DNA of 64,000 bases from Leifsonia sp. fls2-241-R2A-40a. Its GTDB lineage: Bacteria; Actinomycetota; Actinomycetes; Actinomycetales; Microbacteriaceae. The DNA lies in NCBI RefSeq assembly GCF_030209575.1, contig NZ_JARVRS010000001.1, positions 1,364,001 to 1,428,000 on the forward strand, read 5' to 3'. The first letter of the stretch is position 1. Each line of letters begins with the position of its first letter. Positions 1 to 64,000 of the stretch are shown piece by piece. A model generated the notes under the pieces. That model saw only the letters and a list, made by a program, of their open reading frames with translations. It was not told the DNA's origin and made no database searches. The position numbers and the translations under genes are program-made.

Positions 1-228
<228 letters not shown>

Positions 229-231
229 GTG

Positions 232-1839
232 TCACCTGGGTGTGCGAGAACGCCCTGCGGCGCGGTTCAGAATGGGCGCCAGCCCGTTCTCCAGGTCGGG
301 CGATCGCAGCATCCCGAGGAAGCCGACATAGACGACCAGCATCACCACGCTGACGACGGCCGTGGCGACGATCGCGGCGATCGGACCGCTGACCGGGAAG
401 GCACCCTTCTCTACCCCGCCGAGGATGACGAGGAAGCCGCCTCCTGCGGCCATTGCGGCCAATCCGGCGACGACGAAGCGCCACAGCGAACCCAGGATGC
501 GTCCGCCATCCACTCCCCCGGTGCGGCGGCGCAGGAGGGCGAATGCGAGGACAGCTTGGACGACGCTCGCCAGCGACACGACCAGAGCGACGGCGGCCGC
601 ACGGGTGGTGGGAGGAACGGCGAAGCAGATGAGGACGCCGACGACGATGACCGCGACCTGCGCGAGCGTGAAGAAGAACGGCGTCCGGGTGTCGCCCAGG
701 GAGTAGAAGGCGCGCTGAGCCATGAAGACGAGCGAGAAGGGCACCAGGCCGACGAGATAGGCGACGAGCACGAGTCCCATCGACTGATAGTCGGGGGTGA
801 ACACACGCGCGATCGGGAACGCGGTGACGATGAGGGCGGCCGACGAGAAGACGATGAGGAACATGATCGAGCGTGCCGCCGACGAGAAGTCCTGGCGGAA
901 CTCGGTGACCGACCCGCGGTGCGCGTGCTCCGCCATCCGCGTGTAGTACGCCGTGACGATGGAGACCGCGATGATGCCGTGCGGGAGCATGAAGATCAGC
1001 CAGGCGTTCTGCATGACGAACGGGCCCGCGAAGCCCTCGCCGGCCGAGTTCGACACGTTCGTCTCGACCAGCCCCGCGACCTGCGTCGCGATCAGCATCG
1101 CGAATGTCCAGCCGGCCGCCTTCCCCGCCGTTCCCAGGTTGACGCCGCGCCACCCGAAGTCGAGGCGGAACCGGAGTCCGACCCGGCGCCAGAAGACGAA
1201 CAGGATGATCGCCTGGACAGCGACGCCGAGGGTCGCTCCGCCGGCGAGCAGGGCGACCATCCCGAAGGACCAGTCGTTGTGCACGTGTCCGGTCGACGCG
1301 GCGCCGAAGAGCAGGATGAACGCGGTCAGCATCGCGATGGCGACGACGTTGTTCACGACGGGCGCCCACGTGAAGGGGCCGAACGACTTGCGGGCGTTCA
1401 GGACTTCCCCGAGCAGTGTGTAGAGGCCCAGGAAGAAGATCTGCGGAAGCGACCAGTACGCGAACGCGGTCGCGAGTTGCGCCTGCTCGCCGCGAAGGCC
1501 GAACAGCGCGACGAGTGCGGGTGAGAGGAAGGTCGCCACCACGGCCACGACAGCGAAGACCACCATCCCGAGCGTGACGAGCTTGTTGATGTAGGCACGG
1601 CCGCCGTCGGGGTTGATGGACGCGCGCACGATCTGGGGAACCAGGACGGCGTTGAGGATGCCCTGAGCGATGATCGCGTAGATGCTGTTGGGCACGATGG
1701 TGGCCGTGCCGTACGCGTTCGCCGCGAAGGTCAGCGTGCCGATCGCCTGCACGAGCAACCACGCCTTGGCGAAGCCGAGGACGCGGGAGACGAGGGTTCC
1801 GGATGCGAGGACGGCGCTCGCGCGCCCGACGCTAGCCAC
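232..1839 (-). CDS. murJ: MurJ/MviN-family lipid II flippase
   Basis: Polytopic membrane protein of 535 residues, the size expected for the 14-helix MurJ/MviN flippase that moves lipid-linked peptidoglycan precursor across the membrane. The N-terminus (ASVGRASAVLASGTLVSRVLGFAK) is the MviN signature with conserved arginines in helix 1, and hydrophobic segments continue to about residue 520. The GTG start at 1839 overlaps the 3' end of the DUF6049 gene by 8 nt, so the two are co-transcribed and probably translationally coupled. It lacks the long cytoplasmic pseudokinase extension found in mycobacterial MviN. The murJ-trxB order is the usual origin-proximal arrangement. Confidence 0.93.
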   Translation of the reverse strand: MASVGRASAVLASGTLVSRVLGFAKAWLLVQAIGTLTFAANAYGTATIVPNSIYAIIAQGILNAVLVPQIVRASINPDGGRAYINKLVTLGMVVFAVVAVVATFLSPALVALFGLRGEQAQLATAFAYWSLPQIFFLGLYTLLGEVLNARKSFGPFTWAPVVNNVVAIAMLTAFILLFGAASTGHVHNDWSFGMVALLAGGATLGVAVQAIILFVFWRRVGLRFRLDFGWRGVNLGTAGKAAGWTFAMLIATQVAGLVETNVSNSAGEGFAGPFVMQNAWLIFMLPHGIIAVSIVTAYYTRMAEHAHRGSVTEFRQDFSSAARSIMFLIVFSSAALIVTAFPIARVFTPDYQSMGLVLVAYLVGLVPFSLVFMAQRAFYSLGDTRTPFFFTLAQVAVIVVGVLICFAVPPTTRAAAVALVVSLASVVQAVLAFALLRRRTGGVDGGRILGSLWRFVVAGLAAMAAGGGFLVILGGVEKGAFPVSGPIAAIVATAVVSVVMLVVYVGFLGMLRSPDLENGLAPILNRAAGRSRTPR

Positions 1840-4123
1840 GGGGATCCTCCCCCGGCGGGCTCTCTGCTGCAGGGGCGTCGGCGGTGGAACCCTCTGACGG
1901 GGTTACGGCTGCGGCCGCGTCCGCATCCTCTCCGGGCTCGGCCGCCTCCGCCTCGCCTTCCGCGCGCGTCGACCGGCGCCGGAGGATGTTGCGCACGATC
2001 CCGAAGCCGAACAGCAGGACCAGCAGGACGCCGAAGATCAGGGCGCCGATGCCCTCCCAGTCCGCGTGCACATCCACCGTCACCGAGGTCGGATCGCCGA
2101 TGGGCACGCCGGTCGGGCTGTAGAGATGGAGCGAGAGCACGACCTGGCCGTTGCCCACCTTCGCCTTGACCGGGATGAGGACCGTCGCGCGGGAGTCCTG
2201 GAGGATGCGCTTGGTGGTCGACTGATCGACCTCGAGCCGGCTGTTTGACGGTGCCGCCGTCAGCACGATGGTGACGGCGTCGCCCTCCAGCCCATTGCTC
2301 ACCGTGAAGGGAATGGACCCCTGCGCACTGACGAGGTTGACGTTCTCCGTGGGCAGGATGCGGATGGAGTGGAGTGTCTGGTAGGTCGTCGCCCCCTCCT
2401 TCGCGACCGCGGCGGTCCAGTCGGTCCGGGGGTTCAGCCACGACACGGCGAGGAGCGCGAGGAGGTCGGCGCGCGTGCGTCCGGTGAGGCGCGTCGGGTC
2501 GTCCAGAACCGTCGCGAACTGGCCGAGCGAGCCCTCGTCCTGCACCAGCGCCCGGATGCTGGCGACGCGCTGCGCCGATTCCGGCGCGTCGACCAGGTCC
2601 AGGCCCTGCGTCTGCGGCGCGTCCGCGATGCTGCGGAACGTCGCGGGTGCGGACCAGGGGGACGAGAACAGCGAGTTCAGGGTGCGTTCGAGCTGCGTCC
2701 CGCTGGAGGGCCAGGAACGGTCGAGCGCTACGAGCATCCGCCGGGCGTCCCCCGGTTCCTGGCCGATGAGTTCCAGCTGGGCGTTGACCTTCGACATCGC
2801 GGTGTTCCACGCCGCATCGCTGGGTGCGGATACCGCCTGGCGCAGAGCATCACTGATGCCCTGGTCGGATACGACGAGACGACTGCCGCCCGAGGTGACC
2901 GGAGCGTTCGACGTCGTCGCGAGCCCATCGGCGTTGGTGTTGCTGCCGGAGACGATGGTGGTGGCGAGGCCGGCGGCGGCAAGCGGTCCGAGGTCGGCGT
3001 GACGAAGGGTCTTGTCGCCGGGCCAGCCGATTCCGGTGAGCGAGAAGTCCCAGGCCAGCAGCTTCTCCATCGTCGGGACGACCGGGCCGGGTGTCCCGGT
3101 GGGAGTCGGGCTCGGCGTGAGGGCACCGGGTGTCGGGGTGGGGCTGGCGGTGGACGGCTCACCGACCGGAGTGGGAGTCGGTGTGAAGTTCTTGGGGTCG
3201 ATCCCATAGGCGAGGGAGGTGGGCTGGAGCGGTGCGGGAAGTCCGGCCTGGATCTGCCCGGCGAGGTCCGCGTCGGCGTAACCGAGCGAGAAGGTTTCGT
3301 TCGGGAGGTCGGCCAGGCGCCCGAGCCACTCGACCGCGGTCGGTGGCGCAGCGTTTCCCAGGGCACGGATCGACGCGATGATCATCGGGTCGATCCCCAC
3401 GGTCACCGTGGTGTGGCCGTTCAGGCCGTCGAGCTCGCGCGTCAGGATGCCGTTGGGCGCCGTGTACGTCGCGAGGTCGTCGGAGGCGATCAGCCCGCTC
3501 GATCCGGATGGGGTGACGATCGGCATCGCGACGTTGATGCTCGCCTGCTTCGCGGTGCCGCCCGGATACCAGACCACGGAACCGCGCGCCTGCGCATCCG
3601 CGGATCCGGCACGGACCGATGCCCCGATCCCGAAGACCGCCGAGGACGTGCGTGCAGCGAAGGGGACGGACGCGGCCGGGACCGCGAGCCGGACGACGGT
3701 GCTCGAACCCGGTTCGAGCGTGTTCAGCTGAGCCTGACCGAGGTCGACGGCGCCGGAGACGGCGTCGGTCGCGGTGAGCCAGGCGGCGAGGGCCTTGCGG
3801 TCCTTCTGCGCGGTCGGGTCGGCCCAGAGCGTTACCGTGCCGGTGGCGTAGGCGGTGTCGGTCGGGTTGGAGACCGTGATCGACACGCCCAGATCCTTGC
3901 CGGGACTGAGCACCCCGCCGCCGTCGGCTGTGATGGTCGCTGCGAGACCGCTGGCGGCGGTCGCCGCGTGGGAGAGTGTCGGTTCCGCCGCGTTCGCCGG
4001 TGCGACTCCGCCTCCGACTGCTCCAGCGGCGGTCAGCGCTCCGATCACCAGCGCGGTCGCGACCTGGCGTGCACGGGCGCGAAGGGATGAACCCCTCCGG
4101 AGGGTGGGGGAGGCTGCGCTCAT
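1832..4123 (-). CDS. DUF6049 family secreted, membrane-anchored protein
   Basis: A 763-residue exported protein. Residues 1-46 are a signal peptide with an Arg-rich start, an alanine-rich core and a likely cut after ANA. The body has no enzyme motif I recognise. About residues 312-352 are a Pro/Thr/Ser-rich linker with repeated PTPTP units, suggesting an extended extracellular hinge. A C-terminal transmembrane helix lies near 697-715, followed by a basic stop-transfer (RRRSTR) and an acidic Ala/Glu-rich cytoplasmic tail. In this phylum DUF6049 sits next to murJ, and here the genes overlap, suggesting a role in envelope assembly (inference). Transcribed divergently from cca. Confidence 0.85.
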   Translation of the reverse strand: MSAASPTLRRGSSLRARARQVATALVIGALTAAGAVGGGVAPANAAEPTLSHAATAASGLAATITADGGGVLSPGKDLGVSITVSNPTDTAYATGTVTLWADPTAQKDRKALAAWLTATDAVSGAVDLGQAQLNTLEPGSSTVVRLAVPAASVPFAARTSSAVFGIGASVRAGSADAQARGSVVWYPGGTAKQASINVAMPIVTPSGSSGLIASDDLATYTAPNGILTRELDGLNGHTTVTVGIDPMIIASIRALGNAAPPTAVEWLGRLADLPNETFSLGYADADLAGQIQAGLPAPLQPTSLAYGIDPKNFTPTPTPVGEPSTASPTPTPGALTPSPTPTGTPGPVVPTMEKLLAWDFSLTGIGWPGDKTLRHADLGPLAAAGLATTIVSGSNTNADGLATTSNAPVTSGGSRLVVSDQGISDALRQAVSAPSDAAWNTAMSKVNAQLELIGQEPGDARRMLVALDRSWPSSGTQLERTLNSLFSSPWSAPATFRSIADAPQTQGLDLVDAPESAQRVASIRALVQDEGSLGQFATVLDDPTRLTGRTRADLLALLAVSWLNPRTDWTAAVAKEGATTYQTLHSIRILPTENVNLVSAQGSIPFTVSNGLEGDAVTIVLTAAPSNSRLEVDQSTTKRILQDSRATVLIPVKAKVGNGQVVLSLHLYSPTGVPIGDPTSVTVDVHADWEGIGALIFGVLLVLLFGFGIVRNILRRRSTRAEGEAEAAEPGEDADAAAAVTPSEGSTADAPAAESPPGEDPRG

Positions 4124-4218
4124 GCGTCGACGCGCGATCCCGACTCGGCCTCCATGACCTCGATTGTAGAGGTCGCCCCCTGAGAGGCCCGCGAGCGGGG
4201 CCGTTAAACTGGGTCACC

Positions 4219-5643
4219 ATGCAGAGCGTCGCCGAATCCCTCGAACGTCTCGGCGACCTCGCGCGCACGCCGTCGGTCGCCCGCCTCGCGCCCGCCTTCG
4301 AGGCGGCCGGGCACGAGCTGTCCCTGGTCGGCGGGCCGGTCCGGGATGCGCTGCTCGGTCGTCCCGTGCACGATCTCGACTTCACGACCGACGCCCGTCC
4401 GGATGCGATCCTGCGCATCGTCGGACCGATCGCCGACGCCGTCTGGGACGTCGGACGGCAGTACGGGACCATCGGCGCACGCCTCGGCGACGACACGGTC
4501 GAGATCACGACCTACCGCAGCGACAGCTACGACGGGGCCACGAGGAAGCCCGAGGTCGAATTCGGCGACGACCTCGAGGGCGACCTGCTGCGCCGCGACT
4601 TCACGGTCAATGCGTTGGCGCTGCGCCTGCCGGAGGTCCGGCTCGTCGATCCGTCCGGGGGTGTCGAAGACCTCATCGCCGGCGCGATCACGACGCCGAG
4701 CAGCCCGGAGATCTCCTTCGGGGATGACCCGCTCCGCATGCTGCGCGCGGCGCGCTTCACCGCGCAGCTCGGGTTCACCGTCGACGAGGCCACCCGGGAG
4801 GCCATGTCGGCCATGGCCGACCGCATCGAGATCGTGAGCGCTGAGCGCATCCGCGACGAGCTGAGCAAGCTCCTCCTGGCGGACGAACCCCGCGAGGGGC
4901 TCGAACTGCTCGTCGAGACCGGCCTGGCCGACCGGGTGGTGCCGGAGATCCCTGCTCTCCGGCTCGAGGCGGACGAGCACCACCACCATAAAGACGTCTA
5001 TCAGCACAGCCTCACGGTGCTCGACCAGGCGATCGGCTACGAGAAGGAGCGCCACCCCGGCGAGGCTCCCGACCTGGTGCTGCGGCTGGCCGCCATCCTC
5101 CATGACATCGGGAAGCCCGCCACCCGGCGGTTCGAGCCGGGCGGCGCGGTCAGCTTCTACCATCACGACGTCGTGGGCGCGAAGCTCGCCAGGAAGCGGC
5201 TGACAGCGCTGCGGTTCGATAAGGCGACCATCGACGCGGTGGCACGGCTCATCGAGCTGCACCTGCGGTTCTTCGGGTACTCGGATGCCCAGTGGACCGA
5301 CTCCGCGGTTCGCCGCTACGTCCGCGACGCCGGCCCGGAGCTCGAGCGACTCCACATGCTCACCCGCGCAGACGTCACGACGCGCAACCGACGCAAAGCC
5401 GACCGTCTCGCCTTCGCTTACGACGACCTCGAGTCGCGCATCCGCGAACTGCAGGAGCAGGAGGAACTGGATGCGGTCCGTCCCGATCTGAACGGGGAGC
5501 AGGTCATGCGGGTGCTCGGTATCCGGCCCGGCCGGGAGGTCGGTCAGGCGATGCGGTTCCTCCTGGAGCTCCGGCTCGATGAGGGTCCGCTCGGCGAGGA
5601 GGAGGCCACGCGGCGGCTGCTCGCCTGGTGGGAGAGCCGCTGA
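4219..5643 (+). CDS. cca: CCA tRNA nucleotidyltransferase
   Basis: Adds or repairs the 3' CCA end of tRNAs in the cytoplasm. It has 474 residues. The class II nucleotidyltransferase core is near residues 37-56 (GGPVRDALLG then HDLDFTTDA, with the metal-binding DxD), followed by the RRDFTVNALAL motif. A C-terminal HD phosphohydrolase domain shows LHDIGKPA near residue 293 and HHHHKDVYQHS just before it. The ATG at 4219 is chosen because homology begins at MQSVAESLERL; the open frame extends upstream without similarity. The 95-nt gap to the divergent DUF6049 gene must hold both promoters. Confidence 0.95.
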   Translation: MQSVAESLERLGDLARTPSVARLAPAFEAAGHELSLVGGPVRDALLGRPVHDLDFTTDARPDAILRIVGPIADAVWDVGRQYGTIGARLGDDTVEITTYRSDSYDGATRKPEVEFGDDLEGDLLRRDFTVNALALRLPEVRLVDPSGGVEDLIAGAITTPSSPEISFGDDPLRMLRAARFTAQLGFTVDEATREAMSAMADRIEIVSAERIRDELSKLLLADEPREGLELLVETGLADRVVPEIPALRLEADEHHHHKDVYQHSLTVLDQAIGYEKERHPGEAPDLVLRLAAILHDIGKPATRRFEPGGAVSFYHHDVVGAKLARKRLTALRFDKATIDAVARLIELHLRFFGYSDAQWTDSAVRRYVRDAGPELERLHMLTRADVTTRNRRKADRLAFAYDDLESRIRELQEQEELDAVRPDLNGEQVMRVLGIRPGREVGQAMRFLLELRLDEGPLGEEEATRRLLAWWESR

Positions 5644-5846
5644 GACGCAGGGCGTCGTCCACAGCTTCGACGATGGAGCAGTTCTCCACCGATCGCTGTC
5701 GCCAGGCGCACGAGCTGCGGTCTCGCGGCGAGGCTTGGAGGCATGACCGAGACACTCGCCGGCTGGCGCCCCGCATCCGCATCCGTTACGCTAGATAAGT
5801 TGTCCGGGCGGATTCCTGCCCTGGGCACGTCTATGACACCCTCCTG

Positions 5847-5866
5847 CTGCAGAACGTCTGCAGCCG
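5847..5866 (+). promoter_or_regulatory. Candidate S6:S18-type leader hairpin upstream of rpsF
   Basis: A perfect stem CTGCAGA-acg-TCTGCAG (5847-5863) is followed directly by CCG (5864-5866), 26 nt before the rpsF start. Bacterial rpsF-rpsR operons are often autoregulated by the S6:S18 dimer binding a leader with a CCG element next to a hairpin, mimicking its 16S rRNA site. The resemblance is structural and short, so this is a candidate only. Confidence 0.35.
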
Positions 5867-5892
5867 CTGAGACCAGAGGAGGTGGGTTAGTC

Positions 5893-6264
5893 ATGCATCA
5901 GTACGAGTTGATGGTCATCCTCGATCCCGAGATCGATGAGCGCACCGTGGCTCCGAGCCTTGACAAGTTCCTCAACGTCGTTCGTAACGACGGTGGAACG
6001 ATCGACAACGTCGACATCTGGGGACGTCGTCGCCTGGCTTACGAGATCAACAAGAAGTCCGAAGGCATCTACGCCGTCGTGCAGCTCACCGCAGAAGGTG
6101 ACACCACCAAGGAGCTCGACCGCCAGCTGAAGCTCAGCGAGGCCGTCATGCGCACCAAGGTCCTCCGCGCTGAGGAGGCGATCGCTCAGGTCGCTGCCGC
6201 GCAGCAGCGTGCCGACGAGAAGGCTGCCCGCAAGGCCGCCACCTCCGAGAAGGCCGGCGCCTAG
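5893..6264 (+). CDS. rpsF: 30S ribosomal protein bS6
   Basis: 123 residues beginning [17 protein letters not shown], the standard bS6 start, with the conserved GRRRLAYEI and EGIYAVVQL segments. The tail is extended by an Ala/Glu/Lys-rich stretch after about residue 100, common in actinobacteria. ATG at 5893 has AGGAGG eight bases upstream; the longer open frame from 5743 has no homology and includes the leader hairpin. First gene of rpsF-ssb-rpsR-rplI; the ssb start follows by 4 nt. Confidence 0.97.
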
Positions 6265-6268
6265 TCCC

Positions 6269-6778
6269 ATGGCCGGCGAGACCGTCATCACCGTGGTGGG
6301 AAACCTCACGGCCGACCCCGAGCTGCGCTACACGCAGAACGGGCTGGCAGTCGCCAACTTCACCATCGCGTCCACTCCCCGCACGTTCGACCGTCAGGCG
6401 AACGAGTGGAAGGACGGTGAGGCTCTGTTCCTCCGCGCCAGCGTCTGGCGCGAGTTCGCCGAGCACGTCGCCGGATCGCTGACGAAGGGGTCGCGCGTCA
6501 TCGCGCAGGGCCGCCTCAAGCAGCGCTCCTACGAGACGAAGGAAGGCGAGAAGCGCACCAGCATCGAGCTCGAGATCGACGAGATCGGCCCGTCGCTGCG
6601 TTACGCCACCGCTCAGATCACCCGCACGCAGTCGTCGCGCGGGCCTGGCGGCGGAGGCGGCTTCGGTGGAGCGCCTGCCGTCGAGGAGCCCTGGGCCGCA
6701 TCGGCTCCGGCCGACCCGTCCGCCGGTGCAGACGTCTGGAACACTCCAGGCTCCTACAACGACGAGACCCCCTTCTAA
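6269..6778 (+). CDS. ssb: Single-stranded DNA-binding protein
   Basis: Binds ssDNA during replication and repair. 169 residues: an N-terminal OB fold ([20 protein letters not shown] through about residue 110), a Gly-rich linker ([10 protein letters not shown]), and an acidic C-terminal tip ending DETPF, which recruits partner proteins. It starts at 6269, four bases after the rpsF stop, within the conserved rpsF-ssb-rpsR order, so expression is tied to the ribosomal genes. Confidence 0.97.
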
Positions 6779-6859
6779 CGAGATTCGCCTCTCCGCAGAG
6801 GGGCACCCATCATCAGCCCGCCGGCCGGAGGCCGGGTCGGGCGGAAAGCAAAGGAAACC

Positions 6860-7123
6860 ATGGCTGGAAAGTCGAGCGGCGACCGCCGCAAGCCAATCCG
6901 CAAGGGCAAGGACGGCAAGAACGCCGCTCCCGCGAAGTCCGTTCGCGTGGGCGTCATCGATTACAAGGACGTCGCCACCCTGCGTAAGTTCATCTCGGAG
7001 CGTGGAAAGATCCGCGCCCGTCGCATCACCGGTGTCTCCGTCCAGGAGCAGCGACTCATCGCCCGCGCGGTCAAGAACGCGCGCGAGATGGCGCTCCTCC
7101 CCTACGCCGGCTCTGGCCGTTAA
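6860..7123 (+). CDS. rpsR: 30S ribosomal protein bS18
   Basis: 87 residues with the bS18 core ([19 protein letters not shown], then [19 protein letters not shown]) and a Lys/Arg-rich N-terminus. It contains no cysteine, so it is the zinc-independent form, in line with the Zn-free L28/L33/S14 set at 22175-22886. It follows ssb by 81 nt with a purine-rich AAAGGAAACC ribosome-binding site. bS6 and bS18 pair on the platform of the 30S subunit. Confidence 0.97.
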
Positions 7124-7134
7124 GGAGAAGCGAC

Positions 7135-7587
7135 ATGTCGAAGGTAATTCTCACGCACGAGGTCACCGGCCTCGGCTCTGCCGGTGACGTCGTCGACGTC
7201 AAGAACGGCTACGCCCGTAACTACCTCGTCCCCCAGGGCTTCGCGATCGCGTGGTCCCGTGGTGGCGAGAAGCAGGTCGAGCAGATCAAGGCGGCGCGCG
7301 TCGCCCGCGAGCTGCACACCGTCGAGCAGGCCCAGGACCTCAAGGCCAAGCTCGAGGCGACCAAGGTCAAGCTGACCGTGAAGGCGGGCCGCGAGGGCCG
7401 TCTGTTCGGTTCGGTCAAGACCGGCGATGTCGCGGACGCCGTCAAGGCGGCCGGCATCGGCGAGCTGGACAAGCGCAAGATCGAGCTTCCGAACCCCATC
7501 AAGGTCGTCGGCGACCACGAGGCGACCGTGCGTCTGCACGACGACCTCTCGGCCGTCATCACCCTTCAGGTGGTCGCTGCCAAGTAG
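7135..7587 (+). CDS. rplI: 50S ribosomal protein bL9
   Basis: 150 residues. The N-terminal rRNA-binding domain ([20 protein letters not shown], then [14 protein letters not shown]) is followed by the long central helix and a C-terminal domain ([16 protein letters not shown]). ATG at 7135 has AAGGAG seven bases upstream. Last gene of the rpsF operon; a strong intrinsic terminator follows at 7604. Confidence 0.97.
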
Positions 7588-7603
7588 GCGCGACGAAGCG
7601 GAA

Positions 7604-7635
7604 GTGTAGCGGCGGGCGAAGGCCCGCCGCTACAC
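7604..7635 (+). terminator. Intrinsic terminator after rplI
   Basis: A perfect 14-bp stem (GTGTAGCGGCGGGC paired with GCCCGCCGCTACAC) closes a GAAG loop, 17 nt after the rplI stop and shortly before a T-richer stretch. It separates the ribosomal operon from dnaB. Confidence 0.85.
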
Positions 7636-8047
7636 CTCGTTAATGATCTTTTCCCCCGTTCTGTGCACAGGTAGCAGACCCGCGCGGCCAACGTTGAACA
7701 CAGGGTTCAAAGAAGTTTCTGCACACAGGGTGGGGATAAGAAAAACCCTGGTCGCGCGGCGATTGTGTGACCAAAGTTCTTTTCTGTCCACAGCTTTCCA
7801 CACACCTTCTACACACGCTCGTCGGCGTTTCGCGCAGATTCTCCCCAGTTTTATCCACAGGCCGAGTTGTGAGGGGGAGCGGCGGGTTCGTAGTGTGGAT
7901 CGACATCGAGGGACGACGGCCGCGTCACAGCGGAGATGTCAGAGGTCGCCCCGACAATCGACCTGAGGGATCTTCCGCTCGGCAAGCGCGTCCGGCCCTT
8001 GGGGGCGGTCCGTCATGTCCGGCTACAGCTCGAAGTGAGGAGAGAAC
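7636..8047 (+). promoter_or_regulatory. dnaB upstream region with a cluster of DnaA-box-like sites
   Basis: This gap is less GC-rich than its surroundings and codes for nothing I can support. It holds a perfect DnaA box TTATCCACA (7851-7859), TGGGGATAA (7731-7739, reverse strand, one mismatch), CTGTCCACA (7784-7792, one mismatch), CTTTCCACA (7794-7802, two mismatches) and GTGGATCG-type remnants near 7894. Several overlapping TGTGCACAG/CTGCACACAG words also occur. A dnaB promoter must be here but no clear -35/-10 pair stands out. DnaA-controlled dnaB expression or an accessory DnaA-binding locus is inference. Confidence 0.5.
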
Positions 8048-9421
8048 GTGTCGATCGCCCATATCGGTCTCGCAGACGGTCGCGACCCGGGCGATGCCCG
8101 TACTCCGGAGCGCACTCCGCCGCACGACCTGCTGGCCGAACAGAGCGCACTCGGAGGCATGCTCCTCAGCAAGGATGCTGTGGCGGATGTCGTCGAGGTC
8201 GTCCGGGGCACCGACTTCTACATCCCCAAGCACGAGATCATCTACGACGCGATCCTCACGCTCTACTCGCACGGCGAGCCCACCGACGTCATCACCGTCA
8301 CCGACGAACTCACCAAGATCGGAGAGCTCTCGAGGGCCGGCGGCGCCGAGTACCTCCACACCCTGACCAGCCTCGTCCCGACCGCTGCGAACGCGGGCTA
8401 CTACGCCAACATCGTCGCCGAGAAGGCACTCCTCCGACGCCTCGTGGAAGCGGGAACCCGCATCACGCAGATGGGCTACAAGGCCGAGGGCGAAGTGCTC
8501 GACCTGGTGAACAACGCCCAGGCCGAGATCTACTCGGTGACGGGTTCGCAGGAGACCGAGGACTACGTCCCGCTCACCGAGGCCGTCACCGTGGCGATCG
8601 ACGAGATCGAGGCCGCGAAGCACAAGGACGGCTCGATGACCGGTGTGCCGACCGGCTTCGCCGAGCTCGACGAACTGACGAACGGGCTCCACCCCGGGCA
8701 GATGGTCATCGTGGCCGCACGGCCGGCGCTCGGAAAGTCCACGCTCGCGCTCGACTTCGCCCGCGCTGCGGCGATCAAGCACGACATGCCGACGATCTTC
8801 TTCTCACTCGAGATGGGGCGCAGCGAGATCGCGATGCGACTGCTGTCCGCGGAAGCGTCCGTCCCGCTGCAGAACATGCGCAAGGGAACCGTCGACAACC
8901 GGGACTGGACGACCATCGCATCCACTCGCGGTCGCATCAACGACGCTCCGCTGTACATCGACGACAGCCCCAACATGACGCTCGTCGAGATCCGCGCCAA
9001 GTGCCGCCGCCTCAAGCAGCGCGTCGGCCTCAAGATGGTCATCATCGACTACCTCCAGCTCATGACGAGCGGTAAGCGCGTCGAGAGCCGCCAGCAGGAG
9101 GTCAGTGAGTTCTCGCGAGCGCTCAAGCTGCTTGCCAAGGAGCTCCAGGTCCCTGTGATCGCGCTGTCGCAGCTGAACCGTGGTCCGGAGCAACGTGCAG
9201 ACAAGCTCCCCGCCCTGAGCGACCTCCGCGAGTCCGGATCGATCGAGCAGGACGCCGACGTGGTCGTCCTCCTCCACCGCGAGTCCGCCTACGAGAAGGA
9301 CAACCCGCGCGCCGGCGAGGCCGACCTCATCGTCGCCAAGCACCGAAACGGCCCCACGCGAACGGTCACCGTCGCGTTCCAGGGCATGTACTCGCGCTTC
9401 GCCGACATGGCGCCTATCTGA
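8048..9421 (+). CDS. dnaB: Replicative DNA helicase DnaB
   Basis: Hexameric 5'-3' helicase of the replication fork. 457 residues. The N-terminal domain opens PPHDLLAEQSALGGMLLS, and the RecA-like motor carries Walker A ARPALGKST near residue 225 and the Walker B/H3 region MVIIDYLQLM, followed by the arginine-finger region around HRNGPTRTV. No intein interrupts it, unlike some mycobacterial dnaB genes. Start is GTG at 8048 with GAGGAGAG upstream. It lies alone on its transcript after the rplI terminator. Confidence 0.97.
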   Translation: MSIAHIGLADGRDPGDARTPERTPPHDLLAEQSALGGMLLSKDAVADVVEVVRGTDFYIPKHEIIYDAILTLYSHGEPTDVITVTDELTKIGELSRAGGAEYLHTLTSLVPTAANAGYYANIVAEKALLRRLVEAGTRITQMGYKAEGEVLDLVNNAQAEIYSVTGSQETEDYVPLTEAVTVAIDEIEAAKHKDGSMTGVPTGFAELDELTNGLHPGQMVIVAARPALGKSTLALDFARAAAIKHDMPTIFFSLEMGRSEIAMRLLSAEASVPLQNMRKGTVDNRDWTTIASTRGRINDAPLYIDDSPNMTLVEIRAKCRRLKQRVGLKMVIIDYLQLMTSGKRVESRQQEVSEFSRALKLLAKELQVPVIALSQLNRGPEQRADKLPALSDLRESGSIEQDADVVVLLHRESAYEKDNPRAGEADLIVAKHRNGPTRTVTVAFQGMYSRFADMAPI

Positions 9422-9514
9422 TCCGCCGCCGGCACCTGAAAGAGGTACGGAACGCGCCCTCCGATCATCCTGGCGGATGACGCGGAGAGCGGCCCGGACG
9501 CGTTCAATAGAGAC

Positions 9515-10024
9515 ATGTCGGGCATCCTCATCCCCCTGCTGCAGGGCGCGGGCAGTGTGGGTCTCTCGGTCGTCGCGTTCGCCCTCGCGTTGACCTGGCC
9601 GTCGCTCCTGTCGCCCCTCCTGCGGCTTCGCACGGACACTGCCCGAGTCGCCGCGTTCGCCGGACTCGGCGTCGTACTGCTGCTTGCGGCGTCCGTTCTC
9701 TACGCGACGCCCGCGGTTCTGCTGCGCGATCCGCTCGGAGTGCTGCTCGCGGTACCGGTCGCTGCGCTCTGGCTCATCGGGGCTGTCGCCCTCGCCCTCC
9801 GGGGGCTGCTGATGCACGGAGCGGCGCGTGCCGTCTCCATCGCATTGGCCGTCGTGGCCGCATGCGGAGCGCTGGCCGGGATCGGCGCCGCGCTGCTGGC
9901 ACAGCGTGGATTGCCGGACACGGTCACTCCCACGGGAGCCTTCCTGCTCGCAGTGAGTGCGCTCGCAGCCATCATCCTGTGGGCGCGAACCGAAGAGCCG
10001 GAGCAGCGTCCGACCCTCGCCTGA
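9515..10024 (+). CDS. Hypothetical integral membrane protein
   Basis: 169 residues with about five hydrophobic helices separated by short loops, very rich in Ala, Leu and Val, and a short acidic C-terminal tail (RTEEPEQRPTLA). No family motif recognised. ATG at 9515 follows a 93-nt gap after dnaB, and the gene converges on the Pr6Pr-type gene with a 18-nt gap. GC-rich codon use and the regular spacing of hydrophobic segments support it being real. Confidence 0.7.
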   Translation: MSGILIPLLQGAGSVGLSVVAFALALTWPSLLSPLLRLRTDTARVAAFAGLGVVLLLAASVLYATPAVLLRDPLGVLLAVPVAALWLIGAVALALRGLLMHGAARAVSIALAVVAACGALAGIGAALLAQRGLPDTVTPTGAFLLAVSALAAIILWARTEEPEQRPTLA

Positions 10025-10042
10025 CGGTGCCGGCGTCCGGCC

Positions 10043-10747
10043 TCAGCCTTCAGCCGCCGGAGCCACGCTCGGAAGTGCCCGGCCGCCCCTCCAGCGCCGC
10101 GAGATCCACACGACGCCGTACCCGGCCGCCAGAATGACCACGGCGATCAGCAGCACATAGAAGGCGACCGACAGGTAGCCGTTCGGGCTGGTCTGGGGGT
10201 TGAGGAACGGATACGGGTACCACGGGCTCTTCCCCGACACCGGGTCGGCGGCGAACGGCGCGCGGATCAGGGTGTAGATCGCCCAGGCGATCGGGAACAC
10301 CGCGATCCCCCACACGGCCCTGAGCCGGAGCGGGGTGCGACCGGGCGCGAACAGCCAGTCGACCAGCAGGTAGACGGGAGCGACGACGTGCAGCACCTCG
10401 TTCGACCAGCCGACGGTCGTGCCCTGCGCGAGCGAGATGTTCCGCAGCAGCAGGTTGTACACGACGCCCGTGGTCACCAGGTAGGTCACCGACGCGGCGC
10501 GCAGGGCGGTGAACCATCCCGGGTCGTCGTCGCGCCGTATCAGGAGGAGCACCGCACCCATGGCGAGCACGACGACGCCCAGCACGTTCGAGTCGATGGT
10601 GAAGAAGCTGAAGAAGTTCGCGACCAGGCCGGCCACATCCCCGCCCTGGCCGCCGACCGACTGCACGCTCGCCGTGAACTGCGCCACGATGGCCGCAAGG
10701 GTGAGGGCGAACGCCGCTGCCCGGAGTAGCGCGAAAGCGATCCGCAT
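10043..10747 (-). CDS. Pr6Pr family membrane protein
   Basis: About 234 residues with six predicted transmembrane helices. Motifs such as FFSFFTIDSNVLG, VVYNLLLRN and HVVAPVYLLVDW, and the C-terminal KSPWYPYPFLNP segment, are those of the actinobacterial Pr6Pr family, whose function is unknown. ATG at 10747 (MRIAFALL) is preferred over the in-frame codon at 10774 because hydrophobic sequence starts directly after it. Single gene, converging on 9515-10024 and divergent from the DUF308 gene. Confidence 0.8.
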   Translation of the reverse strand: MRIAFALLRAAAFALTLAAIVAQFTASVQSVGGQGGDVAGLVANFFSFFTIDSNVLGVVVLAMGAVLLLIRRDDDPGWFTALRAASVTYLVTTGVVYNLLLRNISLAQGTTVGWSNEVLHVVAPVYLLVDWLFAPGRTPLRLRAVWGIAVFPIAWAIYTLIRAPFAADPVSGKSPWYPYPFLNPQTSPNGYLSVAFYVLLIAVVILAAGYGVVWISRRWRGGRALPSVAPAAEG

Positions 10748-10845
10748 GCCGCGATCGTAGCGATCCGCGGCCACCGGGTGGGGCGAACGCGCAGGAAGCC
10801 GCCGACTAGACTGGACGGCGAATCCCGTACGAAAGAGGTCGCCGA

Positions 10846-11442
10846 GTGGCTACCGCCGTCCCTGCCCCGAAACCGAACGTCCACGCGCACACCCGCTACT
10901 GGGTGGTCCCCGCCATACGTGCGATCGTGGCCCTCGCCGCCGGCGCGATCATCACCTTCACCCGGGACGCGCACACCGCCACGTTCGGCCTGATCGTCTT
11001 CGGCGCATTCGCGATCGTCGACGGCCTGGCCACGGGCATCCTCAGCGCACTGCTCGCGGGGCGCCGCGTCACCCGAACGCTCTTCGCGGTCCAGGGCGCC
11101 ATCGGAGTCATCGCCGGAGTGCTGGCCCTGGTGCTTTCCGGGTCCGGCCTCGGGCTGTTCCTCTATCTCGTGACGGTCTGGGCGGCACTCACGGGCTTCC
11201 TCGAGCTCTACAACGGGATCCGCGAGCGCAGCCGCGATGCGGCGGCCCGGGACTGGCTGATCACGGGGGCGATGACGGCCGTGCTCGCGCTGGTGCTGCT
11301 CTTCGCGCCGGCCGACGCCATCCTCGCCATCGGGCTGTTCGGTGCCTGGGCCGTGATCGTCGGGGTGTTCCAAGCGATCGGCGCCGCCACCCTGCGCAGC
11401 GCCGCGCACACGCCCTCCCGCCGAGCGGAGAGTGGATCGTGA
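10846..11442 (+). CDS. DUF308/HdeD-like membrane protein
   Basis: 198 residues with six hydrophobic helices in a repeated three-plus-three arrangement (about 22-110 and 130-185), matching the HdeD/DUF308 family. In Escherichia coli HdeD is linked to acid resistance; no function can be assigned here. GTG start at 10846 with AAAGAGG upstream. The stop overlaps the GTG of the next gene (GTGA), so the two form a small operon. Confidence 0.75.
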   Translation: MATAVPAPKPNVHAHTRYWVVPAIRAIVALAAGAIITFTRDAHTATFGLIVFGAFAIVDGLATGILSALLAGRRVTRTLFAVQGAIGVIAGVLALVLSGSGLGLFLYLVTVWAALTGFLELYNGIRERSRDAAARDWLITGAMTAVLALVLLFAPADAILAIGLFGAWAVIVGVFQAIGAATLRSAAHTPSRRAESGS

Positions 11443-11771
11443 CCTCTCGCGACAAGAAAGACCCCCGAGTGACCCAGAACCTCCAGCCCACCCGCCGCGA
11501 CCGATTCCTTCCGGTCGAACTGCTCGGCATCTCCGCCGGCCTGGCCGTGTTCGTGGGACTGATCGTCCTGGTCGCGACGCGGGAGTTCGTGCTGGCGGGT
11601 GTGGCGTTCGGCGTCACCTTCATCGTCGCGCTGGTGCTGCTCGCCCTCTTCGCCCTCGCGTTCAAGCCGACCGAGGCCGAAGTGGAGGACATCCACGAGC
11701 AGGATGCGGAAGCGCGTGCCAAGGCGGCGCGCGACCGTGCCGAGGGTGACGACCGGCCGAGTGGTCACTGA
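11439..11771 (+). CDS. Small two-helix membrane protein
   Basis: 110 residues: a charged N-terminus (SRDKKDPRVTQNL), two hydrophobic helices at about 27-46 and 51-72, and a highly charged C-terminal tail rich in Glu, Asp, Ala and Arg (DIHEQDAEARAKAARDRAEGD), likely helical and cytoplasmic. GTG at 11439 overlaps the previous stop by 4 nt. Family unknown; co-expression with the DUF308 protein is expected. Converges on purB. Confidence 0.7.
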   Translation: MTSRDKKDPRVTQNLQPTRRDRFLPVELLGISAGLAVFVGLIVLVATREFVLAGVAFGVTFIVALVLLALFALAFKPTEAEVEDIHEQDAEARAKAARDRAEGDDRPSGH

Positions 11772-11789
11772 CGCCGGCCCCGCGGCTGA

Positions 11790-13169
11790 CTACAGGTAGT
11801 CGACCAGCTCGGACGCCAGCCCCACATACCCGGCGGGAGTGAGCGCCAGCAGGCGGTTCTTCGCCGCCTGCCCGATCTCGAGGCCGTTGACGAACTCGGT
11901 CAGGGCCGCGTGGTCCACGCGCTTTCCGCGCGTCAGCTCCTTGAGCAGCGCGTACGGATCGGAGATCGTCGAGCGCCCCGCCGTGACCTCCGCCCGGATG
12001 ACCGTCTGGATCGCCTCCGCGAGCACCTCCCAGTTGAGGTCCAGGTCGTCGGCGAGCGCCTTCCGGTCGATCGCGACCTGACCCAGGCCGCGCTGGACGT
12101 TGTCCAGCGCGAGCAGCGAGTGGCCGAGCCCGACGCCGATGTTGCGCTGCGTCGTCGAGTCCGTGAGGTCGCGCTGGAGGCGACTGGTGACGAGGGTTGC
12201 TGCGAGCGAGTCGAGGACGGCGCTCGAGAGCTCGAGGTTCGCCTCGGCGTTCTCGAAGCGGATCGGGTTCACCTTGTGCGGCATCGTCGACGAACCGGTC
12301 GCGCCGGGCTCCGGGACCTGGCGGAAGTAGCCGAGCGAGATGTACGTCCACATGTCCGTGCACAGGTTGTGAAGGATGCGGTTGGCGTGCGAGATGCGGG
12401 AGTAGAGCTCGGCCTGCCAGTCGTGCGACTCGATCTGGGTGGTGAGCGGGTTCCAGTCGAGGCCGAGGCTCTCGACGAACTCGCGGGAGATGCGGGGCCA
12501 GTCGGCGTCGGGGTCGGCCACAAGGTGCGCGGCGAAGGTGCCGGTGGCGCCGCTGAACTTGCCGAGGTGGACGCCGCCCTCGATCTGCGTGCGCACCCGC
12601 TCGAGCCGGTGCACGAAGACGGCGAGCTCCTTGCCCATGGTCGTCGGCGTCGCCGGCTGGCCGTGGGTGCGCGCGAGCATCGCGTCGTCGCGGTACTGCA
12701 ACGCCTGTGCCCGCAGCTCGGCGATGACCGCGCGGAACTTCGGCAGCCACGTCTCCCGGACGGCCGCGCTCACGGTCAGGGCGTAGGAGAGGTTGTTGAT
12801 GTCCTCGCTGGTCGCCGCGAAGTGGGTCAACTCGGCGATGCTGTCGAGCCCCAGAGCGTGCAGGCGCTCGCGCACCAGGTACTCGACGGCTTTGACGTCG
12901 TGCTTGGTGGTGGCTTCGAGCTCGGCGAGCCGGTCGATCTCCGGCTGGCCGAAGTCATCCGCCAGGGCGCGCAGCGCACTCTTCTGCTCGGCCGTCAGCG
13001 GAGAGGAGCCGAACATCCGGTGCTCGGTGAGGTACAGCAACCACTCGACCTCGACCTGTACGCGCGCGCGGTTCAGACCGGCCTCCGAGAGGTGATCGCC
13101 GAGTCCGACGACGGCGGACCGGTAGCGGCCGTCGAGGGGGCTGAGCGGCTGGGGAGGCAGGGCGGTCAT
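11790..13169 (-). CDS. purB: Adenylosuccinate lyase
   Basis: Catalyses two fumarate-releasing steps in purine synthesis (SAICAR to AICAR and adenylosuccinate to AMP). 459 residues, close to the long E. coli-type PurB. The fumarase/ASL superfamily signature GSSTMPHKVNPIRFE is near residue 290, the TSEDINNLS segment near 127, and the ARTHGQPATPTTMGKE catalytic-histidine block near 167. ATG at 13169 (MTALPPQPLSPLDGRYR) is chosen by homology over the open frame to 13208. Single gene. Confidence 0.96.
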   Translation of the reverse strand: MTALPPQPLSPLDGRYRSAVVGLGDHLSEAGLNRARVQVEVEWLLYLTEHRMFGSSPLTAEQKSALRALADDFGQPEIDRLAELEATTKHDVKAVEYLVRERLHALGLDSIAELTHFAATSEDINNLSYALTVSAAVRETWLPKFRAVIAELRAQALQYRDDAMLARTHGQPATPTTMGKELAVFVHRLERVRTQIEGGVHLGKFSGATGTFAAHLVADPDADWPRISREFVESLGLDWNPLTTQIESHDWQAELYSRISHANRILHNLCTDMWTYISLGYFRQVPEPGATGSSTMPHKVNPIRFENAEANLELSSAVLDSLAATLVTSRLQRDLTDSTTQRNIGVGLGHSLLALDNVQRGLGQVAIDRKALADDLDLNWEVLAEAIQTVIRAEVTAGRSTISDPYALLKELTRGKRVDHAALTEFVNGLEIGQAAKNRLLALTPAGYVGLASELVDYL

Positions 13170-13247
13170 GGTGCTCCTCGCGGGATCAGGCGGCGGGTAC
13201 CCCACCATTCTCCCGCACGCGCTACGGCGCCGGAGACGCCGGAGGCC

Positions 13248-13634
13248 TCAGTCGCGGCGGGCGGGCCGGATGATCAGCCCCAGCAGCCAGGCGATGATCG
13301 CCAGGACGAGCGCGCCGAGCACTCCCGACCAGAACCCGTCGATGTGCAGACCGAAGCCCAGGGCGTCGCTGATCCACGAGACGATGAACAGCAGGAAGGC
13401 GTTGACGATGAGCGAGATCAGCCCCAGCGTCAGGATGTACAGCGGGATCGCGATGATGCGGATCACCGTGCCGATGATGGCGTTGACCACGCCGAAGATG
13501 AGCGCGATGAGCAGGTACGTCAGGATGCGCGCAGTCGTGTCGGGGGCGTAGGGCACCACGGTCACGCCGCTGACGATCAGCGTCATGAGCCAGAGGGCGA
13601 TGGCGTTGATGATCAACCGGAGCAGGAATCGCAT
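13248..13634 (-). CDS. Phage holin family IV (YvlD/DUF360-like) membrane protein
   Basis: 128 residues, four transmembrane helices, with the family pattern LIINAIALWL, IFGVVNAIIG and LTLGLISLIVNAFLL. These four-helix proteins are widespread chromosomal genes in actinobacteria despite the holin name and do not indicate a prophage. ATG at 13634 is preferred because AAAGGA sits seven bases upstream; the ATG at 13640 would touch the ribosome-binding site. Confidence 0.82.
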   Translation of the reverse strand: MRFLLRLIINAIALWLMTLIVSGVTVVPYAPDTTARILTYLLIALIFGVVNAIIGTVIRIIAIPLYILTLGLISLIVNAFLLFIVSWISDALGFGLHIDGFWSGVLGALVLAIIAWLLGLIIRPARRD

Positions 13635-13744
13635 GGCCACATCCTTTCAGGGACGGCGGGCCGGGTACAGCGGCAGCCCTGCGGCGTCATCCACAGATCG
13701 AGGGAATTCCGCGCGGGGTATGCGGGCGCGGCTAAGTTGGGTCT

Positions 13745-14854
13745 GTGAGTTCCGATGACACGCTCGGCGTGAGACTGCGCCCCGAGATCGTCGCCGTACC
13801 TGCCTACAAGCAGGGGCGGCCGGCGCCGGCAGACGGCTTCAAGCTGTCGAGCAACGAGAACCCCTTCCCCCCGCTGCCTTCGGTGGTGGATGCGGTGGCG
13901 GCCACCCTGCGCGAGCTGAACCGGTATCCCAACGCGGGCGGGGGCGACCTTCGCCAGCGGCTGGCCGAGCGGCACGGCGTCGACGTCTCCGAGGTCCACC
14001 TCGGAAGCGGTTCGGTGGCGCTGCTGTCCCAGCTGATCTCCGCGGCGGCCGGTGTCGGCGATGAGGTCGTCTACGCGTGGCGCTCGTTCGAGGCCTACCC
14101 CGGGCTCGTCACCGTGACGGGCGCGACCAGCGTCCAGGTGCCGAACCGGGCCGACGGCAGCCACGACCTGGATGCGATGGCCGACGCCATCACCGACCGC
14201 ACGCGCGTCGTCATCGTGTGCACCCCGAACAATCCGACCGGCACGATCGTCACCGCGGCCGATTTCGCGGCGTTCATGGCCCGCGTTCCGTCGAACCTCC
14301 TCGTGCTCCTCGACGAGGCGTACTACGAATTCGTCACCGACGACGCTGCGGTGGACGGCATCCCGCTGCTCTCGCGCTACCCCAACCTGGTCGTCCTCCG
14401 CACGTTCTCGAAGGCGTACGGCCTCGCCGCACTTCGCATCGGCTACGCCGTCGGGCCGCAGGCGGTGCTCGATGCGGCGCGATCCGCGGCCATCCCGCTC
14501 TCCGTCACCGACGCCTCGCGGGTCGCCGCGCTCGCTTCGATCGACGCCGAGGACGAACTCATGGAGCGCGTGGCGCGCGTGGCGATGCGTCGCGACCGGC
14601 TGCGGGATGCTCTGATCGGGCAGGGCTGGGCCGTCCCCGAGGCGCAGGGCAACTTCGTGTGGCTCGCGACGGGCGAGCAGACGGTCGAGGCGAACGACGC
14701 CTTCTTCGACGCCGGACTGACGGTTCGCGCATTCCCGCCCGAAGGCATCCGCATCAGCGTCGGCGAGGAGGAGTCTGTGGCAAAACTCCTGCAAGTTGCT
14801 GATGATCTTGTGCGGAACCTACCAAATGGGCACCCAGGCAAGCGGTTAGGTTAG
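13745..14854 (+). CDS. hisC: Histidinol-phosphate / aromatic aminotransferase
   Basis: PLP-dependent class I/II aminotransferase, 369 residues. It has [14 protein letters not shown] near the N-terminus, the NNPTGT motif near 162, LLDEAYYEF, and the PLP lysine in [15 protein letters not shown] near residue 223. The gene is not in a his operon; it is directly followed by the 2-oxoacid dehydrogenase genes, so it may act on aromatic or branched substrates (HisC/Pat ambiguity) rather than histidinol phosphate. GTG start at 13745. Confidence 0.85.
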
Positions 14855-14858
14855 AACG

Positions 14859-15998
14859 GTGGTTGCGACGAACGAGATCCCGCGCCCGGCGAACACGGTC
14901 CAGCTGCTCACTGCTGACGGCCGTTTCCAGCCGAGTGAGACGTCGGCCGAGTACCTCCCGTACCTCGAGCGCCTCGACGAGAACGACTACCGCACCTTCT
15001 ATCGCGACATGATCCGGGTGCGTTCGCTGGACAACGAGGGCGCGAATCTGCAGCGGCAGGGCCAGCTCGGCCTCTGGGTTCCCAGTCGTGGCCAGGAAGG
15101 TGCCCAGGTCGGCTCGGCGCGCGCGGCGCGGCCGCAGGACCACCTCTTCCCCTCCTATCGCGAGCACGTCGTCGGCATGGTCCGCGGCATCGACCCGATC
15201 GGAATCATGGGTCTGCTGCGCGGCACGACGCACGGCGGGTGGGACCCGACGGATCCGGCGGTCGGGAACTTCCACCTGTACACGCTCGTCATCGGCTCGC
15301 AGACGCTGCACGCCACGGGCTATGCGATGGGCATGAAGCTCGACGGAAAGGTCGGCACCGGTGACCCGACGCAGGACGAGGCGGCCATCGTCTACTTCGG
15401 TGACGGCGCCACCAGCCAGGGCGACGTCAACGAGGCGTACGTCTTCGCCGCCAGCTACCAGACCCCCCAGGTGTTCTTCCTGCAGAACAACCACTGGGCG
15501 ATCTCGGTGCCGGTCAGCACCCAATCCCGCACGCCGCTCTACCTGCGGTCGAGCGGATTCGGCATCCCCGGCGTCCAGATCGACGGGAACGACGTGCTGG
15601 CCGCCTACGCGGTCACCGCCAAGCATCTCGACGACGCCCGTAACGGCGAGGGCCCGAGCATGATCGAGGCGCTCACCTACCGCATGGGCGCGCACACCTC
15701 GAGCGACGACCCGAGCAAGTACCGGACGGACGAAGAGCTCGCCTACTGGGCGGAGCGCGACCCGATCCGGCGCTTCCGGGTGTTCCTCGAGGAGCAGGGG
15801 GTCGGCCAGGCCTTCTTCGACAGCGCGGACGAGGAGGGGGCCGATCTGGCCGCCGACATCCGTCGGCGCACGCTGGAGCTCACTCCGCCGTCTGTCGCCT
15901 CGATGTTCCAGCACGTCTACAGTGAGCCGCATCCTCTGGTCGACGAGCAGCAGCAGTGGATCGAAGACTACGAGGCGCAGTTCGGAGGTGACGCATGA
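14859..15998 (+). CDS. pdhA: 2-oxoacid dehydrogenase E1 component, alpha subunit
   Basis: Thiamine-diphosphate-dependent decarboxylase subunit of a pyruvate or branched-chain 2-oxoacid dehydrogenase complex. 379 residues. The ThDP motif runs from GDGATSQGDVNEA to NNHWAISVP near residues 182-215, and RSLDNEGANLQRQGQLG is the usual entry segment. The sequence cannot separate pyruvate from branched-chain specificity; heterotetrameric E1 in actinobacteria is often branched-chain. GTG start at 14859, four bases after the hisC stop, with no convincing ribosome-binding site; TAGGTT seven bases upstream could be a -10 box giving a leaderless transcript. Stop overlaps the E1beta ATG by 4 nt. Confidence 0.9.
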   Translation: MVATNEIPRPANTVQLLTADGRFQPSETSAEYLPYLERLDENDYRTFYRDMIRVRSLDNEGANLQRQGQLGLWVPSRGQEGAQVGSARAARPQDHLFPSYREHVVGMVRGIDPIGIMGLLRGTTHGGWDPTDPAVGNFHLYTLVIGSQTLHATGYAMGMKLDGKVGTGDPTQDEAAIVYFGDGATSQGDVNEAYVFAASYQTPQVFFLQNNHWAISVPVSTQSRTPLYLRSSGFGIPGVQIDGNDVLAAYAVTAKHLDDARNGEGPSMIEALTYRMGAHTSSDDPSKYRTDEELAYWAERDPIRRFRVFLEEQGVGQAFFDSADEEGADLAADIRRRTLELTPPSVASMFQHVYSEPHPLVDEQQQWIEDYEAQFGGDA

Positions 15999-17395
15999 GC
16001 GACGTGAGGAGTGAGGCCGAGTACGTGGAGGCCGAACTGATCGAAGAGCCCGCCGGCGGCGACGCTGCCGCGGGCGAGACGGAGACCTCGGAGGACAGCG
16101 TGTCGCTCGACACGCAGGCCATCGACGTCGTCGAGATCATCGAGAGCGACCCGGACTCCCGCGTGCTCGAGGAGCACGTGGCCGAGCAGGAGTGGACGCG
16201 CGAGTTCGTGATCGACGACGAGGCCGCGCCCGAGCAGCTCGCCGGCGAGCAGCCCGGAACGGACGAGACCGAGGGCGACGCCCAGGCAGGCGTTCAGGCC
16301 TCCGCGGAGGTCGGAGAGGACGCTGCAGCAGGCGAGCAGCAGGCGGCGACCGAACAGGTCGAGCCGGACGAGGCGCCGAACGCGCAGGCTCCCGCCGCCG
16401 AGGCGGCTCCCGAGCCGCGCATCCAGTCGCTTCCCATGGTCAAGGCGCTCAACGCCGGGCTGCGGCGTGCGCTCGCCGAGGACTCCCGCGTCATCCTCAT
16501 GGGTGAGGACATCGGCCCGCTCGGCGGAGTCTTCCGCGTGACCGAAGGGCTCCAGAAGGAGTTTGGCCCGCAGCGCGTGATGGACACCCCGCTCGCTGAG
16601 GCGGGCATCATCGGCTCGGCCATCGGGCTGGCGATGCGCGGCTACCGGCCGGTGGTCGAGATCCAGTTCAACGGGTTCGTCTTCCCCGGCTTCGACCAGA
16701 TCACCACTCAGCTCGCCAAGATGACCAACCGGCACAGCGGGCGGATGAAGTTCCCCGTCGTGATCCGTATCCCGCACGGCGGGCACATCGGCGCGGTCGA
16801 GCACCACCAGGAAGCGCCCGAGGCGTACTTCGCCCATACGGCCGGCCTGCGCGTCGTCGCACCGTCGACCCCGCACGACGCGTACTGGATGATCCAGGAG
16901 GCGATCCGCTCCGACGACCCCGTGGTCTTCTTCGAGCCGATGAGCCGCTACTGGCCCAAGGGCGAGGTGGACGTGGTCGAGAACCCGACGCCGCTCCACG
17001 CCAGCCGCGTGGTCCGGACCGGGACCGACGCGACCGTGATCGCGTGGGCCGGGATGGTGAGCGTCGCGCTCCGCGCCGCCGAGCTCGCCGCCGAGGAGGG
17101 ACGCAGCCTCGAGGTCATCGACCTCCGGTCGCTGTCCCCCATCGACTACGGACCCGTCGTCGCCTCGGTGCAGAAGACGGGCCGGGCGATCATCGCGCAG
17201 GAGGCGCCGGGCAACGTCTCGGTCGGCTCCGAGCTGGCGGCGACCATCGCGGAGAAGGCGTTCTACTCGCTCGAGGCGCCGGTGATGCGCGTCGCGGGCT
17301 TCGACGTCCCCTTCCCGCCGGCGAAGCTCGAAGAGCTCTACCTGCCGGACGCCGACCGAATTCTCGAAGCCGTCGACCGGGCACTGGCGTACTGA
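15995..17395 (+). CDS. pdhB: 2-oxoacid dehydrogenase E1 component, beta subunit, with an acidic N-terminal extension
   Basis: 466 residues against about 325 for a normal E1beta. Homology starts near residue 143 ([18 protein letters not shown]) and continues through [19 protein letters not shown] and QIQFNGF-type segments to a normal C-terminus. Residues 1-142 are low-complexity, rich in Glu, Asp, Ala and Gln, with no lysine before residue 150. The extension is probably real, because ATG at 15995 overlaps the E1alpha stop (ATGA) and the internal Met at residue 148 has no ribosome-binding site. The tail might tune E1-E2 contacts or solubility (inference). It pairs with the upstream E1alpha as an alpha2beta2 enzyme. 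Confidence 0.9.
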
Positions 17396-17441
17396 GCGCC
17401 CGCCCGCCGACAGGCGCGAAGACAACAGAGAGAAGTCGCAC

Positions 17442-18848
17442 ATGAGCGAGTCCCAGTTCCTCCTGCCCGATGTGGGCGAGGGCCTGACCGAGGCGGAGAT
17501 CGTCGCTTGGAAGGTCGCCCCCGGCGAGCCCGTCGCGGTCAACCAGGTGATCGTCGAGATCGAGACCGCCAAGTCGCTCGTCGAGCTGCCGTCGCCCTTC
17601 GAGGGCACCGTCGGCGAACTCCTCGTGTCGGAGGGCCAGACGGTCGAAGTCGGCACCCCGATCTTCACCGTGACGTCCGGTGGCGAAGCACCGGCTGCTC
17701 CCGTGCGCGAGCCCGAGCCGGCGGAGGAGGTCGCGGCGGATGCAGCCGCGACCGTCTCGCACGAGGAGGAGCCGAAGGCGGGAGCCGTCCTCGTCGGGTA
17801 CGGATCCGCAGGGCACGGCACGACCCGCCGTCGGCGGCTGACGCATCCCGGTACCGGCTCCCTGCCCGTGTCGTTCACGGGTTCGATCGCTCAGCCGACC
17901 GTACCTGCTCCGCAGGCAGCACCGCAGCCCGCTCCGACCCCCTCCCGCGCTCCCGCGGCCGCGGCCGCCTCCGCGGCCCGTCCCGCGGGCCCCGTCGTCG
18001 CGAAGCCGCCGATCCGCAAGCTTGCGAAGGACCTCGGCGTCGATCTCACCGCCGTCACCCCGACCGGCCCGATCGGCGACGTGACGCGCGACGACGTGCT
18101 GCGCGAGGCCACGCAGGTAACCGTCTTCCGCAACCTCCAGACGCCGGAGTGGCCGGACGACCGCGAGGACCGCATCCCGGTCAAGGGCGTGCGCAAGGCC
18201 ATCGCCAACGCGATGACCTCCAGCGCGTTCACCGCGCCGCACGTGAGTCTCTTCGTGGACGTGGATGCGACCCGCACGATGGAGTTCGTCAAGCGCCTCA
18301 AGAACTCCGCCGACTTCGGCGGCGTGAAGGTCTCCCCGCTGCTCATCATGGCGAAGGCCATCATCTGGGCGGTGCGCCGCAACCCGACGGTCAACTCGTC
18401 GTGGACCGACGAGGAGATCATCGTCCGCCACTACGTCAACCTCGGTATCGCCGCCGCGACGCCGCGCGGGCTGATCGTTCCGAACATCAAGGAGGCGCAG
18501 GGCATGACCCTGCTCGAGCTCGCGAAGTCGCTCGAGCAGCTCACCCTCACGGCGCGCGACGGCAAGACTCCCCCGGCCGACATGAACGGCGGGACCATCA
18601 CCATCACGAACATCGGCGTGTTCGGGATGGACACCGGCACGCCCATCCTGAACCCCGGCGAGGTCGGCATCGTCGCGCTCGGCACGATCAAGCAGAAGCC
18701 GTGGGTGGTGGACGGCGAGGTGCGCCCGCGCTACGTCACGACGCTCGGCGCCTCCTTCGACCACCGCGTGGTCGACGGGGATGTCGCGTCCCGCTTCCTG
18801 GCGGATGTCGCATCCATCATCGAGGAGCCTGCGCTCCTGCTCGATTGA
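17442..18848 (+). CDS. pdhC: 2-oxoacid dehydrogenase E2 (dihydrolipoamide acyltransferase)
   Basis: 468 residues. One lipoyl domain (about 1-80) carries the lipoylated Lys44 in [11 protein letters not shown] Pro/Ala-rich linker follows, then a peripheral subunit-binding domain near 187-220 ([12 protein letters not shown]...[10 protein letters not shown]), then the CoA-acyltransferase core with the C-terminal catalytic motif [11 protein letters not shown] near 438-446. No E3 (lpd) gene is adjacent, so E3 must come from elsewhere. ATG at 17442 has AGAGAGAAG upstream. The znuA Zur box starts two bases after the stop. Confidence 0.94.
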
Positions 18849-18850
18849 AT

Positions 18851-18880
18851 TTGACAATCATTATCAATAGAGCCTAATCT
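18851..18880 (+). promoter_or_regulatory. Zur box overlapping the znuA promoter
   Basis: TTGACAATCATTATCAA (18851-18867) is a 17-bp imperfect palindrome close to the Zur consensus TGAAAATGATTTTCA. It contains a perfect -35 TTGACA (18851-18856); an 18-nt spacer leads to the -10 TAATCT (18875-18880). Zinc-loaded Zur would therefore cover the -35 element. The box lies 65 nt ahead of znuA, whose operon ends in zur itself. Confidence 0.8.
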
Positions 18881-18944
18881 GAGCCGGTGCCCGCGATCGC
18901 GGGCGCACATCCTCGTGTCGTTCGCGACTTAGACAGGCTCACCC

Positions 18945-19850
18945 ATGAAGACGCGCTCCCTCGTCTCCGTTCTCGCGGTCGCGGCCGCCACCGTCGTGGC
19001 GCTCGCCGGCTGCTCATCGTCGTCGGCGGGATCCGACGACGGCACCCTCCGCGTCGTCGCCAGCACGAACGTGTACGGCGACATCGCCGGCACCATCGGC
19101 GGCGACGCCGTGCGCGTCACCTCGCTGATGTCCGACCCCGCACAGGACCCGCATTCGTTCGAAGCCAGCGCGCAGAACCGGCTCGCCGTCTCGAAGGCCG
19201 ACGTCGTCATCGAGAACGGCGGAGGGTACGACGAGTTCATGCAGTCCCTTCTGAAGGGCGAGAAGAACGACTCCGTGAGCGTCCTCAACGTCGTCGACCT
19301 CTCGGGCGTTAAGCCGGTCGACGGCGAACTGAACGAGCACGTCTGGTACGACCTGCCGACCGTGCAGAAGCTTGCCGACGCGCTCGCCGACGCGCTCGGC
19401 AAGGCCGATCCTTCGCAGAAGGCGACCTTCGACGCGAACGCGCACGCGTTCATCCAGAAGCTCTCCGGCCTCCGCGACACGGAGGCGAAGCTCAAGGCCT
19501 CGTATGCGGGCGAAGGCGTCGCGATCACCGAGCCCGTCCCGCTGTACATGCTGGAGGCGATCGGCCTGGTGAACAAGACGCCCGAGAAGTTCAGCGCGGC
19601 GATCGAGGAGGAGAACGACGTCTCCCCCGTCGTGCTCAAGGACACCCTGCAGCTGTTCAGCAGTCACCAGGTGAAGCTGCTCGCCTACAACGAGCAGACG
19701 ACGGGAGCGGAGACGGAGCGCGTGCTCGCTGCGGCGAAGCACGCCGGTGTCCCCGTCGTCCCCGTGACCGAGACGCTGCCGAGCGGCGAGCACTACGTCG
19801 GGTGGATGCAGGCCAACCTCGACGCCATCGGAGAGGCGCTGGGCCGATGA
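18945..19850 (+). CDS. znuA: Metal ABC transporter substrate-binding lipoprotein (ZnuA-like)
   Basis: Extracytoplasmic receptor of the ZnuACB importer, 301 residues. A signal peptide ends in lipobox LAGC (Cys23). It belongs to cluster A-I metal receptors: likely ligands His70 (DPHSFE), His132 (NEHVWYD), Glu196 (ITEPVPLY) and Glu250 (YNEQT). The third ligand of ZnuA proteins is normally His; Glu is typical of manganese receptors. The His-rich loop of classical ZnuA is also absent. Zur box and linked zur argue for zinc, but specificity is open. The stop overlaps znuC (ATGA). Confidence 0.9.
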   Translation: MKTRSLVSVLAVAAATVVALAGCSSSSAGSDDGTLRVVASTNVYGDIAGTIGGDAVRVTSLMSDPAQDPHSFEASAQNRLAVSKADVVIENGGGYDEFMQSLLKGEKNDSVSVLNVVDLSGVKPVDGELNEHVWYDLPTVQKLADALADALGKADPSQKATFDANAHAFIQKLSGLRDTEAKLKASYAGEGVAITEPVPLYMLEAIGLVNKTPEKFSAAIEEENDVSPVVLKDTLQLFSSHQVKLLAYNEQTTGAETERVLAAAKHAGVPVVPVTETLPSGEHYVGWMQANLDAIGEALGR

Positions 19851-20707
19851 GCGAGCCACTCGAGCGCATGCCGGCTCCCGAGACGCGCGACGTCGTCCTG
19901 CGCCTGCGCGACGCCTCCCTCGGTTTCGGCGACCGCACGCTGTGGAGCAACCTCGATCTGGATGTGCACGCGGGTGAGTTCGTCGCGGTGCTCGGTCCCA
20001 ACGGTTCGGGCAAGACGAGTCTGCTGCGCACGATCCTCGGGCAGCAGCAGCTCGACAGCGGGGAGATCGCCTTCGAGGGCCACGCGGTCCGCCGCGGCGA
20101 CCGCCGGATCGGCTACATCCCGCAGCAGAAGCTCATCCCCGCCGGGACGCCGATGCGCGCCCGCGACCTCGTCGCCCTCGGTGTGAACGGGCACCGCTGG
20201 GGTCTGCCGATCCCCCGCCGTGACGACCGCGCGCAGGTCGACCGGCTCATCGACGATGTCGGCGCGCGGCGCTACGCGGACGCGGCCGTCGGCTCGCTCT
20301 CCGGTGGCGAGCAGCAGCGGCTCCGCGTCGCGCAGGCGCTCGCCGGCGACCCCGCCCTGCTGCTCTGCGACGAGCCCCTGCTCTCCCTCGACCTGCAGCA
20401 CCAGCGCGGCGTGAGCGAGCTCATCGACCGTCGGCGCCGCGAGCACGACAGCGCGGTCGTCTTCGTCACCCACGACGTCAACCCGGTGCTCGGGATGGTC
20501 GACCGCGTCCTGTACCTGGCGGGCGGTCGATTCCGCACCGGCACCCCCGACGAGGTGCTGCGCAGCGACGTCCTCACCGACCTGTACGGGACGCCCGTCG
20601 ACGTGATCCGCAGCCGCGGCAGGATCGTCGTGGTCGGCATCCCCGACGCGGAGACCCACGACCACCACGCGCACACGCGCGACGCGCACCCGGAGCCGGC
20701 AGCATGA
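19847..20707 (+). CDS. znuC: Metal ABC transporter ATP-binding protein
   Basis: 286-residue ATPase of the importer. Walker A GPNGSGKTS is near residue 50, Q-loop at IPQQKLIPAG, signature LSGGEQQRL near 150, Walker B LLLCDEPLLSLD, and the switch His in VFVTHDVNPV. The C-terminus ends in a His-rich tail (DHHAHTRDAH) that could bind metal. ATG at 19847 overlaps the znuA stop; the longer frame from 19802 lies inside znuA. Confidence 0.94.
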   Translation: MSEPLERMPAPETRDVVLRLRDASLGFGDRTLWSNLDLDVHAGEFVAVLGPNGSGKTSLLRTILGQQQLDSGEIAFEGHAVRRGDRRIGYIPQQKLIPAGTPMRARDLVALGVNGHRWGLPIPRRDDRAQVDRLIDDVGARRYADAAVGSLSGGEQQRLRVAQALAGDPALLLCDEPLLSLDLQHQRGVSELIDRRRREHDSAVVFVTHDVNPVLGMVDRVLYLAGGRFRTGTPDEVLRSDVLTDLYGTPVDVIRSRGRIVVVGIPDAETHDHHAHTRDAHPEPAA

Positions 20708-21612
20708 TGCATCTCGACCTGTGGCAGCAGTTGTTCGACTTCACCGACTACGGCGAGCTGCTCCTGCTGGTGAAGAACTCGATCTTCGCAGGCGCGGTCC
20801 TCGGGATCGTGGGCGGGCTCATCGGGGTCTTCGTGATGCAGCGCGACATGGCCTTCGCCGTGCACGGCATCAGCGAGCTGTCGTTCGCGGGTGCGGCGAT
20901 CGCGCTGCTGTTCGGCGCGAACGTCGTGGCTGGCTCCCTGGTCGGATCGCTGGTCGCCGCCGTGCTCATCGGTCTGCTCGGGGCCAAGGCGCGGGACCGG
21001 AACTCGATCATAGCGGTGCTCATGCCCTTCGGGCTGGGCCTCGGCATCCTGGCCCTGGCACTGTATCCGGGGCGCAGCGCGAACAAGTTCGGGCTGCTCA
21101 CCGGCCAGATCGTGTCGGTCGACGACCCCCAGCTGGGCTGGCTGCTCGCGATCGGTGCCATCGTGCTGGTCGCCCTGCTGCTGATGTGGCGGCCGCTGAC
21201 CTTCGACAGCCTGGATGCGGATGTCGCCGCGTCGCGCGGTGTCCCGACCGGCTTCGTGGCGCTCGCCTTCATGGTGCTGCTCGGGCTGGCGGTGGCCGTC
21301 TCGGTGCAGATCGTCGGGGCCCTGCTCGTGCTGTCGCTCCTGGTGACACCCGCTGCGGCGGCCATGCGCATCTCGTCCTCTCCGATCGCGGTCCCCCTGC
21401 TGAGCGTGCTGTTCGCGCTCGTGTCCGTGGTGGGCGGCATAATGCTCGCGCTCGGGAGCGCCCTGCCGATCAGCCCGTACGTGACGACGATCTCGTTCCT
21501 CATCTACGTGGTCTGCCGTGTCGTCGGTGGTCGTCGCGCCCGGCGCCGGGGATCGTCCTCCGGCCCGGCCTCCGCGTCGGCTTCTCGGCCACTCGTGAGC
21601 CAGGCGGGATAG
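20704..21612 (+). CDS. znuB: Metal ABC transporter permease
   Basis: 302-residue ABC-3 family permease with eight or nine hydrophobic helices. Typical segments are FVMQRDMAFAVHGISELSFAGAA and AVSVQIVGALLVLSLLVTPAAAA. ATG at 20704 overlaps the znuC stop by 4 nt. The C-terminus is a basic, Ser/Ala-rich cytoplasmic tail after a final helix. zur follows after 6 nt. Confidence 0.93.
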   Translation: MMHLDLWQQLFDFTDYGELLLLVKNSIFAGAVLGIVGGLIGVFVMQRDMAFAVHGISELSFAGAAIALLFGANVVAGSLVGSLVAAVLIGLLGAKARDRNSIIAVLMPFGLGLGILALALYPGRSANKFGLLTGQIVSVDDPQLGWLLAIGAIVLVALLLMWRPLTFDSLDADVAASRGVPTGFVALAFMVLLGLAVAVSVQIVGALLVLSLLVTPAAAAMRISSSPIAVPLLSVLFALVSVVGGIMLALGSALPISPYVTTISFLIYVVCRVVGGRRARRRGSSSGPASASASRPLVSQAG

Positions 21613-21618
21613 CCTGGA

Positions 21619-22035
21619 ATGGTGAAGCGGAACACCTGGCAGCGGGAGGCCGTCCGTGAGGCCCTGACCTCGACGGAGGGCTTCATCAGCGCGCAGGGAT
21701 TGCACCTCAGCCTTCACGAGGCGGGGTCTCCGATCGGGCTGGCGACCGTGTACCGGGCGCTGTCCGACCTGGCGGCCGAAGGCGACGCCGACTCGCTGCA
21801 GTCGCCCGAGGGCGAGAGCCTCTACCGCGCCTGCACCACCGGGCATCATCACCACCTGATCTGCCGCAACTGCGGGCTCACCGTGGAGATCGAGGCGGAT
21901 GCTGTGGAGGAGTGGGCCCGTCAGGCCGCCGCTGCTCACGGTTTCACTCAGGCGCAGCACGTCGTGGATGTCTTCGGCCTCTGCGCCGCGTGCACCGCGA
22001 AAAGCGATTTGGCCGCTTCCGCGTCCATGCCGTAG
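21619..22035 (+). CDS. zur: Zinc uptake regulator Zur (Fur family)
   Basis: 138-residue Fur-family repressor. The N-terminal winged helix contains IGLATVYRALSDLAAEG. The structural zinc site is made by Cys82/Cys85 (ICRNC) and Cys122/Cys125 (LCAAC), and the regulatory site includes the HHHH run at 76-79. Located in the operon it should repress through the box at 18851, giving autoregulation. The short actinobacterial Zur lacks the long C-terminus of Fur. The rpmB promoter appears to lie within its last codons. Confidence 0.93.
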   Translation: MVKRNTWQREAVREALTSTEGFISAQGLHLSLHEAGSPIGLATVYRALSDLAAEGDADSLQSPEGESLYRACTTGHHHHLICRNCGLTVEIEADAVEEWARQAAAAHGFTQAQHVVDVFGLCAACTAKSDLAASASMP

Positions 22036-22155
22036 CATAGATGTTTGGCTGAGTGGGCTCCTCCCACTCCGTTAGCCGTGTACGAAACCCCCACTTCTCG
22101 AAGCGGGGAAGTCGTGCGCCGACAAGTGACCTTGGGTGGAGCCGTCCGGCTCCAC
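22009..22155 (+). promoter_or_regulatory. Candidate rpmB promoter and structured leader
   Basis: TTGGCC (22009-22014), an 18-nt spacer and TAGCAT (22033-22038) could form a promoter at the end of zur. The 139-nt zur-rpmB gap then holds two perfect hairpins: GAGTGGG-N5-CCCACTC (22051-22069) and GTGGAGCC-gtcc-GGCTCCAC (22136-22155), the second ending 19 nt before the rpmB start. No second Zur box is visible, so the ribosomal genes may escape direct Zur control. An autoregulatory r-protein leader is possible but unproven. Confidence 0.45.
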
Positions 22156-22174
22156 GGTATTGGAGAAGAAACCA

Positions 22175-22411
22175 ATGGCAGCAGTGTGCCAGGTGACTGG
22201 AGCCGTTCCCGGCTTCGGTCACAACATCTCGCACTCGCACCGTCGCACGAAGCGTCGGTTCGACCCGAACATCCAGAAGAAGACGTACTACGTCCCGTCT
22301 CTTCGTCGTAACGTCACCCTGACCCTGAGCGCCAAGGGCATCAAGGTCATCGACGCCCGCGGCATCGAGTCCGTGGTCAAGGACCTCCTGGCCCGTGGGG
22401 AGAAGATCTAA
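22175..22411 (+). CDS. rpmB: 50S ribosomal protein bL28, zinc-free form
   Basis: 78 residues, [20 protein letters not shown] start and a C-terminus [11 protein letters not shown]. It resembles E. coli bL28 and lacks the CxxC pairs of zinc-binding actinobacterial L28, having a single cysteine. ATG at 22175 with GGAGAAG upstream. Its stop overlaps the rpmG ATG by one base (TAATG). With rpmG and rpsN it forms a Zn-independent ribosomal cassette directly after zur. Confidence 0.96.
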
Positions 22412-22578
22412 TGGCGAAGCAGCAGGACATCCGTCCGATCATCAAGCTCCGTTCGACGGCGGGCACCGGTTACACCTACGTGACCAAGAAGAACCGTCGC
22501 AACAACCCCGACCGCCTCGTGCTCAAGAAGTACGACCCTGTAGTGCGAAAGCACGTCGACTTCCGAGAGGAGCGCTAA
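22411..22578 (+). CDS. rpmG: 50S ribosomal protein bL33, zinc-free form
   Basis: 55 residues: [33 protein letters not shown] and [11 protein letters not shown]. The paired cysteines of the Zn-ribbon L33 are absent. It overlaps rpmB by one base and is followed by rpsN after two bases, so the three are translationally linked. Confidence 0.96.
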
Positions 22579-22580
22579 AC

Positions 22581-22886
22581 ATGGCCAAGAAGTCAAAGAT
22601 CGCCAAGAACGAGCAGCGTAAGGTCATCGTCGAGCGCTGGGCCGCGAAGCGCGCCGAGCTGAAGAAGGCTCTCGTCGACCCGAACGGCTCCGACGAGTCC
22701 CGCGAGGCCGCCCGCCTGGGCCTGCAGAAGCTCCCCCGGGACGCCTCGCCGATCCGCGTCCGCAACCGCGACGCCGTCGACGGCCGTCCCCGCGGAAACC
22801 TCAGCAAGTTCGGTATCTCGCGTGTTCGCTTCCGCGACATGGCGCACCGTGGCGAGCTGCCCGGTATCACCAAGTCCAGCTGGTAA
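22581..22886 (+). CDS. rpsN: 30S ribosomal protein uS14, long zinc-free form
   Basis: 101 residues, the long class without the CxxC-CxxC of the short zinc-binding uS14. It has a basic N-terminus ([19 protein letters not shown]), an insert around residues 34-55 and the conserved C-terminus [21 protein letters not shown]. Whether a Zn-binding copy exists elsewhere cannot be seen; if not, this cassette is the housekeeping set. Followed by a strong terminator. Confidence 0.96.
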
Positions 22887-22906
22887 GTCAGCGCGACGAC
22901 GTTCAG

Positions 22907-22938
22907 AGGGGCGTCCGGCTTCGGCCGGGCGCCCCTTT
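22907..22938 (+). terminator. Intrinsic terminator after rpsN
   Basis: AGGGGCGTCCGGC pairs with GCCGGGCGCCCCT (one G-T wobble) around a stable TTCG tetraloop and runs into TTTG. It closes the rpmB-rpmG-rpsN transcript. Confidence 0.88.
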
Positions 22939-23128
22939 GCCGTACCCGGGGCGCGTCCGAACCCGGAGATCGACCGCGGATGTGCGCAAAAGGCACCAAA
23001 ATCCGCGTGTTTCTGCGGGTTTCTGATACATTCGAGGCGGTCGACCGACCAAACGTAATGGCCCCGCGTGGCCTCAACCGTTCCACAAATAGCTGTAGAT
23101 CCAGCACAAGGTCCGAGGAGGACACTCA

Positions 23129-23413
23129 ATGGCTGACAACCTGAACAAGACTGAGCTCGTTGCTGCCGTCGCTGCGGCGTCGGGTCAGAGCCAGGCCACC
23201 GTCTCGAGCGTCGTCGACGCGTTCTTCAGCACCATCAGCGAGACCGTCGCCAAGGGCGGAAAGGTCACCATCCCGGGCTGGCTCGCCGCCGAGCGCAGCG
23301 AGACCGCCGCCCGTACCGGCCGCAACCCGCAGACCGGCGCCGAGATCTCCATCCCGGCCGGCCACCGCGTCAAGCTGACCGCGGGCTCGAAGCTCAAGGC
23401 TGCCGTCAAGTAG
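23129..23413 (+). CDS. hup: HU-family nucleoid DNA-binding protein
   Basis: 94 residues: NLNKTELVAAVAAASGQSQ, then the DNA-binding arm GRNPQTGAEISIPAGHRVK. Short bacterial HU without the long Lys/Ala-rich tail of mycobacterial or streptomycete HupS. ATG at 23129 with GAGGAGGAC upstream. Own transcription unit: a terminator precedes (22907) and follows (23432). TACATT at 23027-23032 could be its -10 box, with no clear -35. Confidence 0.96.
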   Translation: MADNLNKTELVAAVAAASGQSQATVSSVVDAFFSTISETVAKGGKVTIPGWLAAERSETAARTGRNPQTGAEISIPAGHRVKLTAGSKLKAAVK

Positions 23414-23431
23414 TCCTTCCCAGCTTTGCCC

Positions 23432-23464
23432 GAGGGCGGCACCGCGACCTGCGGTGCCGCCCTC
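23432..23464 (+). terminator. Intrinsic terminator after hup
   Basis: A perfect 14-bp stem GAGGGCGGCACCGC / GCGGTGCCGCCCTC with a GACCT loop, followed by GTCTTGTCT. It lies 18 nt after the hup stop. Confidence 0.9.
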
Positions 23465-23569
23465 GTCTTGTCTGCCGTCGGTCTCGTCCACAGACGGACG
23501 CTTCAGGTCGGTTTCCCCAGCTCAGCCGCTGTGGGCGCCCGTCCAGGGGTGGGGACGTAGGCTTGACGG

Positions 23570-25540
23570 GTGCCTCGAATTCTCCGCGTGATCGGCCCCG
23601 CCGCCCTGCTTCTGGCAGCGGTCGCGGCCATGCTTCTCGCGCTGGCATTCGGCGGAGGGGCAACGGCTCCCCTGCTGGCCGACCCGGGTGCTCTCGTGCG
23701 GTGGGGGCTCCCCGCCGCGACGCTCGTGGTCAACCTGAGCGTCGCCGGAACGGTGGGTGCGCTGGTGCTCGCGTGCTTCGCTTTCAGCCCCGACCGCGAC
23801 GAGTACGGGAAGGCACTCGACTTCGCCGCGGGCAGCGCGGCCGTCATGACGGTCGCCTCGGCGGCCACCGGGCTGTTCACCTTCGTCAGCGTCTCCAACG
23901 TTCCCTGGTCGTTCGACGCCACCTTCAGCAATGGGCTGAGCTCGTTCATCACGAGCGTCTCGCTCGGCCAGGCGTGGCTGGGGATCACGCTCATCGCCGC
24001 GGCCGTCACCGTGCTGTGCTTCGCCGTGCGCAACCAGACGGCCATCGCCTTCGTGGCGCTTCTCGCCATGGCCACCGTCGTGCCGATGGCCCAGCAGGGC
24101 CACAGCGCGGAGGCCGCCGGCCACGACGCCGCCGTCACGTCGTTCGGTCTGCACGTGCTGTTCGCGGCGATCTGGCTGGGCGGCCTGGTCACCCTCATCG
24201 TCGTCAAGCAGACGTTCGGCAAGGGCCGCCTCGTCACGGTGCTCGAGCGCTACTCCACGGTTGCCCTGGTCTGTTTCATCGTGGTGGCGGCTTCCGGATA
24301 CGTCAACGCGGAGTTGCGTGTCGGCACGCTCGCCGAGCTGGCCACCCCGTACGGCATCCTCGTGCTCGTGAAGGTGGCGGCGCTGGTCGCGCTCGGGCTG
24401 TTCGGGCTCACGCAGCGGCGGTACCTGATCGGCCGGCTCAAGACGTCCGGTGAGACGCGGAGCTTCTGGTGGATCGTGGTGGCCGAGCTGGCCTTCATGG
24501 GCATCGCCTCAGGCGTGGCCGCAGCACTGGCGCGAACGGTCACGCCGGTTCCGGAGACCCGGGCCGCCACTCCGACGCCCGCGGAGATCCTGACCGGAGA
24601 GAAGCTGCCCCCCGCGCTCACGTGGGACCGGCTGTTCACGTCGTGGAACTTCGACCTGCTCTGGGTGCTGGCCTGCGCCTTCGCACTGTTCTTCTACTTC
24701 GCGGGCGTCTGGCGGCTGCGCCGCCGCGGCGACGCCTGGCCGATCTACCGCACGGTGCTGTGGACGCTGGGCATCGTCCTGCTGTTCTACATCACCAACG
24801 GCGGCGTGAACGTGTACGAGAAGTACCTGTTCTCGGCTCACATGTCGGCACACATGGTGCTGACGATGGGAGTGCCCCTCCTCCTCGTGCCCGGTGCGCC
24901 GGTGACCCTCGCTGCGCGGGCGATCCGCAAGCGGCGTGACGGCTCGCGCGGCGGCCGGGAATGGATGCTGCTGGCGGTGCACTCGCGCTTCGCTGCGGTG
25001 ATCTCCAACCCGATCGTGGCTGCCATCCTGTTCGCCGGATCGCTGTGGGTGTTCTACTACACGCCCGTGTTCCGCTGGGCCACCACGGACCACATCGGAC
25101 ACGAGTGGATGATCGTCCACTTCCTCATCACCGGCTACCTGTTCGTGCAGTCGCTGATCGGCATCGACCCGGTCAAGTACCGGCTGGCCTACCCGTTCCG
25201 GCTGCTCCTCCTGCTGCTCACCATGGCGTTCCACGCCTTCTTCGGCCTCTCGATCATGCAGATGCACGGGCTCCTGCTTGCGGACTGGTTCGGGGCGATG
25301 GGCCGCACGTGGGGCGACTCCCCGCTGGTCGACCAGCAGGCGGGCGGAGGCATCGCCTGGAGCATCGGCGAGATCCCGACGGTCATCCTCGCGATCGTGG
25401 TGGCCATCCAGTGGAGCCGCAGCGACGAACGCGAGACGAAGCGGAGCGACCGCAACGCCGATCGCACAGGCGACGCGGAACTCCAGGCGTACAACGAGCG
25501 GCTCGCCCGCATGGCGGACCGCGACCGCGTCTCCCGCTGA
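23570..25540 (+). CDS. CopD-CtaG fusion: copper resistance / cytochrome c oxidase assembly membrane protein
   Basis: 656-residue fusion of two membrane modules. Residues about 1-310 resemble CopD (eight helices, with GHSAEAAGHDAAVTSFGLHVL and AIWLGGLVTL), and residues about 345-620 are the caa3-type CtaG domain with FFYFAGVWRLRRRG, the histidine-containing SAHMSAHMVL, and HEWMIVHFL. The fusion is standard in actinobacteria and is thought to handle copper for cytochrome oxidase. GTG start at 23570. The C-terminal 40 residues are charged and cytoplasmic. Converges on the next gene. Confidence 0.9.
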   Translation: MPRILRVIGPAALLLAAVAAMLLALAFGGGATAPLLADPGALVRWGLPAATLVVNLSVAGTVGALVLACFAFSPDRDEYGKALDFAAGSAAVMTVASAATGLFTFVSVSNVPWSFDATFSNGLSSFITSVSLGQAWLGITLIAAAVTVLCFAVRNQTAIAFVALLAMATVVPMAQQGHSAEAAGHDAAVTSFGLHVLFAAIWLGGLVTLIVVKQTFGKGRLVTVLERYSTVALVCFIVVAASGYVNAELRVGTLAELATPYGILVLVKVAALVALGLFGLTQRRYLIGRLKTSGETRSFWWIVVAELAFMGIASGVAAALARTVTPVPETRAATPTPAEILTGEKLPPALTWDRLFTSWNFDLLWVLACAFALFFYFAGVWRLRRRGDAWPIYRTVLWTLGIVLLFYITNGGVNVYEKYLFSAHMSAHMVLTMGVPLLLVPGAPVTLAARAIRKRRDGSRGGREWMLLAVHSRFAAVISNPIVAAILFAGSLWVFYYTPVFRWATTDHIGHEWMIVHFLITGYLFVQSLIGIDPVKYRLAYPFRLLLLLLTMAFHAFFGLSIMQMHGLLLADWFGAMGRTWGDSPLVDQQAGGGIAWSIGEIPTVILAIVVAIQWSRSDERETKRSDRNADRTGDAELQAYNERLARMADRDRVSR

Positions 25541-25547
25541 CCGGCGG

Positions 25548-26594
25548 TTACGGGTCCTGCGCGACGACGATCGCGAGCGACCCGTCGCTGCGGATCGTGA
25601 CGCTGCTGAGGCTCATCGAGAACGGGACCGCATCGCTCCGGTGGGAGATGGTGCCGTCGAAGAGCGACTGCACGGTCACGTCCAGGTGCGCGACACCCAC
25701 CATCCGGTCCGTCGTCCACGACGTATCGCCGGGGACCAGGCGCACCTTCGGGTACGTCTCCATCGACCAGACGGGCTCGCCCTCGACCCGATCGTCGATC
25801 TCGGCGCCGAACGGGCACCCGGCGGGCTGGAGCACGCGCTGCTTCGCGCAGTCGTCCAGGAACGCGTTCACCTGCCGTTGCACCGCCGTCGTGAAGGCGG
25901 GAGTGGGCTGCGCGTCGACGGTCGTCTCGTCGATCGTGCCGGGAGCGGCCGCGGCGGTCACCGGCGCGGCATGCAGGTACCGCGAGTCGTGGCCGAGCTC
26001 GAGAGGGGCCAGCGGAAGAACGAGGTAGTCGGCCGAGACGCTGAAGGCTCCGGCGGGCTGATCGGGGGACGCCGCGCGCGGGCTCACCGAGTGCCGGCCG
26101 ACGGTGAACGACGAGGCGTGCGCGACTGTGATCCGGGCCGCACCGAGCGGAGTCGACGCGAACGACCACGTCGGGAGCAGCCCGAGAACTGCTCCCGTCG
26201 GCCGGACCCGGAAGGTCGCGGTGACAGGCCGCCCATCGGCTCGGGCCTCGACCGTGACCGCATGGGCCCCGTCTGCGCTGGAGGTGTCCGAGACGACGCT
26301 CACGTCGCGGATCGCCGGCAGCACGTCGGAGCGCAGCAGCTCGCGCGATGCGCCGGGCGGAAGTCCGGCTTCTCGCAGGGAGGCGGCGGTCGGAGCCGCG
26401 CCCGGCATGGCGAGGGCGGCGGACACATCGCGGCTCGCGATGGAGTGCGCGAACGCCTCCACGAACCCGCTGGGGCTGTAGTAGGCGCGTTGCACGGCTC
26501 CGAGGCCGGCCGCGAAAGCGGCCAGCAGCAGAACGCCGACACCCGACCAGAGCAGGACGGCGCGCCGGCGCGCTCGCGCGTCCCCCACAGCCAT
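25548..26594 (-). CDS. Hypothetical membrane-anchored extracytoplasmic protein
   Basis: 348 residues: a basic N-terminus, one transmembrane helix at about 13-32 and a large extracytoplasmic domain. Two cysteines (DDCAKQRVLQPAGC) are spaced for a disulfide. No enzyme motif is recognised; the layout recalls actinobacterial proteins with NTF2-like or SCP-like repeats but I cannot assign one. It ends seven bases from the CopD-CtaG stop, convergent, and starts 94 nt from the divergent helicase gene. Confidence 0.75.
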   Translation of the reverse strand: MAVGDARARRRAVLLWSGVGVLLLAAFAAGLGAVQRAYYSPSGFVEAFAHSIASRDVSAALAMPGAAPTAASLREAGLPPGASRELLRSDVLPAIRDVSVVSDTSSADGAHAVTVEARADGRPVTATFRVRPTGAVLGLLPTWSFASTPLGAARITVAHASSFTVGRHSVSPRAASPDQPAGAFSVSADYLVLPLAPLELGHDSRYLHAAPVTAAAAPGTIDETTVDAQPTPAFTTAVQRQVNAFLDDCAKQRVLQPAGCPFGAEIDDRVEGEPVWSMETYPKVRLVPGDTSWTTDRMVGVAHLDVTVQSLFDGTISHRSDAVPFSMSLSSVTIRSDGSLAIVVAQDP

Positions 26595-26688
26595 GAGGCC
26601 ATCCTAGGGTCCTGTGGATGACCGTCCTGCGGCCTCGGGCGCGGGTTAGAGTAGTCCGGCAGGTCGGGCGACGCGGAAGGGGCGGGGA

Positions 26689-28002
26689 ATGGGCCGGCTT
26701 TCCCTCTCGCCGGAGCAGCAGGCGGTGTACGAGCTCATCGAGCACACCCGGGAGCATGTCTTCGTGACCGGTCGCGCCGGCACGGGCAAGTCGACGCTGC
26801 TCAACCACCTCTCCTGGAACACGGAGAAGTCGCTGGTGATCGCGGCACCCACCGGTGTGGCCGCGCTCAATGTCGGCGGCCAGACCATCCACTCGCTGTT
26901 GCGGCTGCCGATCGGCGTGATCGCCGATCACGCCATCGATCAGAGCGCAGAGCTGCGGAAGCTCCTGAACACCATCGACACGCTCGTCATCGACGAGGTC
27001 TCCATGGTCAACGCCGACCTGATGGATGCGATCGACCGCAGCCTCCGCCAGGCCCGGCAGCGTGCGGGCGAGCCGTTCGGCGGCGTCCAGGTGGTCCTGT
27101 TCGGCGATCCGTACCAGCTGGCCCCCGTGCCGGGCGACCAGGAGGAGCGGGCCTACTTCGCCGACACCTACCGGTCGATGTGGTTCTTCGACGCGCGCGT
27201 GTGGCAGGAGACCGACCTGCGCATCGTCGAACTGCTGCAGGTCCACCGGCAGCACGAGTCCGACTTCCGGTTCATGCTGAACGCGGTGCGCCACGGGCAG
27301 GTGACGAAGGAGATCGCGGATCGGCTCAACGAGGTCGGCGCGCGACCGGCTCCGGATGACGGCACCATCACGCTGGCGACCCGCAACGACACGGTCAACC
27401 GCATCAACGCGCACGCGCTGGAGCGTCTCCCGGGCCGCGTGCTCACCGCGAAGGCCGAGGTCAGCGGAGACTTCGGCGGCCGGAACTACCCGGCCGACGA
27501 GTCCCTCGAGCTGAAAGTCGGGGCCCAGGTGATGTTCCTGCGCAACGACGTCGGCCAGGGAGACGGTCCCCGCTGGGTGAACGGCACCATCGGCACCGTG
27601 ACGAAGATCGACTCGAACGTGTATGTCGACGTCGACGGCGAGGTGCACGAGGTCGAGCCGGCGATCTGGGAGAAGTTCCGCTACACCTGGTCGCCGGAGA
27701 CCAAGAAGCTGACGAAGGACGTCGTGGCCGAGTTCACGCAGTTCCCGTTGCGGCTCGCGTGGGCGGTCACCATCCACAAGTCGCAGGGCAAGACGTACGA
27801 CGCGGCGATCGTCGACCTGGGCTCGCGGGCGTTCACGTCCGGCCAGACCTACGTGGCGCTCAGCCGGATCACGACGCTGGAGGGTCTGTACCTGACCCGT
27901 CCGCTGCGGCCCAGCGACATCACGGTGGATCCGGACGTCGAGCGCTTCATGCGCGACGCCCGACCGGTCACCATGCCCGTCGCCGGAGCGTCGGTGGGAT
28001 GA
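26689..28002 (+). CDS. Pif1/RecD-like superfamily 1B helicase
   Basis: 437-residue ATP-dependent DNA helicase. Walker A GRAGTGKST lies at 28-36, motif Ia AAPTGVAALNVGGQTIHS, Walker B DTLVIDEVSMV, motif III VLFGDPYQLAPVPG, and the C-terminal motifs WAVTIHKSQGKTYD and SGQTYVALSR. These match the Pif1-like helicases common in actinobacteria, shorter than RecD2. Exact role (replication restart, G-quadruplex or R-loop resolution) is unknown. Start ATG 26689 with GGGGCGGGGA upstream. The FHA gene follows by 16 nt, suggesting co-expression. Confidence 0.88.
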   Translation: MGRLSLSPEQQAVYELIEHTREHVFVTGRAGTGKSTLLNHLSWNTEKSLVIAAPTGVAALNVGGQTIHSLLRLPIGVIADHAIDQSAELRKLLNTIDTLVIDEVSMVNADLMDAIDRSLRQARQRAGEPFGGVQVVLFGDPYQLAPVPGDQEERAYFADTYRSMWFFDARVWQETDLRIVELLQVHRQHESDFRFMLNAVRHGQVTKEIADRLNEVGARPAPDDGTITLATRNDTVNRINAHALERLPGRVLTAKAEVSGDFGGRNYPADESLELKVGAQVMFLRNDVGQGDGPRWVNGTIGTVTKIDSNVYVDVDGEVHEVEPAIWEKFRYTWSPETKKLTKDVVAEFTQFPLRLAWAVTIHKSQGKTYDAAIVDLGSRAFTSGQTYVALSRITTLEGLYLTRPLRPSDITVDPDVERFMRDARPVTMPVAGASVG

Positions 28003-28018
28003 ACGAGAGGGGACCGCT

Positions 28019-28372
28019 GTGGCGGTGACGTTCGTGCTCGACTTCAGCGACGGCCAACGCGTCGAGACCAGTGGCAACGGGGTGATCGGGCGCAATCCTG
28101 CTGTGCACACGCCGGGGACCGAGATGGACGACCCGGGTCACGTCGAGCTCATCACCGTGGAGGACGACCGGAAGTCGGTCTCGCGCGCCCACCTGGCGTT
28201 CGGGCAGTACGACGGCGTGTTCTGGGTGATGGACCTGGGATCCGCCAACGGCACGACGATCACCTACCCGGGCGAGGGCACGTTCGCGTGCGATCCGAAC
28301 ACCCGGCACGAGGTGGATCCCGGCTCGGTGGTGCGCTTCGGCGGGACGTCGTTCGCACTCACCCGGCGCTGA
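28019..28372 (+). CDS. FHA domain protein
   Basis: 117 residues consisting of one forkhead-associated fold, which binds phosphothreonine. The conserved positions are visible: GVIGRNPAVH, SVSRAHLAF and DLGSANGTTI. No kinase or transmembrane segment is fused. GTG start at 28019 with GAGAGGGG upstream. It shares a transcript with the Pif1-like helicase, hinting at a phospho-dependent partner, but this is inference. Confidence 0.85.
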   Translation: MAVTFVLDFSDGQRVETSGNGVIGRNPAVHTPGTEMDDPGHVELITVEDDRKSVSRAHLAFGQYDGVFWVMDLGSANGTTITYPGEGTFACDPNTRHEVDPGSVVRFGGTSFALTRR

Positions 28373-28413
28373 GCGCGACCCGGCGACGCCGCTGACGGCG
28401 GTGCCCAAAGGGC

Positions 28414-28968
28414 TCAGTGGTGGTGGTGAACCGTCACCGCGGCGATTCCCGCATCGGTGAGCCCGAGCGCCGGGATGGTGACGGCGCAGACCACGGAGGC
28501 GCTGAGCGCCAGAGCGATGACGAACCGCATCGAGCCGGACTGGTCCGGGTTCGGGCGTCCACGACGGATCACGACGGCTGCAGTGGCCGCGATCGTGACA
28601 TCCAGGAGTGAGGCGGCGCCCATCGGCGCCAGCGGAAGGGCCAGGACCGTTCCGCCCGAAGCGGTGGCGCCGACGACGGCGAGAGCCGCCCACAGGCCGA
28701 CCGGGACGAGCGCAAGCGCCGGGATCAGCCGGAACACCGGCGGCCGGTCGCGCGCGAGGGTGGCGGCCGCCCATCCCAGCTCTGCGAGAGCGAGGATCAG
28801 GAAGGCGGCCAGCAGTGCAGGAGGTGCGCTGGGGGCCAGGGCTGCGTGAAGCAACCCGGCCCCCAGTGCGGCCACGGCGAGGAACGCACGGGTCGCCGGG
28901 CCCGCCGCGACGGCTGTCGAAGCCGAGGCGGCGGGGGCGACCCGCAGCGTATCCGTCATCCTGCTCAT
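28414..28968 (-). CDS. Hypothetical integral membrane protein
   Basis: 184 residues, about five transmembrane helices, rich in Ala, Leu, Val and Pro. No family motif recognised. The protein ends naturally in four histidines (VTVHHHH), which could coordinate a metal at the membrane surface. ATG at 28968. It precedes the DUF4383-like gene on the other side (20 nt), both reading leftward. Confidence 0.65.
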   Translation of the reverse strand: MSRMTDTLRVAPAASASTAVAAGPATRAFLAVAALGAGLLHAALAPSAPPALLAAFLILALAELGWAAATLARDRPPVFRLIPALALVPVGLWAALAVVGATASGGTVLALPLAPMGAASLLDVTIAATAAVVIRRGRPNPDQSGSMRFVIALALSASVVCAVTIPALGLTDAGIAAVTVHHHH

Positions 28969-28988
28969 AGGAGCCGTGGCCCCGCCGG

Positions 28989-29402
28989 TCAGGCGGCGGC
29001 CGTACGGGCGCGGGTCCCGCGGTCGGCGCCGAGGCCGGTACCGAGGAGGACGATCGCGCTCACCAGGTGGAGGAAGTGGTCGGGCGTGTTCAGAGCGAGG
29101 ATGTTCGCGTCCGTGCCGACCAGGAAGAAGCCGATGATGCCGAGGAGCAGGTAGACGGCACCGACGGTGGTGTTGACCGCCTTGGCGGCGGCGACGCGGG
29201 TCAGGCCGGCGATCAGCAGTGCTGCGCCGATCAGGAGGTGCGCGATGTTGTGCAGCGGGTTCACCTCGAAGATGCCGAGAAGCAGGCCGCCCTTGGTGGC
29301 GACGAATCCGACTCCACCGGTGACGGCGAAGCCCAGCAGACCGACCAGCAGGTACACCGCTCCGAAGATCGTGGCCACAAGGCGATTCGGTGATGTGCGC
29401 AT
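28989..29402 (-). CDS. DUF4383 domain membrane protein
   Basis: 137 residues with four transmembrane helices. The tandem AVYLLVGLLGF and AVYLLLGIIGFF plus NPLHNIAHLLIG and DHFLHLVSAIVLL are hallmarks of DUF4383, a family of unknown function. ATG at 29402 has GGAAGGAAC upstream; the longer frame to 30026 runs antisense into the next gene and is discarded. Probably first gene of a two-gene unit with 28414-28968. Confidence 0.85.
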   Translation of the reverse strand: MRTSPNRLVATIFGAVYLLVGLLGFAVTGGVGFVATKGGLLLGIFEVNPLHNIAHLLIGAALLIAGLTRVAAAKAVNTTVGAVYLLLGIIGFFLVGTDANILALNTPDHFLHLVSAIVLLGTGLGADRGTRARTAAA

Positions 29403-29565
29403 TGTCTTGTTCCTTCCATAGGACGGCGCACGGACGCGCGCCTCACTAACCCATTCGCAGCATCGACCCAATCGGATTGCGGCCACAGGCCCTTGCGCGA
29501 CCGGTGGCTTTCTGCCGCACGTTACAATCGCTGGACACGCAGGGCGACCGCCGGGGGATTTATCG

Positions 29566-30837
29566 ATGCGACGACAGAGCAGATTCGGGCGAATCGCGCT
29601 CGCCGCGACAGCCGGGATCGTGGCGCTCATCCTTGCCGGGTGCACCTCCACGGCGGGGAGCGCCGACTTGCCCGAGCAGCAGTCGGGCGGCTTCTCGAAG
29701 GACGTGGAGAAGCGCCTGTCGTCGGCGGTGACCGACGGGATGAAGCTCGCCGATGCCTCCGCCGCCTTCGTGGGCGTGTGGGCGCCCTGGTCGGGCAGCT
29801 GGACGGACGCGCTCGGCACGACGAAACGCGGAGGGACGACGCCGGTCTCGGCCGACATGACGTTCCGGATCGGGCAGAACACCGTCCCGATGACCTGCAC
29901 CGTCCTGCTCGAACTGGTCGACGACGGCGTCGTGAGCCTCGACGATCCGCTCACCAAGTGGCTGCCGGGACTGGTCGGCGTCGAGGGCGTCACCATGCGC
30001 GAGCTCTGCCAGAACACCTCCGGCATCGGCGACTACATCGCCCAGCTGAACCCCAAGTTCCTCATGAACCCGACCCGGCAGTGGCCGCCTCTCGAACTGG
30101 CGAGCGACGGAATCGCCATGGAGCGCTACGGCAACCCGGGCGAGAAGTACGGCCGATCGGCCACGAACGCCGTGCTGGTCGGGATGGCGCTGCAGAACGC
30201 GACGAATCGCAGCTGGCCGGAGCTCTACAAGCAGTACGTCTTCGACAAGCTGGGGATGACCTCCTCATCGCTGCCGGACAGCTCGCAGTTCTCGGTGCCC
30301 GGCCCGCACGCGGTCGGGTACTCCGTGGGGCTCGACGGCGCCGGAGCCGTGGTCTGCTCACCCATGCGGGATGTCAGCAAGATGTCGCCGTCGCAGGGGT
30401 GGACGTCCGGCGGAGTCGTGTCGAACGTGCATGACCTGAAGGCGTTCGGCCAGGCGCTGGCGAGCGGCAGCCTGTTGAGCGAGAAGTCGCGGAAGGCCCA
30501 GGTCGACGCCGTGGTGAACGGGCAGTCGTGGGAGCGCTACGGGCTGGGTGTGCAGTTGCTGGGCCCGCTCCGCGGGAGCAGCGGCGCCGTCCCCGGGTAC
30601 CTCTCGGCGGTGTACTCTGACCCGGCCTCCGGCCTGACCATCGTGGTCGCGCTGAACAACTCGACACCCGGTCCGGGATTCGCGCAGCTGCTCGCGCAGC
30701 GGCTCGCCTCGATCGTGTCCAAGACCCCGGCGAAGCAGAAGGGCGCGAAGGTCGTCGCATCCCTCCCGTGGTCCGAACAGCAGGCGGTCGAAGCGATGAC
30801 GAAGTCGGCGCCGTGCCCGGCCAAGAAGGCCGGCTAG
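29566..30837 (+). CDS. Serine beta-lactamase-fold lipoprotein, predicted catalytically inactive
   Basis: 423 residues. Signal peptide with lipobox LAGC (Cys26), then a class C beta-lactamase/D-alanyl-D-alanine carboxypeptidase-like domain. Family context is clear at FRIG...PMTCTVLLELVDDG and SLDDPLTKWLPGL, but the SxxK catalytic motif is replaced by Gln-Asn-Thr-Val at 104-107 and the YxN motif by Tyr-Gly-Arg at 195-197; the third HxG-type motif is also not recognisable near RGSSGAVPGY (336-345). It should therefore bind but not hydrolyse peptidoglycan-like ligands, or have another role. Reading frame is intact, so it is not a decayed gene. Converges on fliW. Confidence 0.85.
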   Translation: MRRQSRFGRIALAATAGIVALILAGCTSTAGSADLPEQQSGGFSKDVEKRLSSAVTDGMKLADASAAFVGVWAPWSGSWTDALGTTKRGGTTPVSADMTFRIGQNTVPMTCTVLLELVDDGVVSLDDPLTKWLPGLVGVEGVTMRELCQNTSGIGDYIAQLNPKFLMNPTRQWPPLELASDGIAMERYGNPGEKYGRSATNAVLVGMALQNATNRSWPELYKQYVFDKLGMTSSSLPDSSQFSVPGPHAVGYSVGLDGAGAVVCSPMRDVSKMSPSQGWTSGGVVSNVHDLKAFGQALASGSLLSEKSRKAQVDAVVNGQSWERYGLGVQLLGPLRGSSGAVPGYLSAVYSDPASGLTIVVALNNSTPGPGFAQLLAQRLASIVSKTPAKQKGAKVVASLPWSEQQAVEAMTKSAPCPAKKAG

Positions 30838-30844
30838 GCCGGTT

Positions 30845-31228
30845 CTACGCGCCGGCCAGCGCCGCGAGCTCGGCTCTCACCGGGAACGCGTCGTCATCGA
30901 GCACGAGCTGCAGGGCCGCTCCGGTCGCCCGATTCACGATGACGGGCGCCAGGAGGTTGACCGTGCTGCCTTCGCGCGACGGGGTCACCACGACGAGCAA
31001 CAGGGCGTCCTCCGGCGCGGAGACGCCCAGCTCGCCGGCGCGGTCGTCCGGCAGCTCCGGCGAGTAGCCCGGGAGGTGACGTTCGGCGTCCAGCGTGAAC
31101 AGCCGGATCTCCGGGCGCTCCACCGAGGCCAGAGTGTAGAGGCCATCCGCCCCGGGGACCGGGTCGAGGGTGAACTCGTCGAGCGGCTCCAGCCCGGGCG
31201 GCGGGGCGAGGAAGCGGACGGCGCTCAT
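30845..31228 (-). CDS. fliW: Flagellar assembly factor FliW
   Basis: 127 residues. FliW binds flagellin and sequesters CsrA in other bacteria, linking flagellin synthesis to export. Motifs such as LLLVVVTPSREGSTVNLLAPVIVN and the GxxQLVLDDD-like end are family-typical. ATG at 31228 overlaps the flgL stop (ATGA). No csrA lies in the window, so a partner must be elsewhere or lacking. Confidence 0.92.
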   Translation of the reverse strand: MSAVRFLAPPPGLEPLDEFTLDPVPGADGLYTLASVERPEIRLFTLDAERHLPGYSPELPDDRAGELGVSAPEDALLLVVVTPSREGSTVNLLAPVIVNRATGAALQLVLDDDAFPVRAELAALAGA

Positions 31229-32109
31229 CGGAGGAAGTCCATCAGCGTCGGCTGGAGGACGCGCGCCGTGACGGCGATCGCGGTCTGATAGTTCACGTCC
31301 TGCGTCTTCAGGTCGAGGATCACCTTGCTGAGGTCGACGTCCTCCAGGGAGGAACGCTGCCCCTCGAGGGCGTTCGCGCCGACGGCGAGTGCATCCTTCG
31401 CCTTGTCGATGCGGGTCTGGCGGCCGCCCACCTCCGCGTGCTCTCCCACGATGGCCTTCATCCTGTCGTCGATCTCCGCCAAGCGCGGGGTAACGCTCAC
31501 CCCGCTGCGGAGGTCGCTCACGGTGTTGTCGATCAGCGCGAACACCGACGAGGCGCCCGTTCCGAAGACGGCTGCACCGTCGGCATCCACCCGCACCGTG
31601 GTGTCGGGGCCGATCCTGCGCTCCACTGTACTTCCCGCGGTTCCGGTGAACGAGTAGTCGGGCTGGAACGCGACGCCCGCATCCGAGTTGCCGGCGAAGA
31701 CCGTCCGCCCGAGGTAGGTGGTGTTCGACAGTGAGAGGAGGCTCTTCTTCAGGCCGTCCAGCTCGGTCGCGATCGACTCCTTCGCCTCCGGCGACATGGC
31801 GCCGTCGTTCGCGCCCTGCACCGTCAGGTCGCGGACCCGGTGCATGAGCGACTCGACGGAGGTCAGGGCCGAGTCCGCGGTGGTCAGCCATGCGTCGCCG
31901 TTGTCGACGTTGCGCTGGTACTGAGCCGTCGAGGCTTGGTCGGCGCGGACGCCGAGGGCGCTCGCCGTGGCGGTGGGGTCGTCGGAGGGCTTGTTCAGCA
32001 GCCGACGGCTCGTCGCCTGGTCGTACAGCTCCGCCTGACGCTGCAGGCTCAGCTGCAGGTTGCGCTGGGCGTTGAGGGTCTGGGTCGCGTTGGTCACACG
32101 GCTGATCAT
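31225..32109 (-). CDS. flgL: Flagellar hook-filament junction protein FlgL
   Basis: 294 residues, flagellin-like. The N-terminus ISRVTNATQTLNAQRNLQLS and SDDPTATASALGVRADQ form the D0/D1 coiled coil; the C-terminus DVNYQTAIAVTARVLQPTLM packs against it. It links the FlgK ring to the filament. Start at 32109, two bases after flgK; part of flgN-flgK-flgL-fliW, read leftward from the FliA promoter at 34146. Confidence 0.94.
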   Translation of the reverse strand: MISRVTNATQTLNAQRNLQLSLQRQAELYDQATSRRLLNKPSDDPTATASALGVRADQASTAQYQRNVDNGDAWLTTADSALTSVESLMHRVRDLTVQGANDGAMSPEAKESIATELDGLKKSLLSLSNTTYLGRTVFAGNSDAGVAFQPDYSFTGTAGSTVERRIGPDTTVRVDADGAAVFGTGASSVFALIDNTVSDLRSGVSVTPRLAEIDDRMKAIVGEHAEVGGRQTRIDKAKDALAVGANALEGQRSSLEDVDLSKVILDLKTQDVNYQTAIAVTARVLQPTLMDFLR

Positions 32110-32111
32110 GG

Positions 32112-33536
32112 CTACCTCCCGACGAGTCCGGTGTGGTTGATGAGCACATCGAGGGCTTCGTCCACGGCGGTCATCACGCGCGCGGCCCCCTGGTAGGCGT
32201 GCTGGAAGGACAGCATGTTCATGTTCTCCTCATCCAGGTCGACGGAGGATCCGGCGAGCTGGGCGTTCGTGGCGGCGCTGGTGGCGAGATCCGCCAGGTC
32301 GGACTGCTGCTGCTCGGTGCGGCTGGCCACGCCGACCCGCACCACGAAGGCGGCCCACTGCTTGTCGACGGCGTTCGAGCCGGTGCCCAGCTGGCTGATG
32401 GCGTCCGCCATGCTGCCGTCCGTGCCGCCCGCTCCCGGCGTACCGGTCGCGATCTGGCTGACGCCGGTCGGGACGACCGAGAGGCCCAGGGCGGCCGGCT
32501 TGGTGGGGTCGATGGCGAAGAAGTCGAGCCCGGTCGCACCCGTCGGTGTCGTGCCGGTCGAGTGGATGGCGTTGACGCGCTGCGCCAGCGAGACGGCGAA
32601 GGCGTTGAAGCTGACCGCGGCTTCGGCGAGCACGCCGCCGGTCCCGGAGGCGTCGGCGGGCGCCAGCGTCGAGACGGCGCCTGCGATGGATCCGCCCTCC
32701 AGGGCGATGGCGGCGCCCGGCCGGTAGGTCCATTCCAGGCGCACAGGATCGGCGGCGGCGTCGGCCATGCGGCTCGCTCCGGCGGCCTGCACCGCGTTCG
32801 CGGTCGTGCCCGAGACCAGCGCGTTGCCGCCGACCAGCACATCCACCGTGCCGTCGTCGTTCGGCCGCACCACTCCCCCGGCCAGCTTCGCGATGGATGC
32901 GGTGAGCAGGTCGCGGCGGTCGAGAAGTTCGTTCGCGGACTGGCCCGAGGACAGAGCCGCGCGGATGCGTCCGTTGAGGTCGGCGACGGCCGTCGCCGCG
33001 GTGTTCAGGTCGGCGGCCATGCCGTCGACCGAAGTGCGCAGCGTGGTCCACTGGTCGTCGACCGCGCGATAGCCGCTCTGCAGCTGGGTGACCAGGCTGC
33101 CCGCCTGACCGAGCAGCACGCCCGCGGGGGCCTGCTCACCCGCCTGGTTGGCGACGTCGCCCCAGGCGGACCAGAACTTCTGAAGCTGCGCCGAGAGCCC
33201 GTTCGTGCCGGGTTCGTTGAGCGACGACTCGAGCGTGGCGAGTGCATCCGCCCGCGTGTTCGTGTAACCGGACAAGGCGGTGGTGGTGCGCACCCGGGAG
33301 TCGAGCGCAGCATCGTCGAGGCGCTGGATGCCGTCGACGCTGACACCCTGCCCGGGCCGTACTCCCCCGCTGAACAGCCCGGCCGATGCCAGGGCGGGGA
33401 CGCCGGAGGTGCTCACCCGCTGGCGGGTGTACCCCGGGGTATTGGCGTTGACGAGGTTCTGGCCGACCACATCCAGTCCGGCCTTCGCCGCGACGAGGCC
33501 CGAGTACGCGGTGCTCAGCCCGCTGAAAGTGCTCAT
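32112..33536 (-). CDS. flgK: Flagellar hook-associated protein 1 FlgK
   Basis: 474 residues. N-terminal rod-type motif (STAYSGLVAAKAGLDVVGQN then NANTPGYTRQRV) and the C-terminal ENMNMLSFQHAYQGAARVM are diagnostic of FlgK, the first hook-filament junction layer. It starts 4 nt after the flgN stop. Middle region is Ala/Gly/Thr-rich and variable, as in homologues. Confidence 0.96.
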   Translation of the reverse strand: MSTFSGLSTAYSGLVAAKAGLDVVGQNLVNANTPGYTRQRVSTSGVPALASAGLFSGGVRPGQGVSVDGIQRLDDAALDSRVRTTTALSGYTNTRADALATLESSLNEPGTNGLSAQLQKFWSAWGDVANQAGEQAPAGVLLGQAGSLVTQLQSGYRAVDDQWTTLRTSVDGMAADLNTAATAVADLNGRIRAALSSGQSANELLDRRDLLTASIAKLAGGVVRPNDDGTVDVLVGGNALVSGTTANAVQAAGASRMADAAADPVRLEWTYRPGAAIALEGGSIAGAVSTLAPADASGTGGVLAEAAVSFNAFAVSLAQRVNAIHSTGTTPTGATGLDFFAIDPTKPAALGLSVVPTGVSQIATGTPGAGGTDGSMADAISQLGTGSNAVDKQWAAFVVRVGVASRTEQQQSDLADLATSAATNAQLAGSSVDLDEENMNMLSFQHAYQGAARVMTAVDEALDVLINHTGLVGR

Positions 33537-33540
33537 CCGG

Positions 33541-34068
33541 TCAGGCCTCCGTGTCGAAGAAGCGCGCCGTGTCGCCGACGGTGCCGGTGCCTCCGACGCC
33601 GTAGACGCCGGGGTCGTCGCCCGCTCCGCCGAGCGAGCTCATGGTCTCCTGGGTGGACCGCGCCGCCTCGCGCAGCAGACGCTCGTTGGTGTCGCGGACC
33701 TCCGCGATCTGGCCGGTGAGCTCGGTCATCGCCGCGAGGTGCGAGCCGAAGATGTCGGACCAGATGCCGTCGGGCGCCGCGGTGGCGAGCTCGCGGAGGG
33801 TCGCATCCTGCCCCAGCCCCCACTGCTCTGCCAGAGAAGCCACTTCGACGGTGCGGGCGAGACCGATGGCGCGCATCCGCTCGATGACCTGCTCGACTTC
33901 ACGGGTGGCGTGCGAGATCCAGCGGGACTTCCCCGCGATCAGCAGCAGCTGCTCCTCCTCCAGCTTGAACAGCAGGAGCTCGAGAAGCTCCCGCTCCTTC
34001 CACAGCTGTGCGGAGAGCTCACTCGCGGCCATGTCGCTACCAACTTCCTCGTGAGTCGATGTGCGCAC
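33541..34068 (-). CDS. flgN: Flagellar export chaperone FlgN
   Basis: 175 residues, largely alpha-helical; ELSAQLWKERELLELLLFKLEEEQLLLIAG is the FlgN helical hairpin that binds the C-termini of FlgK and FlgL. The gene order flgN-flgK-flgL supports it. GTG at 34068 has GAGGAG six bases upstream and is favoured over the in-frame ATG at 34032. The last 40 residues are Gly/Thr-rich and poorly conserved. Confidence 0.88.
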   Translation of the reverse strand: MRTSTHEEVGSDMAASELSAQLWKERELLELLLFKLEEEQLLLIAGKSRWISHATREVEQVIERMRAIGLARTVEVASLAEQWGLGQDATLRELATAAPDGIWSDIFGSHLAAMTELTGQIAEVRDTNERLLREAARSTQETMSSLGGAGDDPGVYGVGGTGTVGDTARFFDTEA

Positions 34069-34119
34069 CTGGTCTCCTCGGGTCTGAAGGTGGGGGGATG
34101 TGTCCCCCGCCGATCCAGA

Positions 34120-34146
34120 CCATCGGCACGCTTGCGCCCGATGTTA
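34120..34146 (-). promoter_or_regulatory. FliA (sigma-28) promoter for flgN-flgK-flgL-fliW
   Basis: On the minus strand: TAAC (34146-34143), exactly 15 nt, then GCCGATGG (34127-34120). It matches the five other FliA-type promoters here except for one base in the -10. It lies 51 nt ahead of the flgN GTG. Confidence 0.75.
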
Positions 34147-34206
34147 GGCGCCGAGGTCCCCCGAAGTGCGGACCGACCTACCGCCTCACCACCGCTTGTC
34201 AGTATT

Positions 34207-34242
34207 CCCCGTACTGGGGGTACGTGCTGCCCCGTAATGGGG
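34207..34242. repeat. Tandem CCCCGTAxTGGGG boxes, candidate operator
   Basis: CCCCGTACTGGGG (34207-34219) and CCCCGTAATGGGG (34230-34242) are near-palindromes repeated with a 23-bp period, about two helical turns, so a dimeric regulator could bind both on one face. They lie between the divergent flgN and fliA genes. No regulator is assigned. Confidence 0.5.
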
Positions 34243-34386
34243 ACAGCCGCCATGCAATCTGAACAGGTTCGAATTGTTACCGTGAACAGCGGAAGACCCC
34301 TAGCACCTCGCTCGGCACCCGAAGTAAGTCCGAGCGTGTACCGCACCGCCCGAGTACCAGCGACGACCTCCCCGAAAGAGGCCGCC

Positions 34387-34410
34387 GTGAACTACCCGTC
34401 CGATGAATAA
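34387..34410 (+). CDS. Putative seven-codon minicistron upstream of fliA
   Basis: GTG at 34387 with AAAGAGG five bases upstream encodes MNYPSDE and stops at TAA (34408-34410). The stop overlaps the AAGGGG ribosome-binding site of fliA. The arrangement suits translational coupling or upstream-ORF control. It is very short, so it could be chance. Confidence 0.35.
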   Translation: MNYPSDE

Positions 34411-34423
34411 GGGGTCGCTCAGC

Positions 34424-35236
34424 GTGAACCGGAACGAACGCAACACGCTCGTCGTGGAGAACCTGCCGCTGGTCGGCTACCTGGTCTCCGACCTGTGCTC
34501 GCGCGCCACCCACCTGTCGCGCGACGACCTGGCCTCCGCCGGCGCCGTCGCCCTGGTGACCGCCGCCGACGCCTACGACGCCACCACCGGGGTGCCGTTC
34601 GGCGCCTACGCCCGCACCCGCATCCTCGGCGCGCTCGCGGACGAGCTGCGCGCGTCCGACTGGGCGACGCGTTCCGCACGCAAGCGAATCAAGGAGACGC
34701 TGGCGGTGCAGGAGAGCCTGACGGCCGCGCTCGGCCGCAAGCCCAGCGTCGACGAGATCGCCAACGCGCTCGGCGTCGACCGCGAGACCGCGATCGCCGG
34801 CCTCGCCGACGCCTCCCGGACCGTCACCGCCCTCGACGAGACGATCGAGCCGCTGCTGGTCTCCGAGACCGTCGGCCCCGAGGACTCCCTTCTGGCGAAC
34901 GAGCAGACCGCCTACGTCCGTGCCGCCGTCGCCGCCCTCCCCGACCGGATGCGCGCCATCGTGGAGGCCGTCTACTTCGATGACCGCACCGTCACCGAGA
35001 TCGCCGAGGAACTCGGCATCACGCACTCCGCCGTGTCCCAGCAGCGCTCCGAGGCGATCCGCCTCATGCGCGAGGGCATGGCCACCCACTACGCCGACGA
35101 GGGAGACCCCGTCGTCATCGAGGCGAAGACCTCGCAGGCCCGGCGCAGCGCGTATCTCGCGCGTCTCGCGCAGCATGCCGTCGCGGGAGTCTCCCGCCTC
35201 TCCCCCACGTCACCGAGCTCGGCGCGGGCGTCCTGA
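34424..35236 (+). CDS. fliA: Flagellar sigma factor FliA (sigma-28 family)
   Basis: Directs RNA polymerase to late flagellar promoters. 270 residues from GTG 34424. Region 2 spans DDLASAGAVALVTAADAYD to FGAYARTRILGALADELR, region 3 includes SVDEIANALGVDRETA, and region 4 has TVTEIAEELGITHSAVSQQRS as the -35-binding helix-turn-helix. The GTG at 34424 has AGGGG nine bases upstream; an in-frame ATG at 34403 has none. Six matching promoters lie in this window. No anti-sigma flgM is visible. Confidence 0.9.
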   Translation: MNRNERNTLVVENLPLVGYLVSDLCSRATHLSRDDLASAGAVALVTAADAYDATTGVPFGAYARTRILGALADELRASDWATRSARKRIKETLAVQESLTAALGRKPSVDEIANALGVDRETAIAGLADASRTVTALDETIEPLLVSETVGPEDSLLANEQTAYVRAAVAALPDRMRAIVEAVYFDDRTVTEIAEELGITHSAVSQQRSEAIRLMREGMATHYADEGDPVVIEAKTSQARRSAYLARLAQHAVAGVSRLSPTSPSSARAS

Positions 35237-35247
35237 CGGACGACCGC

Positions 35248-35274
35248 TAACGGGACGGCAACGACAGCCGATAG
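35248..35274 (+). promoter_or_regulatory. FliA (sigma-28) promoter for flagellin
   Basis: TAAC (35248-35251), 15 nt, GCCGATAG (35267-35274). Predicted start near 35281 gives a leader of about 53 nt with GGAGGAAAC before the flagellin ATG. Confidence 0.85.
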
Positions 35275-35333
35275 AGGCTGATGCGGACCACGGAAGGGCC
35301 GCGCACCACCACCCACATCATGGAGGAAACATC

Positions 35334-36170
35334 ATGGGTATGCAGATCAACACCAACATCGCGGCGAACAACGCCTACCGCAACCTGAACAACACGCAGG
35401 GCGACCTCTCGAAGTCGCTCGAGAAGCTGTCCAGCGGCCTCCGCATCAACCGTGCGGCGGACGACGCGGCCGGCCTCGCCATCTCGGAGGGCCTGAAGTC
35501 GCAGGTCGGCGGTCTGACCGTCGCCGCCCGCAACGCTCAGGACGGCATCAGTGTCGTGCAGACCGCTGAAGGTTCGCTCACCGAGGTCCACTCCATCCTG
35601 CAGCGCATGCGCGACCTCGCGGTGCAGGGCGGCAACGACTCGAACAACGCGACCTCGCGCGCGGCGATCAAGACGGAGGCCGACGAGCTGGGCAAGGAGC
35701 TCAACCGCATCACCAACGGAACCAACTTCAACGGGATCGACCTTCTCAAGGGCGGATCGCTGAACTTCCAGGTGGGCGCGGGTTCGACGGCGAACGACAC
35801 CATCGCGGTCAGCCTGGCCGACGTCGCCACCTCGGTCGGCACCCTGTCCGGCGCGGCCGGCGCCACCGGCTTCGACGTCACCAGCAACACGACGGCGAAC
35901 ACCACGATCACCGCGATCGACACCGCGATCACCGCGATCTCGACCGCTCGGTCGGAGCTCGGCGCCTCGCAGAACCGCTTCGAGTCGGCTGTCCGCAGCC
36001 TCAACGTCTCGAAGGAGAACCTGTCGGCCGCGTCCAGCCGCATCACCGACACCGACATGGCGGAGGAGATGGTGAAGTACACCCGCTCCAACATCCTGTC
36101 GCAGGCCGGCACGGCGATGCTCGCTCAGGCGAACCAGTCCAACCAGGGCGTGCTCCAGCTGCTCCGCTAA
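35334..36170 (+). CDS. fliC: Flagellin
   Basis: 278-residue filament protein. N-terminal D0/D1 (MGMQINTNIAANNAYRNLNN, SSGLRINRAADDAAGLAISE) and C-terminal D1/D0 (SRITDTDMAEEMVKYTRSNI, ending QSNQGVLQLLR) are intact, while the surface-exposed centre is only about 90 residues, so the filament subunit is near minimal. The Toll-like-receptor-5-type helix (LQRMRDLAVQGGND) is present. ATG at 35334 chosen by homology and its ribosome-binding site. A strong hairpin follows, limiting readthrough to fliD. Confidence 0.97.
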   Translation: MGMQINTNIAANNAYRNLNNTQGDLSKSLEKLSSGLRINRAADDAAGLAISEGLKSQVGGLTVAARNAQDGISVVQTAEGSLTEVHSILQRMRDLAVQGGNDSNNATSRAAIKTEADELGKELNRITNGTNFNGIDLLKGGSLNFQVGAGSTANDTIAVSLADVATSVGTLSGAAGATGFDVTSNTTANTTITAIDTAITAISTARSELGASQNRFESAVRSLNVSKENLSAASSRITDTDMAEEMVKYTRSNILSQAGTAMLAQANQSNQGVLQLLR

Positions 36171-36177
36171 GCAGGCT

Positions 36178-36219
36178 CGGCGGCCGGGACGCAGACCCCA
36201 AAGCGCGTCCCGGCCGCCG
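36178..36219 (+). terminator. Strong hairpin between fliC and fliD
   Basis: A perfect 15-bp stem CGGCGGCCGGGACGC / GCGTCCCGGCCGCCG with a 12-nt loop, starting 7 nt after the flagellin stop. It has no T-tract, so it may be an attenuator or mRNA stabiliser that keeps flagellin expression above fliD. Confidence 0.75.
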
Positions 36220-36257
36220 CACCATCCGCACCACCGTCGTAGGAGGGAGAGCATCGC

Positions 36258-37643
36258 ATGGGAATGGCCGTAGACGGGCTGATCAGTGGCCTGAACACCA
36301 CGCAGTTGATCGACAGCCTCATGCAGGCGGAGGCGATCCCGCAGACGCTGCTGAAGAACAAGCTGAGCGACTCCACCACCTACATTTCGGCCCTGCAGGC
36401 CCTCAACACCAAGGTCGCTTCCCTGGCCACCTCGGCCGGTGCGCTGGCCAAGCCCGCCGGCACCGACCTGCACACGGCCTCCACCACCTCCACCTCGGTC
36501 ACGGCGACCGCCGGAACCGGAGCAGTGGACGGCACCATCGACTTCACCGTCGACAAGCTCGCTCAATCGCAGGTGATGGTCACCGGCCCGCTGACCCAGT
36601 GGCCCGATCAGCCGCCGACCCTCACCTTCGTTGCCGCCGACGGCACCGTGAAGCAGGTCACGGCAGGCAGCTCCTCGCTCGCCGACGTCGCCGCAGCGAT
36701 CAACCAGGCCGGAGTCGGCGTCAGCGCGACCCAGGTCGCCGCCGGGCTGGACCCCGCGACCGGGCAGCAGCTCTACCGCCTCCAGCTCAGCTCGACGAAG
36801 TCGGGGGCGGCCGGCGCCTTCACCGCCTACCGCGGGACCCCCGCCGATGTGACCGCGGGCACCGCGACCAACCTGCTCTCGGACCCGGGCGCGGCCCAGG
36901 TGCGTGCGGCGCAGGATGCGCAACTCACCCTCTGGGCGGGAACAGGCGCGGCGCAGACCGTCACCAGTGCGACCAACACCTTCACGGGCGTGCTGCCGGG
37001 CGTCTCCGTCTCGGTGAGCGCCGTCTCGAGCACGCCGGTCACCCTCAGCGTGGCCCGCGACGACAAAGGCCTCACCTCCGCGGCGAGTTCGCTCGTCTCG
37101 CAGGTCAACGACATCCTCACGCTCATCTCGCAGAAGCAGGCCGTCAGCACCTCCACCGACTCCGCCGGCGGCACGGTCGTCTCCGGTGGAGCGTTCACCG
37201 GCGACTCGACCGCCCGGGATATCGACCAGCAGATGGTGGACGCGATCAGCTCCCCCATCAACGGCGTCTCGCCCTCCACCTACGGCATCAGCATCCAGCG
37301 CGACGGATCGGTCACGTTCGACCAGAACGTGTTCGCCACCGCGATGGCCGCGAACCCGGACGCGGTGAAGGGCGCGCTGACGACGATCGCCCAGCGGGTC
37401 GCGGACGCCGCGACCGGGGCGAGCGACACCTACACCGGCTCGCTCTCCCTCCGCATCAAGGGCGAGCAGTCGACGGTCAAAGACCTCAACGACCAGATCA
37501 CCGACTGGGACACCCGGCTGTCCGACCGGCGGTCGACGTTGGAGAAGACCTACGCGAACCTCGAGGTCCAGTTGCAGCAGCTGCAGTCGCAGTCGTCGTG
37601 GCTGACCGGCCAGCTGTCCTCCCTCCCGACTGCGAGCGCATGA
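36258..37643 (+). CDS. fliD: Filament cap protein FliD
   Basis: 461 residues. The N-terminus GMAVDGLISGLNTTQLIDSL and the C-terminal coiled coil (LNDQITDWDTRLSDRRSTLEKTYA) are the FliD_N and FliD_C hallmarks. It caps the growing filament and inserts flagellin. ATG at 36258 with AGGAGGGAG upstream. The stop overlaps fliS (ATGA), so cap and flagellin chaperone are coupled. Confidence 0.95.
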   Translation: MGMAVDGLISGLNTTQLIDSLMQAEAIPQTLLKNKLSDSTTYISALQALNTKVASLATSAGALAKPAGTDLHTASTTSTSVTATAGTGAVDGTIDFTVDKLAQSQVMVTGPLTQWPDQPPTLTFVAADGTVKQVTAGSSSLADVAAAINQAGVGVSATQVAAGLDPATGQQLYRLQLSSTKSGAAGAFTAYRGTPADVTAGTATNLLSDPGAAQVRAAQDAQLTLWAGTGAAQTVTSATNTFTGVLPGVSVSVSAVSSTPVTLSVARDDKGLTSAASSLVSQVNDILTLISQKQAVSTSTDSAGGTVVSGGAFTGDSTARDIDQQMVDAISSPINGVSPSTYGISIQRDGSVTFDQNVFATAMAANPDAVKGALTTIAQRVADAATGASDTYTGSLSLRIKGEQSTVKDLNDQITDWDTRLSDRRSTLEKTYANLEVQLQQLQSQSSWLTGQLSSLPTASA

Positions 37644-38074
37644 TGAACCTCCTCACTTCGGCGGCCGCGAAGCTCTCGGCCTACAACCGCGACAGCGTGC
37701 TGTCCGCGAGCCCGGCACGGCTGGTCACGATGCTGTACGACCGGCTGCTCCTGGACCTCAACCGCGGGGAAGCCGCGTTGCAGGCGGCGCAGTGGCCGAC
37801 CGCCTGGGAGAACCTGCGGCACGCGGACCAGATCGTCGCCGAGCTCGCCGGCAGCCTGCGGGTCGAGCTCTGGGACGGCGCCGATGGTCTGCTCCAGCTC
37901 TACGGCTACCTCGCCGACCTCATCGTGGGCGGGATGATCGAACGCGACGCCGCCAAGGTGCACGAGGCCATCGAACTGGCAGAACCGCTCCGCAGGACCT
38001 GGCACGAGGCGGCCGCCCTGCTTCCCGCGGCGAACCTCGCCACCGAGGCGGATCGTGACCTCGGTGTCGCCTGA
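37640..38074 (+). CDS. fliS: Flagellin export chaperone FliS
   Basis: 144 residues, four-helix FliS fold: YNRDSVLSASPARLVTMLYDRLLLDL is the conserved opening segment. FliS binds the flagellin C-terminus and prevents premature polymerisation. ATG at 37640 overlaps the fliD stop. The next gene starts inside its last 20 nt. Confidence 0.94.
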   Translation: MMNLLTSAAAKLSAYNRDSVLSASPARLVTMLYDRLLLDLNRGEAALQAAQWPTAWENLRHADQIVAELAGSLRVELWDGADGLLQLYGYLADLIVGGMIERDAAKVHEAIELAEPLRRTWHEAAALLPAANLATEADRDLGVA

Positions 38075-38366
38075 CGAACTCGCGCCGGAAGCCGTCGCCT
38101 GGTCGGATGCCCTCGACCGGATGGAGCACGAGCTGCACGGTGCGCTCGCGAAGGTGGACCCTGTCCCCTGGCGTCCGCCGATCGCCCTCGGGCCCATCCC
38201 GCCGGAACTGCAGGAGCGCGCCGCCCGACTTCTCGAGGCGCAACTGCACACCATCCGGTATCTGGAGGACGTGCGTCAGACGACAGCGCGGCATCTCGCG
38301 GCGGTGCGTTCTGTACCCCGATCCGAGGTCGGGGCGCATCCGGTCTACTTCGACCTCATCGGCTGA
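38055..38366 (+). CDS. Small FliT-position protein
   Basis: 103 residues, helical and charged (DALDRMEHELHGALAKVD; LQERAARLLEAQLHTIRYLE). It sits where FliT, the FliD chaperone, sits in other bacteria, but sequence similarity is too weak to name it. GTG at 38055 overlaps fliS by 20 nt. Codon use matches neighbours. Function as FliD chaperone is inferred from position. Confidence 0.7.
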   Translation: MTSVSPDELAPEAVAWSDALDRMEHELHGALAKVDPVPWRPPIALGPIPPELQERAARLLEAQLHTIRYLEDVRQTTARHLAAVRSVPRSEVGAHPVYFDLIG

Positions 38367-38721
38367 CCCCATAGCACTTGTCCACCTGTGGATAACTCTG
38401 TTGAGAATCCGTGGATGACGGGGTCGATCGTGTGGAGGACACGCGCGGGATGTGTGGATTCTCAGATTCTCAGACTTCGTAAACAGCCTCTGACCGGCAT
38501 GTTTGCTGGCCCTTGGCCGCGGTCGAATACACATTCGAAAACACACGCCTGTAATTCACAACGGGGTACAAGCTGTGGATGACGGTGTGGGAAATCGTGC
38601 AGCGAACATCCCTGGCATGCGTTCCTAACGGGTGGGGAAGAGCTGCCGATAGCTCCTCTCGAGCACGGATCGCTCATCGACTGGCCACGGACGGGCCGCC
38701 CCACGACCCTGGAGTGCAGCT
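38367..38721 (+). promoter_or_regulatory. Low-GC intergenic region upstream of flgB with DnaA-box-like words
   Basis: 355 nt without a supportable gene. It opens with two abutting head-to-head boxes: TTGTCCACC (38378-38386) and TGTGGATAA (38387-38395, a perfect DnaA box on the minus strand). CGTGGATGA, TGTGGATTC and TGTGGATGA follow before 38585. A tandem ATTCTCAG repeat lies near 38460. The 3' end contains the flgB FliA promoter. The AT content is visibly higher than in the flanking genes. Confidence 0.55.
38626..38652 (+). promoter_or_regulatory. FliA (sigma-28) promoter for the flgB-flgE operon
   Basis: TAAC (38626-38629), 15 nt, GCCGATAG (38645-38652); predicted leader about 63 nt to the flgB GTG. 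It would drive at least flgB to flgE (12 genes) as one transcript. Confidence 0.85.
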
Positions 38722-39063
38722 GTGCTCGAATCCGTGACCAGCGCCGCCCTGACGAGCGCCCTCGACGGCCTCGCCGCGCGCCAACGCGCCATCGCGAACA
38801 ACATCGCCAACGTCAACACGCCGGGCTACACGGCGGAGCGCGTCTCGTTCGAGGACGCGCTCGCCGCCTCGGTAGCGGACCACGACGGGCACGCGAGCGC
38901 GACCACCGCCCGCTCGCTCGAGCCGACGCGCCTCGACGGCAACAACGTGAACCTCGACACCGAGACCATCTCGAACGTCGACACCGTGCTGCGATTCCAG
39001 TTCGCCTCCCAGGCGGCCGGCAACCAGTTCTCCACCATCCGCGCAGCGCTCAAGACCAACTGA
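38722..39063 (+). CDS. flgB: Flagellar basal-body rod protein FlgB
   Basis: 113 residues. The rod motif LAARQRAIANNIANVNTPGYTAERVSFED is intact and the C-terminal half is helical (VLRFQFASQAAGNQFSTIRAAL). Proximal rod subunit. GTG start at 38722 with GGAG upstream. First gene of the large operon. Confidence 0.95.
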   Translation: MLESVTSAALTSALDGLAARQRAIANNIANVNTPGYTAERVSFEDALAASVADHDGHASATTARSLEPTRLDGNNVNLDTETISNVDTVLRFQFASQAAGNQFSTIRAALKTN

Positions 39064-39088
39064 GTCCGGACCACGACAGGAGCATGAC

Positions 39089-39481
39089 GTGACCTTCGAC
39101 GCCATCGGAATCGCCGGGACGGGCCTCACCCTGCACCGGCACTGGCTGGACGCCATCTCGGACAACATGGCCAACATCAACACCGCGAAGCCGACGAACG
39201 GCGCCGCCTTCCAGGCGCGATACGTCGTGGCCCAGGAGGGCCAGGGCGTCTCGGGCGTGTACGTGGGCGGCGACGCCTACGGGAGCGCGGAGGGCCGCAT
39301 GGTCTACGAGCCGACCAACCCCGTCGCCGATGCGAACGGCTACGTGCGGTACCCCGACATCGACCTCTCCGAGCAGATGGGGGCGCTCATCATGGCCCAG
39401 CGGGGCTACCAGGCGAACGCCGCGGTCGTCAACCGCGCGAAGGAGACGTACCAGGCGGCGCTCCAGATCGGAAAGAACTGA
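39089..39481 (+). CDS. flgC: Flagellar basal-body rod protein FlgC
   Basis: 130 residues. Rod motif ISDNMANINTAKPTNGAAFQAR at the N-terminus and C-terminal YVRYPDIDLSEQMGALIMAQ then GYQANAAVVNRAKE. GTG at 39089 with AGGAG six bases upstream. The stop overlaps the fliE ATG (TGATG). Confidence 0.95.
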   Translation: MTFDAIGIAGTGLTLHRHWLDAISDNMANINTAKPTNGAAFQARYVVAQEGQGVSGVYVGGDAYGSAEGRMVYEPTNPVADANGYVRYPDIDLSEQMGALIMAQRGYQANAAVVNRAKETYQAALQIGKN

Positions 39482-39786
39482 TGCCCATTCCCGCGATCGG
39501 AGCGATCTCCGGCATCGGCGCCACCGGTGGAGTCACCGCCACGCAGGCGACGGGTGCAACCGGGGGAGCGTCCTTCGGGAACGCCCTCACCGGCGCCATC
39601 GACAACCTGCAGCAGCTGCAGGGCACGAGCGACAAGCTCGCCATCCAGGCCGTCACCGGGAACCTGGACGACATCCATGACGCCACCATCGCATCCACCC
39701 GCGCCCAGGTGACCCTGGAGCTGGTGGCCGGCGTCCGGAACAAGGCGGTCGACGCGTTCAACGAGATCATGCGGATGCAGGCCTGA
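39481..39786 (+). CDS. fliE: Flagellar hook-basal body protein FliE
   Basis: 101 residues. FliE joins the MS ring to the rod. Characteristic segments are SFGNALTGAIDNLQQLQ, AVTGNLDDIHDATIASTRAQ and VDAFNEIMRMQA at the C-terminus. Overlaps fliF by one base. Confidence 0.93.
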   Translation: MPIPAIGAISGIGATGGVTATQATGATGGASFGNALTGAIDNLQQLQGTSDKLAIQAVTGNLDDIHDATIASTRAQVTLELVAGVRNKAVDAFNEIMRMQA

Positions 39787-41390
39787 TGCCCCAGCAGGTG
39801 AGTGGATTCCTCCGGCGGCTCGGCGACACGATCCGCGGCTTCTCTGTGGCCCAGCGGGTCATCGCCATCATCGGCGTCGCGGTGGTCGTGCTCGGCATCA
39901 CGGGCATCTCGATGTGGGCGTCGCAGCCGTCGTACACGCCGTTGTTCTCGGGTGTCGCCGCCACGGATGCGTCGGCGATCGTCGACCAGCTCCGCACCGA
40001 CAACGTGCCGTACCAGCTGACCGACGGGGGAGCGACCATCCTCGTCCCGCAGGAGAAGGTCTACGACGAGCGCCTGAAGGCCGCCTCGGCCGGCCTCCCC
40101 GCGTCGACGACCGGCGGATACTCGCTGCTGGACAAGATGGGCGTCACGTCGTCCGAGTTCCAGCAGAACGTGACCTACAAGCGCGCGATGGAGGGTGAGC
40201 TCGGCAACACGATCGGCGCCATGAAGGGCGTCAAGACCGCCTCGGTGCGTCTGGCGATCCCTGAGGACACCGTGTTCGCAGCCGAGAAGAAGGATCCGAC
40301 CGCCTCCGTCTTCGTCGAGACCCAGAGCGGCGTCACGCTCAGCGCCGATCAGGTGCAGGCCATCGTGCACCTCACGAGCGCGGCCGTTCCCGGCATGAAG
40401 CCGACGGATGTCGCAGTGGTCGACGCCGACGGGACCGTGCTGAGCACGGTCGGCGGGGGCGCGACCGGGGGAGCGGACAAGCAGGCCAACGACTACGAGA
40501 CGCGCGTGAAGTCGGCGGTCCAGGAGATGCTCGACAAGGTGGTCGGTCCGGGCAACGCCACGGTCGCCGTCGCCGCGGACGTCAGCACCGAGAGCGCCCA
40601 GCGGACCGAGGAGTCGTACACGACCCCGACCGCGGCGCCGTCGCTCAGCGAGACGACTCAGAAGGAGACCTACACGGGCTCCGGCGGCGCCGGCAGCGCC
40701 GGGGTGCTCGGGCCGGACAACCTGGCCGTCCCGAACGGCGGCAGCGGGAACGGCACCTTCAACTCCGAGTCGAGCACCAAGGACAACGCGGTCGACAAGG
40801 TCACCGAGCAGCGCACCATCCCGGCCGGCGCCATCAACCGGCAGACCGTCTCGGTCGCGCTCAACTCCGACGCGGTCGGCAGCGTCAGCGCCAACGAGAT
40901 CCGCAACCTCGTCAACGCGGCCGCCGGGATCGACGTCAAGCGCGGCGACGCGGTCAGCGTCGAGATGGTGCCGTTCAGCAAGACCGGCGCGACCGAGGCG
41001 GCGAAGGCGCTCAAGGAGGCGAAGGATGCCGCCGCGGCCGACCAGCTGAGCAGCATCATCCGCACCACGGTGATCGCCGCAGCGATCGTGGCAGCAGCGA
41101 TCATCGTTTTCGCGCTCTTCCGCCGGGGCCGCCGCCGCGCAGCGGAGGAGGCGGCGCTCGCGGGCGACACCGACACGCTGGCGCTCGACGCGGCCGCGTT
41201 CCCGATCGCGCTCGAGCAGGCCGCGCCGACCGTGCCGATGCAGCTGGACCCGCTGCCCGACCTCTCACCCGACCCGGCGGAGGTCGAGGCAGACCGCCGC
41301 CGCGCCGAGATCGACGCTCTCGCCGAGCGCGACCCGCAGCGGACCGCGGAGTTCCTGCGCAGCCTCATGGATGACAGGGCAGGCGTATGA
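39786..41390 (+). CDS. fliF: Flagellar MS-ring protein FliF
   Basis: 534 residues. An N-terminal transmembrane helix (about 22-42) is followed by the YscJ-like domain starting SQPSYTPLFSGVAATDAS, a second periplasmic region with AAIPEDTVFAAEKKDPTASV-like sequence and a long Ser/Gly/Asn-rich loop (about 275-350), then a C-terminal helix (about 430-450). The last residues ALAERDPQRTAEFLRSLMDD are the FliG-binding tail. fliG overlaps by 4 nt (ATGA). Confidence 0.95.
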   Translation: MPQQVSGFLRRLGDTIRGFSVAQRVIAIIGVAVVVLGITGISMWASQPSYTPLFSGVAATDASAIVDQLRTDNVPYQLTDGGATILVPQEKVYDERLKAASAGLPASTTGGYSLLDKMGVTSSEFQQNVTYKRAMEGELGNTIGAMKGVKTASVRLAIPEDTVFAAEKKDPTASVFVETQSGVTLSADQVQAIVHLTSAAVPGMKPTDVAVVDADGTVLSTVGGGATGGADKQANDYETRVKSAVQEMLDKVVGPGNATVAVAADVSTESAQRTEESYTTPTAAPSLSETTQKETYTGSGGAGSAGVLGPDNLAVPNGGSGNGTFNSESSTKDNAVDKVTEQRTIPAGAINRQTVSVALNSDAVGSVSANEIRNLVNAAAGIDVKRGDAVSVEMVPFSKTGATEAAKALKEAKDAAAADQLSSIIRTTVIAAAIVAAAIIVFALFRRGRRRAAEEAALAGDTDTLALDAAAFPIALEQAAPTVPMQLDPLPDLSPDPAEVEADRRRAEIDALAERDPQRTAEFLRSLMDDRAGV

Positions 41391-42397
41391 GTACCGTCCT
41401 GACCGGCGCACAGAAGGTCGCCGTGGTGCTGATGAACATGGATCAGCAGCGCGCCGCCCAGGTGATGAAGCAGTTCTCCGACGAGGAGGCCGACGAGATC
41501 ACCGCCGAGATCCTGCGCCTGCGCCGCGTGGATCCGGGTGTCGCCGAGAAGGCGCTGGACGAGTTCCACGACCTGGCGACGCGGGGGACCATGTCCACGC
41601 GCGGCGGCCGCGACATCGCCGTCGGCCTGCTCGAGGCGTCGTTCGGCGCCGAGCGCGCCACCGGCGTGCTCAACCGCGTCGCCTCCAACCTGGCGGGCAA
41701 GCAGTTCGAGTTCCTCGATGCGGTCGAGCCCGCGCAGGTGCAGATGCTGCTCGCCGGTGAACTGCCGCAGACCAGCGCGCTCGTGCTCGCGCACCTGCGC
41801 GCCGACCACGCCTCGCGCATCCTGACCGGGCTGGACGAGCGTGCCCGCACCGAGGTGGCACACGCGATCGCCACGATGGGCTCGCCCAGCCCGGATGCCG
41901 TGCGCGTGGTCGCGGAGACCCTGAAGCAGCGGGCCGGCGCGGTCGTGTCGTCGCGGACGGCGTCCGACGCCGTCGGGGGAGTGCAGCCGCTGGTCGACAT
42001 CATCAACCGGTCGGACGCCGCCACCGAGAAGGCTCTGCTGGAGGCGCTGGAGCAGCGCGATCCGCAGCTCGCCGAAGAGGTCCGCTCGCGCATGCTCACG
42101 TTCGAGGACATCGTGCGGCTGGAGTCGCGCGACGTGCAGCAGGTGCTGCGCGGTGTCGACGCAGCGGTGCTCGCGGTGGCGATGAAGGGGGCGACCGAGG
42201 CGGTCGCCGAGGTCATCACCACGAACCTCTCCGAGCGCAACCGCGAGATCCTCGAGGAGGAGGTCCGCATCCTCGGGCCCGTGCGGGTGTCGCAGGTGGA
42301 GGACGCGCGGGCCGAGATCGTGCGCTCCATCCGCGACCTGGAGGCCACCGGGGCGATCACCGTGCAGCGCGGGGACGAGGACGCATATGTCGAGTGA
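41387..42397 (+). CDS. fliG: Flagellar motor switch protein FliG
   Basis: 336 residues. N-terminal LTGAQKVAVVLMNMDQQRAAQVM binds FliF, and the C-terminal torque domain has LVDIINRSDAATEKALLEAL, MLTFEDIVRLESRDVQQVLR and LSERNREILEEEV. It interacts with MotA at the C-ring. It overlaps fliH by 11 nt. Confidence 0.96.
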   Translation: MSTVLTGAQKVAVVLMNMDQQRAAQVMKQFSDEEADEITAEILRLRRVDPGVAEKALDEFHDLATRGTMSTRGGRDIAVGLLEASFGAERATGVLNRVASNLAGKQFEFLDAVEPAQVQMLLAGELPQTSALVLAHLRADHASRILTGLDERARTEVAHAIATMGSPSPDAVRVVAETLKQRAGAVVSSRTASDAVGGVQPLVDIINRSDAATEKALLEALEQRDPQLAEEVRSRMLTFEDIVRLESRDVQQVLRGVDAAVLAVAMKGATEAVAEVITTNLSERNREILEEEVRILGPVRVSQVEDARAEIVRSIRDLEATGAITVQRGDEDAYVE

Positions 42398-42995
42398 GTC
42401 CGCCGTCGCGCCGGCGTTCGCGCCGTTCGCCGTCCCGGTGATCGCCGAGACGGCGCACGAGCGCGCCGCGATGACCTCGGCGCGCTCGCGCGGGTACGCC
42501 GCCGGGTTCGCAGAGGGCCGGCGTGCGGCCGCGCGCGAGCAGGCGCAGTGGCTCGCCCAGGCGGAGGAGGCGCGCGCCGCCGTGACCGCGGAGGCCGCCG
42601 AGCGGGCCGCCGTGCTGGCTGCGGCCCTGCGCGCGTCAGCGGTGGAGCTCCGGGAAGCGACCGTACCCGTGCTTTCGGACGCGGAGGCCGCGCTCGTCGA
42701 GGCCGCCTTCGAGCTCGCGTCGACCGTGGTCGGCGTGGTCCTGGACGACCGCCTGGCCGCCGCACGCGCGGCCGTCGAGCGCGTGCTCTCGGGCGTGTCC
42801 CACGGCGCGCTGCCCGTCGTCCGCCTGAACCCGGACGACCTGGCCGACCTGCGCGACGCGGGGCTCGCGGCCGACGTGCAGCTCGTCGCCGACCCGGCAC
42901 TCGCTCGCGGGGACGCGATCGGCGAACTGCCGAACGGCTGGCTCGATGGGCGCATCCACGCCGCCCTGGACCGGGCCAGGGAGGCGCTGTCGTGA
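42387..42995 (+). CDS. fliH: Flagellar export apparatus stator FliH
   Basis: 202 residues, helical, Ala/Arg/Glu-rich N-terminus (GYAAGFAEGRRAAAREQAQW has the FliH/YscL GxxxG-type pattern) and a C-terminal domain resembling HrpE/YscL (VVGVVLDDRLAAARAAVERVL, VVRLNPDDLADL). It regulates the FliI ATPase. ATG at 42387 overlaps fliG; the stop overlaps the fliI GTG. Confidence 0.9.
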   Translation: MSSESAVAPAFAPFAVPVIAETAHERAAMTSARSRGYAAGFAEGRRAAAREQAQWLAQAEEARAAVTAEAAERAAVLAAALRASAVELREATVPVLSDAEAALVEAAFELASTVVGVVLDDRLAAARAAVERVLSGVSHGALPVVRLNPDDLADLRDAGLAADVQLVADPALARGDAIGELPNGWLDGRIHAALDRAREALS

Positions 42996-44305
42996 GCGCC
43001 CTGCTCAGCCGATGGGACGCCGCGGTCGGCGCTGCGGGCGTCGAGCGGGTCGGACGGGTGACGGCGGTCGTCGGCCTCGGGGCCGAACTGGAGGGCGTGC
43101 CGGCCGCGCTCGGCGACGTCGTCGTGATCGGCGAGAACCCCGGCGTGCACGCCGAGGTCGTCGCGACCACGGCCGACCGGGTGAAGGTGATGCCGTACGG
43201 ACCGCTGACCGGCATCGCCGCGGGAGCCCCGGCGCGGGCTGTTCGCGCTCCCCTCCTCGTCCCGACCGGTCGAGGGATGCTCGGACGTGTCGTGGATGCG
43301 CTGGGCCGGCCGGTCGACGGCCGCGGCCCGATCGAACCCGACGGCTTCGTCACCCTCGGCAACCGCGCGCCGGACGCCATGCGCCGCGCGCGCATCCTGC
43401 AACCGCTCGGGCTGGGCGTGCGGGTGCTGGACACCATGGTGACGACCGGCCGCGGCCAGAGGCTGGGCCTGTTCGCGGGATCAGGGGTGGGCAAGTCGTC
43501 CCTGCTGTCGATGATCGCCCGCGGCACCGATGCGCAGGTGTCGGTGATCGCCCTGGTGGGGGAGCGCGGCCGCGAGGTGCGCGAGTTCCTCGAAGACGAC
43601 CTCGGTCCCGCCGGCCTCGCGCGATCGGTGGTCGTCGTGGCCACGTCGGACGAGCCGGCCGTCATGCGCCTGCGCGCCGCGTTCGCGGCGACACGCATCG
43701 CCGAGGCGTTCCGGGACGAGGGCGCCGACGTCGTCCTCATGATGGACTCCCTCACCCGCGTCGCGATGGCGCAGCGCGAGATCGGACTCTCCGCAGGCGA
43801 GCCGCCGGCGACGCGCGGCTATCCGCCGTCGACGTTCTCGCTGCTCGCGCAGCTGCTGGAACGGGCCGGGACCGGCGAGACCGGCTCGATCACCGGCCTC
43901 TACACGGTGCTCGTGGACGGCGACGACCACAACGAGCCGATCGCGGACGCGGCCCGGTCCATCCTCGACGGGCACGTCGTGCTCGACCGGAAACTCTCCG
44001 TGATCGGCCACTTCCCGTCGGTCGACGTGCTCGGCTCGGTGTCGCGGCTGGCGTCGCGCGTGGCCACGCCGCAGCAGCGGGCCGCGGCGGTGGCGCTGCG
44101 CAGCATCCTCGCGGCCAAGGTCGCCGCGCAGGATCTGCTCGACGTCGGCGCGTACAAGCCGGGGACGAACCCCAAGGTGGATGCGGCGGTCGCGCACGCC
44201 GATGCGATCGACGCATTCCTGCGCCAGGCCATCGACGAGCCCGCCGCCGCGGCGGAGTCGTGGGCCCGGTTGGACTCGCTCATCGGGATGCTGGGAGGCG
44301 TGTGA
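42992..44305 (+). CDS. fliI: Flagellar export ATPase FliI
   Basis: 437 residues, F1-beta-like hexameric ATPase of the type III export apparatus. Walker A LFAGSGVGKSSLLSM near residue 165, GERGREVREF, Walker B VVLMMDSLTRVAMAQREIGL, and ATRGYPPSTFSLLAQLLER. GTG at 42992 overlaps the fliH stop. A longer frame begins in fliH and is discarded. fliJ overlaps its end by one base. Confidence 0.96.
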   Translation: MSALLSRWDAAVGAAGVERVGRVTAVVGLGAELEGVPAALGDVVVIGENPGVHAEVVATTADRVKVMPYGPLTGIAAGAPARAVRAPLLVPTGRGMLGRVVDALGRPVDGRGPIEPDGFVTLGNRAPDAMRRARILQPLGLGVRVLDTMVTTGRGQRLGLFAGSGVGKSSLLSMIARGTDAQVSVIALVGERGREVREFLEDDLGPAGLARSVVVVATSDEPAVMRLRAAFAATRIAEAFRDEGADVVLMMDSLTRVAMAQREIGLSAGEPPATRGYPPSTFSLLAQLLERAGTGETGSITGLYTVLVDGDDHNEPIADAARSILDGHVVLDRKLSVIGHFPSVDVLGSVSRLASRVATPQQRAAAVALRSILAAKVAAQDLLDVGAYKPGTNPKVDAAVAHADAIDAFLRQAIDEPAAAAESWARLDSLIGMLGGV

Positions 44306-44739
44306 TGGCACGAGCGTTCGCACTGGCCGGTCTGCTGCGGCTGCGGCAGATCGAGAAGGAGCACGCGGCGAGCGACCTCGCCGCAGCCAATGCGCTGCGA
44401 CGGGATGCGGGGGAGCGGCAGGCGCGGGCCATCGCCGCCCTGCACTCGATCCCGGCCGACGCCACGGACGCGAGCACCCTGTTCGCGATGGCGGCCGCCC
44501 GCGCCTCCAGCCGGAGCATGCTCGCGGACCTCGACGCGCTCGCCGCACAGCGGGATGCCCAGGCCGCCGCCGCCCAGCAGGTGTTCACCGAGGCGAAGAA
44601 GCGCGCGGTCGGACTCGAGAAGCTCGAGACGCGGCATCGTGCGGAGGTCGTCGCCAACGAGCTCAGCGCCGAGCAGTCGGCCATCGACGAGGTCGCGACC
44701 GGGGCGTGGCAGCGCGCCCGCGAAGGGGGAGAGGCATGA
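44305..44739 (+). CDS. fliJ: Flagellar export protein FliJ
   Basis: 144-residue, almost wholly alpha-helical coiled-coil protein (LAGLLRLRQIEKEHAASDLA; VFTEAKKRAVGLEKLETRHR). Size and position after fliI identify it; sequence conservation of FliJ is always low. ATG at 44305 overlaps the fliI stop (TGATG). Confidence 0.85.
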   Translation: MARAFALAGLLRLRQIEKEHAASDLAAANALRRDAGERQARAIAALHSIPADATDASTLFAMAAARASSRSMLADLDALAAQRDAQAAAAQQVFTEAKKRAVGLEKLETRHRAEVVANELSAEQSAIDEVATGAWQRAREGGEA

Positions 44740-45443
44740 GCATCACGGACGCGATCGGGCGGATCTCGCAGATCCAGGCGACACTGGTGCAACTGGAGAC
44801 CCCGCAGCGGGCGACCGCGCTGAACGGGTCGTCGTCTTCCGCTTCCTCGGCCGTCTCGTCGGCCGCCTCGAGCACCTCCGCAACGGACTTCGCCTCGGCG
44901 CTCTCGGGGGCCCTCGGGGCGACGGACACCGCGTCGACCGGCGGCCCCACCGGGGCGGATGTCGTCGCGGACGCCAAGAAGTACCTCGGCGTGCCGTACG
45001 TGTTCGGCGGAACGAGCGCGTCGGGGCTCGACTGCTCCGGGCTCGTCCAGCGCGTCTTCAAGGACCTCGGGGTCGACGTGCCCCGGCTCGTCTCCGGGCA
45101 GTCGACGGTCGGCACCGAGGTGCCCTCACTCGCCCAGGCCCAGCCCGGCGACCTCATCGTCACGAACGGCGGCGAGCACATCGTCATCTACGCGGGTGAC
45201 GGCAAGGTCATCCACGCCCCCAGCGAAGGACGCAACGTGAGTCTCGTGAACAACTGGATGGACGACTCCGACATCGTCACGATCCGGCGGGTGCTGCCGC
45301 AGGCGGCGCCTGCGGCAGCGGCGGCGGCGACGTCGGCGACGTCGGTCGCGGGAACGGCGGCGGGTTCGGCGTCGGCGTCGTCGGCCCAGGCGGACATGAT
45401 GCGCTCGCTGTTCGCGTCGCTGATGCAGGGCGGCTCGCTGTGA
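44736..45443 (+). CDS. NlpC/P60 family peptidoglycan hydrolase in the flagellar operon
   Basis: 235 residues. A Ser/Ala-rich N-terminal 70 residues is followed by an NlpC/P60 domain (about 72-170) with catalytic Cys100 (GLDCSGLVQRVF) and histidines His148 (GGEHIVIYAG) and His160 (VIHAP). The C-terminal 60 residues are Ala/Ser-rich. There is no signal peptide; it is likely exported through the flagellar apparatus, doing the job of the FlgJ muramidase in proteobacteria (inference). Overlaps fliJ and fliK by 4 nt each. Confidence 0.9.
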   Translation: MSITDAIGRISQIQATLVQLETPQRATALNGSSSSASSAVSSAASSTSATDFASALSGALGATDTASTGGPTGADVVADAKKYLGVPYVFGGTSASGLDCSGLVQRVFKDLGVDVPRLVSGQSTVGTEVPSLAQAQPGDLIVTNGGEHIVIYAGDGKVIHAPSEGRNVSLVNNWMDDSDIVTIRRVLPQAAPAAAAAATSATSVAGTAAGSASASSAQADMMRSLFASLMQGGSL

Positions 45444-46942
45444 GCCCGGCGCCGGTGGCGGCGGCCCCCGTGTCACCGCCCGCGGGTCGCTCCGGGCAGA
45501 CCGCGCCCGCTGGACGTGCCGGTTCGGGGCAGGCGTTCGACGCGTTCCTCCGCGGAGCGGTGGATGCTGCGCCCGGCGACGATCGCGCGGTGTCGCGGCC
45601 CAAGACGGCCCGGAACGAGCGCGGGACGACGGACCAGGCGGATACGGCCGGCTCGGGACGGGCCGCACAGTCTGCCGGGAAGGATGCGGCGCCGGCGTCG
45701 GTGGCCGACGGCACTGTCGCGCCTGCGAAGGCGGACGCCGTTGCCGGCGCCGCGACCGCGGCAGCGTCCGCGCAGGGCGTTCCGGTCGCGGTGACGGCGG
45801 CGGCTGCGACAGCGCCGAATGCTGCGGCTGCGGTCGCGCCGGATGCGCTCGCCGTCCCCGCCGGAGGCGCGCCCGCGGCCGCCACGGTCACGAGCGTTGT
45901 GTCCGCAGCCTCACCCGCCGTAGTGCCGGACGCCGGTGCCGCCGGTGCGGCGACGACAACGGTCGCAGCACCGCTCGCCGAGACGACGCAGCTCGCCGCC
46001 TCCGGTGCGGCCGGTGCGGCGAGCACAGCAACCGCGGCAGCAGTCGCCGACTCCGTGCCGTCCGCTCGCCCCGCGACGGGTGGGCCGTCCAGCCGCCCGG
46101 CGACTCCGTCGGCCTCTGCGCCTGCGCCCGCGGCCGGAGAGACCGCGGTCACACCGGCGGCCACGTCCACCACCGACTCCGCTCCGGTCCGGCCCGCAGC
46201 ATCCACGGACACGGTGTCCGCTCGAGACGAGCCGACCGCGACCGCGGTCGCAACCACCGCCCCGGCGGTGCAGCGCGCATCGGCTCCCAACGCGAACGCC
46301 GCCCCGGCCACACCGGTCGCAGCGCCCGTCACTCCGGCGGTGGCGAGCCCGGCGAGCGACGGGCTGAGCCGGACCGGCGCATCCACTCGCCCGGAACCCG
46401 GCAAGACCGAACCGGTCACCTCCCCGGCCTCCGCGGCACCGCAGCCGATGCCGCTCCTGGAGCGTCCGTCGGCCGCTCCGCCGGTCACCGCGCCGTCCCC
46501 GGCCGCGGCTCCGCAGCCCAGCCTCGGCACTCAGCTCGCGCGTCCGGTCTTCACGCTCGCGGCGGCGGGAGCGGGCGAGCACGTGATGACCGTGCACGTC
46601 ACCCCCGACACCCTCGGGCCCGTCACCGTGCGTGCGCACGTCGGCGGGGAGGGGGTGCGGGTCGAGCTGTTCGCCCCCACCGACCTCGGACGCGACGCGC
46701 TTAGGGCCATCCTGCCCGATCTGCGCCGCGACCTCAGCGGCGCCGGGCTGAGCGGCACCCTCGACCTGTCGTCGCAGAACCAGCCCTCCCCGCAGCAGGA
46801 CGCCCCTGCCGGTGGCCGGCACGGAGAAGCAGAGCAGCGTGCGGACGAGCCGCGCGCGGCCGTCGCGGCCACCGCATCCACCCGATCCACTCCCGCCGCG
46901 CCCGCGGACGGGTCCGCCCACACCATCGACCTGATCGTCTAG
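45440..46942 (+). CDS. fliK: Flagellar hook-length control protein FliK
   Basis: 500 residues, mostly low-complexity Ala/Pro/Thr/Val, as expected of a secreted molecular ruler. The conserved C-terminal domain is near 385-450: VTPDTLGPVTVRAHVGGEGV followed by LFAPTDLGRDALRAILPDL. GTG at 45440 overlaps the NlpC stop. The composition creates large antisense open frames, which are not genes. Confidence 0.9.
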   Translation: MSPAPVAAAPVSPPAGRSGQTAPAGRAGSGQAFDAFLRGAVDAAPGDDRAVSRPKTARNERGTTDQADTAGSGRAAQSAGKDAAPASVADGTVAPAKADAVAGAATAAASAQGVPVAVTAAAATAPNAAAAVAPDALAVPAGGAPAAATVTSVVSAASPAVVPDAGAAGAATTTVAAPLAETTQLAASGAAGAASTATAAAVADSVPSARPATGGPSSRPATPSASAPAPAAGETAVTPAATSTTDSAPVRPAASTDTVSARDEPTATAVATTAPAVQRASAPNANAAPATPVAAPVTPAVASPASDGLSRTGASTRPEPGKTEPVTSPASAAPQPMPLLERPSAAPPVTAPSPAAAPQPSLGTQLARPVFTLAAAGAGEHVMTVHVTPDTLGPVTVRAHVGGEGVRVELFAPTDLGRDALRAILPDLRRDLSGAGLSGTLDLSSQNQPSPQQDAPAGGRHGEAEQRADEPRAAVAATASTRSTPAAPADGSAHTIDLIV

Positions 46943-46954
46943 AAGGGAGCCACC

Positions 46955-47419
46955 GTGGCCGTCGACCCCATCACCGGAGCCGATACCGCCTCCACGGGCG
47001 GCATCTACTCGTCCACCCCCGCCCGCGCGCCGAAGCAGTCGCTCGACAGCGAGGCGTTCATGCAGCTGCTGGTCACCCAGCTCCGCAACCAGGACCCGAG
47101 CTCGCCGATGGACACCAACCAGATGATCGCGCAGACCACCCAGCTGGCGACCATGGAGAAGCTGACCAGCATGGACACCACCGCACAGGAGGGCTTCGCC
47201 CTGCAGATGCGGCAGGCCGCGGCCGCCCTCATCGGGCACACCGTCAACTATCTGGACAAGAACGGCGACACCCAGACCGGCATCGCCTCCTCCGTGTCGT
47301 ACGCGGGGGCCGTCCCGATCGTCTCCATCGGCGACCAGAAGATCGCCCTCGACAGCATCCTCGGCGTGGTCACCCCCGCCGCCACCGGCACCGGCGGATC
47401 CTCCGCACCGGCCGCCTGA
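46955..47419 (+). CDS. flgD: Hook-capping protein FlgD, short form
   Basis: 154 residues. The FlgD core is clear: EAFMQLLVTQLRNQDPSSPM, NQMIAQTTQLATMEKL. It is shorter than enteric FlgD (about 230) and lacks the C-terminal Ig/tudor domain, ending in an Ala/Gly tail. GTG at 46955 with AGAAGGGAG upstream. flgE follows after 31 nt. Confidence 0.92.
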   Translation: MAVDPITGADTASTGGIYSSTPARAPKQSLDSEAFMQLLVTQLRNQDPSSPMDTNQMIAQTTQLATMEKLTSMDTTAQEGFALQMRQAAAALIGHTVNYLDKNGDTQTGIASSVSYAGAVPIVSIGDQKIALDSILGVVTPAATGTGGSSAPAA

Positions 47420-47450
47420 CCTTAACTATTCGTTCCAGAAAGGATCCGCC

Positions 47451-48623
47451 ATGCTCCGCTCTCTCTACTCCGGGATCTCCGGTCTCCGCTCCCACCAGAC
47501 CATGCTGGATGTGACCGGCAACAACATCGCCAACGTCAACACCACGGCGTTCAAGTCGTCCGCCGTGCAGTTCCAGGACACCCTGTCGCAGCTGGTCAAG
47601 GGCGCCGGCGGCGCGCAGCCCGAGACCGGCGGCACCAACCCCGCGCAGATCGGCCTCGGCGTGCTCGTTGCGGGAATCTCGACCAACTTCACGCAGGGCG
47701 CCGCCCAGGCCACCGGCCGCTCCACCGACATGATGATCAACGGCGACGGCTTCTTCGTCATGAAGATGGGCGGCCAGACCGTCTACACCCGCGCCGGCTC
47801 GCTCGACCCCGATGCCCTCGGCCGTCTGGTCGGCCCGGGCGGTGCGATCCTGCAGGGGTGGAACGCGGTCAACGGCGTCGTGCAGCAGGGCGGAGCGCTC
47901 AGCGACATCACGATCCCGCTGAAGGCGGTCACCCCCGCGTCGGCGACGACGACCAGCGACGTCACCGGCAACCTGCCGTCCGACGCCGCCGTGGGCGACC
48001 AGCTCGTTCGTGACATCGCCGTCTACGACGCGAGCGGCGCGGCCCGAAAGCTCACCCTGACCTTCACCAAGACGGGAGCCGGCTGGAATGTGGGCGGCGC
48101 CGACTCCTCGGGCGCGACCGGCGTCGGGGCGCTCACCTTCACCAACGGCGTGCTCACCAGCGGCGGCGCCATGACGGTCGGCGGAGTCGCCATCGACCTC
48201 TCCGCGGTGACCGGCTACTCGGGTATCACCACTGTCTCCATCAAGGACCAGAACGGCCGCGCGGCCGGCACGCTCGAGTCGTTCACCCTCGACAAGGACG
48301 GCACCATCACCGGTCTGTTCTCGAACGGCGACAAGCAGGCGGTCGGCCGTATCGCGCTCGCCACTTTCGTCAACCCGGGCGGCCTCGAAAAGGGCGGCGG
48401 CTCCACCTACAGTGCGACCGTCAACTCGGGTGCGGCGCAGCTCGGCGTGCCGGGCCAGGACGGCCTCGGGCAGCTGCAGGGCGGCTCCCTCGAGATGTCG
48501 AACGTCGACCTGTCGCAGGAGTTCACCAACCTGATCGTCGCCCAGCGCGGCTTCCAGGCGAACGCCCGCATCATCACGACCTCCGACGAGGTGCTCCAGG
48601 AGCTCACGAACCTGAAGCGCTGA
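47451..48623 (+). CDS. flgE: Flagellar hook protein FlgE
   Basis: 390 residues. N-terminal rod/hook motif MLRSLYSGISGLRSHQTMLD and GNNIANVNTTAFKSS; C-terminal LSQEFTNLIVAQRGFQANAR and TSDEVLQELTNLKR. FlgE rather than FlgG because of the large middle domain and position after flgD. No separate flgF or flgG is in the window. ATG at 47451 with AGAAAGGA upstream. Last gene of the flgB operon. Confidence 0.94.
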   Translation: MLRSLYSGISGLRSHQTMLDVTGNNIANVNTTAFKSSAVQFQDTLSQLVKGAGGAQPETGGTNPAQIGLGVLVAGISTNFTQGAAQATGRSTDMMINGDGFFVMKMGGQTVYTRAGSLDPDALGRLVGPGGAILQGWNAVNGVVQQGGALSDITIPLKAVTPASATTTSDVTGNLPSDAAVGDQLVRDIAVYDASGAARKLTLTFTKTGAGWNVGGADSSGATGVGALTFTNGVLTSGGAMTVGGVAIDLSAVTGYSGITTVSIKDQNGRAAGTLESFTLDKDGTITGLFSNGDKQAVGRIALATFVNPGGLEKGGGSTYSATVNSGAAQLGVPGQDGLGQLQGGSLEMSNVDLSQEFTNLIVAQRGFQANARIITTSDEVLQELTNLKR

Positions 48624-48649
48624 GCCCATCCCGGCCCGGCCCGGCCCGT

Positions 48650-48705
48650 GAGGTGCTCGTAGGTGCGGCCGCGCACGGCGTGTCGCGCGCAGCTGCGAGC
48701 ACCTC
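48650..48705. terminator. Inverted repeat at the left border of the non-flagellar island
   Basis: GAGGTGCTCG (48650-48659) and CGAGCACCTC (48696-48705) form a perfect 10-bp stem with a 36-nt GC-rich loop that can itself fold. It lies between the flgE and arsC stops, which converge, and the right arm overlaps the arsC stop. Bidirectional terminator is the simplest reading. Confidence 0.6.
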
Positions 48706-49123
48706 AGCGTGCGGTGGCGGGGGCGATCTCGGCGAGGAGGGTCTGGACGCGACGCTTGATCTCGTCGCGGATCGGGCGGACCTCCTCGATCGGACGTCCG
48801 GCCGGGTCGGTGAGGTCCCAGTCCTCGTAGCGCTTGCCGGGGAAGATCGGGCAGGTGTCGCCGCATCCCATCGTGATCACCACATCCGACTCCTTCACGG
48901 CCTCGGTGGTGAGGATCTGGGGGGTAAAGCCTGCGATGTCGATGCCCTCCTCGGCCATCGCCTGGACCGCGATCGGGTTGAGCTGGTCTCGCGGCTCCGA
49001 ACCGGCCGACAACACCGCGACACGGTCCCCGGCGAGTTCGCGCAGGAACCCAGCGGCCATCTGCGAACGGCCCGCGTTGTGCACGCAGACGAACAGGACG
49101 GTCGGGGTGGCGGTGTCGGTCAT
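48704..49123 (-). CDS. arsC: Arsenate reductase ArsC (low-molecular-weight phosphatase fold)
   Basis: 139 residues. Reduces arsenate to arsenite. The P-loop CVHNAGRS (Cys13 to Arg19) is the catalytic nucleophile motif; Cys87 and Cys91 (GCGDTCP) fit a relay to thioredoxin or mycothiol, and DWDLTDPAGR holds the general acid Asp. ATG at 49123. No arsenite efflux gene (arsB or acr3) is next to it. Reads divergently from arsR, behind the Cys-rich ORF. Confidence 0.92.
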   Translation of the reverse strand: MTDTATPTVLFVCVHNAGRSQMAAGFLRELAGDRVAVLSAGSEPRDQLNPIAVQAMAEEGIDIAGFTPQILTTEAVKESDVVITMGCGDTCPIFPGKRYEDWDLTDPAGRPIEEVRPIRDEIKRRVQTLLAEIAPATAR

Positions 49124-49195
49124 GGGGGTCCTCGTCGTGGGATGCGGTGGGAAGATGCGTGGGGCCGCCGCCCGGAGGGGCGACGGCCCGTTTGG

Positions 49196-49270
49196 TCAGC
49201 AGCAGTCCGGCGGGCAGGACCCGTCGGGCAACGGCTGGCACTCGAGAGTGTCACAACAATCCATGGCCAT
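49196..49270 (-). CDS. Cysteine-rich 24-residue micropeptide in the ars locus
   Basis: Reading leftward from ATG 49270, the ORF encodes MAMDCCDTLECQPLPDGSCP followed by PDCC and TGA: six cysteines in 24 residues, arranged as CC, C, C, CC. GAAGGAAGGAG lies directly upstream of the start, an excellent ribosome-binding site. It is the first ORF after the ArsR operators and precedes arsC by 72 nt. Cysteine pairs suit soft-metal or arsenite binding, so a metallochaperone, scavenger or leader peptide is possible. No named family is known to me. Confidence 0.65.
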   Translation of the reverse strand: MAMDCCDTLECQPLPDGSCPPDCC

Positions 49271-49280
49271 TCTCCTTCCT

Positions 49281-49335
49281 TCATCGACGTTTGTCGATGA
49301 ACCTAGGATGAACACATACATTGACGAGTGTCAAT
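49281..49335. promoter_or_regulatory. Two palindromic ArsR operators between the divergent ars units
   Basis: TCATCGAC-gttt-GTCGATGA (49281-49300) and ATTGAC-gagt-GTCAAT (49320-49335) share the core TYGAC-N4-GTCRA and lie 37 bp apart centre to centre. The first covers the micropeptide leader, the second the arsR leader. Both are ArsR-like operators; the regulator encoded next door carries arsenite-binding cysteines. Confidence 0.7.
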
Positions 49336-49355
49336 ATATGGAGCATGATCGGATC

Positions 49356-49706
49356 ATGGCGATGACCGACCTCCTCCCGCTGCGCGACCTGCAGGCATGC
49401 TGCGCGCCGATCACGAAAGAAGTGATCTCCGAGCCGGACGCCCTTTCGCTCGCGTCCGCGATGAAGGCGCTCGCCGATCCCGCCCGCCTGCGGCTCCTCT
49501 CGATGATCGCCGCACACGAGGACGGCGAGGCGTGCGTCTGCGACCTCACCGAGCCGCTCGGTCTCTCACAGCCGACGGTCTCGCATCACCTGAAGGTCCT
49601 CAGCGCCGCCGGGTTCCTGACCCGGACCAAGCGCGGCACCTGGGCGTACTACCGGATCGCGCCGGGGTCGCTCGACGCCGTATCCTCCTTCTTCGGCTCG
49701 GTCTGA
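49356..49706 (+). CDS. arsR: ArsR-family arsenite-responsive repressor
   Basis: 116 residues, winged helix. SLASAMKALADPARLRLLSM and SQPTVSHHLKVLSAAGFLT give the fold. Cys15-Cys16 near the N-terminus (LQACCAPI) and the helix-3 motif EACVCDLTEPL (Cys60, Cys62) match the Corynebacterium ArsR arrangement, where an N-terminal Cys pair and a helix-3 Cys bind As(III). ATG at 49356 is preferred: GGAG is about 12 nt upstream and homology begins near here; ATG 49338 would place the operator in the coding region's edge and has no ribosome-binding site. Confidence 0.9.
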   Translation: MAMTDLLPLRDLQACCAPITKEVISEPDALSLASAMKALADPARLRLLSMIAAHEDGEACVCDLTEPLGLSQPTVSHHLKVLSAAGFLTRTKRGTWAYYRIAPGSLDAVSSFFGSV

Positions 49707-49776
49707 CGCGGATCTTCCGGATGGATCGGGTCGAGCCCTGACCGCGCACCCGGCGGCGACCTCGTAGGCTCGTCCC

Positions 49777-50526
49777 GTGCCGATCCTCTCCGAGCTGGCG
49801 CCGACCCTGCTCGGCGTGGCGGTGCTCGCCCTGCTGGCGGTCGCGGTGCTGTCCGCATACCGGGTTCCGCACCGGTGGGCGCCGGCGCTCGCCATCCTGC
49901 GCGGGGCAGCGCAGCTCGCGATCATCAGCGTCATCCTCGCCGGCGTCATCACCGATCCGGTGTGGGTAGCCCTCGCGCTGCTCGTGATGTTCTCGGTCGC
50001 CGCGGGCACCGCAACGCACCGGATCGGGTGGTCGCGCGACCACGCGGTCATGATGGCGACCGCGATGGCGACCGGAGTGATCGTGTCGTTCTCGGTGGTG
50101 TTCCTCACCGGCGCGATCGAGTTCAGCGCACGCTATGCGCTCGCGATCGGGGGCATCGTGATCGGGAACTCGATGAGCATCGCCACGCTCGCCGGGCGCC
50201 GCTTCACCGAGGCGGTGGGCGACCACTGGGATGAGGTGGAGGGGTGGATGGCGCTGGGCGCGACACCGAGGCAGTCGACCCTGGAACAGGCGCGGGCGGC
50301 CGTGTATTCGGCGCTCATCCCGTCGGTCGACCAGACCAAGACGACCGGCCTCGTGACCCTGCCGGGCGCCTTCGTCGGTGCGATCTTCGGGGGCGTGTCG
50401 CCGCTGGAGGCCGGCCGATTCCAGGTCGTCGTGCTCGCGGCGATCATGGCGGCAGGGGCGATTACGGCGGTCATCGTGTCCGCGTGGCTCGCGCCGGTGC
50501 GGGTGCGGCCCGCGGCCCTGCGCTGA
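49777..50526 (+). CDS. FetB-type (UPF0014) ABC transporter permease, orphan
   Basis: 249 residues, seven transmembrane helices. RWAPALAILRGAAQLAIISV, GIVIGNSMSIATLAGRRF and VDQTKTTGLVTLPGAFVGAI are the FetB/YbbM signature of a putative iron or metal exporter permease. The ATPase partner FetA usually adjoins it but is not here. ATG/GTG start at 49777; about 70 nt after arsR, same strand, so it may share arsR transcription. Confidence 0.85.
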   Translation: MPILSELAPTLLGVAVLALLAVAVLSAYRVPHRWAPALAILRGAAQLAIISVILAGVITDPVWVALALLVMFSVAAGTATHRIGWSRDHAVMMATAMATGVIVSFSVVFLTGAIEFSARYALAIGGIVIGNSMSIATLAGRRFTEAVGDHWDEVEGWMALGATPRQSTLEQARAAVYSALIPSVDQTKTTGLVTLPGAFVGAIFGGVSPLEAGRFQVVVLAAIMAAGAITAVIVSAWLAPVRVRPAALR

Positions 50527-50568
50527 GAACAGCGACCTGTCGCGTCGCGCACAAATGAGGGCATTGCC

Positions 50569-50582
50569 TTCAACGTTGTAAA
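50569..50582. promoter_or_regulatory. LacI operator upstream of lacI-family gene
   Basis: CAACGTTGTA (50571-50580) shares the CAACGTTG palindrome with the two operators at 51677-51702, so the regulator probably represses its own gene. It lies 36 nt before the regulator start. Confidence 0.65.
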
Positions 50583-50615
50583 GTCGAGCCAGGCGCGCAC
50601 GAGAGGGGAGCATCC

Positions 50616-51629
50616 ATGGCTGCGACGATGCACGATGTCAGCCGGCTCGCCGGCGTGTCCATCAAGACGGTGTCGAACGTCATCAACGACTACCCGTACG
50701 TGCGGGAGGAGACCCGCCGCAAGGTCCTCGACGCCATCGAGACCCTCGGCTACACGCCCAACCTCTCGGCGCGGAGCCTGCGTTCCGGGCGCACCAACGT
50801 CATCTCGCTGATGATCCCGGACCTCCGCAACGCGTACTTCGCCGAGCTCGCCGACTCGGTGATGCGGGCCGCGGCGGAGCGGGGGCTCACCGTGCTGATC
50901 GAGCAGTTCGGCAGCGAACGGCAGCGCGAGATCGACACGGTGCGGCAACCGCGGGCGCGGATGGTCGACGGCGTGCTCTACAGCGTGCTGACCCTCGATC
51001 AGGACGACGTCGACCTGATCGCCGAGGTGACCACGCCCGTCGTCCTCTTGGGCGACCGCAACTTCGGGGCGCCGCGCGACCACGTCACGATGCGGAACAC
51101 CGAGGGCGCCAAGGCGGCGACCGAGTACTTGCTGCGCTCCGGCCGGCGCCGGGTCGCCGCGTTCGGCGCCCACCCGGGCGAGGTCATCGGCTCGGCTGCG
51201 CTGCGCCTCGAGGGCTACCGGCAGGCGCTCGCCGAGGCCGGTCTCCCGTTCGACGAGTCCCTCGTCGTGCCGGTCGGGTCCTGGCATCGTCGCAACGGCG
51301 CCGAGGGAATGCGCGACTTCCTCGCCACCGGAACGGACTTCGACGGGCTGGTCGGGTTCAACGACGCGATCGCGCTCGGCGCCCTGCGCGTGCTGCAGGA
51401 GTCGGGGAGGCGCGTGCCGGAGGACGTGGCAGTCATGGGCTTCGACGACATCGACGAGACGCAGTACTCGATGCCGACCCTGTCGACCATCGACCCCGGG
51501 CGGGAGGAGATCGCGCGCATCGCCGTCGACCTGCTGGTCCGGCGGATCGAGGCCGGATCGGAGGCGTTCGTCCCTGAGGAGATCGCCGTCCCGTTCCGGC
51601 TGGTCGAGCGCGAGTCCACCGGGGGGTGA
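50616..51629 (+). CDS. LacI-family transcriptional regulator of the arabinoside locus
   Basis: 337 residues. N-terminal helix-turn-helix (TMHDVSRLAGVSIKTVSNVI) with the hinge helix PNLSARSLRSGRT, followed by a periplasmic-binding-protein-like effector domain (VAVMGFDDIDETQY near the C-terminus). Target operators CAACGTTG flank it. The ligand is likely L-arabinose or an arabino-oligosaccharide, inferred from the GH51 enzyme. ATG at 50616 with GAGGGGAG upstream. Confidence 0.9.
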   Translation: MAATMHDVSRLAGVSIKTVSNVINDYPYVREETRRKVLDAIETLGYTPNLSARSLRSGRTNVISLMIPDLRNAYFAELADSVMRAAAERGLTVLIEQFGSERQREIDTVRQPRARMVDGVLYSVLTLDQDDVDLIAEVTTPVVLLGDRNFGAPRDHVTMRNTEGAKAATEYLLRSGRRRVAAFGAHPGEVIGSAALRLEGYRQALAEAGLPFDESLVVPVGSWHRRNGAEGMRDFLATGTDFDGLVGFNDAIALGALRVLQESGRRVPEDVAVMGFDDIDETQYSMPTLSTIDPGREEIARIAVDLLVRRIEAGSEAFVPEEIAVPFRLVERESTGG

Positions 51630-51642
51630 GGCGAAAAACCAT

Positions 51643-51702
51643 TTGACACGGTCACATCCGACGCGCATCATGGTCTCTACAACGTTGTAGTACAACGTTG
51701 TA
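51643..51702 (+). promoter_or_regulatory. Promoter and double LacI operator of the sugar ABC operon
   Basis: TTGACA (51643-51648), 17-nt spacer, CATCAT (51666-51671). Directly downstream lie two perfect palindromes, CTACAACGTTGTAG (51677-51690) and TACAACGTTGTA (51691-51702), abutting each other and covering the transcription start. Repressor bound there would block initiation. Confidence 0.8.
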
Positions 51703-51737
51703 GACGAAGGTGTCACACACACCGCGAAGGGAATCCA

Positions 51738-53066
51738 ATGAAGAAGCTCCTTGCAGCGGGCGGCGTGATCGCGGTCGCGGTCGCAGCGCTCACCGGGTGT
51801 TCGTCAGGCAGCGGCGCAGCAGCCAGCTGCCAGAACACGATCGTGAACTCGGACGCCAAACAGGTCACCATGTGGGCCTGGTACCCCAACTTCGAGCCGG
51901 TCGTCGACCTGTTCAACAAGAACCACAAGGACGTCCAGATCTGCTGGACCAATGCCGGGGCGGGGACCGACGAGTACACGAAGTTCTCGACCGCGACGCA
52001 GGCCGGTTCCGGCGCACCGGACGTGGTGATGCTCGAGAGCCAGGTCGTCCCCAGCTACGTCGCCGACGGCTCCATCGTGGACCTCAGCGCCCTGGGTGCC
52101 GACTCGGTGAAGTCGAACTACTCCGAGGGCGCCTGGAGCGATGTCAGCCAGGGCGGGTCGGCCTACGCCATCCCCGTCGACGGCGGTCCCGTCGGCCTGC
52201 TCTACCGCAAGGACCTCTTCGACAAGTACGGCATCGCCGTCCCGACCACCTGGGACGAGTACGCGGCCGCCGCGGCCAAGATCAAGGAGGCGAGCGGCGG
52301 CAAGACCCTGATGACGACCTTCCCGGGCAACGGCAATGCCTACCAGACGGCCCTGTTCGCCCAGGCGGGGTCCGCGCCGTTCACGCTGAGTGGCAAGCAG
52401 GACATCTCCATCGACCTGAACGACGCCGCCAGCCTGAAGGTCTACACGTACTGGAACGACCTGGTGGAGAAGAAGCAGGTGGCCACGGAGAACACCTCGA
52501 CCACCGACTACAACACCCACCTCGTCAACGGCACGTACGCCACGGCCATCGCCGCCGCCTGGCTCCCGGGCTATCTGCAGGGATTCACCGGTGCCGACAA
52601 GACCGCGAAGTGGGCCGTGGCGCCGGTCCCGCAGTGGGACCCGGCCAACCCCGTTCAGATCAACATCGGCGGGTCCGCGTTCGCCGTGAGCAAGCAGGCT
52701 CAGAACCCCAAGGCGGCGGCGAAGGTCGCGACGGAGATCTTCGGCACAGAAGAGGCGTGGAAGCTCGGCATCGAGAAGGCGGCGCTGTTCCCGCTCTGGA
52801 AGCCCATCCTCGAATCCGACTACTTCACGACGAAGGCCTACCCCTTCTTCGGCGGCCAGAAGATCAACCAGGATGTGTTCCTCACCGCGGCGAAGGACTA
52901 CAAGGGCTTCCAGTTCACCCCGTTCCAGAACCTCGTCTACGACAAGCTGACCGACGCGATCAACTCGACGAACAAGGGCAAGGCGACCCCCGCGGAGGCG
53001 CTCAAGACCTATCAGAGCGCGGTCGAGAGCTACGCCAAGCAGCAGGGTTACACCGTCACCAAGTGA
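51738..53066 (+). CDS. Sugar ABC transporter substrate-binding lipoprotein
   Basis: 442 residues, family 1 extracellular solute-binding protein. Signal peptide with lipobox LTGC at about Cys21, then KQVTMWAWYPNFEPVVDLFN and GIAVPTTWDEYAAAAAKI. Ligand inferred as arabinan-derived oligosaccharide from abfA downstream. ATG at 51738 with GAAGGGAA upstream. A strong hairpin separates it from the permease genes. Confidence 0.93.
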   Translation: MKKLLAAGGVIAVAVAALTGCSSGSGAAASCQNTIVNSDAKQVTMWAWYPNFEPVVDLFNKNHKDVQICWTNAGAGTDEYTKFSTATQAGSGAPDVVMLESQVVPSYVADGSIVDLSALGADSVKSNYSEGAWSDVSQGGSAYAIPVDGGPVGLLYRKDLFDKYGIAVPTTWDEYAAAAAKIKEASGGKTLMTTFPGNGNAYQTALFAQAGSAPFTLSGKQDISIDLNDAASLKVYTYWNDLVEKKQVATENTSTTDYNTHLVNGTYATAIAAAWLPGYLQGFTGADKTAKWAVAPVPQWDPANPVQINIGGSAFAVSKQAQNPKAAAKVATEIFGTEEAWKLGIEKAALFPLWKPILESDYFTTKAYPFFGGQKINQDVFLTAAKDYKGFQFTPFQNLVYDKLTDAINSTNKGKATPAEALKTYQSAVESYAKQQGYTVTK

Positions 53067-53072
53067 CGGACC

Positions 53073-53112
53073 GAGGTGCCCGGGCCGCGCTGATGCCCTG
53101 CCCGGGCACCTC
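53073..53112 (+). terminator. Attenuator-type hairpin between receptor and permease genes
   Basis: Perfect 13-bp stem GAGGTGCCCGGGC / GCCCGGGCACCTC with a 14-nt loop, 7 nt after the stop. Such hairpins let the receptor be made in excess over the permeases. Confidence 0.75.
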
Positions 53113-53152
53113 TCCAGCATCACCCGTTCCCCCATCCTGAAGGGCTTCACCG

Positions 53153-54094
53153 ATGACCCAAACCGCCGTCGCACCGCCGCGACAGCGCCCGCCGCGGACA
53201 CCCCGCCGCGACATGGTCGGCCTCCGCCGCGCGCGGTGGGGCTGGGCGTTCACCGCCCCGTTCGCCGTCTTCCTCGTCGCGTTCCTGCTGGTGCCGCTCG
53301 TCTACGCGTTCGTGCTCAGCCTCCAGAACACGACGCTCGCCGGAGGCACGTCGTGGGTGGGCCTCGCCAACTACGCCAAGGCGTTCACCGACCCGCTGTT
53401 CCTCGACGGCGTGTGGCGCGTGCTCCTGTTCGCCGTCATCATGATCCCGGCGCAGATGCTCGTGGCCCTGGTCGCCGCGCTCCTCATCGACGCTCTGACC
53501 ACACGGTTCGCGAAGATCTCGCGCCTGCTGATCTTCGTCCCCTACGCCGTGCCCGTCGTGATCGGCGCGCTGATGTGGGGCTTCCTCTACAGCCCGAGCT
53601 TCGGACCGGCGCAGGAGCTGTTCGGGCTGGTGGGGCTGCAGGCGCCCAACTTCTTCTCCGACGGGAACGTCTTCGGCTCGCTGGTCAACATCGTGACCTG
53701 GCAGTGGGCCGGCTACTACATGATCATCATCTACGCGGCACTGCAGGGGGTCGATCCGTCGATCTACGAAGCGGCCCGGGTGGATGGCGCCAACGCCTGG
53801 CAGATCGCGCTGCGGATCAAGGTCCCGATGGTGGCGTCGTCGCTGCTGCTTGTGCTCGTCTTCGCCCTGATCGGGACGCTGCAGTTCTTCAACGAGCCGC
53901 AGATGCTCCGGGGGATGGCGTCCGGCTCGATCACCTCCAACTACACGCCGAACATCTACGCCTACACGGTCGCGTTCTCGTACCACCAGTTCAACTACGC
54001 CTCCGCCATCGCGTTCGCACTCGGGCTCGTCATCTTCATCGGCTCGTACGCGTTCATGTTCGCCACGCGCAAGAGAAGTGGACTGATGAAATGA
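53153..54094 (+). CDS. Sugar ABC transporter permease, MalF-type
   Basis: 313 residues, six or more helices. The cytoplasmic EAA loop is EAARVDGANAWQIALRIKVP near residue 205. A long basic N-terminus (RQRPPRTPRRDMVGLRRARW) precedes the first helix. ATG at 53153 with GAAGGGC upstream. Stop overlaps the next permease (ATGA). Confidence 0.94.
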   Translation: MTQTAVAPPRQRPPRTPRRDMVGLRRARWGWAFTAPFAVFLVAFLLVPLVYAFVLSLQNTTLAGGTSWVGLANYAKAFTDPLFLDGVWRVLLFAVIMIPAQMLVALVAALLIDALTTRFAKISRLLIFVPYAVPVVIGALMWGFLYSPSFGPAQELFGLVGLQAPNFFSDGNVFGSLVNIVTWQWAGYYMIIIYAALQGVDPSIYEAARVDGANAWQIALRIKVPMVASSLLLVLVFALIGTLQFFNEPQMLRGMASGSITSNYTPNIYAYTVAFSYHQFNYASAIAFALGLVIFIGSYAFMFATRKRSGLMK

Positions 54095-55056
54095 CCACCG
54101 GACTCCTGAACCCGGCCGAACCGGCCACGGACACGCGCAGCATCCATGCGCGCAGCACCCGTACGGGGCGGCCCCTCCGTTCCCGCAACGACGCGCCGGC
54201 CGGCCGGCGCACCGGACGCCAGGTGATCCCGCACATCGTGCTCGCCGCGTTCATCGTCTACTTCGCCCTGCCGTTCTGGTGGCTGCTCGTCGCGAGCACC
54301 AAGAGCCAGCAGAGCCTGTTCGACGGCAAGACCAGTCCGCTCTGGTTCTCGGGATCGTTCGACCTGTTCTCGAACATCGGCTCGCTGTTCAGCTACTCGG
54401 GCGGCCTCTACGCGCACTGGCTCGGGAACTCGTTCCTCTACGCCATCGCCGGCGGCGCCGGGGCCACCGTGCTCTCGGTGCTCGCCGGGTACGGGTTCTC
54501 GATGTACGGCTTCCGCGGGCGGAGGCTGTTCTTCGCCATCGTGCTCGGTTCGGTGATGGTCCCCGCGACGGTGCTCGTCATCCCGATGTTCGTGCTGATG
54601 AGCGGGGCGCATTTGACCAACACGATCTGGGCCGTCATCCTGCCGTCGATGCTGAATCCGTTCGCCGTCTACCTGATGAAGGTCTACACCGACGAGGCGA
54701 TCCCCTCCGAGATGGTGGATGCAGCCCGCGTCGACGGTGCGGGCGAGGTCCGCATCTTCGCCCGCGTCGCCCTCCCCCTCATGCGCCCGGCCGTCGTGAC
54801 CGTTCTGCTGCTCTCCATCGTCGGCACCTGGAACAACTTCTTCCTGCCGTTGGTGATGTTCTCGAACCCGCAGCTCTTCCCCGTCACCGTCGGACTCGGC
54901 GCCCTCCAGGCGCAGGCGCAGGTGAACACCGGCGGTCAGTCGCTGTGGAACCTCGTCATCACCGGCGCCCTGATCTCGATCATCCCGCTGATCGTCTCCT
55001 TCCTCACCCTGCAGCGCTACTGGCAGGGCGGACTGGCGATCGGCAGCGTCAAGTGA
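54091..55056 (+). CDS. Sugar ABC transporter permease, MalG-type
   Basis: 321 residues. After a Thr/Arg-rich N-terminal 45 residues come six helices; the EAA loop is DAARVDGAGEVRIFARVALP near residue 210. ATG at 54091 overlaps the previous stop. No ATPase gene is in this operon, so a shared MsmK/MsiK-like ATPase elsewhere must energise the importer. Confidence 0.94.
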   Translation: MTTGLLNPAEPATDTRSIHARSTRTGRPLRSRNDAPAGRRTGRQVIPHIVLAAFIVYFALPFWWLLVASTKSQQSLFDGKTSPLWFSGSFDLFSNIGSLFSYSGGLYAHWLGNSFLYAIAGGAGATVLSVLAGYGFSMYGFRGRRLFFAIVLGSVMVPATVLVIPMFVLMSGAHLTNTIWAVILPSMLNPFAVYLMKVYTDEAIPSEMVDAARVDGAGEVRIFARVALPLMRPAVVTVLLLSIVGTWNNFFLPLVMFSNPQLFPVTVGLGALQAQAQVNTGGQSLWNLVITGALISIIPLIVSFLTLQRYWQGGLAIGSVK

Positions 55057-55109
55057 GCACCCCGCACCACGGAACCCCCCACCGCACGAAACCAGGAACG
55101 CAGGAGACC

Positions 55110-56615
55110 ATGTCCGAGACCCGCATCGCCCTCGACCGCACCGCGCGCGTCGCCACCGTCAACCGCCGCATCTTCGGCTCGTTCGTCGAGCACCTCGGGC
55201 GCTGCGTCTACGACGGCATCTACGAGCCGGGGCACCCGACCGCGAACGAGGACGGGTTCCGGCTGGATGTCGTGGATCTGGTGCGCGAACTCGGATCGTC
55301 GACCATCCGCTACCCGGGCGGCAACTTCGTCTCCGGCTTCCGCTGGGAGGACTCGGTCGGTCCGCGCGACCAGCGGCCCGTCCGCCGCGACCTCGCCTGG
55401 CACTCGCTGGAGTCGAACCAGGTGGGACTGGACGAGTTCTCCCGCTGGCTGAAGCTCACCGGCTCCGAGCTGATGCTCGCCGTGAACCTCGGCACCCGTG
55501 GCATCCAGGCCGCCCTCGACCTGCTCGAGTACGCCAACCACCCGTCGGGCACGGCGCTCAGCGACCAGCGGATCGCGAACGGTACTCCCGAACCGCACGA
55601 CATCCGGATGTGGTGCCTGGGCAACGAGATGGACGGCCCCTGGCAGACCGGCTACATGACGGCGGACGACTACGGCAAGCTCGCCGCGCGCACCGCGGCC
55701 GCGATGAAGATGGCCGACAAGGATCTCGAGCTCGTGGTGTGCGGTTCGTCGGGCTCCGGGATGCCGACCTTCGGCGAGTGGGAGCGCATCGTCCTCGAGC
55801 ACTCCTACGACCACGTCGACTACATCTCCGCCCACGCGTACTACCAGGAGCGCGGCGGCGACCTGGCGTCCTTCCTCGCGTCGTCGGTGGACATGCAGTA
55901 CTTCATCGACACGGTCGTCGCCACGGCCGACCACGTCGGGTACCGGCAGAAGAACACGAAGAAGATCCAGATCTCGTTCGACGAGTGGAACATCTGGTAC
56001 CTCGACGAGCACAAGGAGTCGGAGGAGGTCAACGACGACTGGCGCTACGCCCCGCGCCAGCTGGAGGATGTCTACTCGGCCGCCGACGCGGTGGTGCTCG
56101 GCAACCTGCTGATCACGCTGCTGAAGAACCACGACCGGGTGACCAGCGCATCCCTCGCCCAGCTCGTCAACGTGATCGCACCGATCATGACCGAGCCGGG
56201 CGGCGCCGCCTGGCGCCAGACCACCTTCTTCCCGTTCTCGGTGACGAGCCGGCTGGCGCGCGGCGAGGTGCTCCGTCCCACCATCACGACCGGTACCTAC
56301 GAGTCGGCCGTGTACGGCGAGGCGGACCTGGTGGATGCGGTCGCCACCTTCGATGAGGCCGACGGCTCGGCCGCGCTGTTCGTCGTGAACCGCAGCCTGA
56401 CCGAGACGCAGACGGTCCGGGTGGATGTGCGCGACCTGGGCGTCTCCGACGTGCGTGAGGCGCTCTCCCTGTGGGACGAGGACGTGTACGCCAAGAACAC
56501 GATCGACGACCAGGAGCGCGTCGGCCTGCGCCCGACACCGGTCGCCACGCTCGCCGACGGCGTGCTCACGCTGGAGCTCCCGCCGGTCTCCTGGACGGCC
56601 GTGTCGCTGGCCTGA
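55110..56615 (+). CDS. abfA: Alpha-L-arabinofuranosidase, GH51
   Basis: 501 residues, intracellular (no signal peptide). Releases L-arabinose from imported arabino-oligosaccharides. Acid/base Glu173 in WCLGNEMDGPWQ and nucleophile Glu292 in ISFDEWNIWY fit the GH51 (beta/alpha)8 enzymes. N-terminus RIFGSFVEHLGRCVYDGIYE is typical. ATG at 55110 with CAGGAGA upstream. Last gene of the LacI-controlled operon. Confidence 0.96.
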   Translation: MSETRIALDRTARVATVNRRIFGSFVEHLGRCVYDGIYEPGHPTANEDGFRLDVVDLVRELGSSTIRYPGGNFVSGFRWEDSVGPRDQRPVRRDLAWHSLESNQVGLDEFSRWLKLTGSELMLAVNLGTRGIQAALDLLEYANHPSGTALSDQRIANGTPEPHDIRMWCLGNEMDGPWQTGYMTADDYGKLAARTAAAMKMADKDLELVVCGSSGSGMPTFGEWERIVLEHSYDHVDYISAHAYYQERGGDLASFLASSVDMQYFIDTVVATADHVGYRQKNTKKIQISFDEWNIWYLDEHKESEEVNDDWRYAPRQLEDVYSAADAVVLGNLLITLLKNHDRVTSASLAQLVNVIAPIMTEPGGAAWRQTTFFPFSVTSRLARGEVLRPTITTGTYESAVYGEADLVDAVATFDEADGSAALFVVNRSLTETQTVRVDVRDLGVSDVREALSLWDEDVYAKNTIDDQERVGLRPTPVATLADGVLTLELPPVSWTAVSLA

Positions 56616-56644
56616 CCGCGCCCGGCCCCCGTCCGTCGCGCGGA

Positions 56645-56685
56645 ACGGAGGAGTCTCAGTCCCATACGGCTGGAGACTCCTCCGT
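56645..56685. terminator. Bidirectional terminator and repeat at the right border of the island
   Basis: ACGGAGGAGTCTC (56645-56657) pairs perfectly with GAGACTCCTCCGT (56673-56685). A third copy, ACTCCTCCGT, occurs at 56717-56726, followed by TTTTCC. The converging abfA and motB transcripts both end here. Confidence 0.75.
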
Positions 56686-56752
56686 AACCCGCCGTTCGGC
56701 ACCCTCGGCCTCCGAAACTCCTCCGTTTTCCGGAGCGGCGGGAGGCGCGGGC

Positions 56753-57577
56753 TCAGCCGGATGCGGACGCCGGGGCGGTCGCCGGCGCGTCCAGCGCCTG
56801 CGGGATGAGCTTGCGGATGTTCTCCGCCTGGTTCGACAGCACCACCACATCCACTCGCCGGTTCTGGGCGAGGTCGTTGTCGGTGGTGCCCGTGAACCCG
56901 GCGACCGGTCGCGCGGAGCCGTAGCTGACGGCCGCGATGCGTCCCTGCGGGAATCCGTTCACCTCGACGAGGTGGCGCAGGACGCTGGTCGCGCGTCCGG
57001 CGGACAGCTCCCAGTTGGTCGGGTAGGGGGCGCCCGGCTGCCGGAGGTCGGCGTGGCCCTCGACCGAGACGGCATAGGACGCGGGGGCGAGCACCGGTCC
57101 GATGTCGTTCAGCACCGTGACGGCCCGCACGCTCAGTTCGGCCCGGTTGGAGTCGAAGAAGGTCGAGTTGCCGACCAGGCCGATGGTCAGCCCGCGCTCG
57201 TCGATCTTCATCTCGACCGAATCCTGGAGCCCGTCGTGGGTCAGCGCCGCCTGGATCTGGTCCTCCAGGCGCTTCAGGTCCTGCGCCTCCTGCTGGGCGA
57301 GGGCGAAGTCGGTCGTCTTGCCGGACTCGTCGACGTGCTTCGGGGGCACGATGACGCCCTTGGCGGTGTCGACCTTCTGGGTCTTCACCTGGCCGAACCC
57401 GGTCGCCAGGGAGTCCTTCAGCTGCTCGAACTTCTTCGCATCCACCGTCGACATCGCGAACAGCACGATGAACATGCACATGAGCACGGTGACCATGTCC
57501 ATGTAGGAGGCCATCCAGCGCTCCTCGTTCTCGTGCTCCTCCGGCTCCTCGTGCTTCTTCCGACGGCGGGCGGCCAT
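56753..57577 (-). CDS. motB: Flagellar motor stator protein MotB
   Basis: 274 residues. Single transmembrane helix (about 25-44) with the proton-binding Asp27 (YMDMVTVLMCMFIV), a plug region and a C-terminal OmpA-like peptidoglycan-binding domain (VEGHADLRQPGAPYPTNWEL, LAQNRRVDVVVLSN). The first 20 residues are highly charged. Asp rather than other residues supports proton coupling. It begins one base after motA. Confidence 0.95.
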   Translation of the reverse strand: MAARRRKKHEEPEEHENEERWMASYMDMVTVLMCMFIVLFAMSTVDAKKFEQLKDSLATGFGQVKTQKVDTAKGVIVPPKHVDESGKTTDFALAQQEAQDLKRLEDQIQAALTHDGLQDSVEMKIDERGLTIGLVGNSTFFDSNRAELSVRAVTVLNDIGPVLAPASYAVSVEGHADLRQPGAPYPTNWELSAGRATSVLRHLVEVNGFPQGRIAAVSYGSARPVAGFTGTTDNDLAQNRRVDVVVLSNQAENIRKLIPQALDAPATAPASASG

Positions 57578-57578
57578 G

Positions 57579-58397
57579 TCAGGCCGCTTCCTCGACGGGA
57601 TCCTTCGCGCCGCGCGCCGGCTTGGCGCTCTTACCCGCGGCCTTCTCGGCGTCGCCGTCCGGGATCATCGCGCGCAGGCGCTCGCCGAGGAGCCGTGGCT
57701 GGCTGCCCGACTGGACGGCGAGCACGCCTTCCAGGAGCAGCGTCATGCGCTCGACGTCCAGCTCGGAGAGCCGGCGCAGGCGGGCGCCGAGAGGCAGCCA
57801 CAGGAAGTTCGCGGAGAGCAGGCCCCACAGGGTCGCGACGAAGGCGCTCGCGATCAGCGGGCCGAGCTCGCCCGGCGTCGCGAGGTTCTCGAGGACGTGC
57901 GTGAGCGAGACGACGGTACCGATGATGCCGATCGTGGGCGCGTAGCCGCCCATGGCGCTGAAGAACTTCGCGGCGACGCGGTCCTTCTTGGAACGCGTGG
58001 CGATCTCGTCCTCCAGCAGGACGCGCAGCTCGTCGCCGTCGGTGCCGTCGGCGATGTTCTGCAGGGCGCGCTTCAGGAAGGGGTCGTCGACGCCCTCCGC
58101 CTCCTGCTCCATGGCGAGGAGGCCGTTGGCGCGCGCCTTCTCGGCGAGCCCGACCACCTGGTCGATCACCTGCTGCGGGGGCTCGATCTTGCCCCGGAAC
58201 GCGCGGGGGAGCGCCTTCACCGCGGTGAGGAAGTCCTTCACCGTGCCGCTTGCGATGCCGACCGCGACGGTGGCCCCGAAGACCAGCACCATGGGCGCGG
58301 GCAGCAGCAGCGAGCTCAGGTGCGCGCCCTCCATCGTCACCATCGCGACGACGGAGCCGAACGCGAGGACGATGCCGATGATCGTTGCCGGGTCCAT
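57579..58397 (-). CDS. motA: Flagellar motor stator protein MotA
   Basis: About 272 residues, four transmembrane helices. MDPATIIGIVLAFGSVVAMV starts helix 1; helices 3-4 include GGYAPTIGIIGTVVSLTHVL with the conserved Pro. ATG at 58397 is chosen because GGAAG lies five bases upstream; the adjoining GTG at 58400 is too close to it. The flbD stop overlaps. Confidence 0.94.
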   Translation of the reverse strand: MDPATIIGIVLAFGSVVAMVTMEGAHLSSLLLPAPMVLVFGATVAVGIASGTVKDFLTAVKALPRAFRGKIEPPQQVIDQVVGLAEKARANGLLAMEQEAEGVDDPFLKRALQNIADGTDGDELRVLLEDEIATRSKKDRVAAKFFSAMGGYAPTIGIIGTVVSLTHVLENLATPGELGPLIASAFVATLWGLLSANFLWLPLGARLRRLSELDVERMTLLLEGVLAVQSGSQPRLLGERLRAMIPDGDAEKAAGKSAKPARGAKDPVEEAA

Positions 58398-58723
58398 CAC
58401 TTCTTCCTTGCTCGAATGGGGACGGCGCGGGCCTCGGGGTGAGCGTGCGCCGTCTCGTTGTCTTCCAGTCCTGGCAGCGGCACGAGCCCCAGTGTCGGCG
58501 CGGGCACAGGGCGCGGACCGGCGGCGGGGAGGTCGTGGGCGAGGGCGATCACACGCGCCCGGTACGCGGCGATCTTCTCGATCACTTCGGACATGGATTC
58601 GGTGACGATGAATTTCGCCCCGTCGACCATGACGAGAGTGGTGTCCGGACTGGCGTGGATGCGCTCGATGAGGTCGGGGTTGACCGCAAACTGGCTGTCG
58701 TTCAATCGGGTGACGACGATCAT
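58397..58723 (-). CDS. flbD: FlbD family flagellar protein
   Basis: 108 residues from ATG 58723. The FlbD family start is MIVVTRLNDSQFAVNPDLIE, seen here exactly at the ATG; TLVMVDGAKFIVTESMSEVI follows. Commonly next to motAB in Gram-positive flagellar clusters; role unclear. A GTG at 58762 is in frame and lies 7 nt past the FliA -10 box, so a 121-residue leaderless product is an alternative; AGGA nine bases before 58723 supports the shorter form. The C-terminal half is Pro/Ala-rich. Confidence 0.85.
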   Translation of the reverse strand: MIVVTRLNDSQFAVNPDLIERIHASPDTTLVMVDGAKFIVTESMSEVIEKIAAYRARVIALAHDLPAAGPRPVPAPTLGLVPLPGLEDNETAHAHPEARAVPIRARKK

Positions 58724-58769
58724 GGGGGCGAATCCTGGTCTCGGCTCCGGGTGAGCCGTCACGAGCCCA

Positions 58770-58796
58770 CTATCGGCGTCGGCCGGTCGGTCGTTA
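58770..58796 (-). promoter_or_regulatory. FliA (sigma-28) promoter for flbD-motA-motB
   Basis: Minus strand: TAAC (58796-58793), 15 nt, GCCGATAG (58777-58770). It points leftward and is back to back with the fliM promoter 28 nt away. Confidence 0.85.
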
Positions 58797-58824
58797 GGGG
58801 GACCGGGGTTCTGCGCGGCCTCCC

Positions 58825-58851
58825 TAACGCCCTGCGCTCACCGGCCGATAG
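58825..58851 (+). promoter_or_regulatory. FliA (sigma-28) promoter for fliM
   Basis: TAAC (58825-58828), 15 nt, GCCGATAG (58844-58851). The fliM GTG is only 8 nt after the -10 end, so transcription should begin at or one or two bases before the start codon. Confidence 0.85.
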
Positions 58852-58859
58852 TCGCATCC

Positions 58860-59744
58860 GTGACGACTCTGCAGGCCCCGGCACCGGATGCGCTCGAGGC
58901 GCCGGTCTACGACTTCCGGCGGCCCACGACGCTCGCCCGGGAGCACTCGCGCGTGCTCGAGCTCGCGTTCGAGACATTCGCGCGGCAGTGGGGGACGCAG
59001 CTGACCGCGAAGGTCCGCGTGCTCAGCCAGGTCGAGTGCGACAACGTGCAGATGCAGACGTACGACGAGTACGCGGCGTCCCTGCCCGCGACCACGGCCA
59101 TGGTGCTGTGCGAGCTGGAGGAGATCGCGCCGAAGGCCGTCATCCAGTTCCCGACCGTCGCCGCCCTGTCGTGGGTGAACGCGATGCTCGGCGGACAGGG
59201 CACGCCCGTCGACCACGAGCGCACGTTCACGCAGATCGAGCACGCGCTCGTCCGTCGGCTGATGGATGACGCGCTGGAGGACCTCAGCTACTCGCTCGGG
59301 TCGCTGCTGGTGAACCCGATCGCGGTGGACGCCATCCAGTACAACTCACAGTTCGCCCAAGCCGCGGCGACCTCCGAGCTGATGATCGTCGCCGGGTTCG
59401 AGCTGCACGTCGGCGACAACACGGCGCGGGCGACCCTCGCCCTTCCTGCCGTCGCCCTGCTCCCGCAGCTCGGCGAGACGAATCCCACCCACAGCACCGA
59501 CAACGCGCGGGAGCTGGTGGATGCCCAGCTGTCGCGCGTCCCCGTGGATGTGGCGCTCCGGCTGGCGCCCGCGACAGTGCGTCCCAGCGTGGTGCTGGGG
59601 CTCGCGGTCGGCGACCTGCTGCCGCTGCCGCACCCTCAGCACCGACCGTTCGATCTGACCGTCGGCGACCAGGCCATCGCCTCGGCCGCTCTCGGCTCGA
59701 GCGGCTCGCGTCTCGCCTGCGTGATCACCAACACCGAGGACTGA
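58860..59744 (+). CDS. fliM: Flagellar motor switch protein FliM
   Basis: 294 residues. YDFRRPTTLAREHSRVLELA and the C-terminal FliN-like domain (VDVALRLAPATVRPSVVLGL...LPLPHPQHRPFDLTV) are diagnostic. The N-terminal CheY-P-binding LSQDEIDALL peptide of enteric FliM is missing; only a short Pro/Ala-rich arm precedes the core. No ribosome-binding site precedes the GTG at 58860, fitting a leaderless mRNA. fliN follows 4 nt later. Confidence 0.93.
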   Translation: MTTLQAPAPDALEAPVYDFRRPTTLAREHSRVLELAFETFARQWGTQLTAKVRVLSQVECDNVQMQTYDEYAASLPATTAMVLCELEEIAPKAVIQFPTVAALSWVNAMLGGQGTPVDHERTFTQIEHALVRRLMDDALEDLSYSLGSLLVNPIAVDAIQYNSQFAQAAATSELMIVAGFELHVGDNTARATLALPAVALLPQLGETNPTHSTDNARELVDAQLSRVPVDVALRLAPATVRPSVVLGLAVGDLLPLPHPQHRPFDLTVGDQAIASAALGSSGSRLACVITNTED

Positions 59745-59748
59745 ACCC

Positions 59749-60462
59749 ATGAGCATGACCCTCTCGAACACCGCCGGGATCTCCCTCGGCCAGGCCCAGG
59801 CCGCGGCGGAGGCGCTCTCGCGCCTGCTGCCGACCGGCGCCCCGCTCACGCCGCTGCTCGCGCAGGGATCGGACGTCGACGGCGCCAACCGTGCCGTCGT
59901 CGCCACCTTCGTCGGTGCCGTCTCCGCCGACTTCGCCGTCGTGCTGCTGGAGGCGCCGCAACTGGTGGACGACGGGATGGACGGCTCGCCGGTGGTGGCG
60001 CTTCAGGATGTGCTGCAGCCGGCCCTCGAGGCGGCCAGCGACACGCTCGGCGCCGGCGTGCTCGACGACGCCCGCACCGACGACGCGGCGGAGCTCTTCG
60101 CCGACCCCTCGACGACGGTGTTCGCGCTGTCCGGCCCCGCAGGCGTCGCCGGCTGGTTCGCGATCCGGGGGCGGGCGTCGGTCGCCGAGCGTGCCGCAAC
60201 CGGCGTGCTGGGCGGCAAGCTCGCCCGGATCAGCAACGTGGAGATGGCCCTGACGGTGGAGATCGGCCGCACCCGGATGGCCGTGCGGGACGTGCTGGCC
60301 ATGGAGCCGGGCGCGGTCATCGAACTGGACCGCTCGGCCGGCTCGCCCGCGGATGTGCTGCTCAATGGCCGCCTCATCGCGCACGGCGAGATCGTGGTCG
60401 TCGACCAGGACTACGCGGTCCGCATCACCAAGATCCTCGACGCGGCCGAAGACCTGGACTGA
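59749..60462 (+). CDS. fliN: Flagellar motor switch protein FliN, long form (FliY-like)
   Basis: 237 residues against 80-140 for typical FliN. The C-terminal 80 residues are the SpoA/C-ring domain (VEIGRTRMAVRDVLAMEPGA, VIELDRSAGSPADVLLNGR). Residues 1-150 resemble the CheC/FliY-like N-terminal domain in size and helical layout, but I do not see the CheC phosphatase motif. ATG at 59749 with the alternative Met three codons on. Converges on the SUMF1 gene with a one-base gap. Confidence 0.9.
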   Translation: MSMTLSNTAGISLGQAQAAAEALSRLLPTGAPLTPLLAQGSDVDGANRAVVATFVGAVSADFAVVLLEAPQLVDDGMDGSPVVALQDVLQPALEAASDTLGAGVLDDARTDDAAELFADPSTTVFALSGPAGVAGWFAIRGRASVAERAATGVLGGKLARISNVEMALTVEIGRTRMAVRDVLAMEPGAVIELDRSAGSPADVLLNGRLIAHGEIVVVDQDYAVRITKILDAAEDLD

Positions 60463-60463
60463 G

Positions 60464-61204
60464 TCAGCGCCGCGGCGTCCATCCCGGAGGCAGCGGTCCG
60501 TCGAGGGAGGCGCGCTCCGCGTCCTCCGCAGCGGACCACCCCTGCGCGGCGCCGTCGGCGTCGAAGCCGCCGCGGGCGAACCGGAAGCCGACGTCCTCCA
60601 GCTGCGTGCGCGGCGGACCGCCCCGGCGCACGGAGGCCCGCACGTTCCACGCGTCGTCCGCGAACCCGCCGCCCCGGAAGACCCGGTAGTCGCCGTAGCG
60701 GCCGGGGTCGAGGAGGTCCCAGCACCACTCCCAGACGTTGCCGAGCGTGTCGAAGAGCCCGTTGAGGTTCGGGAGGCGCAGCCCGACGTCCTGAGGTTCG
60801 CGCACCCCGTCCGCGCTGGTCCAGGCGATCTCCGGCAGCGGGCCGTAGTGGGGAGCGGCCGACCCGGCGCGGCAGGCGTACTCCCACTCCGCCTCGGTCG
60901 GCAGGCGATAGCCGTCCGCATCCACGTGCCAGGTGACGTCCTCGCCGTCGAACGTGTACGCCGGGTCCAGCCCCTCCCACTCGGAGGCCGCGTTGCAGAT
61001 CCGCACGGCACGCAACCAGCTGATCCCGGTGGCCGGGCGGCGCGGATGCGGCGCCGGCTCGCCGATCAGCTCGGCCGCCTCCGCCTCCGTCACGGCGAAG
61101 GTGCCCAGTTCGAACTCCTCCAGCTCCACCGTCCAGCGCCGCTCGCGCCGGGCGTCGTGCAGCTGGACGCTCCCGGCCGGGATGCGCGCCAGCTCGATGT
61201 CCAC
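60464..61204 (-). CDS. SUMF1/formylglycine-generating-enzyme-like domain protein
   Basis: 246 residues. The fold motifs are clear: ISWLRAVRICNAASEWEGLD, YRLPTEAEWEYACRAGSAAP, GLFDTLGNVWEWCWDL and VFRGGGFADDAWNVRASVRR, with the C-terminal VGFRFAR. This domain includes sulfatase-activating FGE, EgtB and many uncharacterised members. It lies on the opposite strand between fliN and fliO, transcribed from just upstream of the fliO promoter. The target, and any link to flagella, are unknown. Confidence 0.9.
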   Translation of the reverse strand: MDIELARIPAGSVQLHDARRERRWTVELEEFELGTFAVTEAEAAELIGEPAPHPRRPATGISWLRAVRICNAASEWEGLDPAYTFDGEDVTWHVDADGYRLPTEAEWEYACRAGSAAPHYGPLPEIAWTSADGVREPQDVGLRLPNLNGLFDTLGNVWEWCWDLLDPGRYGDYRVFRGGGFADDAWNVRASVRRGGPPRTQLEDVGFRFARGGFDADGAAQGWSAAEDAERASLDGPLPPGWTPRR

Positions 61205-61252
61205 GGCCCCAGCATCCCACCTCCCGTGCCTCTGTTTCGTCCGTCCAGCACC

Positions 61253-61279
61253 TAACGGGACCCCGGCCCCGGTCGATAG
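61253..61279 (+). promoter_or_regulatory. FliA (sigma-28) promoter for fliO-fliP-fliQ-fliR-flhB
   Basis: TAAC (61253-61256), 15 nt, GTCGATAG (61272-61279), one base different from the others. The fliO GTG is 8 nt beyond the -10, again a leaderless arrangement. Confidence 0.8.
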
Positions 61280-61287
61280 TGCGAGCC

Positions 61288-61779
61288 GTGGAGACCCTGT
61301 TCATCGCCCTGCGCGTGCTCGTGGTGCTCGGCGTGATCGTGGCCCTGCTGTGGTTCGTGCAGCGACGGGTGACGAAGGGCCGCAGCTCCGGCCGCCGACG
61401 TCGCGGGAACGCGGTGACCGTCGTGGGCCGGCAGGGGGTCGGCCCGAAGGCGTCGGTCGTCGTCGTGGATGTGGACGGCAACCGGTTCGTGCTCGGCGTC
61501 ACCGAGCGCCAGGTCAGCGTCCTCCACTCCAGTGACCGCCCGCACGATGCGGACGTCACCCCGATCACGCGCGTACGCGAGGTGGAGGCCAGGACCGGCA
61601 CCACCGATGCGTCACCCGCTCCGACTCTCACCAGCACCACCAGCACCACTTCCAGGCAGGATGCCGACTTCCTCACGGCGCAGGGACGCGCCTCGCTCTT
61701 CGACGAGGCACTCAAAGGCTCGATCCTGTCCCCGGCAACGTGGCGTCAGGCGAGTTCGGCGGTGCGGCCCAAGAGGTGA
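61288..61779 (+). CDS. fliO: Flagellar biosynthesis protein FliO
   Basis: 163 residues from GTG 61288 (METLFIALRVLVVLGVIVAL): one transmembrane helix near 4-24, then a basic segment (RRVTKGRSSGRRRRG) and a small beta-rich domain (VVGRQGVGPKASVVVVDVDG, RFVLGVTERQVSVLHSS), all as in FliO. An upstream in-frame GTG at 61279 overlaps the -10 box and cannot be used. No ribosome-binding site. Confidence 0.88.
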   Translation: METLFIALRVLVVLGVIVALLWFVQRRVTKGRSSGRRRRGNAVTVVGRQGVGPKASVVVVDVDGNRFVLGVTERQVSVLHSSDRPHDADVTPITRVREVEARTGTTDASPAPTLTSTTSTTSRQDADFLTAQGRASLFDEALKGSILSPATWRQASSAVRPKR

Positions 61780-62603
61780 CGCGCGCCGGGCGGCTTCCCC
61801 GCCTCGCCGCGGCCGGCGTCCTGGTCGCCGTCATCGCCGTCGCGATCGTCCTGTTCGGCGCGAACGCCGCGCACGCCGTCCCCACCCCCGTCCCGACACC
61901 GACGGGACCGGGCGGTCCGGGTGGCGCCACCGGCGGCATCACCCTCGACATCAACGGACCGAACGGCACCCCCAGCGCGGCCATCCTGACCCTGCTGGGC
62001 ATCACCGTGCTGTCGGTCGCTCCCGCGCTGCTGCTGATGATGTCGTCGTTCACGAAGATCTTCGTCGTGCTCGCGATCACCCGGAACGCGCTGGCGCTGC
62101 CGTCCATCCCGCCGAACCAGGTGCTCGCCGGGCTCTCGCTGTTCCTGAGCCTGTTCATCATGAGTCCGGTGCTCGTCGACATCAACAACTCGGCGGTGCA
62201 GCCGTACCTCGCCGGTCACATCGACTTCACCGCGGCGGTGCACGCCGCCGAGGGGCCGCTGCGCGGGTTCATGGCGGCGCACACCCGCGAGGAGGACATC
62301 GCGCTGATGACCCGCGCGGCGGGCCGGCCGAACCCGAGCACGGTCAGCGCCGTCCCGATGCTCACGCTCATCCCGGCGTTCATGATCTCCGAGCTGCGGG
62401 CCGCGTTCATCATCGGCTTCGTCATCTTCGTGCCGTTCCTGGTCATCGACATGGTGGTCTCCGCGGCGCTGATGTCGATGGGCATGATGATGCTCCCGCC
62501 GGTGATGATCTCGCTGCCGTTCAAGATCCTGCTGTTCGTGCTGGTCGACGGCTGGGGTCTCATCATCACCAGCCTGATCACGAGCTATCGAGGTGGCGGA
62601 TGA
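61776..62603 (+). CDS. fliP: Flagellar export protein FliP
   Basis: About 275 residues. A signal-peptide-like hydrophobic stretch (about 12-30), then APALLLMMSSFTKIFVVLAI, ALPSIPPNQVLAGLSLFLSL, and VPMLTLIPAFMISELRAAF; C-terminal SMGMMMLPPVMISLPFKILL. Core gate component of the export apparatus. GTG at 61776 overlaps the fliO stop (GTGA); a GTG at 61740 is the alternative. fliQ overlaps by 4 nt. Confidence 0.95.
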   Translation: MTRAGRLPRLAAAGVLVAVIAVAIVLFGANAAHAVPTPVPTPTGPGGPGGATGGITLDINGPNGTPSAAILTLLGITVLSVAPALLLMMSSFTKIFVVLAITRNALALPSIPPNQVLAGLSLFLSLFIMSPVLVDINNSAVQPYLAGHIDFTAAVHAAEGPLRGFMAAHTREEDIALMTRAAGRPNPSTVSAVPMLTLIPAFMISELRAAFIIGFVIFVPFLVIDMVVSAALMSMGMMMLPPVMISLPFKILLFVLVDGWGLIITSLITSYRGGG

Positions 62604-62875
62604 ATCCCAACGCCGTCCTGGACATCGCCATCCAGGGACTCATGGTGACCGCCAAGCTCGCCGCTCCGATCGTCATCACCGCGCTCGTCGTCGGCTTCGC
62701 GATCTCGCTCGTGCAGTCGATCACGCAGATCCAGGAGGTCACGCTCTCGTTCGTGCCGAAGGCGGCCGCGGTCGCCATCGCGCTGATCATCTGCGGGCAG
62801 TGGATGATCTCCGAGCTCGTCACCTTCACCCACGTGCTCTTCGACAAGATCCCGCTGCTGCTGGGCGGTGGCTGA
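62600..62875 (+). CDS. fliQ: Flagellar export protein FliQ
   Basis: 91 residues, two transmembrane helices. AVLDIAIQGLMVTAKLAAPI and VGFAISLVQSITQIQEVTLS are the FliQ core with the conserved QIQE. ATG at 62600 overlaps the fliP stop; the stop overlaps the fliR ATG. Confidence 0.96.
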   Translation: MNPNAVLDIAIQGLMVTAKLAAPIVITALVVGFAISLVQSITQIQEVTLSFVPKAAAVAIALIICGQWMISELVTFTHVLFDKIPLLLGGG

Positions 62876-63636
62876 TGAACATCCCCATCGACGTCGCCGC
62901 GCTCGAGGCGATCGCGCTGGCCTCCCTGCGGATGGTCGCCTTCCTCGTGATCGCGCCGCCCTTCTCGTACAACGGCTTCCCCGCTCAGGTGAAGGGGATG
63001 CTGGCGATCGGTCTCGCGGTCGCGGTCGCGCCCCGCGCGGGGGCCGGGTACCACTCGGGCGACACCGGCGCGTTCCTGCTCGGCATGGTGCGTGAGCTCG
63101 CGGTGGGGGCGACGCTCGGGTTCCTCGTCTTCCTCGTCTTCGCGGCCATCCAGTCGGCGGGGAACCTGGTCGACCTGTTCGGCGGCTTCCAGCTGGCCCA
63201 GGCGTTCGATCCGCAGTCGATGATCAACGGCGCGCAGTTCACGCGGATGTTCCAGCTGACCTCCCTCGCCCTGCTGTTCGCGTCGGGCGGCTACCAGCTC
63301 ATCATCGGCGGACTGGTGCGCACGTTCGACGCCATCCCGCTCGCCGCGGGGATGGACATGGCAGACCCGGCGAAGCAGATGGTCGCCGGCGTGACACAGA
63401 TGTTCATCGCTGCTCTGCAGATCGCCGGGCCGCTGATCGTCGTGCTGTTCCTCGCGGATGTCGGCCTCGGCCTCCTCACCCGCGTGGCGCCGGCGCTCAA
63501 CGCGTTCTCGCTCGGCTTCCCGCTGAAGATCATGCTCACGGTGGTGCTGTCGGCGATCGTGTTCATCGCGCTCCCCGGCATCGTGTCGGGCCTCACCGAC
63601 ACCGCCGTCAAGACGATGCTGGAGGTGGCCCGGTGA
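62875..63636 (+). CDS. fliR: Flagellar export protein FliR
   Basis: 253 residues, six or more helices. LRMVAFLVIAPPFSYNGFPA and LADVGLGLLTRVAPALNAFS (the conserved L-L-R-x-x-P-x-x-N-x-F) are diagnostic. Its GTGA overlap with flhB keeps the operon coupled. Confidence 0.95.
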   Translation: MNIPIDVAALEAIALASLRMVAFLVIAPPFSYNGFPAQVKGMLAIGLAVAVAPRAGAGYHSGDTGAFLLGMVRELAVGATLGFLVFLVFAAIQSAGNLVDLFGGFQLAQAFDPQSMINGAQFTRMFQLTSLALLFASGGYQLIIGGLVRTFDAIPLAAGMDMADPAKQMVAGVTQMFIAALQIAGPLIVVLFLADVGLGLLTRVAPALNAFSLGFPLKIMLTVVLSAIVFIALPGIVSGLTDTAVKTMLEVAR

Positions 63637-64000
63637 GCGACGCGCAGGAACGCACCGAGCAGGCCACCGAGAAGCGGATGAAGGAGGCGCGCTCCAAGGG
63701 CCGCCTCAGCAAGTCGTCCGACCTCACGGCCTGGGTCGGCGTCGGCGCTGCCGCGGTGATGCTCCCGTTCACGTTGCAGACCGGCAGCACCGCCGCGATC
63801 GAGCAGCTGTTCTCCGTCCGCTCGGTGATCGAGAGCCCCGACCCGGCGAAGGCGCTCGCCGCCCTGGGAGCGGGTCTCGGCAGCATCATGGCGACGATCG
63901 GGCCGCTGCTCGGTGTGGGAGCGCTCGCCGTGGTCGGCGCGGCGGCGGTGCAGGGCGGCATCCACTTCAAGAAGCTCGAAGGCAAGTACGAGCAGTTCAA
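63633..64000 (+). CDS. flhB: Flagellar export switch protein FlhB, N-terminal part (cut by the window end)
   Basis: Only the first 122 codons are present. TEQATEKRMKEARSKGRLSK is the conserved FlhB start, followed by the first transmembrane helices. The autocleavage NPTH motif, the substrate-specificity switch domain and any downstream flhA lie beyond the window. GTG at 63633. Confidence 0.94.
   Translation, partial: MSDAQERTEQATEKRMKEARSKGRLSKSSDLTAWVGVGAAAVMLPFTLQTGSTAAIEQLFSVRSVIESPDPAKALAALGAGLGSIMATIGPLLGVGALAVVGAAAVQGGIHFKKLEGKYEQF

Follow-up and report, generated by a model that had tools for sequence, protein, structure and literature searches.

How flagellar genes are controlled in an actinobacterium in which FlgM is not found is the question raised by the flagellar cluster of Leifsonia sp. 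fls2-241-R2A-40a. As far as the available part of the Kineococcus radiotolerans paper goes, no flgM was present in the flagellated Actinobacteria then sequenced, Leifsonia xyli included, and in 2008 it was reasoned that FliA in these organisms must be regulated in some other way than by FlgM; the same part associates csrA with the flagellar genes and describes a BS2-like CsrA site in the flagellin leader (PMC2587704). The window studied here, i.e., the whole stretch of DNA that was analysed (64,000 nt), belongs to a genome of 3,753,110 bases in 4 contigs, in which the FlgM model PF04316, whose cut-off was reached in no more than 3 of 14 control genomes, gave no match at E values up to 10. FlgM is a short, variable protein and its Pfam model is weak.

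Promoter sites of the flagellar cluster

An earlier note on this DNA had reported six near-identical FliA promoters following the pattern TAAC-N15-GYCGATRG. A pattern scan reproduced all of them, with position and strand, and the spacing between the two elements was exactly 15 nt at 6 of 6 sites:

34120..34146, minus strand: P1, FliA-type promoter preceding flgN-flgK-flgL; conserved in relatives; -10 ends in GG
35248..35274, plus strand: P2, FliA-type promoter preceding fliC (flagellin), fliD and fliS; conserved in relatives
38626..38652, plus strand: P3, FliA-type promoter preceding flgB and the long basal-body/hook unit through flgE; conserved
58770..58796, minus strand: P4, FliA-type promoter preceding flbD-motA-motB; conserved in relatives
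58825..58851, plus strand: P5, FliA-type promoter preceding fliM-fliN; GTG 9 nt past its last base
61253..61279, plus strand: P6, FliA-type promoter preceding fliO; in-frame GTG (61288) 9 nt past its last base

The pattern has 6 matches in the window and 0 in 100 dinucleotide shuffles, and relaxing the spacing to 13-18 added one stray site, at spacing 13. The note had further proposed a genome-wide search in which hits should cluster at motility and chemotaxis genes; all 6 matches in the genome were found to lie in the flagellar cluster, as against 1 match of the backward pattern. No chemoreceptor (PF00015) was found in the genome at E values up to 0.001, and therefore this test can show motility alone. 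With one mismatch allowed, 22 further sites outside the cluster stand against 13 backward controls, for which reason most of them are regarded as background, and a wider regulon built on such sites was rejected. That every site lies ahead of a flagellar unit was borne out by Pfam, which identified the first genes as FlgN, flagellin, Flg_bb_rod (flgB), FlbD, FliM and FliO. The features referred to below are:

31225..32109, minus strand: flgL, P1 unit (Pfam; the ORF matches the flagellin N and C models)
32112..33536, minus strand: flgK, after flgN in the P1 unit (Pfam)
33541..34068, minus strand: flgN, first gene of the P1 unit (Pfam)
34207..34242, no strand assigned: CCCCGTANTGGGG in two copies lying 23 bp apart, ahead of fliA
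34403..35236, plus strand: fliA, sigma-28-type sigma factor of 277 aa, extending about 50 aa past region 4 (Pfam)
35334..36170, plus strand: fliC, flagellin (Pfam on a longer ORF in the same frame; start corrected to 35334)
38722..39063, plus strand: flgB (Pfam, Flg_bb_rod)
58397..58723, minus strand: flbD (Pfam; start placed at the ATG where the match begins)
58860..59744, plus strand: fliM, predicted leaderless (Pfam)
60464..61204, minus strand: FGE-sulfatase-like gene between fliN and fliO, on the opposite strand (Pfam)
61288..61779, plus strand: fliO, predicted leaderless (Pfam on the longer ORF 61279-61779)
L096:3527-3763: csrA, at the end of the flagellar cluster (PF02599, E 2.7e-22)

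The -10 core reads G(C/T)CGAT at all six sites and GCCGAT at five of them, as in sigma-28 promoters, and the 15-nt spacing which these have between TAAA and GCCG is present at 6 of 6. The note had placed a C at the fourth position of the -35 element; indeed, the classical TAAA is replaced by TAAC at all six sites as well as in relatives, TAAC being a variant -35, and since a further C directly precedes it at 6 of 6 sites, the element was amended to CTAAC. In the part of the E. coli source that is available, the sigma-28 consensus is given as TAAAGTTT-n11-GCCGATAA (PMC2859248). The Leifsonia sites resemble E. coli FliA promoters in the -10 core GCCGAT, in the 15 nt from TAAx to GCCG and in being accompanied by a sigma-28-type factor in the cluster, and they differ in a -35 that ends in C, not A, and a -10 that ends in AG, not AA (GG in P1) (PMC2859248).

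The sigma factor and the lineage of its proposed motif

The assignment of fliA to the flagellar cluster was confirmed, with Pfam matching sigma regions 2, 3 (partial) and 4 at 34403-35236, as expected of the sigma-28 family; the best solved relatives of the product include the FliA entries 1rp3, 6pmi and 9wsf. The tandem copies of CCCCGTANTGGGG upstream of fliA may possibly be the operator of a fliA regulator. Within the family, 150 genomes were surveyed, 46 with FliM and 104 without, and CTAAC-N15-GYCGATAG was found in 44 of the former and 2 of the latter (119 motif matches in sum, versus 10 backward controls), counts which overstate significance as related genomes are not independent. The two FliM-bearing members lacking an exact match are G016 and G063, the latter having CTTAC. 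Around fliA, TAAC-N15-GYCGA was present at 36 of the 37 loci of the group as against none of 30 other-taxon loci from the same search. Region 4.2 carries THSA(V/I)SQ-x-R in all 36 proteins with a readable helix among the 37 FliA of the group, whereas SR(V/I)(C/S)Q-x-H occupies the same place in 30/30 FliA from other taxa. Three motif-free fliA loci from Cellulomonas, Demequina and Sanguibacter (L072, L075, L079) were dropped as promoter evidence: a tblastn search with 20 proteins of the window detected no flagellar gene apart from fliA up to 10 kb away, so that these loci are uninformative on promoters.

That the sites are promoters of a sigma-28-type factor is supported by the occurrence of the same motif before the same genes in relatives. 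Eight of the exact matches far from FliM in relatives were inspected by their ORF layout, whereby one (L176) lies ahead of three ORFs sized like flgN-flgK-flgL and another (L177), from a genome whose FliM is divergent, ahead of an ORF of 400 aa; the remaining six are located in coding sequence or have no clear close same-strand gene. The suggestion that the pattern provides a general consensus for actinobacterial FliA did not hold: in the order survey, two families had the motif in 10 of 12 FliM-bearing genomes, as against 1 of 66 others, which confines it nearly to the family of the window and one other, and the top de novo signal in outgroup families, CTCA-N16-GCCGA[AT][AT], contradicts such a consensus as well. 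The CTAAC motif is a lineage-specific promoter consensus, and the term "actinobacterial" is too broad.

Start codons behind the fliM and fliO promoters

Before fliM, the motif (at least 11 of 13 positions) was found in 38 of 45 relatives and not found in 7; in these 38, an in-frame start codon follows at +9 in 35, at +8 in 2 and at +10 in 1, and in 4 of them ATG replaces GTG at the same place. Outside the family, a start codon at +8 or +9 in frame with FliM was identified at 4/4 loci of f6 and at 7 of 16 outgroup loci, and no such fliM promoter was found at the other 9. For fliO, the in-frame start codon lies at +9 in all 20 genomes that have the promoter. Since the start codons of fliM and fliO stand 9 nt after the -10 element and keep this distance in relatives, both mRNAs look leaderless; the earlier note had predicted starts 6-8 nt past the -10, a start codon fixed at +9 would be compatible with transcript starts from +6 to +9, and the start mapped for the E. 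coli sigma-28 promoter aer lies 6 bp past the -10 octamer (PMC2859248). In the ORF list, fliO opens on the final base of P6 (61279), and GTG 61288 is therefore more likely the true start. GTG 58762 was considered as a leaderless start of flbD and rejected, as the FlbD match in Pfam sets in 13 residues further on, at an ATG, and as relatives show flbD leaders.

P6 is limited to genomes of the same genus in which the fliN-fliO junction is broken: it is present in 20 of the 25 fliO-bearing genomes of the genus and in none of the 5 in which fliN and fliO abut, so the promoter tracks the break. An FGE-sulfatase-like gene lies between fliN and fliO in 18 of the 25.

Hairpins in the leaders and CsrA

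The following hairpins were located in the Leifsonia leaders:

35283..35302, plus strand: fliC leader hairpin, loop ACGGAA (CsrA-like); one stem mismatch in the Leifsonia genome
38661..38675, plus strand: flgB leader hairpin 1, GAGC-ACGGATC-GCTC; in the lowest-energy leader fold
38683..38697, plus strand: flgB leader hairpin 2, GGCC-ACGGACG-GGCC; conserved in relatives, absent from the lowest-energy fold

The consensus of CsrA sites is RUACARGGAUGU, whose GGA lies in the loop of a hairpin, as given in the available part of the source (PMC7652899), and across relatives GGA was found in hairpin loops for fliC, flgB and flbD. Stems of at least 5 pairs closing a GGA loop occur in 28/28 flgB leaders (2.4 expected), and stems of at least 4 pairs in 25/34 fliC leaders (8.6 expected) and 11/14 flbD leaders (4.05 expected), where the flbD count depends on the loop rule (2/14 for A-x-GGA with 4 pairs, 11/14 for any GGA loop). 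The leaders of fliM (1/36, 5.7 expected) and flgN (4/31, 5.75 expected) do not exceed background. All 28 distinct fliC cores have a loop A(C/T)GGA, as do nearly all flgB leaders, and AGGA(A/C/T) or ACGGAC occurs in several flbD loops on unrelated stems. Covariation of the fliC stem amounts to 0.321 versus 0.108 in shuffles, none of 500 being as high, and for pairs changed on both sides the measure was reached by 31/500 shuffles; the sequence of the first flgB hairpin is little changed across relatives. In the genome of the window, the agreement is imperfect for fliC and flbD: the stem of the fliC hairpin consists of 2 pairs beside the loop, the mismatch and then 4 pairs, the lowest-energy fold of the fliC leader closes the loop differently, around GGAA, and the strong flbD hairpin has a loop without GGA, which is found there in a weak 4-pair hairpin alone.

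Throughout the family, csrA was found in 46/46 FliM-bearing and 0/104 other genomes. FliW, which usually acts as the partner of CsrA, had no Pfam match among the ORFs scanned near csrA and fliC, and an Rfam search of 28000-64000 gave one weak match far below the gathering score and nothing on the leaders. Judged by loop sequence and pairing, the fliC, flgB and flbD leader hairpins could be CsrA-like candidate sites.

Proposed model and alternatives

What the model builds on is read directly from the sequences, namely the sites, their conservation, the start-codon distance, the hairpins with fliC covariation and the link between csrA and flagella. From these we infer FliA dependence, transcript starts, and binding and effect of CsrA. 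The six sites would probably be promoters of the cluster's own FliA that form a flat regulon, whose messages would be sorted at the RNA level by leaderless starts and CsrA-like hairpins. RNA polymerase carrying this FliA would read all six sites, so that once FliA is made every flagellar unit would be transcribed; the regulon is assumed to be flat because the sites head early (flgB, fliM, fliO), motor (flbD-motAB) and late (flgN-flgKL, fliC) units and FlgM was not found. E. coli, as far as the accessible part of the source shows, differs in this respect, as the Leifsonia sites also head early basal-body and export genes and FlgM was not found (PMC2859248). It is probably on the RNA that output would then be shaped: the 5' ends of the fliM and fliO messages would coincide with the start codon or lie no more than about 3 nt from it, and CsrA, encoded at the cluster end, could bind the hairpins of fliC and flgB, and in many relatives those of flbD as well, whereby translation would be held back.

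That FliA reads the promoters as proposed and the hairpins serve otherwise, as operators in the DNA, for RNA stability or as targets of a different protein, is unlikely, but deserves to be kept in mind, given that CsrA binding is a prediction, that some leaders of the genome studied are imperfect or fold otherwise, that flgB hairpin 1 varies as little as a DNA operator might and that flgN leaders have no such hairpin above background. What argues for CsrA instead is the agreement of the A(C/T)GGA loops of fliC and flgB with RUACARGGAUGU, as that consensus appears in the available part of the source (PMC7652899), together with the covarying fliC stems, the flbD loops AGGA(A/C/T) or ACGGAC shared by unrelated stems and the presence of csrA in exactly the FliM-bearing genomes. 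An improbable alternative concerns fliM and fliO, whose leaders might be short but ordinary, the distance being fixed by another constraint and translation not being leaderless; a start as at E. coli aer, 6 bp past the -10 octamer, would give the message a leader of some 3 nt (PMC2859248), and additional in-frame start codons lie downstream in some relatives. Either way there is no space for a Shine-Dalgarno sequence. The distance is kept where ATG stands in place of GTG, where a family has another -35, and at the fliO promoter, which was gained separately.

It is very improbable that another sigma factor (a second sigma-28 or a WhiG-like one) reads the sites or that they are transcription-factor operators. 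The cluster's fliA was the only sigma gene examined, which leaves some room for this reading, but two elements at a fixed spacing of 15 nt with the sigma-28 core GCCGAT, a motif that follows flagella through 150 genomes, and a motif lineage that coincides with the changed recognition helix of the cluster FliA all point to FliA. An extension of the flat-regulon model to the order is offered tentatively and with more doubt than confidence: an FlgM-gated hierarchy might have been replaced by a flat FliA regulon in which CsrA holds the leadered messages of the fliC, flgB and flbD units, leaderless fliM, joined in Leifsonia by the recently acquired fliO message, escapes it and is translated at once, and a split operon evolved a new leaderless promoter of the same type.

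Relation to known systems

In Actinoplanes missouriensis, CTCA(N15-17)GCCGAA is reportedly found before all flagellar genes tested (Jang et al. 2016, J Bacteriol 198:2219). In both organisms a single type of promoter would thereby serve the entire cluster, with the same -10 core, and the Actinoplanes-type CTCA resembles the outgroup-family signal, in which CTCA lies 16 nt before GCCGA[AT][AT]; the Leifsonia lineage differs by its CTAAC and by a -10 that mostly ends in AG.

The B. subtilis hag leader, according to the available part of the source, contains GGA sites for CsrA, one of which covers the Shine-Dalgarno sequence (PMC7652899). GGA sites in the flagellin leader and a csrA linked to flagella are shared with Leifsonia, whose hairpins, unlike those of hag, are also present before flgB, where there are two, and in many relatives before flbD; in further difference to B. 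subtilis, FliW was not found among the scanned Leifsonia ORFs, and fliM and fliO seem to be without leader (PMC7652899). The Kineococcus radiotolerans account, in its available part, goes without a promoter consensus, covarying hairpins, flgB and flbD sites and a leaderless fliM (PMC2587704). A literature search of titles and abstracts, with thin coverage of subscription journals, found no report of these promoters, hairpins or a leaderless fliM, the nearest being the BS2-like site (PMC2587704). New with respect to this literature are the leaderless-looking fliM and fliO, the fliO promoter tied to the split junction and the GGA-loop leader hairpins with their csrA link.

For annotation, the work provides a lineage-specific promoter consensus and a corrected fliO start codon, and the fliN-fliO junction presents a natural case of a promoter accompanying a split operon. 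For the control of flagella where FlgM is lacking, the sequences point to a testable answer: one sigma factor would serve all units, and CsrA-like hairpins would act on some of the transcripts, the leaderless ones excepted.

Probable promoter sites and flagellar units

The six TAAC-N15-GYCGATRG sites which the earlier note had claimed ahead of flagellar units were all confirmed at their positions, whereby 100 dinucleotide shuffles of the window yielded no match. The genome-wide search that had been proposed alongside was run and returned the same six matches only (3.75 Mb genome; one match for the backward control). Allowing one mismatch gave 22 further sites versus 13 backward controls across the whole genome, hence mostly noise, and a search for TAA[AC], spacing 13-18 and GYCGATA recovered five of the six plus one stray at spacing 13; P1, the -10 of which ends in ATGG, lies outside this pattern. 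The units headed by the six probable promoters and the accompanying features are:

P1: flgN-flgK-flgL
P2: fliC-fliD-fliS
P3: flgB to flgE
P4: flbD-motA-motB
P5: fliM-fliN
P6: fliO to flhB
34207-34219 and 34230-34242, upstream of fliA: tandem palindromes CCCCGTACTGGGG / CCCCGTAATGGGG
34403..35236 (+): fliA
48834-56615, within the cluster in the flgE to motB interval: island with an ArsR-type regulator, a UPF0014 protein, a LacI-type regulator, sugar-transport genes and an arabinofuranosidase
60464-61204 (-), fliN-fliO junction: FGE-sulfatase-like gene
L096:3527-3763, just past the window's end: csrA, at the end of the window's flagellar cluster, aligning with solved CsrA proteins

Together with fliA these units comprise all flagellar genes recognised in the window; flhA and csrA follow directly beyond its end. 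Gene names were given by Pfam, except for fliE, fliF, fliG, fliI and fliP, which we take to be such from position and sequence. The window occupies C1:1364001-1428000 of its genome, and the nearest fliA loci among named organisms are from Leifsonia (95% identical), on which the labels Leifsonia for the genus and Microbacteriaceae for the family are based. No methyl-accepting chemotaxis protein (PF00015, E up to 0.001) was found in the whole genome, the flagellar genes thus being present without chemoreceptors recognised by this search.

The palindromic sequence CCCCGTANTGGGG occurs in two copies upstream of fliA, 23 bp apart (34207, 34230), with no other exact match genome-wide (one-mismatch sites: 14 versus 9 backward controls). 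Among 12 loci named Leifsonia, both copies (CCCCNTANTGGGG) were present in seven, one copy in one and none in four. The pair could be an operator of a putative fliA regulator.

Conservation of the promoter and its range across the order

Within the group of the window, 36 of 37 fliA loci possess at least one TAAC-N15-GYCGA site, the sole exception being L057, and none is present in the 30 loci of other taxa returned by the same fliA search. Of these 37 loci, one is labelled Micrococcaceae and 36 carry the family label Microbacteriaceae or genera which we take to belong to it. Two separate FlgN matches in tandem were seen in L057, a MAG (8714-9752). Among 150 family genomes, CTAAC-N15-GYCGATAG was found in 44 of 46 with FliM versus 2 of 104 without (Fisher 5.5e-33, a guide only because the genomes are related), summing to 119 matches versus 10 backward; the two FliM-bearers lacking it are G063, with CTTAC instead, and G016, whose FliM is divergent. 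Across 80 relatives' loci plus the window, 155 sites match 12 or more of the 13 motif positions, and 152 of them stand ahead of a recognised flagellar gene, a count which is biased, as the loci were picked around flagellar genes and the genomes overlap. The remaining three comprise one without explanation in L163 and the fliO site in each of the window and L127, a locus of the same genus.

The earlier note had further offered the pattern as a consensus for an actinobacterial flagellar sigma factor; as a general one for Actinobacteria, it is not supported. Among the FliM-bearers of 248 genomes of the order, the exact motif was identified in four of five of the window's family, in six of seven of a second family (f6) and in one of 66 of all others (G187, on another contig); two genomes without FliM likewise match. 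The second family may be Micrococcaceae, judging from a motif-bearing named locus, L061 (uncultured Micrococcaceae). For 16 loci from other families (L229-L244), the top tetramer upstream of GCCGA[AT][AT] was CTCA at 16 nt (4 versus 0.07 expected), and CTC[AC]-N16-GYCGA[AT] gave 30 sites versus 6 for its mirror; the -35 of the Leifsonia lineage hence differs. This CTCA signal agrees with Actinoplanes flagellar promoters, which were reportedly described by Jang et al. in 2016 as CTCA(N15-17)GCCGAA. The FliA recognition helix reads THSA(V/I)SQ-x-R in all 36 readable among 37 proteins of the Leifsonia lineage and SR(V/I)(C/S)Q-x-H in all 30 proteins outside, and we infer that the -35 change and the helix change are linked. 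FliA also extends about 50 residues past region 4 (35081-35233), whereby an AYL-containing stretch recurs in the relatives displayed.

Start codons of fliM and fliO

The window's fliM (58860) and fliO (61288) have their GTG codons at precisely the same distance, 9 nt past the last -10 base. Ahead of fliM, at least 11 of 13 motif positions were found in 38 of 45 relatives, being absent from L144, L155, L156, L160, L164, L170 and L171, and of the 38, 35 have an in-frame start codon at +9, two at +8 and one at +10, with ATG at the same place in four. As additional in-frame GTGs overlap the -10 or lie farther downstream in some relatives, the fliM start is likely, though not proven, to be the +9 codon. 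All four f6 loci share this distance (+8 or +9), in frame with FliM, as do 7 of 16 outgroup loci (f9, f3, f10, f18, f19), where it follows a CTCA promoter; it was not found in the other nine (f14, f15, f8, f16, f2). For E. coli, PMC2859248 gives a mapped sigma-28 start 6 bp past the -10 octamer, from which a leader of 0 to 3 nt would follow for fliM and fliO. Such a leader would provide no space for a Shine-Dalgarno site, and the fliM and fliO messages are thus likely, as predicted from sequence, to be leaderless.

P6 and the broken fliN-fliO junction

Outside the genus, fliO follows close behind fliN in the 44 relatives, in none of which a FliA-type site (at least 11 positions) was seen ahead of fliO. 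Of the 38 relatives in which flbD was detected, 37 encode it some 2 kb upstream of fliM and in the same orientation, the sole exception being L127; in the window and in L127, flbD-motAB points in the opposite direction and either the FGE-like gene or a gap about as large parts fliN from fliO. Within the genus, fliO was found in 25 of 28 genomes, 20 of which possess P6, always with 13 of 13 positions and an in-frame GTG at +9. The FGE-like gene is present in 18 of these 20 (fliN lying outside the fetched locus in four of the 20), while in the remaining two, 179 and 204 bp separate fliN from fliO. In the five genomes that do not possess P6, the two genes are 10-11 bp apart and the FGE-like gene is missing. 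P6 hence accompanies the broken junction. Over the genus, the FGE-like gene occupies the junction in 18 of the 25 fliO-bearing genomes.

Leader hairpins and csrA

The remaining messages are predicted to carry leaders. Near the expected transcript start, a loop A(C/T)GGA is present in 28 of 28 distinct fliC cores. In these cores 87.2% of cells pair (shuffles: 74.4%) and the covariation score is 0.321 (shuffles: 0.108), values which none of 500 shuffles reached; four pairs are changed on both sides (matched by 31 of 500), and sliding the partner by 1-3 columns lowered pairing to 17-44%. Scanning leaders for GGA-loop stems against dinucleotide shuffles revealed stems of at least five pairs in 28 of 28 flgB leaders (2.4 expected), with two GGA loops per leader, and of at least four pairs in 25 of 34 fliC leaders (8.6 expected) and 11 of 14 flbD leaders (4.05 expected); flgN (4 of 31, 5.75 expected) and fliM leaders (1 of 36, 5.7 expected) were not above background. 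GGA hairpins also occur in outgroup flbD leaders of several families. The picture is weaker in the window's own genome than across relatives: its fliC stem carries a mismatch and the lowest-energy fold shuts the loop around GGAA, its flgB fold comprises the first hairpin without the second, and GGA is missing from the loop of its strong flbD hairpin.

PMC7652899 gives the CsrA consensus as RUACARGGAUGU, its GGA lying in the loop of a hairpin, and describes two sites in the hag leader of B. subtilis; the hairpins of the lineage fit both. Of 150 family genomes, csrA is present in 46, the same 46 that possess FliM. CsrA control of the candidate leaders is plausible.

Regulatory implications

No match to the FlgM model PF04316 was found in the whole genome (E up to 10), a weak test, as the model passed its cut-off in only 3 of 14 control genomes. 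The absence of flgM from Leifsonia xyli and other flagellated actinobacteria was described in 2008, together with a link of csrA to flagella and one flagellin leader holding a BS2-like site (PMC2587704), further actinobacterial classes without FlgM followed in 2023 (PMC10746217), and a possible control of actinobacterial CsrA by FliW was suggested in 2015 (PMC4682653). Added here are the lineage-specific promoter, the conserved fliM start-codon distance, the fliO promoter and the covarying hairpins on flagellar leaders. The simplest mechanism would be a flat regulon, no FlgM gate on FliA having been found, whereby early, motor and late genes would all be turned on together by this sigma factor.
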